Positions 1 through 64,000 of a stretch of DNA of 64,000 nt are shown one piece after another; position 1 is the stretch's first letter; each line of letters starts with the position of its first letter. The notes below the pieces were generated by a model. It was not told the origin of the DNA. It did not search any database and saw nothing but the letters and a program-made list of their open reading frames with translations. The position numbers were made by a program, and so were the translations under genes. Origin of the DNA: an archaeon (GTDB lineage Archaea > EX4484-52 > WAPT01); assembly GCA_029258795.1 (NCBI GenBank), contig JAPDKB010000008.1, positions 1-64,000 of the forward strand, written 5' to 3'.

Positions 1-38
1 AAAAAAGTTAATATACCTCTTTCTCCATATCATGAAAC

Positions 39-1064
39 ATGCTGGCATTCATCAAGGAGATTTATGAGGTAGAGAGCAAAAATCCTGAGGGAAAGGTTGA
101 GAAGAATGTTGTGGAGATAAGGCATGACCCTCTCACCGGAAGGAAAACAAGGATAAATGTGAACAGGGCAAAAAGACCGCATGTCAGCGGGGCTTCCATA
201 AAAAAGAGCGAGAGTAAGAAGGAAATTAAGGGCTGCATTTTCTGCAAGGAAAGATGGGAGGAAACGCTGCAGAGGTTTGGAGAGCGGGAAGGCATGGAGG
301 GGCAATGGATAAAAGTGGGTAAGGGAAAGAATGAGGTTGTGCTTTTTCCGAACAAGTTTCCGTTTGCCAGACGTCACGTGGTTGTTGTGCTTGGTGGAGA
401 TCATGCGGTAAAGCTGAGCAAAATTTCAGAGAAAACGTGGGTGAACGCCTTCCTTGCCATAAGCCAATACTATCAAAAACTGACCAGAGCTGAGGGAAAA
501 CATTACATTTATATCAATCTCAACTTCCTCCCACCTTCCGGAGCATCGATAGAGCATCCGCACATGCAGATAGTTTGCGAGCAGAATATGCTCTATGCAC
601 ATGAGTTTCTGCTGAGCGCTTCCAGAAGGTTTGAGAGGAAACATGGCATGTCCTACTGGAAAATGCTGGCGGAGAAGGATAAGGAGAGGTTCGTGGGGGA
701 TGGGAATTACTTTTCCTTCGTGTGCGCTTTCGCACCCATAGCAAACGCTGAGACATATGGGGTAGGAGTGGCAAAGCCCTTTCACGAGCACGATGAAGAT
801 GAAATCAAAGCCATGGCTGTGGATTTCGGGAAGATGATGAAATGCTACGAAAAAACGGGTTTCAGGAGCATGAACGCAACCATAATGTTCCCTCTAAAAG
901 GAAGTGAAGCCGAAACCATGCCCGCCCTTGCGAGGTTCATAGCACGGCCCGAACCAAAAGAGGGTTATACCGCTGACAGGGGTTTCATGGAGATTTTCTA
1001 TGATGAGGCTGTCGTTCACACCTTGCCGGAAGAGCTTGCGGAAACGCTGAGGAAGTTCTGGTGA
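39..1064 (+). CDS. Galactose-1-phosphate uridylyltransferase-like (GalT/HIT superfamily)
   Basis: N-terminal CxxC motif (IFCKERW), HIT-type GASIEHPHMQ motif, full-length ORF. Confidence 0.75.
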   Translation: MLAFIKEIYEVESKNPEGKVEKNVVEIRHDPLTGRKTRINVNRAKRPHVSGASIKKSESKKEIKGCIFCKERWEETLQRFGEREGMEGQWIKVGKGKNEVVLFPNKFPFARRHVVVVLGGDHAVKLSKISEKTWVNAFLAISQYYQKLTRAEGKHYIYINLNFLPPSGASIEHPHMQIVCEQNMLYAHEFLLSASRRFERKHGMSYWKMLAEKDKERFVGDGNYFSFVCAFAPIANAETYGVGVAKPFHEHDEDEIKAMAVDFGKMMKCYEKTGFRSMNATIMFPLKGSEAETMPALARFIARPEPKEGYTADRGFMEIFYDEAVVHTLPEELAETLRKFW

Positions 1065-1081
1065 GCTCGGCATTTTGAAAG

Positions 1082-1483
1082 GTGTGGGGTATGAGCATGA
1101 GGTATGAGATTGCTTACGATGTTAAGGAGATGGCTGAGGATGTTGTTAAAGTCCTTGAAATGGAGCACATTGATCTGAGCAGGGTCGTGTTCATAAGGAG
1201 CTTTGGTTCTTCAAGCAAGCGTGTGCTTGCGAGATGCCACGGCCTTGGCAAAATCTGGCAGAAAGCTCTGGGGGTTAAGCCACACTACATAATAGAGGTT
1301 ATAGCTGAAAATTTCGACAAGCTCAGCCATAAGGAAAAGGTTGAGACGGTGATTCACGAGCTTATGCACATACCGAAAAGTTTTGGCGGGGGTTTCAGGC
1401 ATCACGACTGGGTGAACAGTAGGAATGTGAAAAAGATGACAAAAGAATATTTTAGGAGGAAGAGGGAGATATTCAAACTTTGA
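1082..1483 (+). CDS. Putative metallopeptidase (HExxH-type, archaeal/phage small metallopeptidase family)
   Basis: VIHELMHIPKSFGGGFRHHD zinc-binding motif. Confidence 0.7.
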   Translation: MWGMSMRYEIAYDVKEMAEDVVKVLEMEHIDLSRVVFIRSFGSSSKRVLARCHGLGKIWQKALGVKPHYIIEVIAENFDKLSHKEKVETVIHELMHIPKSFGGGFRHHDWVNSRNVKKMTKEYFRRKREIFKL

Positions 1484-3455
1484 GTTCTCTCTCTACCCCT
1501 ATACCATCATGAATGCCCTCGAGCGTCTTCAGCCAGTAGTGCTTTGCTGCAAACCACTTGTCATGTTTGAACATGTCCAGCCACTTTTTGAGCTCTTTGT
1601 TCTTTGGATCGGATTTTGCGAGCTTTTCTATGAACTTCCACACTATGTCTATCACCCTCTCCGACTCCCAGAATGCTGGCTTTAACTCACATCTTTCATC
1701 GTAGAACAGGATACGTTCGGCAAGCCGCCTGTGGTGCTCGTAGAAGTTGTAGTTGGTGCCGAAAGCTTCATTGACAAGCTTTTCAATGGTCTTCTCGCTC
1801 CACCCTCTGTGAAACCTACATAGCCCGTTGTTGGTGGAGTAAAGCTCTTTTATGGTGCGTTCAGCGCTTTTCTTGCCAAGTTCGTAGGGGTCAAGCCATT
1901 CAAGGTGGTAGTACGTCAGGAACTTGCCCTGAATCGGAAGAGGGATGAAGAAGGCAGGAACCCAGTACTGGCATGGCCCAATTTCCCCATCATCCCCGTA
2001 AACAGCATAGACAGCAAAATCTTTAAACTCGGCTTCATGCTTCGGATGGTGGAACATGGACTCCAAATCCTCGGCTGCCTGCTTTATACCCTCGCAGAAC
2101 AGCTTACCAAGCTCTTCACCATAAGCTATCATTTCCACAAGCTTGGCTGCTATCTCAGCGTTGTGGTGCGATGCCTTTACATCCAGCTTGTCAATATCAA
2201 ATATCGGCTTCTTTGATAAACCAAAATCTTCAGGCTTTAACATGTTGCGGTGCATGAGCTCCATTATCCATGAAACTATCGTGCCCACCTGTATCGCATC
2301 AAATCCAAGCTCGTCAACCTTCTCCACAACCATGTCAGCTGCCTTCATATCTACTATGCCAGCATTTGGGCCGTTTGCCTCATAGGGCTCATAATCCCTC
2401 TTGTGAGTGGAGTATTTTTTGCAAACAAGAGGGCAGGGCTCGCCGCAGTTCATGAACTTTCTCGGCTTGATGCACTCCTCGTTGAACTGTTTGAGGTAAT
2501 GCCCTTTTATCAGTTTTTCATAGGCCTCCTTTCTTTTCTTCTCAGTCCAGTAGATGGAGCTCCAGTTCAGGAAGAGCGTCCACGTACCCAAAGTTGAGAA
2601 GTTAACACCATAAGTCCCACCGCTCTTAACATCAGGATTATAATAGTATTTCTTGCCCTTCTCCATGATAACTTCCATCATCTTCTTTCCAAACTCGCGC
2701 TTGAAGAACTCATCAACAAACTTGGGATCGCTAAGCTTCTCATGTTTGTGACAGCTGTTCCCACCGTAAATTATGGCTACAACTCCATGGGCTTGAGCCA
2801 TCACGCTTCCGAGCCCGCCTCTACCTGCAAACTCGTTTATGCCCTCGCGCATCTTGCCATCCTGAATCACGGTTGAGCATATAGCCCCATAAGTGGTGTT
2901 TAAAGCGGCAGGTCCAACAGCAAGAATTCTGAAGGGTATTTTGTTTTTGGTGAACACGTCTCCATAGTTGTCTATGATATACTGCTGTAGAGCATAGAGA
3001 CCGCGCTTGTTTTTATAGCCGCCATAAATCGCAAACAGATGATCCCTCTCTATCTCGAAAAACTCGACCTTCAGCTTCTCATTTATGTTGCTTATCCTTA
3101 TGATGGTTGGAGTGTGCCTCTCTCCTTCTATACAGCAGAAGTTAACATTCAGTCCGCAGAAGACATATCCTGCTCCGCCCATCGTTGAGGTGAAGAATCC
3201 CTTCCAGATGGGAGAACGAGCCGCAAAAATCAGGCGATGTGTGCCGGGAATGTTTGATGCTGCAAGCGGGCCAACACCGAAAATCAGCGCGTTTTTCGGG
3301 CTCAAAGCATCGTAACGCCACGACTCGTAGCGGTTGAGGTGCATCTCAACCGCAAAATCCACCACACCCAGAATGCGCTCGTCCTTAACCTTTTCCAGCT
3401 TCCAGCTCTTCTCCGCAACGTCTATGAAAAGTGCTCTTCTTTCCGGCAGGGGCAT
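1473..3455 (-). CDS. Tungsten-containing aldehyde/glyceraldehyde-3-phosphate ferredoxin oxidoreductase family (GAPOR-like)
   Basis: Length ~650 aa; motifs FGVGPLAASNIPGTHRLIFAARSP, VGPAALNTTYGA, CGEPCPLVCKKY, YEPYEANGP resemble GAPOR. Confidence 0.8.
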   Translation of the reverse strand: MPLPERRALFIDVAEKSWKLEKVKDERILGVVDFAVEMHLNRYESWRYDALSPKNALIFGVGPLAASNIPGTHRLIFAARSPIWKGFFTSTMGGAGYVFCGLNVNFCCIEGERHTPTIIRISNINEKLKVEFFEIERDHLFAIYGGYKNKRGLYALQQYIIDNYGDVFTKNKIPFRILAVGPAALNTTYGAICSTVIQDGKMREGINEFAGRGGLGSVMAQAHGVVAIIYGGNSCHKHEKLSDPKFVDEFFKREFGKKMMEVIMEKGKKYYYNPDVKSGGTYGVNFSTLGTWTLFLNWSSIYWTEKKRKEAYEKLIKGHYLKQFNEECIKPRKFMNCGEPCPLVCKKYSTHKRDYEPYEANGPNAGIVDMKAADMVVEKVDELGFDAIQVGTIVSWIMELMHRNMLKPEDFGLSKKPIFDIDKLDVKASHHNAEIAAKLVEMIAYGEELGKLFCEGIKQAAEDLESMFHHPKHEAEFKDFAVYAVYGDDGEIGPCQYWVPAFFIPLPIQGKFLTYYHLEWLDPYELGKKSAERTIKELYSTNNGLCRFHRGWSEKTIEKLVNEAFGTNYNFYEHHRRLAERILFYDERCELKPAFWESERVIDIVWKFIEKLAKSDPKNKELKKWLDMFKHDKWFAAKHYWLKTLEGIHDGIGVERELKV

Positions 3456-3546
3456 GAAGATTATTATGGCGGGGGAAATGATATAAAGATTTGTCCTCCT
3501 AGCTCGTGGAGCTTGGGTGGTGAGTAACCATTATAGAAATCTAACC

Positions 3547-4428
3547 TCAATCCTCAACCAGATCTATCCACCCAGCGTACTTCTCAATTTCGCCCCTGAC
3601 CACCTTCTGATAGTACTTCTGGATTTCCTTAGCACGGGTTGTGGAGTACTGGATGTTGTTTATCTCTTTTATCGGAGTTATCTCTGCTGCTGTGCCGGTG
3701 AAGAACGCTTCATCAAAGCATGGAAGTTCGTGAACGGAAACTGTTCTTACTTCCGCTGTGTAGCCAAGCTCTTCTGCAAATTTCAGCACGGTATCTCTCG
3801 TTATCCCAGCAAGAATGCTTCCGGTGGGGGGTGTGATAAGCTTGTCATCCTTGATGAAGAAGATGTTCTCTCCTGGACCCTCCGCCACATTACCATCAAG
3901 GTCAAGCATGAGCGCCTCATCATAACCAAACTCTCTCGCCTCTATCGTTGCCAGCACGGAGTTGAAGTAGTGTCCGCATATCTTTGCCTCCGGATTCGTT
4001 ATCAGGCGGTTCATTCTGTGGTAGCTGCTTATCTTTACCCTGACATCATCACCCAGATATTTTGGGAATTCGATGGCAAAGACCGCAACGTCAGCCTTCT
4101 GACTCAAAACGTTCAGACCTATTTTTCCGAAGTTGTAGAAGGCTATTGGCCTTATGTAAGCATCATCCAACCCGTTCTCCCTTATGACTTGCTTGCATGC
4201 TTCAATCAGTTCTTCCTCAGAAAAATCGAGGTTCATTCCCAAAACCTTTGCTGAAAAAAAGAACCTCTTTATGTGGTCCTTCAGCCTGAAAATCCCTCTC
4301 TTTCCATTTGCAAGCTTGTAGCATCTTATTCCCTCAAAAACACCCGTGCCGTAATGCAAAGTGTGACAGGTTATCGGAATTTTGGGATCCTCCACCATTT
4401 CTCCGTTGTACCAGACCTTCATACCCAT
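3547..4428 (-). CDS. ilvE: Branched-chain amino acid aminotransferase
   Basis: Class IV aminotransferase motifs (HTLHYGTGVFEGIRCY, AEGPGENIFFIKD); likely start MGMKVWYNG. Confidence 0.9.
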   Translation of the reverse strand: MGMKVWYNGEMVEDPKIPITCHTLHYGTGVFEGIRCYKLANGKRGIFRLKDHIKRFFFSAKVLGMNLDFSEEELIEACKQVIRENGLDDAYIRPIAFYNFGKIGLNVLSQKADVAVFAIEFPKYLGDDVRVKISSYHRMNRLITNPEAKICGHYFNSVLATIEAREFGYDEALMLDLDGNVAEGPGENIFFIKDDKLITPPTGSILAGITRDTVLKFAEELGYTAEVRTVSVHELPCFDEAFFTGTAAEITPIKEINNIQYSTTRAKEIQKYYQKVVRGEIEKYAGWIDLVED

Positions 4429-4462
4429 GCATTTTAATTGATTGCGACAGATTTTTAAAGGT

Positions 4463-6250
4463 ATGAAAGTTCTCATCTACGGCTACGGGAGGATGGGAAG
4501 GACATTTCACAACATTCTGGGCAGTAGCGGGAACTACGTGAAAATTTATTCCCTTGATGAGCATTGTGAAGTAAGTGAGATTGATTTTGGGAGGTTTGAT
4601 GCCGCTGTTCTGTGTGTGCCTGAAAGTGCATATCCGGAAGTGCTGGAGAAGCTTCCGAAGGGGATTCTCGTTGTGGACATTTCCTCCACAAAAGAGAAAA
4701 CGCTGCCCCTGCTCAGGGATTCAGGACATGAGTATCTGAGTATCCACCCTCTTTTTGGTGAGAACATCTACCCGTACTTTTCGGAGGTCATGCTGGTGGA
4801 GAGCAACTCTGACAGAGCAAAAGAGTTCCTGAAAATGCTTGAGAGTACGGGTATGCGCGTTATAGATGGGAGGGAGCACGATAAAGAGATGGCGAAGGTG
4901 CAGGGCGTAACCCATTTCACGCTTCTCGCCCTTTACGAGTATTTGAAGGACACACATTCCAGAACCGCGCTGCTCAATGCGCTTTTACCTCTCTGCCTCC
5001 GGCTGAAAACCCAGAATCCTGAGGTGATAAAGAGGATTCAGGAGGTTGCGAAGGATGAAAGGGAGGGGTTTCTCAACTTCCTAAAGGAGTTCAACGAGAA
5101 GTTCATGGAGAACTTTGAGAGTTATTTTGGTTTGGAAGGAGATTACAGCTTTCTTCTGAATGCTGCCAAGATTTACGAAAAGCCAAAGAGTCTGGTTGAG
5201 TACAGGAATTACTTGGAGGTTATAGATTCTCTTATCATGGATCTGCTCAATCTGAGGGAGCAGGCAGCAAGAGAAATCGCGCTCATCAAGAAGGAAAAGA
5301 GCATACCTATAGAGGTGAAGGAAGTTGAGGAGAGGAAGCTCAACCGGCTTCTGAAGAAACCAAGGAATCCCATAATTACGGGAGAGATATTTTCCCGTAT
5401 ATTCCAGCTCTCCAAGGAGGTGCAGTACGAAATCCTTGGAATTAGCGGGCTTGTTGGCGTGCTCGGGCCGGAGGGAAGTTACAGTGAGGAGGCAGCACTT
5501 AACCTCATTGGGAACAGAATCTTTCTGAGGCATTATGGCACGATAGAAGACGTTTTCAGGGGGGTTGAGAAGGGGGAAGTGGCTTATGGTGTTGTGCCGA
5601 TAGAGAACTCGCTGACTGGAAGTGTTGCTGAGTCTCTAGAATCGCTTTTGAGTCACGACGTCTTTGCGATTGGAGAGGTGGATTTGAGGATTTCGCACTG
5701 CCTCGTTGCCAGATCTCATGTTGATCTGAAGAAGGTGAGGTATGTTTACTCGCATCCCCAAGCTGTAATGCAGTGCATGAATTTTCTGAGGAGAAATTTG
5801 AGCAATGCCGAGATAATCTATGCTTCCAGCACATCTCAGGCACTGAAAATGCTGGATGACGACTCTGTGGCCATCGCTTCTGAGAATGCCGCAAGATTAA
5901 GCGGGTGTGTCGTGCTGAAGAGAGATATTCAGGACAACAAGGAGAACAGAACGAGGTTTTATATCATCACGAGAGATGGAAAGGTTGATAAGCCGGAAGT
6001 CACAGCTCTTTTCTTCTCGGTTGAGGACAGACCCGGCTCGCTGAAGGAGATACTGGATGTGTTCTATGAGAAGCGCATAAACTTACGCAAGCTTGAGTCG
6101 CGCCCAGACAGGAGGAATCCAGGAAAGTACATATTCTTCACCGAAGCTGAAGCTAATCTGGATGATGAGATCGTGAGAAAGCTTAAAGAGAAGACGGAAT
6201 TCGTCAAGATCGTTGGAAAGCTCAAGAGGATGGATTTTCTGGAGGTCTGA
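4463..6250 (+). CDS. Prephenate dehydrogenase / chorismate mutase / prephenate dehydratase fusion with ACT domain
   Basis: N-terminal Rossmann YGYGRMG (TyrA), central helical chorismate-mutase-like segment, C-terminal LGPEGSYSEEAA...GVVPIENSLTGSV (PDT) and ACT (FFSVEDRPGSLKEIL). Confidence 0.9.
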   Translation: MKVLIYGYGRMGRTFHNILGSSGNYVKIYSLDEHCEVSEIDFGRFDAAVLCVPESAYPEVLEKLPKGILVVDISSTKEKTLPLLRDSGHEYLSIHPLFGENIYPYFSEVMLVESNSDRAKEFLKMLESTGMRVIDGREHDKEMAKVQGVTHFTLLALYEYLKDTHSRTALLNALLPLCLRLKTQNPEVIKRIQEVAKDEREGFLNFLKEFNEKFMENFESYFGLEGDYSFLLNAAKIYEKPKSLVEYRNYLEVIDSLIMDLLNLREQAAREIALIKKEKSIPIEVKEVEERKLNRLLKKPRNPIITGEIFSRIFQLSKEVQYEILGISGLVGVLGPEGSYSEEAALNLIGNRIFLRHYGTIEDVFRGVEKGEVAYGVVPIENSLTGSVAESLESLLSHDVFAIGEVDLRISHCLVARSHVDLKKVRYVYSHPQAVMQCMNFLRRNLSNAEIIYASSTSQALKMLDDDSVAIASENAARLSGCVVLKRDIQDNKENRTRFYIITRDGKVDKPEVTALFFSVEDRPGSLKEILDVFYEKRINLRKLESRPDRRNPGKYIFFTEAEANLDDEIVRKLKEKTEFVKIVGKLKRMDFLEV

Positions 6251-6258
6251 AGCGAGAT

Positions 6259-7041
6259 TTAATCGTGGATGTTAAGAACTTCAAACAGCTCCGAAAGGTC
6301 GTTGATTATGTGGTCCGCTCCCACTTTCTCCAGAATTTCTCTGGTTGCCATTCCCGTCAGCACGCCCACGCATCTGACACCTGCCTCTCTTGCAGAGATT
6401 ATGTCAACTGCAGAATCACCCACAAAAACGCAATTTTCTGGCTGAACATGGAAGAGTTGCATTGCCTTCATCACGCCCTCTGGATGGGGCTTGGGATTTT
6501 TCTGATCCTCCCAGGTGATTATGACGTCAAAGAGTTCGTGGATGTTGTGGTTTTCCAGTATCCTCAGCGTTGATTTCTTTCTCCTGTTGGAGACGAGCGC
6601 GATTTTTAAGCTTCTTTCCTTCAGCTTTTCAAGGGTGGGCTTTGCATTTTTGCACAATGGATACTTCGTGTCGTCGAATATCTCATAAAGGTAAGTGGTG
6701 AGCAGCTTGCCAAGCTTTTCAGCTTTCGAATCGAAATCTTCATGCTTTGCTCTCATCTCCTCCACAAGGCGGTTGAGCTCTGCGTTGGGATTTTCCTTTT
6801 CCATTATGCTCTGCATGCTTTTTCCTGAAAGAAACACTGCGAGAAACCCTCTGGCTTTTCCGTGCTCCGTGTTGAAGTCCTTCAGGCTTGAGAGCGCGTT
6901 GCATTCCTTCATGGTGTAGGGAAACTCGTTCCTTTTACACAATCCGAGCTGCTCGAACGCCCAGATGTAGGAGTCGTAAAGCACAGACATGGAATCCCAG
7001 ATGGTTCCGCCTCCGTCAAAAATCACGGCTTTGAGGGTCAT
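6259..7041 (-). CDS. HAD-superfamily hydrolase
   Basis: VIFDGGGTIWDS, VSNRRKKST, NPKPHPEGV, VFVGDSAVDIISAREAG motifs. Confidence 0.85.
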   Translation of the reverse strand: MTLKAVIFDGGGTIWDSMSVLYDSYIWAFEQLGLCKRNEFPYTMKECNALSSLKDFNTEHGKARGFLAVFLSGKSMQSIMEKENPNAELNRLVEEMRAKHEDFDSKAEKLGKLLTTYLYEIFDDTKYPLCKNAKPTLEKLKERSLKIALVSNRRKKSTLRILENHNIHELFDVIITWEDQKNPKPHPEGVMKAMQLFHVQPENCVFVGDSAVDIISAREAGVRCVGVLTGMATREILEKVGADHIINDLSELFEVLNIHD

Positions 7042-7116
7042 TTGGTATCTCCAGCGCGAATTAAGGAATATTTGGAGATTTGATTTTTATTCATTTAAAA
7101 TTTCGTGAAGAGCTAA

Positions 7117-7632
7117 TTGTCAATGTCGCTGGAAGTTGAACTGAAGGTACTTGGCATAAAGCCGGAAAGTGTTAAGAAAAAGCTTGAAGAGATGAGAGTT
7201 TTGACAAGGAAGATTGATCAGCGCGACTTCGTGATTTTGCCCAGCGGTAAGGAAGTGCTGAGGGTTCGTAAGGTGGACGGGAAGGTAAAGCTGACATGGA
7301 AGTACAGGGTGGAGAAGAGCAAGTTTAAGGTTGCGAGAGAAACGGAGGTTGAAGTTTCAGACTACGACAAAATGAAGAGGATTCTGTTCAGGATGTGCAA
7401 AGGCTTGCCCTATTATGAATACGAGAAAATCAGGGAGGTTTTTGAACTAAATGGTGTTAAAGGGGAAATTGTGAAGCTTGAGGGTCTAGCGCCATATCTC
7501 GAGCTTGAAGGAGAGCGGGAGAAGATAATGGAAGTGATTAAAATGCTCGGGCTGGAAAACAAGGAAACGAGCAGTGATGGCATACCTTCTCTCCTCAGAA
7601 AAGTCGGAATCATGCCGAAGAAAATTGAATAA
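7117..7632 (+). CDS. CYTH-domain protein (CyaB / class IV adenylate cyclase-like)
   Basis: VELKVLGI start, KLTWKYRV, LEGLAPYLELE motifs. Confidence 0.75.
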   Translation: MSMSLEVELKVLGIKPESVKKKLEEMRVLTRKIDQRDFVILPSGKEVLRVRKVDGKVKLTWKYRVEKSKFKVARETEVEVSDYDKMKRILFRMCKGLPYYEYEKIREVFELNGVKGEIVKLEGLAPYLELEGEREKIMEVIKMLGLENKETSSDGIPSLLRKVGIMPKKIE

Positions 7633-7850
7633 GTTGTACTTAATTGCTAGAAGAAATAATAATGCGGGTAATCGCGGCCTTCATCTTTCTCTCTTCTTTT
7701 ATGAGATTCAGACCATCACGCCGGTATTCTGGAATGTCTCGCTCTGTTAAGGATATTTAAATTTAATAACTCACATGTCATTACATATCCGAAAATTATC
7801 TCGGTGAAATAGAATTTGAAACCGAGGAAGGCAAAATAATTAGTTTACCT

Positions 7851-8129
7851 TTGCATAAAATGCCAAAATATGCGTTAAGAAAAGATGAAAAACCCCTCGG
7901 AGAAATTCTCAATGAGATGAATTTAGATATAGAAAAAATAAAGGAAGATAACCCAGGTATCGATATTGAGCATATTGATCCCTACGAAATGGTACCTTCA
8001 CATATAATATCTCTGGAAACACTTGAAGATGGAAAGTATTATTTGCACGAAAATCAAGTTTACTGCAAAAAAGGCAGAAATTTAGAAATTTACGATATTG
8101 TGGAATCTTGTGGAGAAAAAAGAAAATAG
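7851..8129 (+). CDS. Hypothetical protein, possibly 5'-truncated
   Basis: ORF only; in-frame reading continues upstream to a stop without ATG/GTG start. Confidence 0.35.
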   Translation: MHKMPKYALRKDEKPLGEILNEMNLDIEKIKEDNPGIDIEHIDPYEMVPSHIISLETLEDGKYYLHENQVYCKKGRNLEIYDIVESCGEKRK

Positions 8130-8467
8130 TAAAATTTGCAGAGATATCCTTAAAGTAGGATGTTCTTTTATCTCTGATAGCTCGCTCTGTTTTTTGTCTC
8201 TTCATCCATTCTTTCGTACGCGAATAACAGATGCCTGTTATAAAGTATGTATGTGAAAGATCGGGAATAAAAACCAAGTAGGTGTTTATAGCTTTTAAGT
8301 TCTTTATTGTAAGTGAGATTTAATCATTGTTTTTGTGTCTTAACACTTGGTTTGTGAGGTAAAATGTTTTTGTTTGACCAGAACGTTATTAAGAGGGTGG
8401 TGATTATTGTGGCGCTTCTAAGATAATAGCAAACAAACATAAAAATCTTATTTTCTCAGTTTTTTCC

Positions 8468-8944
8468 ATGAAGGTGCTTGTAGCAAGTGATCACGCGGGA
8501 TTTGAGCTGAAGAACCATGTTGTGGGGTTTCTGAAAAATGAGGGGTATGATGTTGTTGATCTCGGTCCCCACGAGTATGATCCTGAGGATGATTTTGTTG
8601 ATTTTGCGGAAAAGCTGTGCAGGAAGATGCTGGAGGAGATGAAGGAAAACGAGAACAAGGATGAGATCAGAGGAATTTTAATCTGTGGTTCTGGGCAGGG
8701 TATGTGCATAGCAGCCAACAAGTTCCCCGGCATTTATGCTGCGCAGATATGGGATGAGGCAAGCGGAAAAATAGCTAAAGAGCACGATGATGCAAACGTC
8801 GCATGTCTTGCGGGAAGGTTTCTGGATAAAGAAACAGCGGAAAAAGCCGTTAAAGCATGGCTTGAAGCGAGGTTTCTGGAAGAGGAAAAGAGATTGAGGC
8901 GTGTTAACAAAATCAAAAAAATTGAGAGAGAATTCATGAAATGA
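8468..8944 (+). CDS. rpiB: RpiB/LacA/LacB family sugar-phosphate isomerase
   Basis: VASDHAGFELKNHV, GILICGSGQGMCIAANK motifs. Confidence 0.85.
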   Translation: MKVLVASDHAGFELKNHVVGFLKNEGYDVVDLGPHEYDPEDDFVDFAEKLCRKMLEEMKENENKDEIRGILICGSGQGMCIAANKFPGIYAAQIWDEASGKIAKEHDDANVACLAGRFLDKETAEKAVKAWLEARFLEEEKRLRRVNKIKKIEREFMK

Positions 8945-9447
8945 TCATGCCCGTGATGGGAATAGACCTGGCGGGAAAGGAGAAGAACGAAACAGGAATA
9001 TGCATCTACTTTCTTGAATGGCTTGGGGAAAAGCCGCATGTTGTGAGGAGAACAGTCCACACCGATGATGAGATAATGGAGCTTGTGAGGAAACACAAAC
9101 CAAAGGTTGTGGCAGTAGATGCGCCTTTCTCCTTTCCGAAGGAAGGAGAGGGTTATTTCAGAAAAGCGGATCGCATGCTGATTGAGCGCGGATTTAAAGT
9201 GCTCTCTCCTCTATTCAAAGGCATGCAGGTGCTTGTAAGGAGGGCTATGAAGCTGAGGGAAGAGATAGAAAAGGAAGGAGTGGAAGTTATAGAGACCTTT
9301 CCGAGGGCGGTGCAGCGGATATTTGGGCTTGAGAAGCCGGAAGGAGTTAATGAGCACGAGTTCGACGCTTTTTTGTGCGCGCTTGCAGCAAAAGCTTATC
9401 TGGAAGGGGAATATGAGAATCTGGATGGGATAATTTTGCCTCTCTGA
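8941..9447 (+). CDS. DUF429-like predicted nuclease (RNase H-like fold)
   Basis: GIDLAGKEKNETGICIY start, VVAVDAPFSFP, EHEFDAFLCALAAKAY motifs. Confidence 0.6.
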   Translation: MIMPVMGIDLAGKEKNETGICIYFLEWLGEKPHVVRRTVHTDDEIMELVRKHKPKVVAVDAPFSFPKEGEGYFRKADRMLIERGFKVLSPLFKGMQVLVRRAMKLREEIEKEGVEVIETFPRAVQRIFGLEKPEGVNEHEFDAFLCALAAKAYLEGEYENLDGIILPL

Positions 9448-9480
9448 TAATGGGCACAGATAAACGAGAGAAAGCTGCCA

Positions 9481-10092
9481 TCATCTCGAGCTTGCCGCCT
9501 CCTTCTCCCTTCTGACCCTTTCCTCGTAAGCATAGCTCTTTGTGGTGTCCTTGTTGTATGCTCCGAGAATCTCTTCAGCTAGGGCTTGAGCAGCGCTTGT
9601 CTTCTTGTTGAAGCATTTGTGATATGTGCCCTGCGCTATGTGCCTCAATGCAAGGTCGACCCTTCTCTGAGGAGAAGTAACGACTGGTTCTCTCACAAAT
9701 ATACCTCCCTTCTGGTAGGTTATGACCTCTTCAAGAGGAGCCGCATTCTCTATCGCTTTAACCAGCACCTGAATCGGATTCTGCTTGGTTTTCTTGTGGA
9801 TTATCTCGAAAGCTTCATCGATTATGGTAAAAGCGTTGAGAGTTTTACCAACACAGTGACCGCTGGTATATTTGTGTTTCTTACCCTTGTGACCCGGAAC
9901 AAAAAGCTTGTTTGCAAGCCTCTCTATTATGTTCAGCTTGGACTTGTAGAACTGCTGCCTTGCATGTCTTCCTCCTGTTTTGGGATATACCATGGGCTTC
10001 AGATTTATGTATGCCTGCAATCCCTTATCCTCAACCTTCACTCCCTCGTAGCTCCACTTGTTGAGAAATTTAATCTCTGTTACCATGACCAT
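9481..10092 (-). CDS. rps7: 30S ribosomal protein S7
   Basis: Recognisable S7 sequence and operon context. Confidence 0.95.
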   Translation of the reverse strand: MVMVTEIKFLNKWSYEGVKVEDKGLQAYINLKPMVYPKTGGRHARQQFYKSKLNIIERLANKLFVPGHKGKKHKYTSGHCVGKTLNAFTIIDEAFEIIHKKTKQNPIQVLVKAIENAAPLEEVITYQKGGIFVREPVVTSPQRRVDLALRHIAQGTYHKCFNKKTSAAQALAEEILGAYNKDTTKSYAYEERVRREKEAASSR

Positions 10093-10099
10093 TTCACCT

Positions 10100-10540
10100 T
10101 CATCTTACCTGTCTCTTCTTCCTGCCCTTCACAAGCTCCTTGAGAGAAATACCATTAACTTTCACAACCTTCCATCTCACACCGGAAAGGTCTCCGTACT
10201 TCCTTCCCTTAGGACCGCCGATACCCTCAATTATAACCTCATCGTGCTCCTGAACATGATTTATTGCGCCATCAAGCGGGCAGAAGGCAGTAACTTGCTT
10301 ACCGTTCTTTATGAGCTGTACCCTCACACACTTTCTCATGCCGGAATAAGGCTGCTTTGCCTCTATCATACGCTTCTCCAGAACTATCCCCTTTGCCTGT
10401 GGCGCTCCCTCCAGCGGGTCAGCTTTCTCCTTCAATCTCAACACTCTTCTTTTGTAGTAAGGATCATACCATCTCTTTTTCTTCTCCACCTTCAATATGT
10501 CCCTTGCCGCATACAATCCCTTTGGCATGACCAACACCAC
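10100..10540 (-). CDS. rps12: 30S ribosomal protein S12
   Basis: [31 protein letters not shown] motif. Confidence 0.95.
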
Positions 10541-10546
10541 AAGCCA

Positions 10547-10975
10547 CTACTTCAATTTTATGTCGTGGACGTCAAACCATCTCTTCAAAAATTCCCGTAT
10601 AACTTTAATATTTTTTCCCTCTCTTCCGATCACAACGGGTCTGTGCTTCCTGTCCACCTCGACTTTTACAATTATCTTGCCATCATTTTTTAAAACTTTC
10701 GTGTCTTTTACATCCACCAGCATAAGATTTTTAACGAAGGTCTCGAGATCATCTGCATATCTGAAAACCTTTACGCGCTTACCCATCAACTCTTCTATTT
10801 TCCTTATCTTCTCTCCTCTCTTACCTATTGCATTGGATATTCTACCCTTTATCAGAAAGTAAGCAGTATCTCCAGCGTTTATATAGTCCACAACCTGCGT
10901 CCGTGTCAGCTTCTCAAAGGCTGCAATAGCCATTAGGTCCTCGGTGGTGTACTTAACCTTTGCTGAGGTCATCAT
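10547..10975 (-). CDS. nusA: NusA-like KH-domain transcription factor
   Basis: KH motifs, context between L30e and S12; terminates at TAG in frame with S12. Confidence 0.9.
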   Translation of the reverse strand: MMTSAKVKYTTEDLMAIAAFEKLTRTQVVDYINAGDTAYFLIKGRISNAIGKRGEKIRKIEELMGKRVKVFRYADDLETFVKNLMLVDVKDTKVLKNDGKIIVKVEVDRKHRPVVIGREGKNIKVIREFLKRWFDVHDIKLK

Positions 10976-10985
10976 GATCCCTTCA

Positions 10986-11258
10986 TCACTTCTTCTTTAT
11001 TCCCAACACCGACACCGGAAAGGGCTTCTGGCACAGAGCTCCAAGTTCCTTGTTATCCTCCTCATACACTACAAGCTCCACTCCAGCCAGTTCAGCGTAA
11101 TACTTAATTCTTTCCTTCTCCTCTTCAGGGTAGTTTATGGCAACCACGACCTTTTCCACATTTCCCTTCTTCAGCTCTTTCAAGGTTCTTTCAGCTCCCA
11201 GTATTGCTCTTCCGCTTTTCACGGCCTCCAAAATCATCTGTTCCACTCCTGCAGCCAT
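10986..11258 (-). CDS. rpl30e: 50S ribosomal protein L30e
   Basis: Sequence and operon position. Confidence 0.9.
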   Translation of the reverse strand: MAAGVEQMILEAVKSGRAILGAERTLKELKKGNVEKVVVAINYPEEEKERIKYYAELAGVELVVYEEDNKELGALCQKPFPVSVLGIKKK

Positions 11259-11264
11259 AGCTCA

Positions 11265-12410
11265 TCACTCCTCCTTTATTCCAAGCTTGAACATTCCTGT
11301 TCCTATTGGTGGCAGGTTACCCACTATGACATTGGCAAATATGCTCTTGAGGTCATCCACCTCTCCACTAGCTGCCGCATTGGTTAAGTGTTTTATCGTT
11401 TCCTCGAAGTTTGCCCTCGCGAGCACGGATGCTTTTTCTCCTGCAACACCATACCTTCCTATCGGTTTGACAACTCCCGAAAATGTCATGATGTCCGCAA
11501 CAAGCATAACATGTCTTTCATCCGTATCGACACCCTGCTCCCTTAGAGTTCTCAGGGTTTCCTCCACTATTAAATTTCTTGCTGCCTCTATACCCAGCAG
11601 CTTCATCACTTCAAAAATGTGGTTCGATCTGGTTCTTGTGGGGTCAACTCCGTTCATGGTGAGCACTTTTTTTAGATTTGTTCCGAGAGTTCTTATCACC
11701 CAATCATCTCCAACCTTTTCCACTATAACCTGAGTTATGCCCTTTATACCCTTTATCTGCACACCTCTTGCCTTCACTCTCATCTGCTGCAGGTCTCTTA
11801 TGCTGACCTCTTCCTTCTTTGATTCGAGAATTATCTTGTTCCCTCCTTCAACCCTGACCTCTGCGTTTCTCAAATTCTTTTTAATTATTTTCGCAACCTC
11901 CTCAAGCTCCATGTCTATCTCTTTCAGCTTTTCCTCATCCACAACCAGCTCCACCTTCATCTCCATGAGATCGATGGAGTCCTCCTTCATTATCTGTTCA
12001 AGCGTCGTTTCCTTTATCTCTGCAGCGATTTTCTTTGCCGCTTCCTTATTGTTGTGTTCCTCATCCAGATAAATTTCCATGGAAGGTGTTGACGGAACCT
12101 TCCTCGCATCGAAAATCTCTATGAGTCTGGGTAAACCTTTCGTTGTGACGAGCTGAACTCTCCCCTCTGCGTGATAAGCTCGCAGCGTGGTCTGGGTGGC
12201 GGGCTCAGAGATAGAGTGGGCTGCCACCATTCCTATGGCCTCACCCACATCGTAAAGCATTTCCAGATATCGCTTTCTCCATTTCTCCTGCTCCTTCTTT
12301 GGAAGCTTGCTTATTTCCTCCTCATACCTTTTGGGCAACCTTATTTGGATCGTGTTGCCTCCTTCATTAACATCTGCACTTTTGGTTTTCTTTTTTGCCT
12401 TGGTCATCAT
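11265..12410 (-). CDS. rpoA2: DNA-directed RNA polymerase subunit A''
   Basis: YDVGEAIGMVAAHSISEPATQTTLRAYH, FEVMKLLGIEAARN motifs. Confidence 0.95.
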   Translation of the reverse strand: MMTKAKKKTKSADVNEGGNTIQIRLPKRYEEEISKLPKKEQEKWRKRYLEMLYDVGEAIGMVAAHSISEPATQTTLRAYHAEGRVQLVTTKGLPRLIEIFDARKVPSTPSMEIYLDEEHNNKEAAKKIAAEIKETTLEQIMKEDSIDLMEMKVELVVDEEKLKEIDMELEEVAKIIKKNLRNAEVRVEGGNKIILESKKEEVSIRDLQQMRVKARGVQIKGIKGITQVIVEKVGDDWVIRTLGTNLKKVLTMNGVDPTRTRSNHIFEVMKLLGIEAARNLIVEETLRTLREQGVDTDERHVMLVADIMTFSGVVKPIGRYGVAGEKASVLARANFEETIKHLTNAAASGEVDDLKSIFANVIVGNLPPIGTGMFKLGIKEE

Positions 12411-14917
12411 GCACCACCCATCAGCTTGCCCCAGCTGCTTTTAGCGGGGTCTATACCATCCTCACCAGGAACGAACTGGACTATGTTTCCGGCAGCATCC
12501 CTCACAGTCCAGTCGTAATCCACACGTAAGTCATGGAGGGCGTTGACAAGCCTTCTTTCCAGATAGCCAGACACCCTCGTCTTGAGGGATGAATCCATTA
12601 TACCCTCTCTACCCTTCATGACCTCGAAGAAAAATTCTATGGGGTCAAGACCCTCAATGAATGATGACTCCACATATCCGTGAGCTTTCGGACCGAGATC
12701 ATACTTCTTGAAGTGAGCCAGAGTTCTGCCCTTGAAGCCCCTGAAGGCTCTTCCACCCCTTATCATTTCCTGTCCCACAATTCCCGCCATGTAAGTCAAG
12801 TTTTGCAAGCTACCTCTTGCTCCCGTCTTAGCCATGATCATGGCATCCGTCTCGGTGAAGTTCTTCTTTATGATATCCTGTACCTTGTTAACAGCTTCCC
12901 ACAGCTCAGCCATTATTAAATCTTCTCTTGTCTCCTCCACGGTCCTGCCCGGATATGGTGTTATCTCTCCCTTCCTGTACTTTTCTATGATGCCATCCAC
13001 CTTCTTGTACGTTTCCTTCACCACCTTCTTTATCTCCTTCTTTATGTCCTGTGGCAGGTCTATGTCAGAGATGGAGATGGTGAATCCTCTTATCATGAGA
13101 GCGCGTATACACATCCTTGTAACTCTATCCAGAAACTCTCTGGCAACCGAATGACCATATTCCATATCTATCTTATCGAGCAACAATCCCTTGAATGGGG
13201 ATATCGCCTTGCTGTCGATGGCACCGCAAACAAGCTCACCGTTCTTCACGACAACATAAGCATCATGCTCACACTTATCCTTCTTGCACTTATCACATTT
13301 CTGGCAGAATCCAGCTTTAAACTCTATGTTGAGGTCATCCGGCAATAGCATTGAGAACAGCTCCTTGCCGGTGTACTCTTCCTTTTCCAGGTCCATGTAT
13401 ATTCCGGCTGCAGCAAGCACCTGCGCCGCCTCTTCTCTGCTGAATTTTGTGCCTGTTTTGGTGAGAATGTATGCACCGCTTATGAAGTCCTGCGTAGCTC
13501 CGATAATCGGTCCTCCGAACCTCGGAGACCTTATATTTTTCTCAACCAGCATCAGCTCTTCTGCTTCAGCTCTTGCTTCAGCGGTTTGAGGAACATGAAG
13601 GTTCATTTCATCTCCATCGAAGTCAGCGTTGTATGGCGGGCATGCAGCAAGGTGAAGCCTGAAAGTGCGATACGGCATAACCCTGACCTTGTGGGCCATC
13701 ACAGACATTCTGTGGAGGGATGGCTGCCTGTTGAAGAGCACAACATCCCCATCCTGAAGGTGTCTCTCAACTATGTAACCCTCTGCAAGCTCTTCTGCAA
13801 TCTCCTCCTTGTTTTCGGGCAAAATTCTTTTTCTTGTGCCATCAGGTCTTATTATGTAATTGGCTCCGGGATAAACATCACTTCCGTTTTTAACGAGCTT
13901 TCTCATTTCTTTTATGTTGTGCGATGTGACCTTTATCGGGATGGTTATTTCCATCGCAACCTCAAGCGGGACGCCAACCTCATTTATACTTATCAGTGGG
14001 TCTGGAGACACCACGGCTCTTGCAGAAAAGTTAACTCTCTTACCCGTAAGGTTGTGCCTAAACCTGCCCTCTTTAGTTTTCAACCTCTGAGCGAGAGTCT
14101 TGAGGGGTCTTCCAGATCTGTGCCTTGCAGGAGGTACTCCACTCAACTCGTTGTTGAAGTATGTTGCCACGTGATACTGTAAAAGCTCCCAGAGGTCATC
14201 TATAATGAATTGCGGAGCCCCGATTTCAAGATTTTCAGCAAGTCTCTGATTTATCCTTATTATGTCCACCAGTTTGTGTGTCAGGTCATCCTCGCTCCTC
14301 TCTCCCGTCTCAAGGGTTATGGAGGGTCTTGCTGTTATTGGTGGCACGAGGAGCAGTGTGAGCACAAGCCATTCTGGCCTGCCACCCTTCAAGCCCAGTG
14401 CCTTTGCATCCTCATCGCTTATCTTTTCGAAGTGAGCCCTTATCTCTTCAGGGTTGAGCTGCTTGTTGCCCCTGAAGAATGTGTATGGCTTCTCAAATTT
14501 CACCTTCTCTATCTTCGCATTACAGTGAGGGCACTGCTTTGGCGGTTCAGCTTTCAACCTTTCAGCATCACTCCTAACCTTCGACTTTTCAAGCAGAAGC
14601 TTACCGCACTCAGGACATGTGAGGGTGAGCAGGATTTTTATCTGCTTGAGATAGAGAACGTTGAGCACCGGCTTGGCAAGCTCTATGTAACCAAAGTGAC
14701 CCGGACAATCTCCGAACTTACCACCACAGGTTCTGCACCTTATGCCGGGGTCAACGACACCCAGCCTCGGATCCATAACTCCTCCTTTAACCGGATAAGC
14801 GTCAGCATCGTACACTTCCGGAGTGGTGACCTTCATAACCGCAAGCTTCTTTATGGCTTGAGGAGACAATAACTCGAATTTTATAGCTTTTATTACTCTT
14901 GCCATATCACACCACAC
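12407..14917 (-). CDS. rpoA1: DNA-directed RNA polymerase subunit A'
   Basis: YNADFDGDEMNLHVPQ catalytic motif. Confidence 0.97.
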   Translation of the reverse strand: MWCDMARVIKAIKFELLSPQAIKKLAVMKVTTPEVYDADAYPVKGGVMDPRLGVVDPGIRCRTCGGKFGDCPGHFGYIELAKPVLNVLYLKQIKILLTLTCPECGKLLLEKSKVRSDAERLKAEPPKQCPHCNAKIEKVKFEKPYTFFRGNKQLNPEEIRAHFEKISDEDAKALGLKGGRPEWLVLTLLLVPPITARPSITLETGERSEDDLTHKLVDIIRINQRLAENLEIGAPQFIIDDLWELLQYHVATYFNNELSGVPPARHRSGRPLKTLAQRLKTKEGRFRHNLTGKRVNFSARAVVSPDPLISINEVGVPLEVAMEITIPIKVTSHNIKEMRKLVKNGSDVYPGANYIIRPDGTRKRILPENKEEIAEELAEGYIVERHLQDGDVVLFNRQPSLHRMSVMAHKVRVMPYRTFRLHLAACPPYNADFDGDEMNLHVPQTAEARAEAEELMLVEKNIRSPRFGGPIIGATQDFISGAYILTKTGTKFSREEAAQVLAAAGIYMDLEKEEYTGKELFSMLLPDDLNIEFKAGFCQKCDKCKKDKCEHDAYVVVKNGELVCGAIDSKAISPFKGLLLDKIDMEYGHSVAREFLDRVTRMCIRALMIRGFTISISDIDLPQDIKKEIKKVVKETYKKVDGIIEKYRKGEITPYPGRTVEETREDLIMAELWEAVNKVQDIIKKNFTETDAMIMAKTGARGSLQNLTYMAGIVGQEMIRGGRAFRGFKGRTLAHFKKYDLGPKAHGYVESSFIEGLDPIEFFFEVMKGREGIMDSSLKTRVSGYLERRLVNALHDLRVDYDWTVRDAAGNIVQFVPGEDGIDPAKSSWGKLMGGA

Positions 14918-14926
14918 CCTTCAAAA

Positions 14927-17900
14927 TCACTCTTCTTCCTCACCAACTTTCAGTTTTGGATTGATGTGCATCGCTCTCAGCTCATCAAGGAGGAGCTTGA
15001 ACGCATATGAAACCTCTGCCTCCTCCACATTTTCTGATTTACAGAGCTGGCATACTGGCTTGTTCTTTATGTAGTCAAACATTGCTATGCTTCCGCATTC
15101 CTTACACACATACACTTTAGTGCGGTCTGAGCTAAACCTCTCTTTGAGAGTTATGGCAGCACCATGGGCTATCAGGCAGTCCTTCTCCATCTCTCCAAAT
15201 CTCAGTCCACCTTCCCTGCTCCTACCCTCAGTTGGCTGCTTTGTGAGCAGGGTGACAGGGCCTCTTGCCCTTGCATGTATCTTGTGGGAAGCTATATGGT
15301 ATAGTCTGAAGTAATGGCCCACTCCTATCAAGATGTGTGCCTCGTATTTCTTTCCTGTCACACCATCATACAGCACTTCCTTTCCATCGTATCTGAATCC
15401 GGCTTTCTCAAGCGCCTTCACTATCTCCTCTTCATTGGATTTAAAGACGGTGCCATTGATTCTCTCGCCCTTCATCGCTGCGGCCTTACCTCCTATGAAC
15501 TCGAGCAGCTGTCCGACCGTCATTCTGGATGGGATTGCGTGAGCATTTATTATTATGTCGGGGGTGATGCCGTCCTTTGTGAAAGGCATGTCGTGCTCAG
15601 GCACTATAATCCCTATAACTCCTTTCTGACCGTGCCTTGTAGCGAACTTATCTCCCACCTCTGGCACCTTTGGCTCTCTGACTGTAACCTTAACCAGCCT
15701 GTCTCCGTCATCATTCTCCGTCACCACCGCCTTATCCACTATTCCTCCCTCTCTCGGATTCACGGTTTCAGAGTTATCTCTTACGGCTCTCACACCCATC
15801 CTGACCTCTTTCATCACACCAAGGAACCTTATCGGGGAGATCTTACCGACCAGCACATCATTGCCATCAACTTCGGTTTCAGGGGGTATTATTCCATCCT
15901 CATCCAGATGTCTGTAAGCATTCTCTCCTTTGTAACCCTTGACCGTGGGGTCGGGAATCCTTATCTCGTCCTCCTGTCCGCCCCAGTAACGTGTAGCTTC
16001 CGTTATGTATGTCCTGTAGAAATATGATCTTCCGAGCCCCCTCTCTATGGACGCCTTGTTGACTATAAGAGCATCCTCCATATTGTATCCTTCAAAAGGC
16101 ATTACAGCTACTACCAGATTCTGACCTGTGGGGTGCTCCTCCAAGCCAGTGAACTTAGTGCTGTCTGACATGATGATTGGGAGCTGTGGATATGCCAGCA
16201 GGTAGCTTGATGTGTCCGTCCTAACCAAGTAGTTCTTGGCGTAAAGACCTAACGACTGCACTATCATTCTCGTACCGTAGTTAAGCCTGTCTCCTCTGTC
16301 CTTCTCCGCAAGCACAAGCAGTGATGCGTCAACACCCAGAATGAATAGAGGATCAATCTCGAGGTGGGTGTGCTCTTCCGTAACATCTTCCTCCTTCAAC
16401 GCAACGTAAGCATTTTCCTCCTCTTCGGCATCGAGGTACTCAACTATTCCTTTCTCCACAAGCTCCTTCCATGTTATCTCTCCCTTGAGCAGCTTTTCCT
16501 TAAGCTCATCCGTGAGCTTTGACCTGCCGTTCTCCACCACTATGAGCGGGCGCCTTGCTCTTCCACCATCCGTGTTTATAACAACTTCCTGCCTGTCCTC
16601 ATAATAGCAAACGTTCATCTTCTTTGTGAGCACGCCCTTCCTTCTCTTCTCCCTGAGCATTCCGGCCAGCTTTTTACCATCAGGATAGTATCCAACAAGA
16701 TTTCCGTTCAGATAAACCTCCACTCCAACCTTCTCCTTCTCGCTCACACCCATTGATTTGAGGGCTGATACGATTTTTGTGTTCTCAACTTCCGTTGCAT
16801 CGGTGGTTATCTCAGCTGCTATTGCCAGGAACTTCCTCAAACCGATGTTCTGACCTTCGGGAGTCCTTATGGCACATATCCTTCCCCACTGGGTCGGGTG
16901 AAGTTCTCTTGCCTCAAAGTGCTCCTGAGTTGAGGAAAGAGGTGAGACAACACTCCTCAAGTGGGCAACACTCCTCACAAAATTGCTCCTCTCCAGCCTT
17001 TGGGACACACCGGTTCTGCCCCCAACCCAGTTTCCTGTTGCCATGGCCCTCATAATCTGCTTAGTAAACACATCTGACACCACCGTGCTCTGCAGCTTTA
17101 GCAGCTTCCTGCCACGCTTCATCATTTTCTGGTAGTTGTACTGCAATCTTGCTATCAGACCCCACCTGCCAAGAATCACTGACCTGACAAGCATTTCCAT
17201 TAGCTCGCCGACCATGCGGAGGCGTTTGTTAGCATAATGATCTATATCATCCGGTTCTATCTTGCCCCTCCTGAGCTTTATCAGCTTCCTCATCACCATC
17301 GCAAGATACTTTGCCTTCAGGATTCTGCTTGCAGCCGTTGTGCCGAGGTGTGGAAGGAAGTAATTATCGAGGAGGTAGTAAACTCTCTCTTCCCTCTGCT
17401 CCTTCTGGGTTATCTTCATCTTCCTGCCGAGGAAATCCACAGCATCCTCTCTGTTATACACATCCACACCGTAGATGTTGAGGTAAACATCTTCAAGCTC
17501 GTCCTCCTCAGCGTTTATCTCCTCTATTATATCCTTATCGCTGTCAAGCCCGAGAGCTTTTATCACTGCTATGAGCGGGATGGGCTGCTGCACACCCGTC
17601 AAGCGTGTCGTTATTATACCATCGCTCTGCCTTTCGAATATATGTTTCTGCACAAACCCGCTTCTTTCGGAGTTTATTCTTGCATAGTACTCGTTCTTCT
17701 TCCTCTGCAAAATGAGTTTGTTAGGTGCAACCTCCTCAGAAACTATGACCACTCTCTCGGTTCCGTTTATTATGAAATAACCACCCGGATCATCAGGATC
17801 CTCTCCCGCCTTTATTAGCTCTTCCCTGCTCATCTTGGAGAGAGGGCAGAGCACGGATTTGACCATGACCGGAATCTCCCCTATCTCCACAGTTTCTGTG

Positions 17901-18220
17901 TTGTACTCCACATCCTCGAAAACATGAGTCATCTCGACAAAAATCGGAGCAGCATAAGTTATGTTTCTCAACCTTGCTTCATGTGGAAGAATGGGCTCGA
18001 CATTGCCTCCGGGCTCCCTTATCTGTGGCTCGCCAACCATCACCTTTCCAAGTTTGATGTAAAGTTCTTCTCCTGTCGGAAGCTCGATAGGAATCTTACC
18101 AATCTCATCAATTATTTTCTGCAGCTTTCTCGTCACAAAATCGTTGTAGGATTCTATCTGGTGTCTCGCGAGAGCGCCATCCCTTGCAAGCTCATCCAAA
18201 AAACTCTTACCCAAATTCAT
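14927..18220 (-). CDS. rpoB: DNA-directed RNA polymerase subunit B (unsplit)
   Basis: 1097 aa single ORF covering both B'' and B' portions ([11 protein letters not shown] ... GQKGVIG ... VYVCKECG). Confidence 0.97.
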
Positions 18221-18468
18221 CCCTTAACCACCACCCTATAATATATGGATTCTCCAGCAGTCGGGCTTTTTCTGGTAATCCTGATTATGTCCCCGGGCTT
18301 TGCTCCGAGAATTTTGGCGACCGGGTCAGAAGCATAAATGCGTGGAAGCTGTTTTTTTGTGATGTTGAGCTCCTCCAGCAATTTCTTTGCTTCTTCCTCG
18401 CTAAGAATTTCATGTTTTGGCACGAGCTCGTGATTGAGGATTATATCTTTCTTGATGTTCACCACCGC
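18217..18468 (-). CDS. rpoH: DNA-directed RNA polymerase subunit H
   Basis: [13 protein letters not shown]... [40 protein letters not shown]; track ORF over-extended into the tRNA-Lys region; GTG start likely. Confidence 0.9.
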
Positions 18469-18529
18469 TAAGGATTTATTTCGGTTGGACAGGGCACCCA
18501 TGGAGCATGTGGTTGAAATTGGTGGGCCC

Positions 18530-18658
18530 GACGGGATTTGAACCCGCGACTCCCGGGTGTCTTCCGCTCCTGCCTTCACGGCAGGGAGGGCAGTCTGGTT
18601 AAAAGCTTCACCCTCCTTGTTAAGAGCCCGGTGCTCTACCAGACTGAGCTACGGGCCC
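18530..18658 (-). tRNA. tRNA-Lys(CTT) with anticodon-loop intron, CCA encoded
   Basis: Minus strand GGGCCCG TAGCTCAGTCTGGTAGAGCA CCGGGCTCTTAA[intron]CCCGG...GGGTTCAAATCCC GTCGGGCCCA-CCA. Confidence 0.9.
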
Positions 18659-18985
18659 ACGGACAGGGAACATGATGCGGAACACAGCATGAGTGAAGTT
18701 ATGTGAGAGAGGTATTTGAAGTGTGAGGAAGAGCTGTGAGCTAATATTCAACCACCCGCGAGAAGGTTTTACAACCTCATCTTTTCATACCTCAAATTTA
18801 TAAACTTTGCGGATTCTTCGAGGATGCAGGATGTTTGGTCGACATATCAGAACATCAAAATATTTAATGGAAAACTTTATATTATTTTTAGAGGGTGTTG
18901 GGGAAAATAAGAAAGGTGTCGATGCAAGGAGAACAAGCTTTTTTAAAGTTTGTGTGTTATGAAATAAAATCGCTCTGAGTTTTGC

Positions 18986-19110
18986 GCCCCGGTAGTGTAG
19001 TCCGGCTGATCATACGGGACTGTCACTCCCGTGACCCGGGTTCAAAAGATGCTGCTCGATGCCGTCCTGCAGGATCGGGCATGCTGCTGGATTTCCCGGC
19101 CGGGGCGCCA
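18986..19110 (+). tRNA. tRNA-Asp(GTC) with intron in the T-loop, CCA encoded
   Basis: GCCCCGG/CCGGGGC acceptor, CGGGA-CTGTCAC-TCCCG anticodon arm, CCGGG-TTCAAA[~45 nt]T-CCCGG. Confidence 0.88.
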
Positions 19111-19153
19111 AGTTCTTCTTTTTGTTAAAGAGATTAGTAACAAAATCCTTTGC

Positions 19154-20218
19154 CTAGAAATTCAAGAGTCGCTCTTTGTTTTTAACCAAAGATATCAATA
19201 GCAAAAGCAGTTCCCGATCAATAAGAACGTGTTTATAATATCCTTTTCTCTCTCGCATCTCTACGATGTCTCTCCAAACGCTAGGGGCTACATTATTTGT
19301 GGCTGTAATCATTAGAAGTTCTCCTTCTTTCGCATGTCTAACTCCTTCTGAGTAATCCATTTCGCTAAATCTGCTCTTGAAATATGCTTTTGCCTCTCCA
19401 TACTTTTCAGGTTTTATGCTGCTCAAATAACTATAGAGATTTATGATATGAAAATCCGGCATACCTGGCCCGCCAATTCTAACCACTTTAGAGTTGAGAA
19501 GTGTGTTACCGTATTGGGTGTGCAGTGTAGTCAAGAACTTTGGTAATGTTTCTCTCAACTCTTTGAGCAGATTCACGACAAATTTTTCGAAGTTGTAAGG
19601 CCTTTCCTTCTCATTCCAAGCACTTACTACTTCATCGAACCAAATTTCACTAGACTTTTCTGGAGAAGTTGGAATATCTCTCGCGATACTCTGAATGAGT
19701 TCCTCGACCTCCTCGGAGTCTTGTCTGAGAAATTCAAGAAGGTAGTATGCTTTTTGCTTCCATGGTGCTAACTTACGAAGACTCCTTCTGTGATCCAAAT
19801 ATACAAAAATACAGTTCTTCCCCTTGTTTTCGGAGAGGATGTACGTAAAGTTCGAGATCTCTGGAAAAATCACGTAAATAGATTTTTGAGCATAGTGTAG
19901 TTTCAAAACCATTCTATGCTTATCCAATTCTACAGGTGCGATAGTGCTTATCTTACGCTTAACTTCCTGAAGTATCGTTATATAACGGACATTCTCGATA
20001 ATCCTCTTAATCCTTATATGTTTCTCGGATGGGCGTATCTGCCTTCCACACCTACAAATTGGTAGTTGAGTCGAGCAATCATCGAACTCTATTTCTTCAT
20101 CACAATTCTGACATTTCAACACTTTTTTTTCTTCTATTTCAATAAAATCTTTTAGGTCTTCTGGTAAGCTCTGTGTTAAAAGCGAATATCCTCTAACCAA
20201 AGGAATCCTGTCTGTCAT
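19154..20218 (-). CDS. Putative PD-(D/E)XK nuclease with N-terminal zinc ribbon
   Basis: CQNC...CRCG zinc ribbon; FEKFVVNLLKEL ... GMPDF ... GEAKAYFKSR resembles D-x(n)-ExK nuclease core. Confidence 0.5.
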   Translation of the reverse strand: MTDRIPLVRGYSLLTQSLPEDLKDFIEIEEKKVLKCQNCDEEIEFDDCSTQLPICRCGRQIRPSEKHIRIKRIIENVRYITILQEVKRKISTIAPVELDKHRMVLKLHYAQKSIYVIFPEISNFTYILSENKGKNCIFVYLDHRRSLRKLAPWKQKAYYLLEFLRQDSEEVEELIQSIARDIPTSPEKSSEIWFDEVVSAWNEKERPYNFEKFVVNLLKELRETLPKFLTTLHTQYGNTLLNSKVVRIGGPGMPDFHIINLYSYLSSIKPEKYGEAKAYFKSRFSEMDYSEGVRHAKEGELLMITATNNVAPSVWRDIVEMRERKGYYKHVLIDRELLLLLISLVKNKERLLNF

Positions 20219-21390
20219 TTTGTCAACACCTTATTTAGATATGCTAAGATGTTCTCTCGATCCTCTAAGGAAAGACCCCGATAGTCAAAACTTATGCTTG
20301 TGTCTTCTCCTTCCCTGAAGAATTTTATTGTAAATTTTCTCCCCTGAAACTTTATTCGAACATATTCACAGTCGCTTTCATCGAGAACTAACTCGTACGT
20401 TTCTCTCAAATCAGTTAACGCATTTTCTACTCCTAATTCCTCGTCTTGTGCTTTGATAATTACCTTTGGGGAATCGGTGAGTGGAAAGTTTGCAAAACAT
20501 GCTTCCAAAAGTTTTACATTTTTATCTTCGCCTTTCATCCATTTTGATATTAGCTTGTTTATTTTTTCTCTTGGAAACTTTCTTTCTTCTTCACTTAGTT
20601 TTACATCATTGTTAGTAAGATCCTTTATGAGGTTTTCCGCAAATTTTTTTATCGTCTTTTTTTCTTTTTTTGTATAGATCTCCACCCTTGAGAAATCTTT
20701 TTGTATCTTAAAAACCTTCGAATCTGCCAGTCGTACAAAATCATTCCTATCTACTAGTTTTATTGGGGCGCTTTTGAGTCTAGATCTTCGAAAAATAATT
20801 ATCCATTCGTTTTCAGTTTCTTTAAACCACCAAACCTTGGATTTCTGCCTTTTTTTCTTCCTTTTTCTTTCGTACGTATTTAGAAGATTTTCTACGGTTT
20901 CTTCATCTACATGTATATCTTCTACCTCAGGACGAGGATCGACAATGTACTTGGTAAATTTGCACTTTCTTATAAAAGACTCATAAAGTAAATCAACAAG
21001 CGCATCACTATGTTTGAGGTATAATAAAATAATCAACATGTCTGCATCATTCCCGTAGATTTTCATCTCGTCATCTTCGAGGAATTTGGCAGCGTGTTCA
21101 CGTATCAAAGCCATGTGGCCAATCTTACTAGCAAACCAAGAGCAGCAATACATAGAAAACATTAACTCTTTGTCTTTATTGTACATCTCCCGGAATTTTT
21201 CAAACCTTTTACGTTTTTTAGTTTTGTCTAGACCTAAAAATCCTAACCATTTCTCATTTCTTGTCCTTAATCTATTGAAAATCTTTTTACAAAAACTTTT
21301 TTCGTCTGTTTTCATTTCATCGAGAAAGTCTTCTACTGGAATTTCTAGTTTTTTCCAAAATTCCACAGTCTTCTCTCCAATATCGTTCAT
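20215..21390 (-). CDS. Hypothetical protein, unknown family (defence-operon candidate)
   Basis: 391-aa ORF overlapping the next gene by 4 nt (ATGA). Confidence 0.6.
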   Translation of the reverse strand: MNDIGEKTVEFWKKLEIPVEDFLDEMKTDEKSFCKKIFNRLRTRNEKWLGFLGLDKTKKRKRFEKFREMYNKDKELMFSMYCCSWFASKIGHMALIREHAAKFLEDDEMKIYGNDADMLIILLYLKHSDALVDLLYESFIRKCKFTKYIVDPRPEVEDIHVDEETVENLLNTYERKRKKKRQKSKVWWFKETENEWIIIFRRSRLKSAPIKLVDRNDFVRLADSKVFKIQKDFSRVEIYTKKEKKTIKKFAENLIKDLTNNDVKLSEEERKFPREKINKLISKWMKGEDKNVKLLEACFANFPLTDSPKVIIKAQDEELGVENALTDLRETYELVLDESDCEYVRIKFQGRKFTIKFFREGEDTSISFDYRGLSLEDRENILAYLNKVLTK

Positions 21391-21392
21391 AA

Positions 21393-21998
21393 TTAATCAC
21401 CATTAATCATGTTCATTAAAGCGACTTGCTCTACAGCACTTAGCTCAAATGAAACCAAATTTGCGATTTCTGAAACAATTTTCTCGTCTAAATTAAATTT
21501 TTTCACAAGTTTTTTCCATTCTTTATCCTCTAGATTTTCTAGTGCGTTAAAAAAACAAAAAATAATCTCATCAAATCCTTTTCTTTTTCCTCCTAGGTCA
21601 ATAAGTGTTTCGAAATACTCTTTCAAAAAATACTTAATAAGATCTGGAGGTATAACTTTCTTCAAATCGTTTATACTCATCGAAGTTAATCTTGTTTTGC
21701 CTGAAAAAAGAAATGGCTCTCTAATATGGATAATTTCATTTACTGTCGTGTAGAACACGTTGAGTAACGAACTCCAATTTACTTCGTATTTCTTAGATTT
21801 ATCTCGGCGGACAGGTTTTATCAGACCTGCTTTTTCTAACTCTTTAAGCTGTTCTGTGACCGTAGGTTGTTTCTTTTTTAGAACCTTCGCTATGGAAGTT
21901 GCGTAGTTTTTGCCGCTTATAATACTTAACAAAACCTCGAGATATGCTGGTCTTTCCAATATATCAAGTACGTTGTCAAGATTAGTCTGTTTTGCCAT
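21393..21998 (-). CDS. Winged-helix (ArsR/MarR-like) transcriptional regulator
   Basis: ATSIAKVLKKKQPTVTEQLKELEKAGLIKPVRRDKSKKYEVN helix-turn-helix/wing. Confidence 0.7.
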   Translation of the reverse strand: MAKQTNLDNVLDILERPAYLEVLLSIISGKNYATSIAKVLKKKQPTVTEQLKELEKAGLIKPVRRDKSKKYEVNWSSLLNVFYTTVNEIIHIREPFLFSGKTRLTSMSINDLKKVIPPDLIKYFLKEYFETLIDLGGKRKGFDEIIFCFFNALENLEDKEWKKLVKKFNLDEKIVSEIANLVSFELSAVEQVALMNMINGD

Positions 21999-22089
21999 GA
22001 TTATAAAAACTACACAAAAATATTTAAATGTTATTGGTATCGACTATACCATAAAAAATGGGTGTTTGGAGGGTGTTAATAGAGTACTA

Positions 22090-22878
22090 CTATAATACGC
22101 TCGCCCCTCCCCCCAAAAACTCCTGCAAATCTCTGAATTCATCGATTAAATCTGCGGCAAGGTATGCTGAACCGCCGTTCTTCTCCTTCACTCTGTAGAT
22201 GGAGATCACCCCACATGGCAGTTGCTGCTCTTCCTTCCTTAAGTCAAGCGCTATGAAGCACACCACATCTTTCGTGCTGTAAAGTGAGCTCATCCATTTC
22301 GCAATTTCCCTTATCGTTGAGCCCGAATTGACCACATCGTCCACTATGGCTATGCGGTCCACATCAACCGCGGTCTCAACCGCTCTGTATTCATCCAGAA
22401 CCTTTCTGTAAATCTGACCCTCATAGGGCTTGCCACTGATATTGTCTATAAAGCCGATTGTTTTGCCATCTTTCACCACCCTCTTTATCGGACAGTAAAG
22501 GATTTCTAGCATGCTTTTTCCGTTTGTGGACAGTGAAAGCCGTATCCTCTCCATCAATTCCTTGCCTCCACTTCCCACTGAAATTACGGCATCATAGCTC
22601 AGAAGCTCGCTGTACCACGTTTCAACACAATCCCTTTCCATCTCTTTAAGCTTGGCGTTTTCCCACTTGCGCTGCGATAGAAAAGAAGGTACGCGCTTGC
22701 CCTGCTTCTCCTTCCATCTTGCGTACTTCTCCACGCTCCTCCCATCAAGCTCGCTCAGAGCATCAAGCAGCGCTTCCATTTCATCCTTTTCCTCCCCGAG
22801 GTAGAAAATGGCAGTGTAGTTATCGACTATGAACCCTCTTGCCGGTAGCGTACCTTCTCGATTCAGATATGCTGACAT
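22090..22878 (-). CDS. Phosphoribosyltransferase-domain protein
   Basis: RIAIVDDVVNSGSTIREIAK PRPP-binding motif. Confidence 0.7.
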   Translation of the reverse strand: MSAYLNREGTLPARGFIVDNYTAIFYLGEEKDEMEALLDALSELDGRSVEKYARWKEKQGKRVPSFLSQRKWENAKLKEMERDCVETWYSELLSYDAVISVGSGGKELMERIRLSLSTNGKSMLEILYCPIKRVVKDGKTIGFIDNISGKPYEGQIYRKVLDEYRAVETAVDVDRIAIVDDVVNSGSTIREIAKWMSSLYSTKDVVCFIALDLRKEEQQLPCGVISIYRVKEKNGGSAYLAADLIDEFRDLQEFLGGGASVL

Positions 22879-23095
22879 TTCCCGCTAATTCCTTAAGATT
22901 TCTCGTACTCCATTCATACCACCTCCGGTGTTTTTTTAGAAGGGAGATGATGAGAACATAGCTGAAGCTAAGAAAAAGCACATTTCCTTTCATGGCGCGA
23001 GATGTTGGTACAGCATCACCACACCTATGTTAAAATCACACCATCAAAGTTTTTAAGCTTAACCATTTCAGAAAAAGCGTTCCTTTGATGGAAAA

Positions 23096-23473
23096 TTATT
23101 TCAAATAGCGGGTGTTTTCAAGCAATATTTCGGCAAAGTTTCTTATATTCCCTATGGACGGGTTGGTTTCCATGTATTTCTCTATTATTGGATGAAAATC
23201 CATCTCTACAATCGCATGTCTGGGTCTTTCGTACATTTCCTGCAGCGTGCACGTGAATACTGTTGCACTTGAACTCATCTTTCCTTTATTTGAAGCCACG
23301 CTAACACTACTCTGGTCCACCTTGAGAGACACAAGCAATTCATTACACGCGTCATCCGTGAACACGAAAAAATAGTAAGGATATCCACCATACCCTGCCG
23401 CTATTTCCTTAAAACCAAGGTCCGAAATGAGCTTGTCTATGGAAGATAGAGAAAGTGACCATACGGTTGACAC
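23096..23473 (-). CDS. Hypothetical protein
   Basis: ORF only. Confidence 0.5.
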   Translation of the reverse strand: MSTVWSLSLSSIDKLISDLGFKEIAAGYGGYPYYFFVFTDDACNELLVSLKVDQSSVSVASNKGKMSSSATVFTCTLQEMYERPRHAIVEMDFHPIIEKYMETNPSIGNIRNFAEILLENTRYLK

Positions 23474-23535
23474 CCTCTCTCTGAAATTGATTTTGGTTAG
23501 TGACTCGTTGAAAAGTAAAAATTTTTAATTATTAG

Positions 23536-24189
23536 CTATCGGCCGCCCTTTTCCGTCAGGAGCTTGATTATGGCCAGCGCAAACTCTTCAGCTGCCTTTG
23601 GGTCACTTGCTGTCACTATTTTACCATCCACCTCAACATCTCTGCCCGTATAAATTACTCCGGCTTTCTCAAGCTCGTCCCTTGCCCCTTTCCATACTGT
23701 AGCATGTTTTCCTTCCAGAATTCCAGCTCTGGCAAGGATGACTGGCCCGAGACATATCGCTCCTACAACCTTTCCTTCTCCGTAAGCTGATCTCGCAATT
23801 TCAAGGGCGCGCTCATTCTCGAAATAGATGGTAGCTCCTGCCCCTCCCACAAAAACAACCGCATCGAAATCAGAAACGTTGATCTCGTAGATGGTGTAAT
23901 TAACCATTATCGTTGAGCCGAGCATACCCTTGGCAATGCCTTTCCGTAAAGAAGCAACCATGACTTTGGCGCCACGACTTTCAAGCACGTTTTTGGTCAC
24001 GAAGAGCTCCTCATCCCTGAAGTTTTCAGGAGCTATTATCATGAGCAGGGACTTGTTGGCCAGCTCATCACTTACCTTCTGGTCCTGAGTTACAATCTCT
24101 CTTGTATTGTTCTGCTTTCCCACACACCCCGAAAAGAAAACGACAAGCACGGTCAAAATTAGGAACAGGACTGTGGCGTGTTTCTTCAT
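23536..24189 (-). CDS. DJ-1/PfpI family protein with lipoprotein signal peptide
   Basis: N-terminal hydrophobic stretch plus lipobox-like FFSGCVG; VFVGGAGA, GAICLGPVILARAGIL DJ-1/PfpI nucleophile region. Confidence 0.75.
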   Translation of the reverse strand: MKKHATVLFLILTVLVVFFSGCVGKQNNTREIVTQDQKVSDELANKSLLMIIAPENFRDEELFVTKNVLESRGAKVMVASLRKGIAKGMLGSTIMVNYTIYEINVSDFDAVVFVGGAGATIYFENERALEIARSAYGEGKVVGAICLGPVILARAGILEGKHATVWKGARDELEKAGVIYTGRDVEVDGKIVTASDPKAAEEFALAIIKLLTEKGGR

Positions 24190-24281
24190 GCTAAATGATG
24201 TGGCGCTAAAATTATTTAAACCTCCATGCAGCTAACCTGAAGTTATCAAAAAGCTCTGCATGGAGGTGAGGAAAATGGCGG

Positions 24282-24569
24282 GTGAGTATTTTGGACTCCA
24301 GCGGAGAGGTGGTGTACGGTCCAACCGGTGTTGATGCGGAGTTCTTGTGGAAGCAGCTAAGCCGTTACAGGATAAAAGATGCTGGTTCTGTGCCAAATTA
24401 CGAATGGGTTATAACCCGGTTAAAGGTGCGCCTGAAAGAAAACGGATGTGAAAGGCTGTACGAATGTCCGGAGGATGTGCTTCCTCTTTCTTACAAAGCG
24501 GAAGTGGACGTTCTGATTCCGCTGCTGAAGAGTAAGAAAATAGTTGGATATGATGTTGTGAAGAAGTAA
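24282..24569 (+). CDS. Hypothetical small protein
   Basis: ORF with GTG start. Confidence 0.45.
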   Translation: MSILDSSGEVVYGPTGVDAEFLWKQLSRYRIKDAGSVPNYEWVITRLKVRLKENGCERLYECPEDVLPLSYKAEVDVLIPLLKSKKIVGYDVVKK

Positions 24570-24620
24570 CCCGCTCTTTCTTTATTCTTTTTTAAAAAGA
24601 AAATACTGAGAAATAAGGAG

Positions 24621-24738
<118 letters not shown>

Positions 24739-24770
24739 GGAAGAATATATGCGGGTAAGATTTTTAAGGT

Positions 24771-25061
24771 TTATCCCGTCCCTCGAAGCCCCAGCTTTTT
24801 CTCGATATCTTCTGGTTTGGCGTTTTTTAGCAGTACATCCTTCTCCCTGTTTTTCTCCCCTCTCACGATTTCAGCTTTAACGCCCAGCAGTTTGGAAAGG
24901 AAGCGCACAAGCTCTTTGTTTGCCCTGCCTTCAGCAGGTGGAGCTTTGACCCTAATTTTTAAGCGGTTGCGCGCGGCATCCACTTCAGCTATTTCGTTCT
25001 TCTTGGCGTTTGGTACCACTAAAAGTTTGAGAACTATACCTTCAGGATGTTTTCTAATCAC
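24771..25061 (-). CDS. DUF167 (YggU-like) family protein
   Basis: LKIRVKAPPAEGRANKELVRFLSKLLGV motif. Confidence 0.85.
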   Translation of the reverse strand: MIRKHPEGIVLKLLVVPNAKKNEIAEVDAARNRLKIRVKAPPAEGRANKELVRFLSKLLGVKAEIVRGEKNREKDVLLKNAKPEDIEKKLGLRGTG

Positions 25062-25072
25062 TTACATCCCCA

Positions 25073-26239
25073 TTAGCAAATTGTCTTCCTTGCTTTATCC
25101 ATACACTTTTCAAGATATACCACAATCTCGTTAAGTGAGGGTTTTAACCTTTCCGTTAAAAAAGTGCGAATGTCCCTTTGCAGATACATATTAATTTCTT
25201 CTTTCGGGATTAGATCATCCATGTATTTCTCATATAGCTTCAAACCAGTTAAATACATGAGAATGTTGTAGATCCTCGTGATGTGCGAGTCTGCGATGGA
25301 TTTAGTTTTCCACGACTGATCCATACCTATCGTTCCTCGATACAATATGGTATTTCCATCCTCTATCTCGATATATCGGGGATTGGACAACACTTTAATC
25401 TCTGGGTTAAACCGTAGATGTTTCAATTCTTTTAATTGCTGACATAATTCATTCCTATATGAGTTCTCCATCAAAGAGAGTATCGACTCTCCTTGTTTGT
25501 CCTCATTTCCAATCACAAGTAATGTGAAATAATTGTTGTATATTTCAAAACCGCCCTTGACAGGTAGAGGGCTACTAGGGCAGTGATCATTGTATATAGC
25601 AGAAACTACGGTAAGTTCCGAATCCCTAATCATAGAGTCGATCAAATCCTCGCCGGTGTTTGTACCATCTCTTATTACGAAATATCGAGCTGTAAATGGT
25701 ATGTCCGTTATCCCTAAATCTCTTTTAAAGCTGAGTTCATCTATCCGAAGGTCGTCCCACACCCTCAGTTCGATTTCAGGCGAGTATCTTTCAGCATCAA
25801 GTCCATTGGCTTTTGTAAATTCAAAAAATAAAGATGATGGTTTAGACCATACTTGTACGGGATGTTCCTTTACCTCGACCACTCTATGTAAGAGTTCGTG
25901 AATGCAAATCGCGGGAACAGGGATATCTGGGTTTAAGATATATTCTTTTCCGATTTCAATTTTGATACCTTCGTCAGTGTTGTTTGATACGGCCCTTGGA
26001 CGTGAATGCCTGTATGTCATCCGTGGATGAGTGTCCCAATCCACTATTTCAACTATAACTGATCCATGGTTTTTGAGTCTTTCAAATAGTTCTGAGGATG
26101 TTTCTTTTAATAGTTCAAAAGCTATTTCGAAATTAGATTCAATTTCTTTCTTCAGATCTTCAAATATAGCCTGAGGAAGAAATTTGTTAGTAATGAGTAG
26201 CTGTGGTTTTTCCTCATTCATAACATTAACCACCTTCAC
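25073..26239 (-). CDS. Hypothetical protein with zincin-like HELLH motif
   Basis: PAICIHELLHRVVEV motif in AT-rich ORF. Confidence 0.5.
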   Translation of the reverse strand: MKVVNVMNEEKPQLLITNKFLPQAIFEDLKKEIESNFEIAFELLKETSSELFERLKNHGSVIVEIVDWDTHPRMTYRHSRPRAVSNNTDEGIKIEIGKEYILNPDIPVPAICIHELLHRVVEVKEHPVQVWSKPSSLFFEFTKANGLDAERYSPEIELRVWDDLRIDELSFKRDLGITDIPFTARYFVIRDGTNTGEDLIDSMIRDSELTVVSAIYNDHCPSSPLPVKGGFEIYNNYFTLLVIGNEDKQGESILSLMENSYRNELCQQLKELKHLRFNPEIKVLSNPRYIEIEDGNTILYRGTIGMDQSWKTKSIADSHITRIYNILMYLTGLKLYEKYMDDLIPKEEINMYLQRDIRTFLTERLKPSLNEIVVYLEKCMDKARKTIC

Positions 26240-26315
26240 TTAGTCTTCACTTTATAGATATGGAATTTTCGATTAAAATTTAAAAATTTATAATTATGTA
26301 CTTACTATTTGGTAA

Positions 26316-26789
26316 TTAATTAATTCTCTTTATCACTCTCACCATCCACTCCTCAAATCCCATCTTCCTCCAGAATGCACGCGCACCTTCGTTTCTGTGA
26401 TCGAAAGAAAGGGTTATGTACTCGACTCCTTTCTCCCTGAACCAATCGAGCAGAAAGTTGAACATCTTTTCACCTATGCCCTTCTTTCTATGATCGGCAC
26501 CAACGCATGCGTCGCTTATCCTGCCCATCTTTTTGATTTTCAGGAATGGTCTTGCACTCTCCACCACTCCGATCATGTAGCCGATAATGTTGCCATCCTC
26601 CTCGGCCACCACAACCAGAGCATCGTCCTTGCTGGAAAGCAGGTTCTCAACGTGCTTTCTAAAGCCCTCTTCAACCTTAGCTCCCTTTTTGTAAATTTCA
26701 TCCATCTCCGCATGCATGTCCGCAAGCTGTTTGTTTATCCTCGCTATTTCATCAACATCCTCAAGCCGGGCTTTCCTAACCGTCACCAT
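26316..26789 (-). CDS. GNAT-family N-acetyltransferase
   Basis: ISDACVGADHRKKGIGEKMFNFLLDWFRE, LSFDHRNEGARAFWRKMGF. Confidence 0.85.
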   Translation of the reverse strand: MVTVRKARLEDVDEIARINKQLADMHAEMDEIYKKGAKVEEGFRKHVENLLSSKDDALVVVAEEDGNIIGYMIGVVESARPFLKIKKMGRISDACVGADHRKKGIGEKMFNFLLDWFREKGVEYITLSFDHRNEGARAFWRKMGFEEWMVRVIKRIN

Positions 26790-26842
26790 GGTTTTTCATC
26801 TGTGGGGGAGTTTTATAAGGGTTTCAAGTTCTCCTTGGCTGA

Positions 26843-27358
26843 TTACGTTAAAGCCCACAGAACAAGCTTGGCAAAACCAATCAGTGCAAGGAAAACAATC
26901 ACTTGGCGAAGGTAGTGTTTCTTGTCTTTTCTATTTATCCATAGTCCAATCAGGAAAGTGATGTAGAATGTGAGCAGGAATGAAAATACAACAAACCCAG
27001 CGTAAAATGCCAGAATTTTAAGCTTGGTGCGTTTTTCAAGCGGGATGTTTTGGGGTGAAATTTGCGGTGTTCTTTCTCTTTGTTTTATATCCAGCAAATA
27101 GAGAAGTACTATCACAAAAATCAGGAATGTACAAAACATGATAATACCTAATTCTTCGTAATGAGTGTTCAGATAATGGAGTTTTCTCTTGATTTCGTCG
27201 TTTATTCTGGTATGAAAACTCGCGTTTTTCACCTTTCCGATAATATCAAAATCAGGGTTGGTATCTTTAAACTCCCAGAGATAATATCTGTAACCGCCCA
27301 TTAGAACATAATCTTTTTCCTGGTCAAATTCTGCTTCAAGATCATCATCTATTTTCAC
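26843..27358 (-). CDS. Hypothetical membrane protein
   Basis: Several hydrophobic segments; overlaps upstream gene start. Confidence 0.5.
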   Translation of the reverse strand: MKIDDDLEAEFDQEKDYVLMGGYRYYLWEFKDTNPDFDIIGKVKNASFHTRINDEIKRKLHYLNTHYEELGIIMFCTFLIFVIVLLYLLDIKQRERTPQISPQNIPLEKRTKLKILAFYAGFVVFSFLLTFYITFLIGLWINRKDKKHYLRQVIVFLALIGFAKLVLWALT

Positions 27359-28533
27359 GATGATTTTAGTATCTCGGATTGGAGTGTACCACGCAGCCCC
27401 TGTTCCGAGGGGATAATATATCGTCCGTTTATGTTGAGTCCTATATCTATCTGGAAACCATTTTTACTTTGCTTGTAAAGTAATAAAGTAAGATTTGTGG
27501 CAACATCAAGCTCGTAATTGCTGACTGGTAGGTCTATGAAATCCTCTAATTCGTCACGTAGTTCGTTTTTTATCTGGGGTTCACATTTTTCGAGTAGAAA
27601 ATTCTTTTTACATCTTTCATAATAACTAAGAATTTTATCACAGCTGCTATGGATGTTTTCATTATCCCAACACGCAAGACACAATGCCATATCCCCGGAC
27701 TCCTGACAACACAACATATTTATTACTCCGTATAATACGCCTTCAACCTCACATTTTTGTTGTATTTCTGGATTACTTCTCACAAATTGCAGAACTTTCT
27801 CCAGAAGTTCAGGATTGTTAAATTCTAGATATTCATAATACTCTTTGCTCCTCTCATCCAACCCTTCAAGTTCTAATGTTACGATAGCGATGTAATGTCT
27901 TCGATATTTATCCACAACATCCTTCAAATTTTCAGGAAGCTCTACATCTGGATAGTTTTCCTTCAGGAATTCTTCTAGTGTTTGTCCGCTATCTACCTTG
28001 TATATCTCCACCATTCCAGCCTCAAATGCGAAAGTTTCGACCTTTTCTATGCCTTTTGAAGCTTCATTAAATTGAATAAAAGGTTCAAATAAATAGTAAA
28101 GGAAGAATGATTGAAAAAACGTAAATTCTAAATATCCATCCAAGTAATTATTCATAACACGTGTGCCTCTTTCTATAATGCCTGTAAAGCTCTGCAATTT
28201 TTTTGTTTTGATTATGTCATTATAGTTATATTTTTTCAAAAATTCCTTGTCTGTAATTCTACTAGCGTCCAGATAGTAAGGTTTAGAAACCAAAGGTATC
28301 AAAATTGTGATGTTTGTGTCTTCTTTACCTATGTATCCTATTGAAAGGAATAGATGAATCATCTCATGTGTCTCGTTCAGGACTTCAATAAAAGCGTACT
28401 GATGGTTTTCTTCTATGGAATGTAGGTCGATGTTTTTGATGACCGGAAGTGGCATGCCGTCTGCACTGACGGAAGATGGAAGGAGGATTGCAACAAAAAG
28501 TGCTGCTGTTATAAGATAAAGTTCTTTTTTCAT
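27355..28533 (-). CDS. Hypothetical secreted Cys-rich protein
   Basis: Signal peptide MKKELYLITAALFVAILLPSSVSA; Cys cluster MLCCQESGDMALCLACWDN. Confidence 0.5.
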   Translation of the reverse strand: MKKELYLITAALFVAILLPSSVSADGMPLPVIKNIDLHSIEENHQYAFIEVLNETHEMIHLFLSIGYIGKEDTNITILIPLVSKPYYLDASRITDKEFLKKYNYNDIIKTKKLQSFTGIIERGTRVMNNYLDGYLEFTFFQSFFLYYLFEPFIQFNEASKGIEKVETFAFEAGMVEIYKVDSGQTLEEFLKENYPDVELPENLKDVVDKYRRHYIAIVTLELEGLDERSKEYYEYLEFNNPELLEKVLQFVRSNPEIQQKCEVEGVLYGVINMLCCQESGDMALCLACWDNENIHSSCDKILSYYERCKKNFLLEKCEPQIKNELRDELEDFIDLPVSNYELDVATNLTLLLYKQSKNGFQIDIGLNINGRYIIPSEQGLRGTLQSEILKSS

Positions 28534-28593
28534 GAAAGTGGTTTTGTGTGGATATCGGTTATAAAAGTTTCGTAATGTTAACGGACTTGCACT

Positions 28594-29811
28594 TTACTCC
28601 TCCACTTTAATCAGCAACCCCAGCCCGATAACAACACAAGCCAGAACCACGACTATAACGGCATGCAATCCGTGGAGCTCGGTTATTGCTCCGTAGATGA
28701 GAGATGCTACCGTTCCAGCAAGCATTGTTGGCACTGTTATGAAGGACAGTGTTGTGCTTCTTATCTTAGAAGGGATTGGCCTGTTGAGCAGCGAGCTGAA
28801 GATGGGCTCCGTGCCCGTCTCCACGGACATCAGCAAAATGAGTAAAGCGATCGAGACGAGAGGGTGGCTAATGAAGAATAGAAGCAGGATCAGCAGCACT
28901 GCAAAAACCTCCGTAGCTATTATTGCATTTCTCTCGCTTCCGAACATTTTCACAAGATGCTCGTTGTAGTGATAAATCATTATAGCAAGAGCGGAGCTGC
29001 TCAGAAAGATCAGATTGAAAAACTGCTCCTTTATTCCGAGAACATCTTTGACGTAAGGAAAAAATCCGATGAAAAGCATACCATATCCTATGCTCCACAC
29101 CACCATGCTGGCAGTAAGGTATTTCAGCGTGGTGGAAGAGCGGATCAGCTCGATAAATTGCTTAAAATTGGTCAGAGTTTTTCGGATTAGTTTTATCGCG
29201 CTTTTTTCTTTTTTGCGGAGGGGAGCCTCCTCCGAAAATAGAAGGTTGAGTAAGATAAAAACATCGAGAATTGCGGCCACAATCCAGAAATAACGCAATA
29301 GATGCGTCACATTCCCTTCAAACCCGCCTGCTCTGAAGAGAAACACAAAGGCGATCAAGCTTGCGAATATAAAGGAAGCTTCACCCAACTTCATCATTTT
29401 GCTGGTGTATCTTACCCATTGCCTCTCACCATAACTTCGCTTTACCTCATCCATAATCCATGCATTGAGCGGTCTGGAAATGAAAGACGAGGCAACACCC
29501 ATCAAAGCAACAGCCACCAGGAAATGTGAATATGTGCTTGCAAAAAACATGAGCAGATAGGCGATGGTATAGAGTAAATTTCCCAACATTGCTGACTTTC
29601 TCCTGCTCCACGCATCAGCCATGCTTCCCGTCACCACAACAAGCACGGCAAGAATGAAATAATACAGCGCCATTAAACTGCCAAGCTGCGCATGGCTGAT
29701 TCCTGAATTTAGAAGATAGATGACGAATATTGGTCCGAGTAAAGCGTCAATACACTGAGCCAGGATTTCGTTTACGAAAAATACTCGCAGCTTTCCAGAT
29801 ATCATGAACAT
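28594..29811 (-). CDS. MFS transporter
   Basis: 12-TM-like pattern, DAWSRRKSAMLGNLLY motif. Confidence 0.8.
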   Translation of the reverse strand: MFMISGKLRVFFVNEILAQCIDALLGPIFVIYLLNSGISHAQLGSLMALYYFILAVLVVVTGSMADAWSRRKSAMLGNLLYTIAYLLMFFASTYSHFLVAVALMGVASSFISRPLNAWIMDEVKRSYGERQWVRYTSKMMKLGEASFIFASLIAFVFLFRAGGFEGNVTHLLRYFWIVAAILDVFILLNLLFSEEAPLRKKEKSAIKLIRKTLTNFKQFIELIRSSTTLKYLTASMVVWSIGYGMLFIGFFPYVKDVLGIKEQFFNLIFLSSSALAIMIYHYNEHLVKMFGSERNAIIATEVFAVLLILLLFFISHPLVSIALLILLMSVETGTEPIFSSLLNRPIPSKIRSTTLSFITVPTMLAGTVASLIYGAITELHGLHAVIVVVLACVVIGLGLLIKVEE

Positions 29812-29870
29812 AAAGTAGTGCTTTTATGCGTTATAAAATTTTTATATGCACTTTTTCCATATAGAACTCC

Positions 29871-31064
29871 ATGTCGCATAAATCAGCAGTTTCAATGGAG
29901 AAAAACATAAGGAAGGTTTATCTGTTGAGCTTTTTGTCATCATTTCATTTTTTCTCAGCTGTGCTTATACCCTTCTTTACCCTTTGGGGTAAGCTCAGCT
30001 TCACCCAGATTCTCATCCTGCAATCCATTTTCCAGCTGACCATCGTGGCCATGGAAGTGCCTACAGGTGTGGTGGCTGACAAGCTCGGCAGGAAGTTTTC
30101 CATAGCAATCGGATTTCTGCTCACAACAATAGGTGCGCTCGTTTACGCAAGCGTGCCGAACTTCTGGGTTTTTGTCATTGCAGAAGTGCTGTTTGGCGTG
30201 GGAGTGAGCTTCTTTTCAGGAGCTACGGAAGCGTTTGTTTATGATACGCTCAAGCAGTCCGGCAGAGAGAAAGGCTCGAAGCGTGTTTTCATAAGGCTCG
30301 AGCAGTTTAACTTGCTGGGACTTGCGACCTCAGCCCCAATTGGAAGTGTTATTGCTCACTATCTCGGTTTGAGAGCACCCATGCTTCTCACATCAGTCCC
30401 GCTGTTTTTGGGAGCGATCATAGCACTCAGCATGAAGGAGCCGGAGATACATGAGAAAGGAAGGAAACCCTCGTATCTGGAGATTCTGAAATCAAGCATT
30501 GATATGTTCAAAAAGAGAAGAGAGCTGAGAATCCTAAGCATTGATATGGTGGTGGTTGCCCTGCTCTCCTATTTCTACATCTGGGGGTATCAGGCAAAGC
30601 TGATGCAAGTCGCATTTCCAATAGCGCTCTTCGGTGTGGTGCATGCAACGATAGTCACGAGCGAGGCCGCCATATTGCATTTCCTTGAAAAGCTTGAAAA
30701 ACTAGTTGGTGGAAAGAAGAATTATCTTTTCATTTCTGCGGTGATTCCCGGAGTATGCTACTTGTTGATTGGTGCGTCCTCCAGCTGGATTATTGTGCTG
30801 CCGGCCATGATAGCGGGCATGGCCTTTGGATTAACAAGAAGGACGCCAATGATAAACTATATAAACAAGTTCGTGGACTCAAAAGCGAGGGCAACCACAC
30901 TTTCTTTCATAAACCTCTCACGCTCTCTGATGCTCGCGATTATCAATCCTGTTGTTGGTAAAGCCGTGGACATCAATCTCAACCTGACCTTCATTGGTTT
31001 GGGTATTATCCTTCTTGCTGTTGCAGCAACATCGAGGATTGAGGAAGAGATGCTTCTGGATTAA
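29871..31064 (+). CDS. MFS transporter
   Basis: GVVADKLGRKFSIAIGF motif, multiple TM segments. Confidence 0.85.
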   Translation: MSHKSAVSMEKNIRKVYLLSFLSSFHFFSAVLIPFFTLWGKLSFTQILILQSIFQLTIVAMEVPTGVVADKLGRKFSIAIGFLLTTIGALVYASVPNFWVFVIAEVLFGVGVSFFSGATEAFVYDTLKQSGREKGSKRVFIRLEQFNLLGLATSAPIGSVIAHYLGLRAPMLLTSVPLFLGAIIALSMKEPEIHEKGRKPSYLEILKSSIDMFKKRRELRILSIDMVVVALLSYFYIWGYQAKLMQVAFPIALFGVVHATIVTSEAAILHFLEKLEKLVGGKKNYLFISAVIPGVCYLLIGASSSWIIVLPAMIAGMAFGLTRRTPMINYINKFVDSKARATTLSFINLSRSLMLAIINPVVGKAVDINLNLTFIGLGIILLAVAATSRIEEEMLLD

Positions 31065-31098
31065 TCTTTAAAAAGCTGTCATCTCACTATTTAAGCTC

Positions 31099-31404
31099 AT
31101 GGCGAAGAAGGAGAAGGGTGAGGAGAAAGCCAAGAAAATGGATTATAAAGAAAAGGAGAAGAAAGCATCCATAGTTGCGATGATTTCAATTGTGCTCGGG
31201 ATTGTTATGGGTTACGTTTCCGTCAAGCTTGTGGTTAGATTCGCGCTGCTTGCAGGCATGGTTTTCATGTTCGTCTATTATAAACTCGTTGCAAAATTCG
31301 TTTCCGGGCTGGATAAAGATGAGCTCATAGGCAACACCATCTTTCCGTTTCTCACAACATGGTACGCAACGTGGGTCTTTCTCTACAATTACTTTGCATC
31401 CTGA
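31099..31404 (+). CDS. Small membrane protein
   Basis: Lys-rich N terminus plus TM segments. Confidence 0.55.
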   Translation: MAKKEKGEEKAKKMDYKEKEKKASIVAMISIVLGIVMGYVSVKLVVRFALLAGMVFMFVYYKLVAKFVSGLDKDELIGNTIFPFLTTWYATWVFLYNYFAS

Positions 31405-32628
31405 TCAGCTCTTCCCGAGCCACTTCTGCTTGAGCTCGTGAAAGCTGCCATCAATTATGCTCTCCCTTATCTCCCTCATCAGCTTGAGAATGAAATGAAG
31501 GTTGTGGTATGAAGCCAGGCGGAAAAAGCTGAGTTTCTCGTTTCTGTAAAGGTGATGGAGATATGCTCTGGTGTAATCCTGACAGACGAAACAGTCACAC
31601 CAATCATCAGGTCTGGTTTTTTCAAGCCTGAAGCTTGCGTTTCCAATCTTGATTCTGAACTTGTTTCCCACGGTTCCGCCCGAGAAAGGAGAGATGAAGA
31701 TCATACCTCTCCTCGCCCATCTGGTGGGTGTGACGCAGTCAAATACATCAATACCTCTCTCAACACAGTTGAAGAGGTCCTCCACAGCTCCAATGCCGAG
31801 GAGGTGTCTTGGCTTCTCCGCCGGCAATAGAGGGATGACCCATTCAAGAATGTTGTGCATGTCCTGCTTCGTCTTGCCGAGAGAGCCACCTATCCCAAAC
31901 CCGTCAAAAGGCAGTGAGGCTATGAATCTGGCTGATTTTACGCGCAAATCCTTGTACGCTCCACCCTGCACTATGCCGAAAATTGCCTGCTTCTTATCGT
32001 AAGCTTCAAGGCATTCCAGAGCCCACCTGTGGGTGCGTTCAAGCGCTAAAGATGTGTATTCCTTGCTGGAAAGTGGAGAGGTGCACTCATCCAGCACATA
32101 AACGACGTCGGAGCCGAGCTTGGACTGTATTTTCATGGAAAGTTCTGGTGTGAGACGCATTTTTTCTCCAGTTATCGGATTTCTGTACGTTATGCCTTCA
32201 TCATCCACCTTTGCCCATCTCTCTCCAACTTTTGGCTCCTCCTTCATTTCATCTCCGGGAAATATGTTGTTGGCTATCTTGCCAACACCATGCTCCATTC
32301 CGAAACCGAGGGAGAATGCCTGAAATCCTCCGGAATCCGTGAAGATCGTGCCATTATAGTTCATGAAGTTGTGAAGACCTCCAAGCTTGTTTATGAGCTC
32401 CTCTCCCGGCTTGAGGTGGAGGTGGAAGGTGTTCGCTATGAGCGCCTCAACCTTCAGCTTCTTCAAATCCCTGCTGTCAAGAGCCCTAACGCTTGCCAGC
32501 GTTGCTACCGGCAAAAACACAGGAGTCTTGAATTTTTTGCCCCTGACGCGCACAACTCCGGCTCTGGCTTTTCCAAGCTCTGTCTCTATGCTGAATCGCA
32601 GCTTCATCAAGCCAAAAGAAGGAGGCAA
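31405..32628 (-). CDS. tgt: tRNA-guanine transglycosylase, bacterial-type (queuine-like)
   Basis: NTFHLHLKPGEELI, FTDSGGFQAFSL, GIVQGGAYKDLR, CDCFVCQDYTRAYLHHL zinc site; no PUA extension. Confidence 0.85.
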   Translation of the reverse strand: MPPSFGLMKLRFSIETELGKARAGVVRVRGKKFKTPVFLPVATLASVRALDSRDLKKLKVEALIANTFHLHLKPGEELINKLGGLHNFMNYNGTIFTDSGGFQAFSLGFGMEHGVGKIANNIFPGDEMKEEPKVGERWAKVDDEGITYRNPITGEKMRLTPELSMKIQSKLGSDVVYVLDECTSPLSSKEYTSLALERTHRWALECLEAYDKKQAIFGIVQGGAYKDLRVKSARFIASLPFDGFGIGGSLGKTKQDMHNILEWVIPLLPAEKPRHLLGIGAVEDLFNCVERGIDVFDCVTPTRWARRGMIFISPFSGGTVGNKFRIKIGNASFRLEKTRPDDWCDCFVCQDYTRAYLHHLYRNEKLSFFRLASYHNLHFILKLMREIRESIIDGSFHELKQKWLGKS

Positions 32629-32686
32629 ACAATTTTAAAGTTAAGAGGGAAAAGTCAAACTCGTTGGATTGCGGGGTGGAAAAGAA

Positions 32687-33991
32687 ATGCTCAGGAGCAA
32701 GTACATCTCGGAGGTGAAAGCGGGCGAGAAAGTCAAGCTTGCAGGTCATGTTTATGAAATAAGGGATCTGGGCAAGCTCGTGTTCGTGATTCTGAGAGAT
32801 GTTAGCGGATTGATTCAGCTCGTGGCTAACAAGAAGGATTGTGGAGACGAGGTTTTCAAGAAAGTCAAGAACCTGACAAAGGAGGACTTTGTGGTTGTAG
32901 AAGGGGAAGCGGTTGCGAATGAAAAAGCTCCATACAGGAAGGTTGAGGTGTTGATTAAGAAGCTTGAAGTCATCGCTGAAAGTGATTCTCCTCAGCCCAT
33001 AGACGTGTCCGGCAAAATAGAGAGCACGCTTGACAAAAGGCTGGACTGGCGCTTCATAGACATGAAAAATCCTGACGTGCTTGCAATTTTCATCTTCCAG
33101 AGCAAGCTCGTGGGTTTCATGGAGGAGTTTCTGCGCAGGAACCGGTTTGTGAGAATATTCACATCCCGCATAACAAATGCCGCTACAGAAGGAGGAGCTG
33201 ATTATTTTCCAATCATGTACTTCAACAAGGAGGCGTTTCTTGCACAAAGTCCGCAGCTCTACAAGGAGAGTGTGCTTGTGTCCGGCATAGATAGAGTGTA
33301 TGATGTTGGTATGGTTTACAGGGCTGAGCCGCACCACACCACAAGGCATCTCTGCGAGTACGTTTCCTTTGATGTGGAGATGGTTTCGGAAAGCATGAGG
33401 GATGTGCTTGAGATTCAGGAAGGTGTGCTTAGATACGCTTTCGAAAAGCTGAACAAGGATGAATGGGTAAAGGAAATGCTTGAAAAACGTAACATTCAGC
33501 TTCCTTTCCCGAAGAAGATTCCGGAAGTGAGTTTTGAGGAGGCCAATGAGATTTTGAAAGGTGCGGGGGCTGAGGTGGAGGAACACGATTTAACACCAGA
33601 AGGGGAGAGGAAGCTGTGCGAGTACTTTACAAAAGAGCATGATAGCGAGTTTGTGCTTGTTCACAGCTTTCCTTTTGCAAAGAAACCGTTCTACCTGATG
33701 AGGTATAAGGACAGGCCAGAGATCACTCATTCCTTTGATCTGCTTTACCGTGGGCTTGAGATAACGTCCGGAGGGCAGAGAGAGCACAGGTATGAGGAAA
33801 GGGTCAAGAACATAAGAGATAAGGGCATGGCTGTCGAGCAGTTCGATCATCTCCGCTTCTTCAAGTACGGCATGCCTCCTCATGGCGGCTTTGGGCTTGG
33901 AATTGAAAGGTTAACAGCTCAGATGCTCAAGCTGAAGAACGTGAGGGAAGCGAGTTTAACACCGAGGGATCCTGACAGGCTGGTGCCGTGA
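32687..33991 (+). CDS. aspS: Aspartyl-tRNA synthetase (archaeal type)
   Basis: LDKRLDWRFIDMKNP, FLAQSPQLYKE, GFGLGIERLTAQMLKLKNVREASLTPRDPDRL. Confidence 0.95.
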   Translation: MLRSKYISEVKAGEKVKLAGHVYEIRDLGKLVFVILRDVSGLIQLVANKKDCGDEVFKKVKNLTKEDFVVVEGEAVANEKAPYRKVEVLIKKLEVIAESDSPQPIDVSGKIESTLDKRLDWRFIDMKNPDVLAIFIFQSKLVGFMEEFLRRNRFVRIFTSRITNAATEGGADYFPIMYFNKEAFLAQSPQLYKESVLVSGIDRVYDVGMVYRAEPHHTTRHLCEYVSFDVEMVSESMRDVLEIQEGVLRYAFEKLNKDEWVKEMLEKRNIQLPFPKKIPEVSFEEANEILKGAGAEVEEHDLTPEGERKLCEYFTKEHDSEFVLVHSFPFAKKPFYLMRYKDRPEITHSFDLLYRGLEITSGGQREHRYEERVKNIRDKGMAVEQFDHLRFFKYGMPPHGGFGLGIERLTAQMLKLKNVREASLTPRDPDRLVP

Positions 33992-34001
33992 AACTTGCTT
34001 T

Positions 34002-34547
34002 TTACTCAACTCTTATAACCTTCGCTATCACTGGAATATCTTCCTCCAGAACCACAGGTGTTTTTGTCTCAACTGATATGTACTGACCTACGCTAAGATT
34101 AGAAAAGGGTACGGGAATTTCTTTGAACTGTGGCTCAAAAGATTCCTCATTTATTTCGATTTCCACCATTACTATTCTTGTATCTCTTCCCACAACAACC
34201 TGCTTGATGAAATAATCCGGTTCGTATAAGAATTTTGTGATGCTTCCCCCGCGATAAATGTTTGGAACTTTCAGCTTCAGGGTTTTTATCTGAGGGCTAA
34301 TTTCGATTATCTCGCCCTCAAAACTTGTGACCTCTCTGGAAGCGTTTTCCTCCGTTACAAAAATCGGTAAAAGTCCATTTTTCACTTTCTCCATAAATTT
34401 CTGATCAATTTCTTTGAGAGTGTTTTGCTTCACAACATCTGGCGGTGTGACGAGGGATTTGCCTATATAAATTCCTATGATGAAAACTATGATGAGGGAA
34501 ATTATCCAAGTTAGAGTTTGTTTGTTAGACATTTTTATCACGAGCAA
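34002..34547 (-). CDS. Hypothetical membrane-anchored protein
   Basis: N-terminal TM, OB/barrel-like remainder; overlaps upstream gene by 10 nt. Confidence 0.5.
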   Translation of the reverse strand: MLVIKMSNKQTLTWIISLIIVFIIGIYIGKSLVTPPDVVKQNTLKEIDQKFMEKVKNGLLPIFVTEENASREVTSFEGEIIEISPQIKTLKLKVPNIYRGGSITKFLYEPDYFIKQVVVGRDTRIVMVEIEINEESFEPQFKEIPVPFSNLSVGQYISVETKTPVVLEEDIPVIAKVIRVE

Positions 34548-35812
34548 GTTATTTTACAGCATACTCCATAGACAAATATAGTTCCCGAATCTGGACCACA
34601 ATACACATTGCAACCTTTCTTATCAACCTTAGGCACTATACCTTTTAACCACCCGTCATTAAAATAACAATAGCCACCGCAACTGACAATAGTTTCATCA
34701 TTTTTACAAAGAACTTTCCTACACTCTTTACTTCCCGTACAATAATCGCTAACACTTCTACACTGTAAAGAGCAAGATGAAGCACCTCCAGAAGGCCAAC
34801 TTGATCTGCAGTCACCTCCTATGCAGAGCTGCGAGCCTTTGACGTAGCCCGAAACTTGTAAGTCGTCAGCTACATAGAGCGTAGAATCTTCAGGATCTCT
34901 CAAAGTGTTTGCTTCTATGATGTTCGCATCTAAAATGTCGTTGTCCCGCATGTTTAGATCTCCTGTCATAGAATCTCCAGCAGTGTTTACAAATCTCGAA
35001 TCGCAATCGGAGCAGGATGAAATTCCACCACCACTCGGCCATCTTGACCTGCAATCACTTCCTATGCAGAGCTGCGAGCATCTACCAGGAGTATCACACC
35101 TCGTATCCCGATCAGTTCCACATTTAACATTACCGTAAGAGTCAGTGTAAAGTTTGTTGCAGTTCTTCTTGTTTATTATTTTGATGTCATTGGCTCGTAA
35201 ACTGTCTGAGATAATAACCCATGAATCTTCGGGGTCTCTTATTATGTTTGCTTCCACCATATTGGCGTCTAGTAAGTTGTGATCCTGCATATTTAAATCT
35301 CCTGTCAGGGAATCTCCGCTTCTGTTCACAAATACTGAGGAACAATCTGAACAGCTAGAGATCCCACCTGATCCTGCGTTATCCACTCCACAAATCCATT
35401 TATCTCCGCTCCATTTGAGCACCTGCCCATCAGAACAGGAGGTTAAACCCGTTCCTCCTTTGGATGGTTGGAGGGTCCCTAAAAGATCATTCAGGTTATG
35501 GGTGTGGGTTGCAGAAGCGAAAGCACTGGCATCCTTTCCGTCAAGCTTGTCGGCATTCAGAGCGTAATCAGCCTGAGAGGCGTTTGCAACCTTTCCCTCT
35601 ATCAAACTGGCGTTTATTTTTCCAGTTGTAGTTGCTAAAGGTATGTATTGTGTTCCTATTTTCGCATAAATTTCATCTAATGTGTGATACGCCCCGGTCG
35701 TGACAGCTGCAAGTGAGTTATCTGAGATGTTTAAAATTGTGATCAAAACCAAAAGTCCTGCCAAGATAAATGCGTGTTTTCTCTCAATTCTAATCGTTAC
35801 GTGTATCTCCAT
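34538..35812 (-). CDS. Surface protein with tail-fibre-like motif and internal repeats
   Basis: NADKLDGKDASAFASATHTHN motif; two SCSDC...GDS(L/M)TGDLNM...LDAN repeats; Cys-rich C terminus. Confidence 0.65.
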   Translation of the reverse strand: MEIHVTIRIERKHAFILAGLLVLITILNISDNSLAAVTTGAYHTLDEIYAKIGTQYIPLATTTGKINASLIEGKVANASQADYALNADKLDGKDASAFASATHTHNLNDLLGTLQPSKGGTGLTSCSDGQVLKWSGDKWICGVDNAGSGGISSCSDCSSVFVNRSGDSLTGDLNMQDHNLLDANMVEANIIRDPEDSWVIISDSLRANDIKIINKKNCNKLYTDSYGNVKCGTDRDTRCDTPGRCSQLCIGSDCRSRWPSGGGISSCSDCDSRFVNTAGDSMTGDLNMRDNDILDANIIEANTLRDPEDSTLYVADDLQVSGYVKGSQLCIGGDCRSSWPSGGASSCSLQCRSVSDYCTGSKECRKVLCKNDETIVSCGGYCYFNDGWLKGIVPKVDKKGCNVYCGPDSGTIFVYGVCCKITCS

Positions 35813-35872
35813 ACGCTTTTATTTTGTCCAAACCGCTATATATAAATTTTCGAAAGCAAGAAAGGGGTTATT

Positions 35873-36892
35873 ATGAACCTCGAACTCGTCTGGTTCGATT
35901 CCTTCGGAGCAAAGTCCTCCTGCGTTCTTGTTAAAACTAAAGACGTCTCCATTCTAATCGATCCCGGCGTTGCGATCATGCACCGGAGCTTTCCTGCAAG
36001 CTTACCCCAAAAGCTCATGTGGGTGGAGAAGGGCTGGCATGAGGTGGAGAAGGCAGCGAGAAAAGCTGATGTGGTTGTAGTGACTCATTACCATTACGAT
36101 CATCACAGCCCAGACAGAATGAAGATTTATGGTGGCAAGCTTCTTCTTACCAAAGACCCGAACCGCTACATAAATGATTCGCAGCGCGGTAGAGCTATGA
36201 AATTTTTCGAAAACCTGTGGAGGTATTTTGGAGATGAAGAGCTAAAGCCCGGAAGTCACCAGAAAAACGAGGAGTTCAGTAAAGCTGATGCACTGGATGT
36301 TGTGCCAACAGGCAAGATGAATGAAAAGCAGAAGAAGTGGTTTGAGGCAAGAGTGAAAAAGTGGAAGGGTTACAGAAAGATTGAGGAGGCTGAGTTTGAT
36401 GACCTCAAAATAAGATTTGCTGACAGCGTTGAACTTACCTTTGGAAAAACGAAGCTGAGAACGATTGGTCCGCTCTTCCACGGTGTGGAATGCTCGCGTG
36501 TGGGCTGGGTTTTCATGGTTGTGGTGGAAGAGGGGAGCAAAAAGCTCCTTTACACCTCCGACCTTTGCGGACCGATAATTGAGAAGTATGCTGAGGTGAT
36601 GGTCAAGGAAAAGCCAACATATCTTGTGGTGGATGGTCCCAATACCTACATGCTTGGCTACTTGCTGAGCAACGAGAATCTTGAGAGAGCAATTCGTAAC
36701 GTGTGCAGAATCGTGAAGAAGGTTGATTTCGAGCTCTTCATCTGGGATCACCACCTGCCAAGGGAGCCGAATTTCAGGCATCATACATCTGAAGTGTGGG
36801 AGCTTGCAAGAAAGCTGAAGAAGGATGTGATGACAGCGCGCGAATACAAAGAGGGGAAGCCAGCTGTGGTGGAGGAACTCGTTAAGGAATGA
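35873..36892 (+). CDS. Metallo-beta-lactamase fold hydrolase (UPF0282-like)
   Basis: VVVTHYHYDHHSPD motif. Confidence 0.8.
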   Translation: MNLELVWFDSFGAKSSCVLVKTKDVSILIDPGVAIMHRSFPASLPQKLMWVEKGWHEVEKAARKADVVVVTHYHYDHHSPDRMKIYGGKLLLTKDPNRYINDSQRGRAMKFFENLWRYFGDEELKPGSHQKNEEFSKADALDVVPTGKMNEKQKKWFEARVKKWKGYRKIEEAEFDDLKIRFADSVELTFGKTKLRTIGPLFHGVECSRVGWVFMVVVEEGSKKLLYTSDLCGPIIEKYAEVMVKEKPTYLVVDGPNTYMLGYLLSNENLERAIRNVCRIVKKVDFELFIWDHHLPREPNFRHHTSEVWELARKLKKDVMTAREYKEGKPAVVEELVKE

Positions 36893-36916
36893 TTCAATTT
36901 AAAGTTTAGAATTTCT

Positions 36917-37723
36917 GTGTTTTTTATGGTGAAACTATCTGAGCTTGTGGGGTTTCTGGATGAATATTTGGGAATTAATCGGGATTATGGTGATGCCGTT
37001 CTCAACGGGCTTGTGGTAGAAGCTTGCGATCTGGAAAAAAATGTGGAGGTTGTCTGTCTTGCGTGTGATGTGAATAAGAAGGTTATTGAGGAGGTTGCAA
37101 AGAGAAATGCAAGCCTACTCATCACTCACCACGGCATCTTTACGAAACATGATGAAGCGAAGCTTGTGGGGTTGAAGGGTAAGCTCGTCAGGATGCTGGT
37201 GAAGAATGGCATTTCTCTTTACGTTGCTCACCTGCCGCTTGACTTTCACGAAGAAATTGGAAATCATGTAGCTTTGGCAAGGGCTCTGAATTTTAGGAAT
37301 TTCCGGATTGTTGAACTGAAAAAGGGTGACAAAGATTATGGGAGTGCGGTGGTTGTTGAGCTTGAAAACGGAATGAATGCTGAAGATTTTGCAAGATTTC
37401 TGGCTGAAAAGCTTGATGTCAGCATTGACTTCCAGCCTGCGGGAGGCAAAGTGAGGAATGTTGCAATAGTCACCGGCTCAAGCATGTCAATGCTGGAAGA
37501 CGTGTTGAAAGCTGCTGATGTTGATTCATTTCTCTGCGGGGAGGCAAAACACGCTTATATTTACCATGCGGAGCAGCTGGGCGTCAATGTTTTTTATGCC
37601 ACACATTACAGGACGGAGATTTTCGGGCTGAAGGAACTTGCAAACAAGCTGGAAAACACATTTAAAGGTTTGGGGGTAGTGTTTATTGATATTCCGCCTT
37701 CCATTAAAAGGGTGGAGAGATGA
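36917..37723 (+). CDS. NIF3-like dinuclear metal centre protein
   Basis: NGLVVE, LLITHHGIF, LPLDFHEEIGNHVALARAL, DSFLCGEAKHAYIYHAEQLGVNVFYATHYRTE. Confidence 0.85.
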   Translation: MFFMVKLSELVGFLDEYLGINRDYGDAVLNGLVVEACDLEKNVEVVCLACDVNKKVIEEVAKRNASLLITHHGIFTKHDEAKLVGLKGKLVRMLVKNGISLYVAHLPLDFHEEIGNHVALARALNFRNFRIVELKKGDKDYGSAVVVELENGMNAEDFARFLAEKLDVSIDFQPAGGKVRNVAIVTGSSMSMLEDVLKAADVDSFLCGEAKHAYIYHAEQLGVNVFYATHYRTEIFGLKELANKLENTFKGLGVVFIDIPPSIKRVER

Positions 37724-37911
37724 TGGTAGCGAAAAACATTCCTTCCGTGTGTCTAAGCTGTGGGGGATGCGTTGGTGTGTGTCCGCAGGATGCCATAAGT
37801 TTGAAGGATATGAAGATTGTGATCGATAAGGAGAAATGCAACAACTGCGGTGCGTGTGTCAGATTCTGTCCTGTCGGAGCCATGAAGCTTGATGAAGAGC
37901 GGGGTGATTGA
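37720..37911 (+). CDS. 2x[4Fe-4S] ferredoxin
   Basis: CGGCVGVCPQDAI and CNNCGACVRFCPVGAM. Confidence 0.9.
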   Translation: MMVAKNIPSVCLSCGGCVGVCPQDAISLKDMKIVIDKEKCNNCGACVRFCPVGAMKLDEERGD

Positions 37912-39121
37912 TATCACGAGGCCAGTTAACCTGAAGGACGAGTATGATGTTGTTATCATCGGAGCTGGTCCAGCAGGCAGTAGATGTGCAAGGCTGATAG
38001 CTGAGGAAGGGTTCAGTGTGGCTGTGTTTGAGAAAAGGGCTGAGATTGGGGCTCCAAAAAGATGTGCCGAAGGCATTGGAGTAAAAGCCCTGCAAAGAAT
38101 GGGATACACGGGCAATGAGAGGTTTGTTGCGCAGCATATCGATGGCTTCTATCTTTATGCTCCCAACGGGAAGGAGTTCATGGTGGAGTATGGTTCGTCT
38201 CAGGGTTGTGTGGTTGAAAGGAAGGTGTTTGATAAGTTTCTTGCTTACGATGCCGCTAAGGCAGGAGCTTCTTTCTTCACCAGGACGGAAGTTGTTGATG
38301 TCCTGCGGGATGATGGGAAGATAAGCGGCGTCGTTATCAGATATGGTGAGGAGGAATTTGAGGTTAAAGCCAAGGTGGTTGTATCTGCGGAAGGTATTGA
38401 GGGTAAGATTGCGAGGAAAGCGGGCATAGACACGACCAACAAACTCATAAACGTTGACTCCGGCTATCAGTACGAGATGGCAAACCTTACAATGAAGGAC
38501 CCAAAGAAGCTTTACTTTTACCTCGGCAATGAGATTGCTCCTCGCGGCTACATCTGGATATTTCCGAAGGGAGAGTACGTTGCAAATGTTGGTATAGGGA
38601 TTGGAGGTGTGGGCGCTACAAAAAAAGCAAAGGAGTATCTGGATGCGTGGATAGAGAACCATCCAGAGATATTCGGAGAGGCGAGCATAATTGAGGAAAA
38701 TGCTGGAGGCATACCTGTTGGTGGCCTGCTGGAAGATATGGTGAGGGATGGATTTGTTGTTATAGGGGATGCCGCCCATACCGTCAACCCGATTCATGGC
38801 GGGGGTATGGATGAAGGTACAAAAGCAGGAGAGATGGCTGCCAGAGTTATCTGTGAGTGCCTTGAACAGGGAGATGTTAGCCATAATGCACTTGCAAAGT
38901 TCAACAAGCTGTGGTGGAAGGAGAGAGGGGAGAAGTTGAAGAGGGTGGAGAAGCTCAGGCAGGTGATTGAGAAGCTTAGGGATGATGATCTCAACTTCCT
39001 TGCGGAGGAGCTTGATGTGCAGGATGTGATTGATTTTGCAGGCGGAAAAAATCTTACCAAACTGGCGAAGATTCTCATCAAAAGACCGAAGCTGATAAAG
39101 CTTGCGACTATCTTGAGATAA
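37889..39121 (+). CDS. Geranylgeranyl reductase family (archaeal lipid saturation)
   Basis: VVIIGAGPAGSRCAR, GDAAHTVNPIHGGGMDEGTKAG. Confidence 0.9.
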   Translation: MMKSGVIDITRPVNLKDEYDVVIIGAGPAGSRCARLIAEEGFSVAVFEKRAEIGAPKRCAEGIGVKALQRMGYTGNERFVAQHIDGFYLYAPNGKEFMVEYGSSQGCVVERKVFDKFLAYDAAKAGASFFTRTEVVDVLRDDGKISGVVIRYGEEEFEVKAKVVVSAEGIEGKIARKAGIDTTNKLINVDSGYQYEMANLTMKDPKKLYFYLGNEIAPRGYIWIFPKGEYVANVGIGIGGVGATKKAKEYLDAWIENHPEIFGEASIIEENAGGIPVGGLLEDMVRDGFVVIGDAAHTVNPIHGGGMDEGTKAGEMAARVICECLEQGDVSHNALAKFNKLWWKERGEKLKRVEKLRQVIEKLRDDDLNFLAEELDVQDVIDFAGGKNLTKLAKILIKRPKLIKLATILR

Positions 39122-39154
39122 GGAACCACTTATAAATTTTTGTTCTGAATAGCT

Positions 39155-39868
39155 GTGATTATGAGCAATGAGATTGAGCACATAGCCTTCATCATGGATG
39201 GTAACAGGAGATTTGCTAAGCGTTTGATGCAGAAGCCCTGGAAGGGACATGAATGGGGGGCAAAGAAGGTCAGGGAAGTGCTCAGGTGGTGCAGAGATGC
39301 TGGAGTTAGGTATGTGACCCTTTATTCTCTCTCCATCGAAAACCTGCAGAAAAGGCCAAAGCAGGAGCTTGATATGCTGATGCGAATTTTCAAAAAGGAG
39401 TTTGAAGCTATACCTAATGATGATGAAATTCATGAGAATGAGGTTCGTATCAATGTTATAGGCAGGGTGCACTTGCTGCCCAAAGAAGTGAGAGATGCAA
39501 TAGCTAGAGCTGTTGAGGCAACGCAACACTACAACAAATACGTGGTGAACTTCGCCATAGCTTATGGTGGGAGGAGCGAGATTGTCGATGGTGTGAGGAA
39601 AGTAATGGTTGATTTTGCTTCTGGAAAGATCGGGTCGGATGAACTTGATGAAGAGAGATTCAGACATTATCTCTACACCAACGGCACGCCTGATCCTGAT
39701 CTGATAATAAGAACTGGTGGGGAAAGGAGGCTTTCCGGATTCCTGCTCTGGCAGGCAGCTTATGCTGAACTTTACTTTACCAACACTCTCTGGCCGGAGT
39801 TTAGTAGGGAGGAATTTCAAGCTGCTTTAAAGGATTTTTTCCACAGAGAGAGAAGGTTCGGGAGGTGA
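39155..39868 (+). CDS. uppS: cis-Prenyltransferase (undecaprenyl diphosphate synthase-like)
   Basis: IAFIMDGNRRFAKR, TLYSLSIENLQKRP, RTGGERRLSGFLLWQAAYAELYF. Confidence 0.9.
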   Translation: MIMSNEIEHIAFIMDGNRRFAKRLMQKPWKGHEWGAKKVREVLRWCRDAGVRYVTLYSLSIENLQKRPKQELDMLMRIFKKEFEAIPNDDEIHENEVRINVIGRVHLLPKEVRDAIARAVEATQHYNKYVVNFAIAYGGRSEIVDGVRKVMVDFASGKIGSDELDEERFRHYLYTNGTPDPDLIIRTGGERRLSGFLLWQAAYAELYFTNTLWPEFSREEFQAALKDFFHRERRFGR

Positions 39869-39934
39869 ACAGGATTCTTATTTTGCGGTGCTGCCGGATT
39901 GTACCTAATTTTTAAGTTTTAAATTTTAATTTTT

Positions 39935-39950
39935 AGGAAATTTTTCCCAA
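39935..39950 (+). terminator. T-rich tract with GGAAATTnnTCCC motif
   Basis: TTTTTAGGAAATTTTTCCC after uppS. Confidence 0.35.
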
Positions 39951-39997
39951 TTATAAAAAAATATAAGGTAACGACTCACATCCCTAGTAAGGAATTT

Positions 39998-40403
39998 CTA
40001 TCCCTCGCTTTCGGGCTGTTCAGAATATCGCACTCCCTCTATAGAAGTTGTCTCTGGTCCCAAGTAAATTTCTCTTTTGGAATAGAGGTACAGCACAACT
40101 ATAACACCAAATATGAATGCTGCAATGTTACCTAATAATCAAATTTGTTAGCACACTCAGAGAAAACAGGGCCACGGCGATTTTCCAAGCGGTTGGGTTC
40201 AGTTTTAACAGTCCGTACCAGATCACTGCACCAGCAAGCAGGAGTATTGTTGTAAGTATGATCAGTAGTCCCATCCATGGAGCATAGTAAGATATATAGC
40301 TCCATCTCTGAAGTACCACTCCTAGTCCAAGGAAGTACCACGCCAGAGAGAAGTAAAAAAGTCCAGCAAGGATTTTTACACCGAGTGGGGCTTCCCTCTT
40401 CAT
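39998..40403 (-). pseudogene. Small multi-TM protein gene with apparent frameshift
   Basis: ORF 40128-40403 ends ...LTNLIIR*; next frame continues LLGNIAAFIFGVIVVLYLYSKREIYLGPETTSIEGVRYSEQPESEG*. Confidence 0.45.
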
Positions 40404-40663
40404 AGCATCACCTCCTAAACACTAACTCCTGTCTTTTTTACTTCCAGTCGTCATCCCCGCGGACGTGCAAAGAAATCGCTCTGCCCTTCTGCCGCGGGTC
40501 ACAACAATCTCTGCGATTTGAGAGAACTAAATGCCACGCTAGCGCTTCAAAAACATTCGTCCCCAGAAGTCAAGGAATTCTGTTGTTCTTAGAACAAATC
40601 GTGATTAAAACCAGAGAACTTAAAAAGCTTTCCGCGTTGCGTTTTTACAATTTTGGAGATTGT

Positions 40664-40918
40664 TTAAACCTTTCTTCTCAGCAGTCCCAGTCTTTCTCCT
40701 ATTTCGAGCCACGCCCACGCCCAAACCACGGCTTCAAATGATCTCACATAGTCCTGTTTTTCCAGAAAATAGCGCGCATCCTTTATGTAAGCTTTGATGT
40801 TCTCCACGAAGCCCTTCTGTGAGTTATCCAGCAGCTCTATTTCGAGATTTTCAAGCTTGTTCAGCCATTTTTCCGTTTCCTGAATGAGCTGTTCTTTGAT
40901 GTTGTCTTCACCCATCAT
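40664..40918 (-). CDS. DUF357-like protein
   Basis: Helical; YIKDARYFLEKQDYVRSFEAVVWAWAWLEIGERLGLL; start overlaps dphB end. Confidence 0.7.
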   Translation of the reverse strand: MMGEDNIKEQLIQETEKWLNKLENLEIELLDNSQKGFVENIKAYIKDARYFLEKQDYVRSFEAVVWAWAWLEIGERLGLLRRKV

Positions 40919-41655
40919 TTCACCTCTATGAGCCTCAAAAACTCCTCCTCATGGTGCTCCAGCTCTGCAGGCAATATGAGGCAATGTGGCGGTTTTCCGA
41001 AATCTATACTTTTAAGTTTTGAAATCGAACCATAAAGTACGTTTTTGTCCCTGCTGCCAAGACGGGAAAGGACCACAATCTTTGTCTTCTCGTTGAAAAT
41101 TCCGTTGCCTTTTTTCTCTTCCATCTTTAACAGGATGTCCAGAGCTGTCTTTACATCCATCCCTATATCGAGAAGAATTAAAGTGTGGAGGTTTGCTTTC
41201 AGGTTGTTGAGAATGTGGTCGTAAGGGCTGAGAGGAAAGTAATTTTCCCCCGGGAAGGGAAGGCTAACGACTCTGCCGAATTTATAAAGGGAAAGCCCGC
41301 TTTCACCAGCTGCCGTGAGGATTGAGGAGGCGTGTATCACCTCAACCTCTACGCCGGAAAGCATGCACTCCCTCACTATCTCCTTGTGTGTTGTTGCGAA
41401 GAGCGGATCGCCCGGCACGAGAAAAGCCACAACTTTGTTTTTAGCTTCTTTAACAACCACGTTCCTCTCTTCAACATCCTCTCTCCTCAGTTCTACAATT
41501 TCCTTCCCTATCATTTTGCTCAGATTTTCAATGTTGATATTGAGCGGAGATGTGTATCTCTCAAAAAAAACGATGTCAGCTTTCTTGCATGCTTCCAGAC
41601 CTCTTAAGCTCATGTCTTTCTCATCGCTAAGACCCAAACCCACAAGGTAAAGCAT
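40915..41655 (-). CDS. dphB: Diphthine synthase
   Basis: MLYLVGLGLSDEKDMSLRG, LVPGDPLFATTHKE. Confidence 0.95.
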   Translation of the reverse strand: MLYLVGLGLSDEKDMSLRGLEACKKADIVFFERYTSPLNINIENLSKMIGKEIVELRREDVEERNVVVKEAKNKVVAFLVPGDPLFATTHKEIVRECMLSGVEVEVIHASSILTAAGESGLSLYKFGRVVSLPFPGENYFPLSPYDHILNNLKANLHTLILLDIGMDVKTALDILLKMEEKKGNGIFNEKTKIVVLSRLGSRDKNVLYGSISKLKSIDFGKPPHCLILPAELEHHEEEFLRLIEVK

Positions 41656-41701
41656 GATTTGTGTTTTTGGATAGATATTTTAAAAGGTTGTCAACCAATT
41701 T

Positions 41702-42094
41702 TTGTGTATGGCGAGGTTTGGGAACATACTCAAAAAGCTCATCAAGATGGCAGAAACGGATGATGATGTGTTAGCGGTGCTGCTTTTCGGTAGTGTTGCC
41801 AGAGGAGAGAAAAATGGTAAAGACCTGGACATATGTCTTGTCTTTAAGAAGGACACGGATAAAAATAAAATATTCGAGAAAATGGTGGAATACGCTTCCA
41901 TTTCCGATATTGTGGATGTTAAAGCGTTTCAGCTTCTCCCGCTTCATATGAGAATGAGGGTGATTAGAGAAGGTAAGATTTTGCATGTTAAAAATGAGGA
42001 TTTAGTGTACGATGTTGTAATATCTACACTCAGAGAGTTCGAGGAATTCAAGTTCATCTACCATTCCTATCTGGAAGGTGTGTTGAATGGATAA
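41702..42094 (+). CDS. MNT-type minimal nucleotidyltransferase (MntA-like antitoxin)
   Basis: LLFGSVARGEKNGKDLDICLVF. Confidence 0.8.
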   Translation: MCMARFGNILKKLIKMAETDDDVLAVLLFGSVARGEKNGKDLDICLVFKKDTDKNKIFEKMVEYASISDIVDVKAFQLLPLHMRMRVIREGKILHVKNEDLVYDVVISTLREFEEFKFIYHSYLEGVLNG

Positions 42095-42512
42095 GGAAAG
42101 GATACTCGCAAAAATAGATGAAATGGATGGATATCTGGAAGAGCTTGAAAGCATCAGACCATCAACTTTTGAAGAATATGAGAGTAGCATCGAGAAAAAG
42201 CGCGCCTGCGAAAGACTTCTTCAGCTGGCCATAGAATGCGTTATAGATGTATGCGCGATGATCGTTAAGGAGTGCAAACTTGGATTGCCTGCTGATGAAG
42301 ATGACATGTTCAGAAAGATAAGGAAAGCGGGTGTGATAAACAATGAGCTTGAGGAAAAGCTGAGAAAGATGAAGGGGTTCAGAAACATTTTGATACATCG
42401 CTACGGAGAGATAGATGATGAGCTTGTTTTTGAAAAGCTGTTCATGATTGAGGATTTCGAGAAGTTTAAGGAAGCTGTGCTCGAATTTCTTAGAAAAGGT
42501 GAGATTGAGTGA
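42087..42512 (+). CDS. HEPN-domain protein (HepT-like toxin)
   Basis: RNILIHRYGEIDD (R-x4-H-x-Y) motif. Confidence 0.8.
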   Translation: MDKERILAKIDEMDGYLEELESIRPSTFEEYESSIEKKRACERLLQLAIECVIDVCAMIVKECKLGLPADEDDMFRKIRKAGVINNELEEKLRKMKGFRNILIHRYGEIDDELVFEKLFMIEDFEKFKEAVLEFLRKGEIE

Positions 42513-43399
42513 GCTCAGGCTTAAACGTTCGCAAGCTTCTCGAAGGAAAGGTAGGTGAGGATGAGTTAGAACACATACCGCGTGCTTTCGAAATAATAGG
42601 AGATATAGCCATAGTTGAGCTCGATGAAGTTGCAAGAAAGCATGCAAAGCTAATAGCTGACGCGATAATGCAGCTAAACAAAAACGTGAAGGTCGTGCTG
42701 AACAAAGTTGAAGATGTCTCCGGCAAGTATCGTGTGCCGAGGTATGAAGTCATTGCGGCTAAGCAAAACGAAAGGAATTTCTCGCACATCAAAAAAGAGT
42801 TTCGCCCCACGAAAATAACTGAAACCGTACATACAGAACATGGATGTAAGTTCCTTCTGGATGTCAGTAAAGTGTATTTTTCCGCGCGCCTGAGTTTTGA
42901 AAGGAAAAGGATAGCTGAGATGGTGAGGGATGGCGAGAGAGTGCTCGTGATGTTTGCCGGTGTTGGTCCGTTTGCCATAGTGATAGCGAAGAATGCCAAC
43001 CCTGCTGAGGTTGTTGGAGTTGAGCTGAACCCTCACGCTGTTGAATACTTCAGGAAGAACGTAGCACTAAACAAAGTTGAAGATAAGGTAAAAGTTGTGG
43101 AGGGAGATGTTGCAGAAATTGTGCCAAAACTGCAATATCAATTTGACCGTATCGTCATGCCTGCTCCGAAGGATGCTCCGGATTATCTGGAGGTTGCGCT
43201 TGAAAAGATAAAGGAGGGTGGAATGATCCATCTGTACACTTTTGCAAGCGAGGAGGAAATAGAAAGCAAGGATGTTGTGAAACGTGTGGAGGAGAGGTGC
43301 AAGAAAGCGGGTAAGAAAGCAGAGGTCGTATTCTTCAGGAAGTGTGGAGCCGTCGCTCCTTATCATTACAGAGTTGTGCTGGATTTGAAGATTGGATAA
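42509..43399 (+). CDS. trm5: tRNA (guanine37-N1)-methyltransferase, Trm5 family
   Basis: VLVMFAGVGPFAIVIAK, VVGVELNPHAVEYF, IVMPAPKDAPDYL. Confidence 0.85.
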   Translation: MSSGLNVRKLLEGKVGEDELEHIPRAFEIIGDIAIVELDEVARKHAKLIADAIMQLNKNVKVVLNKVEDVSGKYRVPRYEVIAAKQNERNFSHIKKEFRPTKITETVHTEHGCKFLLDVSKVYFSARLSFERKRIAEMVRDGERVLVMFAGVGPFAIVIAKNANPAEVVGVELNPHAVEYFRKNVALNKVEDKVKVVEGDVAEIVPKLQYQFDRIVMPAPKDAPDYLEVALEKIKEGGMIHLYTFASEEEIESKDVVKRVEERCKKAGKKAEVVFFRKCGAVAPYHYRVVLDLKIG

Positions 43400-43416
43400 A
43401 TTTCCCAAAAAAATAG
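43394..43416 (-). terminator. T-rich tract with GGGAAATTTATCC motif
   Basis: Minus strand CTATTTTTTTGGGAAATTTATCC. Confidence 0.4.
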
Positions 43417-43440
43417 AAAAGAAAAATGAAAAAGATCAAA

Positions 43441-44031
43441 TCAGTGCAATGTCACCCGTAATGTCTTTATCCGCATCGCTTTCGCCCCCTCTATCTGATC
43501 TCCGATTTCATTCCAGTCATGGATTCGTATCTTAAATTCTACATTGTTTGAAGGTTTTGTCTCTGGACCAACTATAGTAATAGTTATCTGTTCTCTCGGA
43601 ACTTCGATAGCAGTATAATATATGTGGTCTGTTGGAAATCCTAAACCCTCCAATTTTTCTAGAAATCTCTTAAATAAGGTTGGGATTCGGTAGAATTCTA
43701 TGTCATTATTATCAGGATCCTCCAAATTAAAGTGGAATTTGGCTCCATTTTCCGTCTCTTCAATTTCATAGCATACAAGATTAACTCCTGACTCTGTCCA
43801 GACACACCCTTCTGGATTTTCCTCTTCTAATTTTTCTATTGCTTCAGTTAATCTCTCGACAGTTTCGTACCCTTCAAATGAATAGCTCCAGAGCACTGTT
43901 CCAAGAGCCTCGCCATACCCTAACTCTAAAATAATTTTCACAATACTTTCAAAAATATCCAAAAGTTTACGAATCTCGCGTTCATACACCACCTTCATAA
44001 CCACATCACCTCCCAACTTTTCAAGGTGCAC
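43441..44031 (-). CDS. Hypothetical protein
   Basis: ORF only; TATA-like TATATAAAC upstream on the minus strand. Confidence 0.5.
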   Translation of the reverse strand: MHLEKLGGDVVMKVVYEREIRKLLDIFESIVKIILELGYGEALGTVLWSYSFEGYETVERLTEAIEKLEEENPEGCVWTESGVNLVCYEIEETENGAKFHFNLEDPDNNDIEFYRIPTLFKRFLEKLEGLGFPTDHIYYTAIEVPREQITITIVGPETKPSNNVEFKIRIHDWNEIGDQIEGAKAMRIKTLRVTLH

Positions 44032-44282
44032 AGAATGGACAACTTCAGGTGCATTAGGATAACCCAGGTCAAAGAATATCTCTGCTATATAAACGTGCTT
44101 TGCTGTTAAAGTGTGGTTCTAGGCGGGACAAACTAATGCAAACTAAGAACAAAGCTACCACTAGCACCACTAGTTATTCTGTCTCATCTAAGAACAAAGT
44201 CTGGTCAGCTCTTTGTTTGCGCAAGGAATTCTTAAACCAAAGATTTTAAATTTGTTAATAGTGGTGGCTACAGAAAGCGGCT

Positions 44283-46046
44283 TTATTTCCCGATCTTCTT
44301 CCTCGCTCCAGTCACCAGATCAACCAGCTCCTCATCCGCTATGACGTAAGGATAGTACACGAGCTGGACGCTGTCCACCTTGCCCAGTAACCGCCTTGCG
44401 AGCTGCGCTGCCTGCTCGTGACTTATCTCAGCTTTTATCACCCTCCCCGCTATCTCCTCCATGCCGTACTCTATGCTCATCTCAGCTATGCTTCCATTTC
44501 CATTTTGCTCCCTAACCACGTTTCCGTCGAAGAAAAGGAACTTGCCCTGTACAGCATCCATCACGTAGCGCTTACCTGCAACATTGAAAACCCAGCACGG
44601 ATAATAAACCTTGCTTCCCGCGGGTACAGCACTTACGGGTTTGAGAGGCAGAAATACTGGAATTTCGTTTTCCCTCTGCTCCGTAACATCCTGCGTTACA
44701 CCGCCGTGCTTGCTCCTTCTCACTCTTATCTTTACTATGATGGGGAATTCCTGCCCTATTATCAATGCCGTGCCGGTGTTCAGATTCTTTATCTCCTTCT
44801 CGAGCTCAGCACTCAGCCCTTCGGCATAGCTCACAGCTTTCAAGTCGTTTGGGTTCATCATCCTCAGTATTATCTGTGTGTTGCACTGGCTCAGCACGTT
44901 CTTGTCTATCCTTGCAGGCCTCTGGCTTATCACACACAAGCCAAGCCCGAACTTCCTGCCCTCTGAAGCCACGTTTTTGATTATCTTCGCGCTTATCTTT
45001 GCCTCGCTCTGCGGAATGAAGTTGTGAGCTTCCTCTATAACCAGAAAGCAGGGATTTATCATGCCTATCTTCCTTGCTTCGAAAATCTTCTCCACGATCT
45101 TGTAAACAACATAGGCCTGCACTTCCTGGCTCACGCCACGAAGGTTTATCACCGTTATCTTGCCCGGCACAACCAGCTTTGTTACGGGTGTTGCCTCCTC
45201 GCTGAATATCTTCATGTCCTTCAGCATCTCAAGCATGTTTATCACATTCCATTTACTCTGGCTCTGACTCTGCTCTATTTCAGCTATCACATCCTCAAGC
45301 GTGTACTTCTTTTTGGTTGACTTAACGCGCTTGAACGCAGCGTAGAGCAGGGCGAGCTGTGATGCTGTGGGTTTGGACGGGAAGAGCATGCCTATCTCCC
45401 TCGGATCTATTTCATCGTAGCCAAAGCTCAGCTGCATCGCTCCGGGATTAACGCGGGGATCAGGGCTGTAGTGCTGCACCTCGTAACCCTTCGGCTGAAT
45501 TCCGAACTTGCGGAATGCTTCAGCATCCTTAACGTCGTTCGGGAAGCGCATGGAGATGTACTCGCCATGCGGATCTATCACAACAACAGGAATCCTCCTT
45601 TCGGCTATCTCCTCCAGCAATACACCGACGGTGTATGACTTGCCCGAGCCCGTGGCAGCAAGCACAGCAACATGCTTTGAGATCAGCTCCTGTGGATCAA
45701 GAAAGACCTTCACATCCTCATTGGCTTCAAGCACGCCTATGTAAAGCCCGTCTTTCTTGAGATTGAGCACCTCACTTATTATCTTCCTGTCAGCTTTGTA
45801 CACCAGACTGTTCGGCTTTATGGGAACCTTCGGAATTTTTAGAATGCCATTCTCCCTGTAACCTATTATTCTCGCTTTGCACACCATCTTGCCGTCAGGA
45901 TGCATCTCCACATCCTCAACCCTGCAGAGAAGCCAGTTGTCATCTGCACTCTTCACAGTAACGAAATCCATTCTGTTCACTTCCTTGTACGCACGGAAGT
46001 GAAAGCTCTTCGTCCCGGTTTTGCCGAAGACCTCTCCAACCAGCAT
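44283..46046 (-). CDS. herA: HerA-like bipolar DNA helicase/ATPase
   Basis: VLAATGSGKSYTVGVLLEEI Walker A, CFLVIEEAHNFIP Walker B. Confidence 0.9.
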   Translation of the reverse strand: MLVGEVFGKTGTKSFHFRAYKEVNRMDFVTVKSADDNWLLCRVEDVEMHPDGKMVCKARIIGYRENGILKIPKVPIKPNSLVYKADRKIISEVLNLKKDGLYIGVLEANEDVKVFLDPQELISKHVAVLAATGSGKSYTVGVLLEEIAERRIPVVVIDPHGEYISMRFPNDVKDAEAFRKFGIQPKGYEVQHYSPDPRVNPGAMQLSFGYDEIDPREIGMLFPSKPTASQLALLYAAFKRVKSTKKKYTLEDVIAEIEQSQSQSKWNVINMLEMLKDMKIFSEEATPVTKLVVPGKITVINLRGVSQEVQAYVVYKIVEKIFEARKIGMINPCFLVIEEAHNFIPQSEAKISAKIIKNVASEGRKFGLGLCVISQRPARIDKNVLSQCNTQIILRMMNPNDLKAVSYAEGLSAELEKEIKNLNTGTALIIGQEFPIIVKIRVRRSKHGGVTQDVTEQRENEIPVFLPLKPVSAVPAGSKVYYPCWVFNVAGKRYVMDAVQGKFLFFDGNVVREQNGNGSIAEMSIEYGMEEIAGRVIKAEISHEQAAQLARRLLGKVDSVQLVYYPYVIADEELVDLVTGARKKIGK

Positions 46047-46239
46047 GAGAACCGTATGGGAATTTAATGGCTGAAATTATTTTAAGTTTCCCTGAAACAA
46101 CTTCCAGTTTAAGGGATGTTTTTCCCGAATAAAAAATTTTATCCTATACTATTACCATACTCTTTCGGAATTTCCGTGGAGTAAAACCCCACTATTTTAA
46201 AAAATTTCACGTTCAGAATTCCTTGCGTTCATGGATATT

Positions 46240-46364
46240 GGGGCCGTGGTGTAGCTTGGTTATCATTCCGGCTTTGGGAGCCGGCGACCCCGGTTCAAAT
46301 GCCATGGAGCAAGCTCCTTGCATTTCTAGCTGCTCCGCGGCTGAAAATCCGGGCGGCCCCACCA
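46240..46364 (+). tRNA. tRNA-Pro(TGG) copy 1 with T-loop intron, CCA encoded
   Basis: GGGGCCG/CGGCCCC acceptor; CCGGC-TTTGGGA-GCCGG anticodon arm; CCCGG-TTCAAAT[intron]...AAT-CCGGG. Confidence 0.88.
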
Positions 46365-46580
46365 GAGCCGGAGAGAATTGAATCTACTTTTAGAATCCTA
46401 TGTGTCCCGAGAAATCTATTTTTGTTTTGGGTTCTCTGTACTGGACAATTTAGTGTATTGCCCAATTATTTAAAAGTGTTTTGTGGAGTGCCATCATCAT
46501 TAACAACTTCCGTAAATTATATAAGTATTGCTGATTTAGGAGATGTTCATCAAAAAATATCTGCGTCTTTTTCTTGGGCG

Positions 46581-46670
46581 GGACAGAAGTTGTGGTTTAT
46601 CTAGTTTTTAGTATGGGTCTGTATTGTCCCGCTCCTCCCTTCAAGGAGAAGGGGTTTTGGAGGTGAGAAG
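46581..46670 (+). promoter_or_regulatory. Structured 5' leader (family A)
   Basis: GGACA...TGTCCCGCTCCTCCC hairpins before SD GGAGGTGAG; TATA-like TTATATAAG at ~46517. Confidence 0.5.
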
Positions 46671-47072
46671 TTGAGAGATTGGATCGATGTTGTTGTAAAA
46701 TGGGGGTTGGAGGATGCGCAATACCTTATGAAAAAGGCAAGAGTCGAAATGTCGTGGGATGGAGAAGATACGGAGATGCAGCGCAAAATAACTGGCAGTA
46801 TAAGAAAAGAATTTAACGCCGCTCTCCAAGAAATAAAGAAGCAAAACGGTCTTTTGGGTAGCGAGGGCGAGATTGATACGCTCGAAATAAATTTAATACG
46901 CAAAATAGCTTGTAGGCACTGGCTGCAGGAATTGAAATCAATAGCGGAGCGCCGCAAGGTTCTGGGTGCTTCAAAGAAGATAAACGAGGCAATAAAAGAG
47001 GTGGAGAAGGAGATCAAGAATCTTCTGGAAGAAGCAGAACATATCTACATGAACAACAGCGCACTTTCTTAA
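46671..47072 (+). CDS. Hypothetical small protein (paralog decayed at 53.7 kb)
   Basis: TTG start after SD; LLGSEGEIDTLE segment shared with 53.7-kb remnant. Confidence 0.55.
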   Translation: MRDWIDVVVKWGLEDAQYLMKKARVEMSWDGEDTEMQRKITGSIRKEFNAALQEIKKQNGLLGSEGEIDTLEINLIRKIACRHWLQELKSIAERRKVLGASKKINEAIKEVEKEIKNLLEEAEHIYMNNSALS

Positions 47073-47100
47073 TTTTTTAGAAAAAGTGGGGGTGGTAGGA

Positions 47101-47241
47101 ATGCGTGTATCCAATATTATTAGCAAGATTGTGCTGATAATAATAATTGTGCTTGCAATGTTTGGAGCGTATAATATAATCAAGATATTCATCTTATTTT
47201 TTGTTTATTTTTGGGAAATTTATCCAACAAAAAACCTGAGT
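47101..47241 (+). CDS. Small transmembrane peptide
   Basis: MRVSNIISKIVLIIIIVLAMFGAYNIIKIFILFFVYFWEIYPTKNLS with preceding GGGGTGGT. Confidence 0.4.
47205..47225 (+). terminator. T-rich tract with GGGAAATTTATCC motif
   Basis: TTATTTTTGGGAAATTTATCC. Confidence 0.4.
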
Positions 47242-48269
47242 TAACATATTCTTGGCACCATGCTACCATAAGGCATCTGGAGAATGCGTTTTCCCCCTAT
47301 AGTGGTTTGGATTACAACCTCCTCGTGCTCTTCGGTTGTGTAACCGGCTATGGCAGCATTTTTCTCGCCAGCTTTGTGCAGTGCTTGAAGCACATCCTCC
47401 GCTTTTTCCTTCACCACCGTCATCACAACCACTCCTTCATTCGCCATGGAGAACGGATCAAGCCCCAGCACCTCGCAGAAGTTCCTTACCTCTTGCCTTA
47501 TGGGGATTTTGCTCTCCTCAATCACCATACCAACATTGCTCTGCTCGGCTATCTCGTTAAGGGCTGCTGCGATTCCTCCCCGCGTCGCATCCTTCATGGA
47601 AGTTATTCCTCCTTCTTCCATCGCCCTTCTGACAAAATGCCAGACATGCTTGCAATCCGAGCTGGCTTCCAGCTCAAAATCAAGATTTTCTCTTGCAAGT
47701 AGCACTGCTACGCTGTGCTCTGCTATGTTGCTAGTTATTATCACCGCTTCACCTTTACAAGCGCCGCAATTTCTGATCCAAGAATGCGGATATTGCCTGT
47801 AACTTCTCACCACCTCCAGATTGTGCTCAAGCCACTCGTTTCTCTTTCCAATACATGCTGTGTTTATGATCATCTCAAAATCTCCCTTCATGGTTTTGGT
47901 GTCTCCCCCCAAAAGCTCAGCATCTATCTCTTTCATGTATTGCGAGATATCTGAAATAACTTGCAAAAACTTGTCCTTCTCGAGTTCCTCATTCATGACG
48001 AGAGAAAGTAGAAAAGATGAGGGCTGCGCACCCATAACAGCAACATCATTTGCTGACCCGCAGATCGCAAGTTTTCCGATGGTACCGCCGGGAAATATTA
48101 TTGGTTCAATAGTATGGCTGTCCGTAGTTATCACCATCTCGTCTGAGATAATAGCAGCATCCTCTCTGCTCTTCACATCAATTTTTGAGAACACGAATTT
48201 CTCCAGGAACTCCATCATTTTCTTACCGCCATCTCCTACATCCCCTACGCGCTCATCCATCAATCTCAC
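47241..48269 (-). CDS. hypE: Hydrogenase maturation protein HypE
   Basis: AIISDEMVITTDSHTIEPIIFPGG, C-terminal PRIC. Confidence 0.92.
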   Translation of the reverse strand: MRLMDERVGDVGDGGKKMMEFLEKFVFSKIDVKSREDAAIISDEMVITTDSHTIEPIIFPGGTIGKLAICGSANDVAVMGAQPSSFLLSLVMNEELEKDKFLQVISDISQYMKEIDAELLGGDTKTMKGDFEMIINTACIGKRNEWLEHNLEVVRSYRQYPHSWIRNCGACKGEAVIITSNIAEHSVAVLLARENLDFELEASSDCKHVWHFVRRAMEEGGITSMKDATRGGIAAALNEIAEQSNVGMVIEESKIPIRQEVRNFCEVLGLDPFSMANEGVVVMTVVKEKAEDVLQALHKAGEKNAAIAGYTTEEHEEVVIQTTIGGKRILQMPYGSMVPRIC

Positions 48270-50584
48270 CCAAAAACTTTGTGAGGTACGCCTGTCCTAA
48301 ACTTATTCCGTTATCTCCAACAGGCACTTCACTTGGAAGCACAACGTTGATTCCATGGTTCTGACAGATTTCCATAACCTTGCCAACAAAAATGGGGTTG
48401 ACCATCACACCGCCCGAAAGCACAACATCACACCCTTTTTTCCTTGCGTAATAACATGCTATTTCTGCCATTCCCGAAGCAAGGCATTCTATGGCTTCTC
48501 TCGCAACCTCTGCTCTGCTTACAACACCATCTTTTATTTTTTCATAACCTTCTTTTACGAAATTAGAAATTAAAAGTTCTTTAACCGTACCAGATTTAAA
48601 TGGCAAGTTTTCCCCTCCGTAAGGCGCGGGATAAACGCTCTTTTCTTCCTTTATCCTGAACGAAGGATAAAGCTCAATCTCCTTTTCCCATTGTGCTGCA
48701 AGCGCCTCAAGCTTCATAGCTCCCTCTCCCTCATACGTCATTCTTGAATGGATACCAAGAAGATTAGCTATCCCATCAAAGAATCTTCCAGCTGATGTGC
48801 AGGATATTGTGTTTATGCCTTCCCTCAGCGCTCTCGCTATAAGCTCAAACTCTCTATTCTTGTTTTGCTCACCGATTTCATCCTCAAGCACTCCTGCAAG
48901 ATGGAGCAAGGAAAGTTTTATTTTCTCCGGATTTAATGTTGATGCATCACCCCCTACCAGCTCAAACGGCTGGAGATGCCCTATTCTCCTGAACTCATTT
49001 TTGGTTAAATCAAGATAAAGTGCTTCGCACCCCCACACCGCTCCATCAAATCCATATCCTGTGCCATCGCAGCAGACTGCAACCGCTCTTTCCATCTTTT
49101 TCTCCATCATCGCCGCGAGAGCATGGGAAAAGTGATGCTGCACTCTGTAAAGCTTTGCGTTCATTCTTTCCGCTAGCTTTTCAGCAAAGAAAGTTGTGTT
49201 GTAAGCAGGATTCAGATCGCAGAGAACAGCATCCAGCTTTTTCACATCAAGCCAGTCGAGGAAACGGTGCACCACCTGTTTGAAGTGTGTGCTATATGTC
49301 TGGAAGTTGGAAGTATCACCAACGTACTGGCTGGGATAAACTACGCCATTTTTAACCACACAGATGGAGTTGTAGAGCTCGGCCCCCACACAAACCGCCG
49401 CCAGTTTTGCTCCAATTCTGAAGCTTGCCGGAATGAAACCCCTCGACCTTCTGATGAAGACAGGATTGCCATCGACAACTCTCATCACAGAGTCATCGCA
49501 CCTGTTCTCAATTTTCAAGTTGTGGATAAGGTAAGCGTCAGCTTCCATTTTCTCCATTACACTCTCATCTGTGAACATAGGCATGCCCGGCAGGTTTGCT
49601 GAGGTCATGATGATAGCATTGCAATTCATGTGGTTGAAAAGAATGTGATGCAGAGCTGAATAAGGAAGCATGATTCCAAGCGTGTGGAGGGAAGGTGCCA
49701 CCTCGTTCAGCAAGTCCCGCTTTTTCTTCCGAAGGATCACGATGGGTCTTGCACGAGATAGCAGTACTCTTTCCTCTTCCATGGTGATTTCACAAAGATT
49801 CCTCGCAACCCTCAAATCTCTCACCATTACGGCAAAGGGCTGCTGCTCCCTGCGCAGCATTTCTCTCATGCGCCTGACCGCATTTTCGTTGAAAGCGTCA
49901 CATGCCAAATGGTAGCCGCCCCACCCCTTGATTGCGATTATGGCTCCACCCTCAATCATGCGTGCTGCCAGTTTTACCGCTTCTAGATTCCTTGCGATTG
50001 CAACACCTTCTTTGTAAAGAATGTAAGATGGTCCGCATGCAGGACAGCACGTGGTTTGGGCATGGTATCTTCTGGATTCCACACTCTCATACTCATGCTT
50101 GCATTTTTCGCAGAGAGGGAAGGAAGCGAATGAGGTATAATCTCTGTCAAACGGAAATCCCTTGAAAATCGTGAAGCGCGGGCCGCAAGCAGTACATGAT
50201 GTGAATGGATACATGTACCTCCTGTCATTTTCATCCATCACTTCATTAAGGCATTCATCGCAGATTGCACTGTCAGGAGGGGGGAAGCTGATTTCAGACG
50301 AGACTCGGGATGATGAGCTCGCCCTTATCTCAAAAATCTCGGGAAGCTCCTCATTAACTCCCGCTTTTTCCACAACAACTTCATCTATCGATGCTATGGG
50401 TGGGAGCTCCTGTCTAACTCTTTTTATCAGCTCTTCGGGATTTCTATCCACAGCTATTTCAACCTCTCCTCCTCCCAGATTTTTCACATAGCCGCAGAAC
50501 TTCATCTCCCTCGCTATTCTGCATACCGTAGGTCTGAATCCAACTCCCTGCACCTTGCCACGCACAATCACTCTATACATCATT
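48253..50584 (-). CDS. hypF: Hydrogenase maturation carbamoyltransferase HypF
   Basis: Acylphosphatase N terminus MMYRVIVRGKVQGVGFRP, CxxC zinc fingers, QHHFSHALAAMME, LSGGVMVNPIF. Confidence 0.95.
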
Positions 50585-50617
50585 ATTTGAACTTTAGCTT
50601 GGAAGAAATTAATAGGT

Positions 50618-50800
50618 ATGTGCATAGGTGTGCGTGGCAGGATTTTGGAAAAAGAAGGGAATCAGGCTATTGTGGATTTTGGAGGAGTTAAAAGGAAAAT
50701 CAGAGTTGATTTGACCCCGGAAGTTAGGGTTGGGGATGTTGTGATGGTGCATGCCGGTTTTTCTATAGCGGTTGTTAGAGATGGTGGGAATGGAGCGTGA
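50618..50800 (+). CDS. hypC: Hydrogenase maturation chaperone HypC
   Basis: MCIGVRGRILEKEG start, VGDVVMVHAGFSI. Confidence 0.9.
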   Translation: MCIGVRGRILEKEGNQAIVDFGGVKRKIRVDLTPEVRVGDVVMVHAGFSIAVVRDGGNGA

Positions 50801-51863
50801 TGCTGAGTTGTGGATTGGAAAAATAAAGGAACTTGCTTCAGAGATAGATAGGGAAATTGCCATCCTCACGCTCTGTGGTACTCATGAAAACACGGTGGCT
50901 AGAGCAGGTATAAGAAGCTTGATGCCTGAAAACGTAAAGCTCGTGCCCGGACCGGGCTGTCCCGTGTGTGTCATCGTTGATGAAGAAATTGCGAAATTTA
51001 TGCATTTTCTTGAAAATGTTGATAGCATAGTCACATGCTTTGGGGATGTGGCGAAGCTTCCTTACAGGGGCAGATCCCTAAAAAGCGTTAATGGCAAAGG
51101 CAAACTGCATGTTGTTTACAGTGTTTTTGACGCCCTAAAGCTTGCAGAAAAAGTTTCAAAGCCAGTGGTTCATCTTGCAATCGGATTTGAGACCACGATG
51201 CCATCAACCGCTCTGGCTTTGCTTGATGCTCCGGAGAATTTTTACGTTCTCAACGCTCACAGATTTTTTATTCCAGCCATTTCTGCCTTGCTGAGCAGAA
51301 CAGCACGCAGAGTTGATGCTCTCATCAACCCCGGACACGTGTCTGCAATAGTGGGTGTTATACCTTACAGAGAAGTTGTGAAGAAGTTTCAAGTTCCCCA
51401 AGTTATATCCGGATTTGAGCCATTAGATGTGGTTGAGTCCATAGCTTTGCTGCTTGAGATGTTAAAGGAAGGAAAGGCTGAAGTTATCAACCAGTATCAC
51501 AGGGTTGTGAAGGAAGAGGGTAATGAGGAAGCTCTGAAACTATTAGATCAGGTGTTTACGAGAGATGATGTGGAATGGAGGGGGCTCAGGGTGATAGAGA
51601 AGAGCAAGCCCGCTTTAAAGAAAGAATTTGAGGAGAAGGATGCTGAAAAAGCTTTTGAAGACGTGTTTGATGATTTTGAATTTGAAGAGGATGAAAGGAA
51701 GAAAGCATGCAGGTGTGGAGATGTGCTGCTTGCCAACATAACCCCGCACGAGTGTCCTCTTTTCGGAAAGGTATGCGCACCATCCAATCCTATCGGACCG
51801 TGCATGGTCAGCATAGAGGGAGCGTGCAACATATGGTACGGGCTTGCTAGCAGAAAGTGGTGA
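50772..51863 (+). CDS. hypD: Hydrogenase maturation protein HypD
   Basis: LCGTHENTVARAGIRSLMPENVKLVPGPGCPVCV. Confidence 0.95.
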   Translation: MLEMVGMERDAELWIGKIKELASEIDREIAILTLCGTHENTVARAGIRSLMPENVKLVPGPGCPVCVIVDEEIAKFMHFLENVDSIVTCFGDVAKLPYRGRSLKSVNGKGKLHVVYSVFDALKLAEKVSKPVVHLAIGFETTMPSTALALLDAPENFYVLNAHRFFIPAISALLSRTARRVDALINPGHVSAIVGVIPYREVVKKFQVPQVISGFEPLDVVESIALLLEMLKEGKAEVINQYHRVVKEEGNEEALKLLDQVFTRDDVEWRGLRVIEKSKPALKKEFEEKDAEKAFEDVFDDFEFEEDERKKACRCGDVLLANITPHECPLFGKVCAPSNPIGPCMVSIEGACNIWYGLASRKW

Positions 51864-52095
51864 AAACGTAACAAATTCAATTTGTATATGGTTTAGTGTG
51901 ATTGTAGTCCATTCGTCTATTTTTGAGAATGAATATTAGGAGGTAAATTGATAACCCATACCTAGATACGGTGGTTCTCTGAAGAGGGACTCTAATAGTT
52001 AAGATGAGTCGCTGATACAACTAAATCTTTTTAAAAATTCTACCTGACAGAAAAATTCTTACACTCAAAGGCATGGGTTAGCCTTGGGTTGTGAA

Positions 52096-52214
52096 GGGGC
52101 CGTGGTGTAGCTTGGTCATCATTCCGGCTTTGGGAGCCGGCGACCCCGGTTCAAATGCTGCAGCCCACAAACTAATCCTACAAGTTGCGGCTGAAAATCC
52201 GGGCGGCCCCACCA
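52096..52214 (+). tRNA. tRNA-Pro(TGG) copy 2 with T-loop intron, CCA encoded
   Basis: Mature portion nearly identical to copy 1 but different intron. Confidence 0.88.
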
Positions 52215-52431
52215 GAGCCGGAGAGAATTGAATCTATTTCTTTGATGATCTGGTGTCCCGAGAAAACAAAACTCACACTCCTACTTGTCCTTTGGGATGA
52301 GTTTAAAGTATTCTCAAAATATTTTGAAACTTGTTTAAACATTTGTAGGGGTTCTTTGACCAAAAACTATATAACCATTAAAAACAAAGACACTGTTAGC
52401 CCGAAACGAATGAGCTCAAAAGAGCAAACTT

Positions 52432-52616
52432 GGGACAGGCATGCGTTTTCTTTAGAGCGTAGTATGGTGCATGTGTTCGCTCCTCCCTTCACTTCTCCCC
52501 TCGAGGGAGGAGCGAGTTGATTGGCGAGAGGGCAATGAGAAAAGCTGCTGGATAGCCATACGTGCTTGAGGTGTCTATGGCGGGAAAAGAGGTTGTGGTT
52601 AAGGAGGTGAGGTGAG
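52432..52616 (+). promoter_or_regulatory. Structured 5' leader (family B)
   Basis: GGGACAGG...GCTCCTCCCTTC...GGGAGGAGCG hairpin; TATA-like CTATATAAC at ~52369. Confidence 0.45.
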
Positions 52617-52970
52617 ATGGGAGTAAAGGAAGTGGTTGATGATACAGATACCTCGAAGGAAGTGCTCAGAAAGGTTATTCTGGAGGAACTAGCAGATATA
52701 AAAAGAAGACTGGACAAACTAGATAAACTAGATGATATTGAGAGGAGAATCGATGATATTGAAGAGAGACTGAATAAGATAGAGAAAAGTGTAAGAAGAC
52801 TTAATTGGCGTGTGGGGGAGTTAGAAGAGGAAGTCGATTCCTTAAGACGTCGCTTAAGTGGGCGCCCCATTATCTTTGATGATGACAAGGTTCCGGTGAT
52901 CGAACCAACGCCTGCATTGGGCGGCATAATGAGCTGCGAGTGGGACAGATCCGGACAGAGCCTTGATTGA
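52617..52970 (+). CDS. Coiled-coil small protein
   Basis: Heptad-rich ORF; preceded by AAGGAGGTGAGGTG. Confidence 0.55.
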   Translation: MGVKEVVDDTDTSKEVLRKVILEELADIKRRLDKLDKLDDIERRIDDIEERLNKIEKSVRRLNWRVGELEEEVDSLRRRLSGRPIIFDDDKVPVIEPTPALGGIMSCEWDRSGQSLD

Positions 52971-53152
52971 TTAACTTCGAACTAAAGCATATCCTAAAAT
53001 TTACGCGAATGCAACATTCTCTTAATTTTTTTCGAAATGACGTGACTGCGGAATTTTCCCTGACTAGAAAAGTATATAAGTGTTAAGGATTAAAGATGAC
53101 TCTGTTCAAAAAAACGAGTTCTTTATATTTGGTGTTGAAGCTTGGACGTGTT

Positions 53153-53247
53153 GGACATGTTGGTGTTTTTTCTACTCGAACATATGATCTCCTGTGTCCC
53201 GCTCCTCCAGTCAGGGAGGAGGGAACAGGAGGTGAGGAGGTGGGGTT
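53153..53247 (+). promoter_or_regulatory. Structured 5' leader (family C)
   Basis: GGACA...TCCTGTGTCCCGCTCCTCC-AGTCAG-GGAGGAGGGAACAGGA nested hairpin; TATA-like AGTATATAAG at ~53071. Confidence 0.5.
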
Positions 53248-53610
53248 ATGAAGGATTTGGAATGGTTGATTGAAGTGACACAGCGAGAGCGTGAAAGGCA
53301 GTAGAAGTTACAGAATATGGAATTTATGAAGGTATTCAAGGAGATTGAGGAACTCGAGAGACAAAAGGAAGAGTATCGTAGTAAGGTTGAGGAAGTTGAG
53401 AAGCAGATACAAGAATTGGGGTCACGATTGAGATGTGCAGATGTGGATGAGAAATTTAGTTATTCGGTTGAGATTCGTAAAGATGTGGTAGTGTTCAGAG
53501 TGAGACGCCGAAGAGATATGAGTGTTGAGGGTCAGGTAGAGATTCCACATGATATGTTGCAAGGGTTTGTGGATTGGTTGAGACGGAAAGGTGTGATAGA
53601 TGTGAGGTGA
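53248..53610 (+). CDS. Coiled-coil small protein interrupted by an in-frame TAG (codon at 53302)
   Basis: Strong SD before ATG 53248; same frame continues after TAG as ORF 53317-53610. Confidence 0.45.
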
Positions 53611-53707
53611 TGAAATGCAGTATGAGGTGATCGGTGAGTGGGAGGCAGTGACCTTTCAGAGACAAAGGACCGAATAACAGAGATTCTGAAAAAGAGAGGC
53701 GTTGGGT

Positions 53708-53997
53708 ATGGTGACGAGGGCGGGTAACAGTAGTATGTTGGGACGTGAGGGTGAAATCGATGTCCTTGAGACAGATGATCTGATGCAAAAGAAAGCTCTA
53801 GTATGCTGGCTAGAGAAAATGATGCTAATCGCACTTTGGCACTCCAACGATCTTACAACAAGCGTTCTCAAAAAATAGAAGAGATGGAGATAATAAAAGA
53901 GAAAGGCAAGACAACGTCCAAAGAGATTCTAGAGATCATAGATCAAATAGAACAATTACTAGAGGTATTAAAACAAAAGGTTTCTAGTTCTTCTTAA
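53708..53997 (+). pseudogene. Frameshifted paralog of the 46671-47072 protein
   Basis: MLGREGEIDVLETDDLMQKKALVCWLE aligns to LLGSEGEIDTLEINLIRKIACRHWLQ; the remaining homologous tail lies in another frame. Confidence 0.5.
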
Positions 53998-54226
53998 TTT
54001 TTTTGTATTTTGTAAGTTGGGTTTTATTTTTCGATTTATGGGAAAATTATCCAATTAAGTGGATTGTATCGTGTGTTGTGAGAAGGTTAGTCGAAATGAG
54101 AGATGAGTGTTGTCACGTTGGTGTGCTCAACGTAACAACAATAATCTATATAAAGATTTTTTCGCTCACAATATATCAACATATCACACGTGAGCTCCGC
54201 CCAGAAAAAGATGAAGGTGAGTGAAC

Positions 54227-54385
54227 TTGGTCATATACGTTAAGGTGATATGCCCGAAATGCGGCGGCACCTTTGAATGGAAATGGGGTCGTCAAAAAGG
54301 CGTGTGCGATATATGTGAGGCGGAGCTCACGATAAGGGATGTCAAGCTTGCCAAAGGCGAGATTTTGAAGCTATTGCAAGGTTGA
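54227..54385 (+). CDS. Small zinc-ribbon protein
   Basis: VKVICPKCGGTFEWKWGRQKGVCDICEAELTIRD; TTG start; TATA-like CTATATAAAG at ~54150. Confidence 0.5.
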   Translation: MVIYVKVICPKCGGTFEWKWGRQKGVCDICEAELTIRDVKLAKGEILKLLQG

Positions 54386-54473
54386 TGAGATTTCTTGCAA
54401 AAACTGAAATTGGTTGTTGAAGTCATTGAAATTAATGTGTTTCGTGGATATTGGAAGCAAGCCAACACATTCT

Positions 54474-54680
54474 TCAAAAATCGTATCTTGGATCTCTCCC
54501 CCATCCACGGTACATTATACCTTCTATGTATACTCTAGGCGGAACGCTGCCTTCGAGGGGACCTTTAAGTAATTCTGCTCTTGAAAAAGCTGCATCTAAA
54601 GCCGCTTCCTCAGTAATGGGTCCACATATATTTTTCGCCCTTTCAAATACGTAGCTTTCCCTTCCAAACATTTTCAACAC
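54474..54680 (-). CDS. Hypothetical small protein
   Basis: ORF only. Confidence 0.4.
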   Translation of the reverse strand: MLKMFGRESYVFERAKNICGPITEEAALDAAFSRAELLKGPLEGSVPPRVYIEGIMYRGWGRDPRYDF

Positions 54681-54692
54681 CCCCGTTGAAAT

Positions 54693-55061
54693 TTAGCTTA
54701 TGTGAGATATCTCCAAACTCTTGCAAGTTTGGGCAAGATCCTGCTCAAGGTTTATAATGTTCTTGTAGACGATCTCTTCCAAAAACGCTCTCACCTGTTT
54801 GGCAATTTCAGGAATATGCTTTTCATAAAGTTTTTTATTTTTCTTAAGATCATTCTCGACATTAACTACCTGCCTGTAAAGATTTTCAAGACCCCATAGT
54901 TCCTCGATTTTATTGTGATTTGCTGCTCCCGCTTTTGCTATGTTAAGTGCTTCCTTAACCTCATTAACGGCACCCAGCACACCTTGGTAAGTGAGCCGGG
55001 GATTTTCAAGAGATTTGATCGCACCATACACCTTTTTTTCAGCAAGTCTATATTCAAACAT
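54693..55061 (-). CDS. Hypothetical helical protein
   Basis: ORF, divergent from tbp. Confidence 0.5.
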   Translation of the reverse strand: MFEYRLAEKKVYGAIKSLENPRLTYQGVLGAVNEVKEALNIAKAGAANHNKIEELWGLENLYRQVVNVENDLKKNKKLYEKHIPEIAKQVRAFLEEIVYKNIINLEQDLAQTCKSLEISHIS

Positions 55062-55206
55062 CCCACAACCACCCCCAAAATTTTCTTGCTCTTTATTATG
55101 GTATTAAAAGTATTTAAATGTTTCGTTACTTTTAAGTGGTTACAATTTAAAAAGGTTAAACATTTAAAGATGTCCTCAAAATTTAAAAAGGCAAGGGGTG
55201 TGTGGT

Positions 55207-55785
55207 ATGGCCAAAAGCAAGAAGGACGAGAACTTCGTTGACAAGGAGGATGAGATAAAGATAGAGAATGTTGTGGTTTCTGCTGACTTGAAAACACGTT
55301 TACCTCTTGAAAAGATAGCGATGGAACTGGAAGGAGCTGAATATGAACCCGAGAGCTTTCCCGGTCTGGTTTACAGAATAAAGGAGCCAAAAGCTTCCCT
55401 GCTGATTTTCACCACCGGTAAGATAATATGCGCGGGCACACGCTCTCAGGAAATCGCAATGCAGGCCATAAAAAAGGTCATTCAGGACCTCAGAAAGATC
55501 GGAATTGAGGTAAAGGGCGAGCCAGAACTGAAAGTGGAGAACCTTGTAGCTTCCGCTAATCTCAAGGCGAGATTCGATCTGAACCGCATAGTTTACGAGC
55601 TTGAGGATTGTGAGTACGAGCCGGAGCAGTTCCCGGGCTTGGTGCACAGGATGGAGGACCCACCTGTTGTGTTCCTCATCTTCAACTCGGGAAGGCTCGT
55701 GTGTACTGGCGCTAGGTCAAAAGAGGAAGTGAAGAGAGCCATAAACAACCTCAAGAAAGAGCTTGAGGCGATAGGTGCGTTCTAA
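55207..55785 (+). CDS. tbp: TATA-box binding protein
   Basis: Two imperfect repeats (YEPESFPGLVYRI / YEPEQFPGLVHRM). Confidence 0.97.
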   Translation: MAKSKKDENFVDKEDEIKIENVVVSADLKTRLPLEKIAMELEGAEYEPESFPGLVYRIKEPKASLLIFTTGKIICAGTRSQEIAMQAIKKVIQDLRKIGIEVKGEPELKVENLVASANLKARFDLNRIVYELEDCEYEPEQFPGLVHRMEDPPVVFLIFNSGRLVCTGARSKEEVKRAINNLKKELEAIGAF

Positions 55786-55821
55786 ATTCTTCCCACTCAA
55801 AATATTTTTGGGTGAGATTTC

Positions 55822-56421
55822 ATGAAGTTGCTGTGTGCTTCAGATTACCATGCAAACCACCGCTTTCTTGAGAGCACTGTGGAGCACGCTGAAAAGCTGG
55901 AGCCGGATGTGTTCGTTTACTGTGGGGATTTCGTAATGCAGGAGTATGCGGAGGAACTCATAAAAAGGTTGGAGGAAGTTGGCGTGCCGGTGCTTGCGGT
56001 TGCCGGCAATCTTGATCTCGGTATCATCTATGAAAGCGAGATGTCGGAAATAGTGATGTACGGTTTGAGAGAGCTTAAGGGCTATCACTTTTTACTTGTG
56101 AGCGCCACCTATCCCTTCATTCTGGATGAAGCTCTTGCCGATGTTGAGGGTATAGACCCTTCCAAGCTGATATTCGTGACACATTACCCGCCAAAAGGTG
56201 TGCTTGACAAAATATGGAGCAACGAGCATGTTGGCTATGATGGTTATGCTGAATTTGATGAGAATGTCAAGCCAGCGCTCCACGTTTTCGGTCACATTCA
56301 TGAGGACAACGGGTTTGAGATTAAGAGCAACACGATTTTTGTTAATTGCGCTGCCACACCATCCAGAAAGATCTACTTGGTTGATCTGAAAAAAAGAGAG
56401 GTAAGGGATGTTAAGCTATGA
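55822..56421 (+). CDS. Calcineurin-like metallophosphoesterase
   Basis: ASDYHAN, YCGDFVM, VAGNLDL, HVFGHIHED. Confidence 0.85.
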   Translation: MKLLCASDYHANHRFLESTVEHAEKLEPDVFVYCGDFVMQEYAEELIKRLEEVGVPVLAVAGNLDLGIIYESEMSEIVMYGLRELKGYHFLLVSATYPFILDEALADVEGIDPSKLIFVTHYPPKGVLDKIWSNEHVGYDGYAEFDENVKPALHVFGHIHEDNGFEIKSNTIFVNCAATPSRKIYLVDLKKREVRDVKL

Positions 56422-57353
56422 AGCAAAAGCTGAATGTGCCGCGGCTCTTCAGGGAGCGCTACAGGAGGATTCTTGGGGATGAGGTAAAGGTTCTTGTTGA
56501 TTACTGCTTCAAACCGCTCAGGAAAAGCATAAGGATCAACACGCTAAAGATTGATGTGGATGAATGTGTGAAAATGCTTGAATCCAAAGGGTGGGAACTG
56601 AAGCAGGTGCCATGGTGTAGCAACGGCTTCTGGGTGGAGAACAGAAATGAGGAGCAGCTTGGAAACACGCTGGAGCACTTTATGGGCTACTATTACGTGC
56701 AGGAAGCATCATCCATGATCCCTCCTATTGTGCTGCAGCCAGAGGAAAAGGATTTCGTGCTTGACATAGCTGCCGCGCCAGGCTCTAAGACCACGCAGAT
56801 GGCTGAAATGATGAAGAACAAGGGGTGTATAGTGGCAAACGACATCCAGATTCAGCGGATAAAGGTGTTGAGGTTCAATCTGGAGAAGCTCGGAGTCATA
56901 AACACCGTTGTGACGAGAATGGATGGAAGGAAGTTCATAAAGTTTAAGGAGAGGTTTGATAAAGTTCTGGTGGATGCCCCTTGCTCATCCGAGGGTATCA
57001 TGAGGAAGGACTGGAAAGCGTTTTCCAGATGGAACATCAAATTCATAAAGGAGATGGCAAAGCTGCAGAAAAAGCTGGTGGATGCTGCTGCGGTCACGCT
57101 TAAGAGAGGGGGTGTAATGGTTTACTCCACATGCACCATGTCTCCGGAGGAGAATGAGGCGGTGGTGGATTATGCTGTAAAGAAGCACGGGCTGGTGGTG
57201 GAGAAGGTAAAGGTTAAGGGGCTTAAAGCCAGGCACGGCATAACTGAATGGGAAAGCCAGCAATTCGATGAAAGTGTGAGGAACTGCTTGCGCATCTGGC
57301 CTCAGGATAATGACAGCGAGGGATTTTTCGTTGCAAAGTTGAGGAAGGAGTGA
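56418..57353 (+). CDS. NOL1/NOP2/Sun-family RNA m5C methyltransferase
   Basis: VLDIAAAPGSKTTQ, VLVDAPCSSEGIMRKD, VYSTCTMSPEENE. Confidence 0.93.
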   Translation: MKQKLNVPRLFRERYRRILGDEVKVLVDYCFKPLRKSIRINTLKIDVDECVKMLESKGWELKQVPWCSNGFWVENRNEEQLGNTLEHFMGYYYVQEASSMIPPIVLQPEEKDFVLDIAAAPGSKTTQMAEMMKNKGCIVANDIQIQRIKVLRFNLEKLGVINTVVTRMDGRKFIKFKERFDKVLVDAPCSSEGIMRKDWKAFSRWNIKFIKEMAKLQKKLVDAAAVTLKRGGVMVYSTCTMSPEENEAVVDYAVKKHGLVVEKVKVKGLKARHGITEWESQQFDESVRNCLRIWPQDNDSEGFFVAKLRKE

Positions 57354-57826
57354 GGGAAATGAGCAAGCTGAAAATTATGAGTGAAGAGGAAAAGAGGGAG
57401 ATGCTGGACTATCTGGAGGAGAGGTTCGGGATAGATAGGGGTGTATTTAACGGTTACATTTTCATTAAGAGCGGGAGGAAGGTGTGGATAACAAACAGGG
57501 ATGTTGTGGAGAAGAACTTCTCCGGGATGAATGTGGAAGCTGCGGGCATGCTTTTTGTTAGATGGGAAAAAATTAAGGACAAGATCAAGATCACCACGAA
57601 TGCTGCGCAGATTTTTGGAAAGTACGCAACAAAGAACGTTGTGGAAGTGGATGAAATTCAGCTCCACCAAGTTCTATGCGGACTCAACCTGTATGATGTG
57701 GATGTTGATTGTGAAGACGGATACGTGCTTTTAAAGTATGGGGAACACATTCTTGGGGTGGGGTTGAAGCACGGGAACTTCATCAAAAACCTGATTCCAA
57801 AAGCAAGGAGAGTTAAAAAGCTTTAA
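57350..57826 (+). CDS. PUA-like domain protein paired with the NSUN methyltransferase
   Basis: Overlapping start; YVLLKYGEHILGVGLKHGNFIKNLIPKARRV C terminus. Confidence 0.65.
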   Translation: MREMSKLKIMSEEEKREMLDYLEERFGIDRGVFNGYIFIKSGRKVWITNRDVVEKNFSGMNVEAAGMLFVRWEKIKDKIKITTNAAQIFGKYATKNVVEVDEIQLHQVLCGLNLYDVDVDCEDGYVLLKYGEHILGVGLKHGNFIKNLIPKARRVKKL

Positions 57827-57930
57827 AACTTTGGCTTTAAAAGGGTGAATTGAAAGCAAAAAAATTCGCTTCATGGATTTTTCAGTTAGGACGCATGTTG
57901 TGTTTGAGCAGATAGCTCCATGTTCTTCCA

Positions 57931-58035
57931 AATCCCGGCTCCGGGGACAGTGCTTTCTCTCATCCTTCCTCTCCAGACGGAATTCTTATCCGTCGCATCC
58001 CCCATGAGAAAAGCGTCCATACCGGAGCCCGGATT
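57931..58035. ncRNA. Candidate structured RNA of unassigned family; strand uncertain
   Basis: Nested stems: AATCCCGGCTCCGG/CCGGAGCCCGGATT, GGAC/GTCC, GCTTT-C-TCTCAT/ATGAGAAAAGC, GACGGA/TCCGTC. Confidence 0.45.
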
Positions 58036-58039
58036 CCAT

Positions 58040-58110
58040 GCGGCCGTGGTGTAGTGGGATCACGCCCCGTATCCAGCGGGGAAACGCCGGTTCGATTCCG
58101 GCCGGCCGCA
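58040..58110 (+). tRNA. tRNA-Gly(TCC), atypical A33
   Basis: GCGGCCG/CGGCCGC acceptor, CCCCG-TATCCAG-CGGGG anticodon arm, GCCGG-TTCGATT-CCGGC T arm. Confidence 0.85.
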
Positions 58111-58140
58111 AATTCATGAAGATGTGTGGAGGTGGAGAAG

Positions 58141-58305
58141 ATGGCACCTCCTGAGAAATGTGATGAGTGCGGTTCCACCAACCTCAAGAAAGTTGTGATC
58201 GCCAAAATACCAACAGGGCCAATGGTCATTGGAGGGAGCACACCGTTAATGGAGTTAGCAGTATATCAATGTCGAGAGTGTAAAAACATAATGGGTCCCA
58301 AGTAA
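58141..58305 (+). CDS. Small zinc-ribbon protein
   Basis: MAPPEKCDECGSTNLKKVVI...YQCRECKNIMGPK; two CxxC pairs. Confidence 0.5.
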   Translation: MAPPEKCDECGSTNLKKVVIAKIPTGPMVIGGSTPLMELAVYQCRECKNIMGPK

Positions 58306-58338
58306 AAGCAAGCTTTCAGACCATTTTATTTTTTCTTT

Positions 58339-58359
58339 TTATTTTTGGGAAATTTGTCC
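58339..58359 (+). terminator. T-rich tract with GGGAAATTTGTCC motif
   Basis: TTATTTTTGGGAAATTTGTCC after zinc-ribbon ORF. Confidence 0.4.
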
Positions 58360-58470
58360 TGATTTTGGTTTTGGATGAATGTGGAAGGGGCTCAGTTCAG
58401 CAAAAGGTTTATAAATTTTCGAGATATGTGTGACTAAAGAGTAACAAAAGTTGTCGATGCTGTAAATAAT

Positions 58471-58624
58471 GGATCCCGTGAAAAAGCGGGATACCTAATT
58501 CTGGTTTAAGTAGTGGACAGCGTGAAGATGGCTGTCTCTATCTGTCCCGCATGCCCCTGTTCAGGTTTTCTTTCCCGGGTGCAATTCCCGGCAAGGGTCG
58601 GAAGATATTAAAAGGAGGTGAAGA
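58471..58624 (+). promoter_or_regulatory. Structured 5' leader (family D) with T-arm-like hairpin
   Basis: ATCCCG/CGGGAT, GACAGC/GCTGTC hairpins, GGACAG...CTGTCC, CCGGGTGCAATTCCCGG; TATA-like TTTATAAAT at ~58408. Confidence 0.5.
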
Positions 58625-58927
58625 ATGATGGTGTCGTACTGCGCAGCATCGGAAATGCTGAAGGGCACTTCCGAACTATGCGAGGTGTATCTGTTCGTTA
58701 TACTCTATCTATCTGGATTATTGGCCGCATACGTCATCATAAAGCTGGAGAGAGAGCCAGAGATTCTGGAAAAGCTGACGAACAAACTGAATAGGAAGAT
58801 AAGCTGGACTGGAAAGACGCTAGATAACATGGATGTTTGGGAAATAATAGTCACGAGCATCATTCTGATTTCGCCAGTGCTATTTGTTATTCCATTCCTG
58901 CTAGGGTTCTGCCCGCGCTACTGCTAG
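58625..58927 (+). CDS. Small membrane protein
   Basis: SD AAAGGAGGTGAAG; two hydrophobic segments. Confidence 0.55.
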   Translation: MMVSYCAASEMLKGTSELCEVYLFVILYLSGLLAAYVIIKLEREPEILEKLTNKLNRKISWTGKTLDNMDVWEIIVTSIILISPVLFVIPFLLGFCPRYC

Positions 58928-58967
58928 CATAAATGTCCGCTAAGCTTTTCCCCAAATTTTTTGTCAT

Positions 58968-59095
58968 GCCCCCGTAAGGTAGCCAGGCATCCTTCCTTCC
59001 GGCGGATGGTTCGTTTTTCTGGAAAAGGAGGAGGTGCTATCCCGCCGCCACCTCATTGCCGGAAGGAAACCCGGGTTCAAATCCCGGCGGGGGCA
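58968..59095 (+). tRNA. tRNA or tRNA-like gene with a large insertion in the anticodon arm; anticodon unresolved
   Basis: GCCCCCG/CGGGGGC acceptor, AGGTAGCCAGGCATCCT D arm, CCTTCCGGC/GCCGGAAGG extended stem, CCGGG-TTCAAAT-CCCGG T arm. Confidence 0.55.
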
Positions 59096-59139
59096 CTTTT
59101 CGAAATTTTTGGTGAAAACAAAACCTTCCTATTTTTTGT

Positions 59140-59185
59140 GCGGCCGAAAAAGCACTGTGTCCGGGTGCAATTCCCGGCGGCCGCT
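59140..59185 (+). other. tRNA acceptor/T-arm minihelix-like element
   Basis: GCGGCCG [14 nt] CCGGG-TGCAATT-CCCGG CGGCCGC T, i.e. 7-bp acceptor plus 5-bp T-arm with 7-nt loop and no D/anticodon arms. Confidence 0.55.
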
Positions 59186-59217
59186 GGAAAACTGTGAAAA
59201 AAGGAGGAGGTGAGAAT

Positions 59218-59488
59218 TTTGAGGGAGAAAAAACCGGGGTCTGATTGGATATTGATATGGGTTGAAAAGGATATTAAGAAAGAAGGTATGTTGAAGAAAA
59301 TAATAGAGTATGCTAGGGAAAATGAGTTGATTGAGCAGGATAGAAAGTGGCTTCACCCTACAGAAATAGAGGAAGTAGTAGGAAAGGTGCTAAAACACAT
59401 AATGAAAGAAAAAGATCCTAACGCACCCCTGACACCAGAGAGGGCTGAAGAGCTCTATAACAAACACTATGTCACCCACGAACACTAA
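59218..59488 (+). CDS. Hypothetical small protein
   Basis: SD AAGGAGGAGGTGAG, TTG start. Confidence 0.55.
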
Positions 59489-59594
59489 TCGTCACCCATT
59501 AATTTTTATTTTTTGAAATTTATGGGAAGAAATTCCCGTTTAATTGAGATTAAAAAATTTAAATGCGAGAAATAAAAAGCTGTGTGTTGTTGGT

Positions 59595-59716
59595 GGGCCG
59601 GTGGTCTAGCCTGGAAGGACGCTGGCTTCGCACGCCAGAGACCCCGGGTTCAAATGCTGCGGAGCAAGCATGAATATGCTGGAACTCCGCAGCTGAGAAT
59701 CCCGGCCGGTCCACCA
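59595..59716 (+). tRNA. tRNA-Ala(CGC) with T-loop intron, CCA encoded
   Basis: GGGCCGG/CCGGTCC acceptor with G3-U70, CTGGC-TTCGCAC-GCCAG, TTCAAAT[intron]AAT-CCCGG. Confidence 0.88.
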
Positions 59717-59719
59717 CAT

Positions 59720-60394
59720 CTATTTCAGCACTTTTCCTGTCATTTTCCACCATATGAGAAGGTCAAGCTCTCCCACCTGCATTTTCTTGTGATGTGCTAT
59801 ACCACACAACAACTTTTCAAGCTTGAGATAATCTTTTCTTTTTGAAAGATTTGGATCCCACCAGAAGGGTATACACCCTTCTCGATAAAGCCAGTCGAGC
59901 ACATGCCTGTCAACTATGGCAACATCAAGCTGTCCCGTGTTTCTTAAAAAGTGACTTGCCTCCTTGTATCCAATACCCTTGATATTTTTAACCAGCCATT
60001 CCCGAACCATTGCACTTTCTTCCAGCTTGAGCACTTCCAGCACTTCATCCATCTTTTGCCATGCATCGATGATGTATTTTGCTTTTCTCTGATAAAACCT
60101 CACCCCACATTTTCTGAGAGCATTACGAATCCGTCGCTCATCCATATTGTCATTCTCCTTTTCAGCGAGCATCTTCTGAAACTTCAGACCCGCAATTGCT
60201 GACGAATTGGCGGCAGAGATGCAGAACGCAAGCTCGGAAAATATGGTGGCGTCAAACTCCGTATCAAAATATGGCTGAAAGTTGTGATGTGTTTTTCCTT
60301 TCCTTCCAAGCTCGATGAATTTAAGCACTCTATCTCTTATCGCTTTTATCACTTCAGGCCTCTCCTCCAGACGTTTGTAAGCATCGCAGGACAT
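59720..60394 (-). CDS. Archaeal OGG-like N-glycosylase/DNA lyase
   Basis: KGIGYKEASHFLRNTGQLDVAIVDRHVLDWL HhH-GPD-type motif. Confidence 0.85.
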   Translation of the reverse strand: MSCDAYKRLEERPEVIKAIRDRVLKFIELGRKGKTHHNFQPYFDTEFDATIFSELAFCISAANSSAIAGLKFQKMLAEKENDNMDERRIRNALRKCGVRFYQRKAKYIIDAWQKMDEVLEVLKLEESAMVREWLVKNIKGIGYKEASHFLRNTGQLDVAIVDRHVLDWLYREGCIPFWWDPNLSKRKDYLKLEKLLCGIAHHKKMQVGELDLLIWWKMTGKVLK

Positions 60395-60792
60395 ATTCTG
60401 ACAACTCCCTCAAAGTTCTCTATCTTTTTGTGCACTTCCATCAGCTCATCCATGCTGTTGCATACCACTTCCACTATCAAATTGTGATCACCACTGGTTA
60501 TATATATCACTTCCACTTCCTTAAATCCCTTGAGTTTTTCGTAAACCTCAACCAGTTTTTCTGGTTTCACATCAATGCCAGTTAGCGATATTGCCATTCC
60601 TGCTCTCACGGGATCGATTAGAGCTTTGTATCCCAGCACAACACCGCTTGCTTCAAGCTTCTCTATCCTTTTTCTTATTGCTGCCTCACTTACCTTAAAA
60701 AGCTTTGCCAAAGCCACATTCGGGATTCTTGCGTTTCTTATCAGTGCTCTTATCAGGAGTTTATCGTTTATTCTATTCTTCATATTTCGCAT
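60349..60792 (-). CDS. Lrp/AsnC-family transcriptional regulator
   Basis: RIPNVALAKLFKVSEAAIRKRIEKLEASGVVLGYKALIDP. Confidence 0.9.
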   Translation of the reverse strand: MRNMKNRINDKLLIRALIRNARIPNVALAKLFKVSEAAIRKRIEKLEASGVVLGYKALIDPVRAGMAISLTGIDVKPEKLVEVYEKLKGFKEVEVIYITSGDHNLIVEVVCNSMDELMEVHKKIENFEGVVRICPAMLTNVWRRGLK

Positions 60793-60873
60793 TTCGAACT
60801 TAAAGTTTTTAAATCTTTAAAATAATGTTTATATAAGATACCGAAATGTTCGAATTTGTGAAGGTGGAAAAGA

Positions 60874-61458
60874 ATGGAGAAGACAATGGAGAATCTTGTC
60901 AAGGCGTTCATAGGGGAAAGTCAGGCAAGGAATCGCTATAACATGTATGCAAAGATCGCCAAGAAAGAGGGATACGAGCAGATAGCAGAAATATTTGAAA
61001 TCACAGCAGAAAATGAAAGAGAGCATGCAAAATGGCTCATGAAAATGATCCAAGAGTTGCTCAAAAAAATGAATAAGGGTATGAGCAGCATTAAGGTGGA
61101 GGCTGAAGCCCCTCTGGTTGTGGGAAACACAGTGGAGAACCTGAGGGCGGCTATAGAGGGGGAGCACTATGAGAACAGTGAAATGTATCCTGAATTTGCA
61201 AGGATTGCGGAAGAGGAAGGGCTGAAAGATATTGGTGAAAGGTTGAGAGCAATAGCGAAAGCTGAAGAGCATCACGAGGAGCGTTACAGGAAGCTGTTTG
61301 AGCTTGTGGAAGCAGGTAAGTTCTTCAAGAGGGATAAGGAAGTTGTGTGGGTTTGCAGGAAGTGCGGCTATGTCCGTACTGGGACAGAACCTCCAGCCAA
61401 ATGTCCTTCGTGTGACCACCCATACAATTACTTTCAGGTTAAGTGTGAGGAGTTTTGA
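60874..61458 (+). CDS. rbr: Rubrerythrin
   Basis: ESQARNRY, EREHAKWL, EEHHEERY, C-terminal rubredoxin CRKCGY...CPSCDHP. Confidence 0.95.
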   Translation: MEKTMENLVKAFIGESQARNRYNMYAKIAKKEGYEQIAEIFEITAENEREHAKWLMKMIQELLKKMNKGMSSIKVEAEAPLVVGNTVENLRAAIEGEHYENSEMYPEFARIAEEEGLKDIGERLRAIAKAEEHHEERYRKLFELVEAGKFFKRDKEVVWVCRKCGYVRTGTEPPAKCPSCDHPYNYFQVKCEEF

Positions 61459-61571
61459 TTTTCCCTCTTCCTTCCATTTATTCTCTGGAGTCGTTTAAAG
61501 CATTTACATTTAATTAGTGAAAAAACTGATGTGCAGGAAAGAAATATATTTTTGTTCTGCCCACCTTAATC

Positions 61572-61754
61572 TTGGTGAGTGTCATGGAGAACATAGCGGA
61601 GATTAAGGAGAGGATCTTGAAAGCTGGCCTCGGGGTTCAGACGGAAAAGGTGGAAAAAGATAATGAGCAGTTCTGCCCAGAGTGCGGTATGCGGCTTGTG
61701 CCAGCAGAGGGCTGTGTATTCTGTCCGTCATGCGGGTGGAGTCCGTGTAAATAG
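61572..61754 (+). CDS. Small zinc-ribbon protein
   Basis: FCPECGMRLVPAEGCVFCPSCGWSPCK. Confidence 0.65.
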   Translation: MVSVMENIAEIKERILKAGLGVQTEKVEKDNEQFCPECGMRLVPAEGCVFCPSCGWSPCK

Positions 61755-61767
61755 TTAGGGTGGTGTT

Positions 61768-62340
61768 ATGACGAGTGATCTTGAATGCATATTTTGCAAG
61801 ATAATAGAGAAGAAAATTCCTGCAGCGGTGATTTATGAGGATCCTTATGTCATCTCATTTCTTGATATAAATCCTCGATTTAAGGGGCATGCACTCGTCA
61901 TTCCAAAGGTGCACGTCTCAACCCTTGATGAGTTGGGGGATGAGGCTTTGGCACACCTTTTCGTGGTGGTGAAGCATGTTGCCAAGAATTTGAAGGAAAC
62001 GCTTGGCGCGGATGGCTACAACATCATAAGCAACAACGGAAGTGTTGCAGGACAGGTTGTTCCACACTTGCACATCCATGTTGTTCCGCGATACGCTGAT
62101 GAGAAGAAAGGAATTGGTTTTGAAGCCACATTCCCTGTTGATGAAGAGGCCAAGAACAAACTGCACGAAATTGCTGAAAAGGCCAAGATAAAGCACGAGA
62201 TAAAACCAGCATTTAGGAAAGATGATAAAGCAGATACGAGCGAAAAAGAGGAAAAGAAGGATGGAAAGGAAGAAAATAAAGAAGCATTACCATATGAAAG
62301 CGAGTATTTTGAGGACAACGGTGTGCCGAAGTTCAGGTGA
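61768..62340 (+). CDS. HIT-family hydrolase
   Basis: CIFCKIIEKKIPAAVIYED, QVVPHLHIHVVPR. Confidence 0.92.
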   Translation: MTSDLECIFCKIIEKKIPAAVIYEDPYVISFLDINPRFKGHALVIPKVHVSTLDELGDEALAHLFVVVKHVAKNLKETLGADGYNIISNNGSVAGQVVPHLHIHVVPRYADEKKGIGFEATFPVDEEAKNKLHEIAEKAKIKHEIKPAFRKDDKADTSEKEEKKDGKEENKEALPYESEYFEDNGVPKFR

Positions 62341-62369
62341 GCTCTACTTTTTGCTTTTTTTATTTTAAT

Positions 62370-62389
62370 GGGATTAATTTCCTAAAAAA
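62370..62389. terminator. GGGATTAATTTCC / T-rich motif in a convergent intergenic region
   Basis: Minus strand TTTTTTAGGAAATTAATCCC. Confidence 0.35.
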
Positions 62390-62403
62390 CAAAGAAAAAA
62401 AAA

Positions 62404-62619
62404 TCAAGAAATCTTCTTTAAGCGAATTTTGTAAATCTCTCCTTCATTGGTGATACTTGAAATACACCAGCTATAACCTTCCGGCCATATTTCTCCATTC
62501 ATCCCTATTATTTTGTTGTCCTTTACCCTCCCCCACGTTACGATCTCTCCCGCGCGTTTATCCTTGCTAACGGCACCGCATACCTCTAGCAAGCCAAGTA
62601 AGAACTCGTTATCCTCCAA
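62404..62619 (-). CDS. Hypothetical small protein
   Basis: ORF only. Confidence 0.4.
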   Translation of the reverse strand: MEDNEFLLGLLEVCGAVSKDKRAGEIVTWGRVKDNKIIGMNGEIWPEGYSWCISSITNEGEIYKIRLKKIS

Positions 62620-62680
62620 TCTTACTCACCTCCATCCGGAATTGATCTTTTGCTAAAAGCGCATCTTCAAAAAAAGAGAA

Positions 62681-63697
62681 TTATTGTTGCGGCAGTATTA
62701 TTGGTGGTGCCACTGGCTCGGTAAGATTTACTCCGGGGTAGAAGTTAGATGGTGCAGGCACTATGATTATTGCGTTGTTCTCCGATTCCGCGAACTTCTG
62801 AAGCACCTGTAGATAGTACCACTGCACGTATTCTGGATTTCTTCTCAGCGATTCTCCAATTATCTGGTTAGCCTTTGCTATACCCTCTGCCTCAACCTGC
62901 TTTCTTTCTGCCTCTCTCTTTTCTTTCTCAAGAATGTACTGCATTCTCTGGGCTTCTTGTTGTGCCTGCAGTTTAGCCTCGATTGCATCCTTCAGTCGGG
63001 TTGGAAGTTCTATTTTTCTCAGGTACACTCCCGTGACATCAAAGTACTGTGATAGTCTCTTCTCCAGCTCATTGTGAATTGATGCTTCCACTTCACTTCT
63101 TTTTGATCCATAAATTTCCTCTGCGTCGTACTGGGAAATCACATCCCTCACCGCGCTTCTAATGGTTGCTATCTTCCATTGCTCCAGATAGTCCTGATTC
63201 TTGAACGTCTTTGCGATTTCTTCCAGCTTGTCCTTTCTTATCTTTGTCGCAACCGAGAGATCAATTCGAATCTCCAGTGCGTCCTTGCTCAGAACCACGA
63301 TGCTCGGATAGACAAGCCTAGAGGTAGCTATTTCCTCGGATTCGGCGGAAGCTGTGGCGGGTATCATTTCCTCCTTGCTTACAAAATCGACGGTTCTCAC
63401 ACCAACATAATAGATCTCCACGCTCTGTGTTAGTGGGTTCCTCCAGTGAATGCCGGGTTCTGCAGTACCTACGAATTTTCCGAACTCTTTGATCACCGCT
63501 TCTTCCGTTTGGTCTACCGTGTAGACTCCTAGCGCGCAGAAAGCTATTATGATTGCAATTGCACCAGCAATTACCCACTTCAACCACCATGGCCTTCGCT
63601 TTTTCTCTTCAGATCTTCTTTCACTCCCTCCACTCCAACCTTCAACTCTAGCTTCCTCCGGAGAAATAGGTCCATCCATCTCCAAGGGGTCTTCCAT
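62681..63697 (-). CDS. SPFH/prohibitin-family membrane protein
   Basis: N-terminal TM, VDQTEEAVIKEFGKFVG, EAQRMQYILEKEKREAERKQVEAEGIAKANQII. Confidence 0.9.
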   Translation of the reverse strand: MEDPLEMDGPISPEEARVEGWSGGSERRSEEKKRRPWWLKWVIAGAIAIIIAFCALGVYTVDQTEEAVIKEFGKFVGTAEPGIHWRNPLTQSVEIYYVGVRTVDFVSKEEMIPATASAESEEIATSRLVYPSIVVLSKDALEIRIDLSVATKIRKDKLEEIAKTFKNQDYLEQWKIATIRSAVRDVISQYDAEEIYGSKRSEVEASIHNELEKRLSQYFDVTGVYLRKIELPTRLKDAIEAKLQAQQEAQRMQYILEKEKREAERKQVEAEGIAKANQIIGESLRRNPEYVQWYYLQVLQKFAESENNAIIIVPAPSNFYPGVNLTEPVAPPIILPQQ

Positions 63698-63704
63698 CTT
63701 TCTA

Positions 63705-63763
63705 ACCTCCCCCGGGCCGCTATTCCCTGACTTGCGTCAGGGGCGACACCCGGTGTGGGAGGT
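63705..63763 (-). promoter_or_regulatory. SD-sequestering hairpin in the leader of the SPFH gene
   Basis: Minus strand ACCTCCC-aca-CCGGG-...-CCCTGAC-GCAA-GTCAGGG-...-CCCGG-GGGAGGT; GGGAGGT is the putative ribosome-binding site before ATG 63697. Confidence 0.6.
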
Positions 63764-64000
63764 AGAGAAGTATCACTACAATACTCATATCTTTCGTCTC
63801 GAGGTAAGAAGTCAGATTTTGTTTTTAACAGAAACCGTTTTTATCTAAACCTTTATATTTTTTACTATTTGGTGGTTCTTTCAGGTTAACATGATCTTCA
63901 ATCTCTCTCTGGCTAACAAATAAATTCTTGACTGAGGATATACTTACTGAACATCAATAAAAGTTGTGGAACGTGTGGGAGCTGTTTCTTGTCCAAGTAG

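What the first reader, a model, noticed from the sequence alone, without database searches (positions are those of the whole stretch)
18986..59716. Four tRNA genes carry introns in the T-loop
tRNA-Asp(GTC) 18986, tRNA-Pro(TGG) 46240 and 52096, and tRNA-Ala(CGC) 59595 all read normally through the anticodon arm and 5' T-stem to TTCAAA, then are interrupted by ~40-45 nt before the 3' T-stem. Three junctions look alike (TTCAAAT-GCTGC...GC(G/A)GCTGA(G/A)AAT), suggesting a spreading intron type. T-loop (about 59/60) introns are well known from Thermoproteales, but a set of them in a genome with euryarchaeal-type gene content would be notable. Basis: sequence for the interruption; taxonomic contrast from general knowledge; spread is inference.
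Basis: partly seen in the sequence, partly recalled or inferred. Interest (0 to 1): 0.75.

Follow-up and report, generated by a model that had tools for sequence, protein, structure and literature searches.

The report
Mobile introns crowding archaeal tRNA genes
This tiny archaeon has a short removable insert at one and the same spot in about two thirds of its tRNA genes; close relatives mostly lack the inserts and near-identical copies sit in unrelated tRNAs, so the inserts have recently spread, which makes the unsolved question of how such introns move testable.

Summary
All four tRNA genes are interrupted exactly between T-loop positions 59 and 60, with the sequence hallmarks of a strict bulge-helix-bulge (BHB). 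They belong to a set of 30 such introns among 45 recognised tRNA genes of this genome, a 1.17 Mb DPANN archaeon rather than a euryarchaeon. All recognised genes for Asp, Cys, Glu, His, Leu, Pro, Ser and Trp are intron-bearing, so they are very unlikely to be pseudogenes. Two same-genus genomes hold orthologous genes without the intron. In 27 presence/absence comparisons the 17 nt of T-arm exon are unchanged in 21, without target duplication; flanks are syntenic at several loci. Introns 78-97% alike sit in different isoacceptors (Ala-CGC/Val-GAC 97%), while introns at shared sites are barely alignable: recent copying is the best reading. The intron's 3' end carries YGRR, which pairs with the near-universal T-loop TTCR, so any T-loop can supply the exon half of a BHB. 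Position 59/60 introns, large-scale intron transposition (Thermoproteales) and heavy intron load (Asgard) are published; the lineage, single-site concentration and empty-site pairs are new here. A second small genome (G103) shows a parallel expansion. The copying mechanism remains unknown.

The parts
18986..19110 (+). tRNA-Asp(GTC) gene; exon 1 18986-19046, intron 19047-19093 (47 nt), exon 2 19094-19110 with encoded CCA
19047..19093 (+). T-loop 59/60 intron of tRNA-Asp; TTCA pairs with TGGA; bulges AA|A and TT|T; inner helix adjoining the bulge is weak
46240..46364 (+). tRNA-Pro(TGG) copy 1; exon 1 46240-46299, exon 2 46348-46364
46300..46347 (+). T-loop 59/60 intron of tRNA-Pro copy 1, family A; TTCA pairs with TGAA; bulges AA|T and AA|T
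52096..52214 (+). tRNA-Pro(TGG) copy 2; exon 1 52096-52155, exon 2 52198-52214; one exon difference from copy 1 and about 50 nt of alike 3' flank, but a different intron interior
52156..52197 (+). T-loop 59/60 intron of tRNA-Pro copy 2 (42 nt); TTCA pairs with TGAA; inner helix GCTGC/GCGGC
59595..59716 (+). tRNA-Ala(CGC) gene; exon 1 59595-59654, exon 2 59700-59716
59655..59699 (+). T-loop 59/60 intron of tRNA-Ala(CGC), family A, 97% identical to the intron of tRNA-Val(GAC) at G000:C5:60111-60180(-); absent from the orthologs in G001 and G002
18523..18658 (-). tRNA-Lys(CTT) with a canonical 37/38 intron (62 nt) and no T-loop intron; comparison

Best explanation
These are protein-spliced archaeal BHB tRNA introns, all at 59/60, that have recently multiplied by copying from tRNA gene to tRNA gene. 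Shown here: precise insertion between 59 and 60; conserved BHB complementarity; near-identical copies in unrelated isoacceptors; intronless orthologs, several syntenic, in sister genomes. Inferred: the exon contributes T54-R57 (TTCR, near-universal in tRNAs) and the intron contributes YGRR+AA at its 3' end plus its own inner helix, so an intron landing at 59/60 of almost any tRNA at once forms a BHB. EndA then cuts in the two 3-nt bulges and RtcB rejoins the exons. That portability explains the single-site concentration. The copying step is not established. Precise insertion with unchanged flanking exon nucleotides argues against ordinary gene conversion for most copies; one pair (Leu-CAA/Leu-CAG) does look like conversion or duplication of a whole tRNA 3' half.
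For: 30 introns in G000 at one position. Central-helix complementarity of 4/4 in 83% and 3/4 in 17% of 47 introns, against 2% and 18% in slid windows; helix 2 paired in 98% of cells. Family A: Ala-CGC/Val-GAC 97% identical, Leu-CAG/Val-GAC 88%, Cys/Gly-CCC 86%, Glu-TTC/Gly-TCC 81%; family B: Thr-GGT/Ala-GGC 78%. Empty sites in both G001 and G002 for Ala-CGC, Cys, Gly-CCC, Gly-TCC, Pro-GGG, Gln-TTG, Arg-TCG, Ser-TGA, Thr-GGT, Val-GAC, Trp and elongator Met; 21 of 27 comparisons have identical T-arm exons; flank similarity on both sides for Gln-TTG, Thr-GGT and Ala-GGC and on one side for Ala-CGC, Cys and Gly-CCC. Between the closely related G001 and G002 (98% RpoB) Ala-GGC and Glu-CTC also differ by presence or absence. 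EndA and RtcB genes are present.
Against: No RNA data, so splicing is inferred. Unconstrained folding forms the central helix in only a few introns, although canonical 37/38 introns of the same genomes, including Trp, fail in the same way. The only EndA found aligns Ala or Ser with the catalytic Lys of M. jannaschii EndA, so its activity needs testing. Some introns (Ser-CGA, Ser-GGA, His) have weak inner helices. Loss in the G001/G002 ancestor could explain some sites.
Confidence: 0.88

Rival explanations
1. Gene conversion or duplication: intron-bearing tRNA genes or tRNA 3' halves overwrote others by homologous recombination, with no intron-specific mobility.
For: Leu-CAA and Leu-CAG share an identical stretch from the variable arm through the intron to CCA. 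The two Pro-TGG genes are near-identical duplicates with alike 3' flank.
Against: For most copies the recipient keeps its own T-arm. Val-GAC keeps TTCGAT and CCAGG while carrying an intron 97% identical to the one in Ala-CGC, whose context is TTCAAA and CCGGG; 21 of 27 comparisons show no T-arm exon change at all.
Confidence: 0.2
2. Ancient introns lost repeatedly: the genus ancestor had many 59/60 introns, kept in G000 and lost in G001/G002.
For: About nine sites are occupied in both lineages (Ile-TAT, Leu-TAA, Leu-CAG, Pro-TGG, Arg-GCG, Ser-CGA, Ser-GCT, Ser-GGA, His). Precise loss is possible in principle.
Against: Introns at shared sites are hardly alignable between G000 and the pair, and flanks are about 70% identical, whereas Ala-CGC and Val-GAC introns are 97% identical within G000 and absent from both relatives. 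Other genomes of the phylum show 0-3 hits, though the model may under-count them.
Confidence: 0.1
3. Decayed or pseudo tRNAs carrying insertions, with functional copies elsewhere.
For: Standard tRNA finders score them below threshold.
Against: Exons are intact and almost unchanged relative to intronless orthologs, CCA is encoded in most, and whole amino-acid sets (Asp, Cys, Glu, His, Leu, Pro, Ser, Trp) have only intron-bearing genes.
Confidence: 0.02
4. A sub-hypothesis of the best explanation, on the copying step: spread at the RNA level, in which an excised intron is ligated into another tRNA at 59/60 and the product is copied back into the genome through cDNA.
For: Explains nucleotide-precise insertion without exon change or target duplication. 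In four isoacceptors the intron-bearing gene has an encoded CCA where the intronless ortholog lacks it (Gln-TTG, Thr-GGT, Pro-CGG, Glu-CTC).
Against: No RVT_1 reverse transcriptase found in any of the three genomes. Val-GAC shows the opposite CCA pattern, and 4 against 1 is not significant.
Confidence: 0.2

Closest known systems
Transposed tRNA introns of Thermoproteales (Sugahara 2008; Fujishima 2010, as described in PMC4033280 and PMC4090602)
   Same: Similar introns in diverse isoacceptors; BHB junctions; high intron load; mechanism stated as unknown.
   Different: There introns occupy canonical and non-canonical positions in a crenarchaeal order; [quoted passage not shown] Here one position dominates, in a DPANN genome with one EndA gene, and empty-site orthologs exist within the genus.
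Non-canonical 59/60 BHB introns of archaeal tRNAs (PMC4090602)
   Same: Same insertion point and the same splice motif.
   Different: Reported as one of several non-canonical sites; here 30 genes in one genome carry it.
Intron-rich tRNA genes of Atabeyarchaeia and Freyarchaeia (PMC11291895)
   Same: 92-95% of tRNA genes carry introns, often at non-canonical positions.
   Different: Those are Asgard archaea, over half of the tRNA genes have multiple introns, and the passages read do not describe an intron family or empty sites.
ARMAN-2 / Micrarchaeum tRNA introns with epsilon-2 EndA (PMC6379350)
   Same: Ultrasmall archaeon with non-canonical introns; a specificity-loop Lys, which has an aligned counterpart here in the A. 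pernix comparison.
   Different: The EndA here is a single-unit, M. jannaschii-like protein of 197 aa, not a three-unit fusion.

Membership tests
Archaeal BHB tRNA introns | Intron excision restores a canonical cloverleaf | tested here: met
Archaeal BHB tRNA introns | 3-nt bulge / 4-bp helix / 3-nt bulge at the junctions with splice sites in the bulges | tested here: met
   By complementarity: 4/4 in 83% and 3/4 in 17% of 47 introns; not reproduced by unconstrained folding, nor are most canonical 37/38 controls
Archaeal BHB tRNA introns | Splicing endonuclease and RtcB ligase encoded | tested here: met
   EndA at C6:35580, RtcB at C3:134423
Archaeal BHB tRNA introns | Precursors are spliced in vivo | not testable with these tools
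   No RNA data; indirect support from absence of intronless isoacceptor copies
Transposed tRNA introns (Thermoproteales type) | Highly similar introns in non-orthologous tRNAs | tested here: met
   97% Ala-CGC/Val-GAC, z = 13.7
Transposed tRNA introns (Thermoproteales type) | Presence or absence at orthologous loci in close relatives | tested here: met
Alpha-4 type EndA (single catalytic subunit) | One gene, with N-terminal and catalytic domains | tested here: met
   Single PF01974 hit at E <= 1; near full-length match to 1A79; oligomeric state not tested
Alpha-4 type EndA (single catalytic subunit) | Tyr-His-Lys catalytic triad | tested here: not met
   Tyr and His present; the Lys position aligns to Ala or Ser across the phylum
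Group I or group II self-splicing introns | Catalytic RNA core | tested here: not met
   Introns are 24-52 nt in G000, far too short; no Rfam intron hit in the window

The most novel reading that the evidence does not exclude
The T-loop 59/60 intron is a minimal selfish element without coding capacity, targeted by the near-universal TTCR of tRNAs; it is inserted by a precise splicing-linked route and maintained by an EndA whose catalytic Lys has been lost or moved into the phylum-specific NPYK loop between the catalytic Tyr and His.
Probability: 0.2. Interest if true: 0.85.

Novelty: new member of a known kind. Interest (0 to 1): 0.6.

Why it matters
How archaeal tRNA introns move is a stated open question (PMC4090602). 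Here is a genus in which dozens of insertions are recent enough that donor-like copies, syntenic empty sites and unaltered target exons are all visible, which constrains the mechanism (nucleotide-precise, no target duplication, little co-conversion) and gives natural substrates for testing it. It extends intron proliferation to a DPANN lineage with a single EndA gene, and shows that standard tRNA finders miss or truncate many tRNAs in such genomes.

Tried and rejected
(1) RNA folding as proof of the BHB: ViennaRNA leaves the central helix open in most introns, but does the same for most canonical 37/38 introns, so it does not discriminate. (2) Reverse transcriptase as agent: no RVT_1 in three genomes. 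(3) Viral carriage of the family A intron: no exact pattern match in viral contigs. (4) 'G000 is unique': model R1 gives 29-31 hits in G000 and at most 9 elsewhere, but R1 was trained on G000 and under-counts others; G103 had 4 R1 hits, yet a free scan of a few kb found 11 T-loop introns among 14 tRNA calls. Uniqueness is not claimed. (5) A relation between encoded CCA and intron gain: 4 against 1, not significant.
Full report
The observation. All four tRNA genes are present at the stated coordinates. Each reads normally from the acceptor stem to G53-T54-T55-C56-A57-A58-A59, is interrupted by 47, 48, 42 or 45 nt, and resumes at T60-C61 with a perfect T-stem and acceptor partner and an encoded CCA. 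ARAGORN missed two and truncated two; Rfam's tRNA model scored all four below cut-off.

Genome-wide scale. The window is contig 3 of a 1.17 Mb, 96% complete assembly. A pattern search, a purpose-built scanner and a covariance model of the T-arm plus intron (R1) converge on 30 tRNA genes with an intron at 59/60: Ala CGC and GGC; Cys; Asp; Glu TTC and CTC; Gly TCC and CCC; His; Ile TAT; Leu TAA, CAG, CAA, TAG and GAG; elongator Met; Pro TGG (two), CGG and GGG; Gln TTG; Arg GCG and TCG; Ser CGA, GGA, GCT and TGA; Thr GGT; Val GAC; Trp. About 15 further tRNA genes lack a T-loop intron; of these some have 37/38 introns (Lys, Tyr, Thr-TGT) or D-loop introns (Arg-TCT, Arg-CCT, Val-CAC). Every recognised gene for Asp, Cys, Glu, His, Leu, Pro, Ser and Trp is interrupted, so these cannot all be pseudogenes (inference; the assembly is not closed).

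Splice motif. With exon 1 ending at A59 and exon 2 starting at T60, exon T54-R57 (TTCA or TTCG) pairs with intron nucleotides -6 to -3 (TGAA, TGAG, TGGA, CGAA and similar). Over 47 introns from three genomes this is 4/4 in 83% and 3/4 in 17%; windows slid along the introns give 2% and 18%. Bulges are typically AA|T and AA|T. Pair counts on alignment A1 give 98% paired cells for this helix and 100% for the T-stem. Energy folding usually leaves the 4-bp helix open, but it does so for most canonical 37/38 introns of the same genomes too, so it neither supports nor refutes.

Taxonomy. RpoB places the genome with two 'DPANN group archaeon' genomes (91% and 90%), then with genomes labelled 'Nanohalarchaeota' (about 60-64%) and 'Aenigmatarchaeota'. 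GTDB phylum EX4484-52 is a guess from memory.

Empty sites. In G001 and G002, orthologs of 12 G000 intron-bearing tRNAs lack the intron in both, and a few more lack it in one. The 17 exon nucleotides 49-65 are identical with and without intron in 21 of 27 comparisons, and there is no target duplication. Flanking DNA matches on both sides for Gln-TTG (exons identical), Thr-GGT and Ala-GGC, and on one side for Ala-CGC, Cys and Gly-CCC. G001 and G002 are 98% identical in RpoB yet differ from each other at Ala-GGC and Glu-CTC.

Spread. Introns fall into families that ignore tRNA identity: family A (TGCYGCGGA...CGCRGCTGAAAA) in Ala-CGC, Val-GAC, Leu-CAG/CAA, Glu-TTC, Gly-TCC, Gly-CCC, Cys, Pro-TGG and Pro-CGG of G000, in Glu-CTC of G002, Ala-GGC of G001 and Leu-CAG of both; family B in Thr-GGT and Ala-GGC. 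Ala-CGC and Val-GAC introns are 97% identical although both orthologs are empty in G001/G002 and although introns at sites shared by G000 and G001/G002 are barely alignable. Copying after the split is the simplest account. The Val copy sits in TTCGAT/CCAGG and the Ala copy in TTCAAA/CCGGG, so no flanking exon was transferred. Leu-CAA and Leu-CAG share an identical 3' half including the intron, which looks like conversion or duplication, a second mode.

Machinery. EndA is a single gene of 197 aa, similar over nearly its whole length to the M. jannaschii enzyme 1A79 (E = 5e-31) and also to A. pernix and ARMAN-2 EndA. It has a short insertion whose Lys51 aligns with the A. pernix specificity-loop Lys44; such loops confer broad specificity (PMC6379350). 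The insertion is present across the phylum, so it is permissive at most, not the cause of the expansion. Unexpectedly, the catalytic Lys position is Ala or Ser in the phylum's EndA sequences. RtcB is present; no RVT_1 reverse transcriptase was found.

Breadth. R1 under-counts remote lineages: in G103, a 0.6 Mb genome of another family, a free scan of about 10 kb found 11 T-loop introns among 14 tRNA calls, with 46-50 nt copies in Thr, Met and Phe (84-92% identical) and 76-79 nt copies in Pro, Lys and Val (86-94%). Independent expansions at the same site support the view of the T-loop as a portable landing site.

Comparison with the literature. 59/60 is on the published list of non-canonical sites, and intron transposition in Thermoproteales was inferred from similar introns in diverse tRNAs, mechanism unknown (PMC4090602, PMC4033280). 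Very high intron load at non-canonical sites is published for Asgard genomes (PMC11291895). Searches of the held library found nothing on this lineage's tRNA introns; subscription journals are largely missing, so absence is weak evidence. I file it as a new member of a known kind, with an unusual single-site concentration and unusually clear empty sites.

Noticed in passing
L009:1216-1809 (G000:C6) and loci L269-L294: The only EndA found in this phylum has Ala or Ser where M. jannaschii, A. pernix, N. equitans and M. kandleri EndA have the catalytic Lys (motif NIRAK versus SVRKK), and carries a conserved NPYKxGxK insertion between the catalytic Tyr and His. Its activity or a relocated Lys needs testing.
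   Followed up: partly
G103: L299, L313, L314, L315: An independent small archaeal genome with T-loop introns in 11 of 14 tRNA calls seen, including 76-79 nt introns 86-94% identical in Pro-TGG, Lys-TTT and Val-CAC.
   Followed up: partly
G000 L084, L085, L091, L100: D-loop introns in Arg-TCT, Arg-CCT, Val-CAC and Arg-TCG; Arg-TCT and Arg-CCT introns are 81% alike, and Arg-TCT (G002) and Val-CAC (G001, G002) orthologs are intronless, so D-loop introns appear mobile too.
   Followed up: partly
G000 C3:113.1k (L124) and C5:31.3k (L129): tRNA-Leu(CAA) and tRNA-Leu(CAG) share an identical stretch from variable arm through T-loop intron to CCA, suggesting conversion or duplication of a tRNA 3' half.
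   Followed up: partly
window 58039-58111: A second tRNA-Gly(TCC)-like gene without T-loop intron, with A instead of T at position 33 and no encoded CCA; it may be a pseudo or specialised tRNA.
   Followed up: no
G000 contig 11 (L262, L001, L002, L006): A short contig with intronless Thr, Gly, Tyr and Thr tRNAs in bacterial order; probably contamination of the bin, not checked further.
   Followed up: no
window 46240-46450 and 52096-52310: The two tRNA-Pro(TGG) genes are near-identical in exons and in the first 50 nt of 3' flank, yet their introns differ in length and interior, showing rapid intron turnover after duplication.
   Followed up: partly
Gln-TTG, Thr-GGT, Pro-CGG, Glu-CTC: The intron-bearing gene has an encoded CCA where the intronless ortholog has none; Val-GAC shows the reverse. 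Hint only, not significant.
   Followed up: partly
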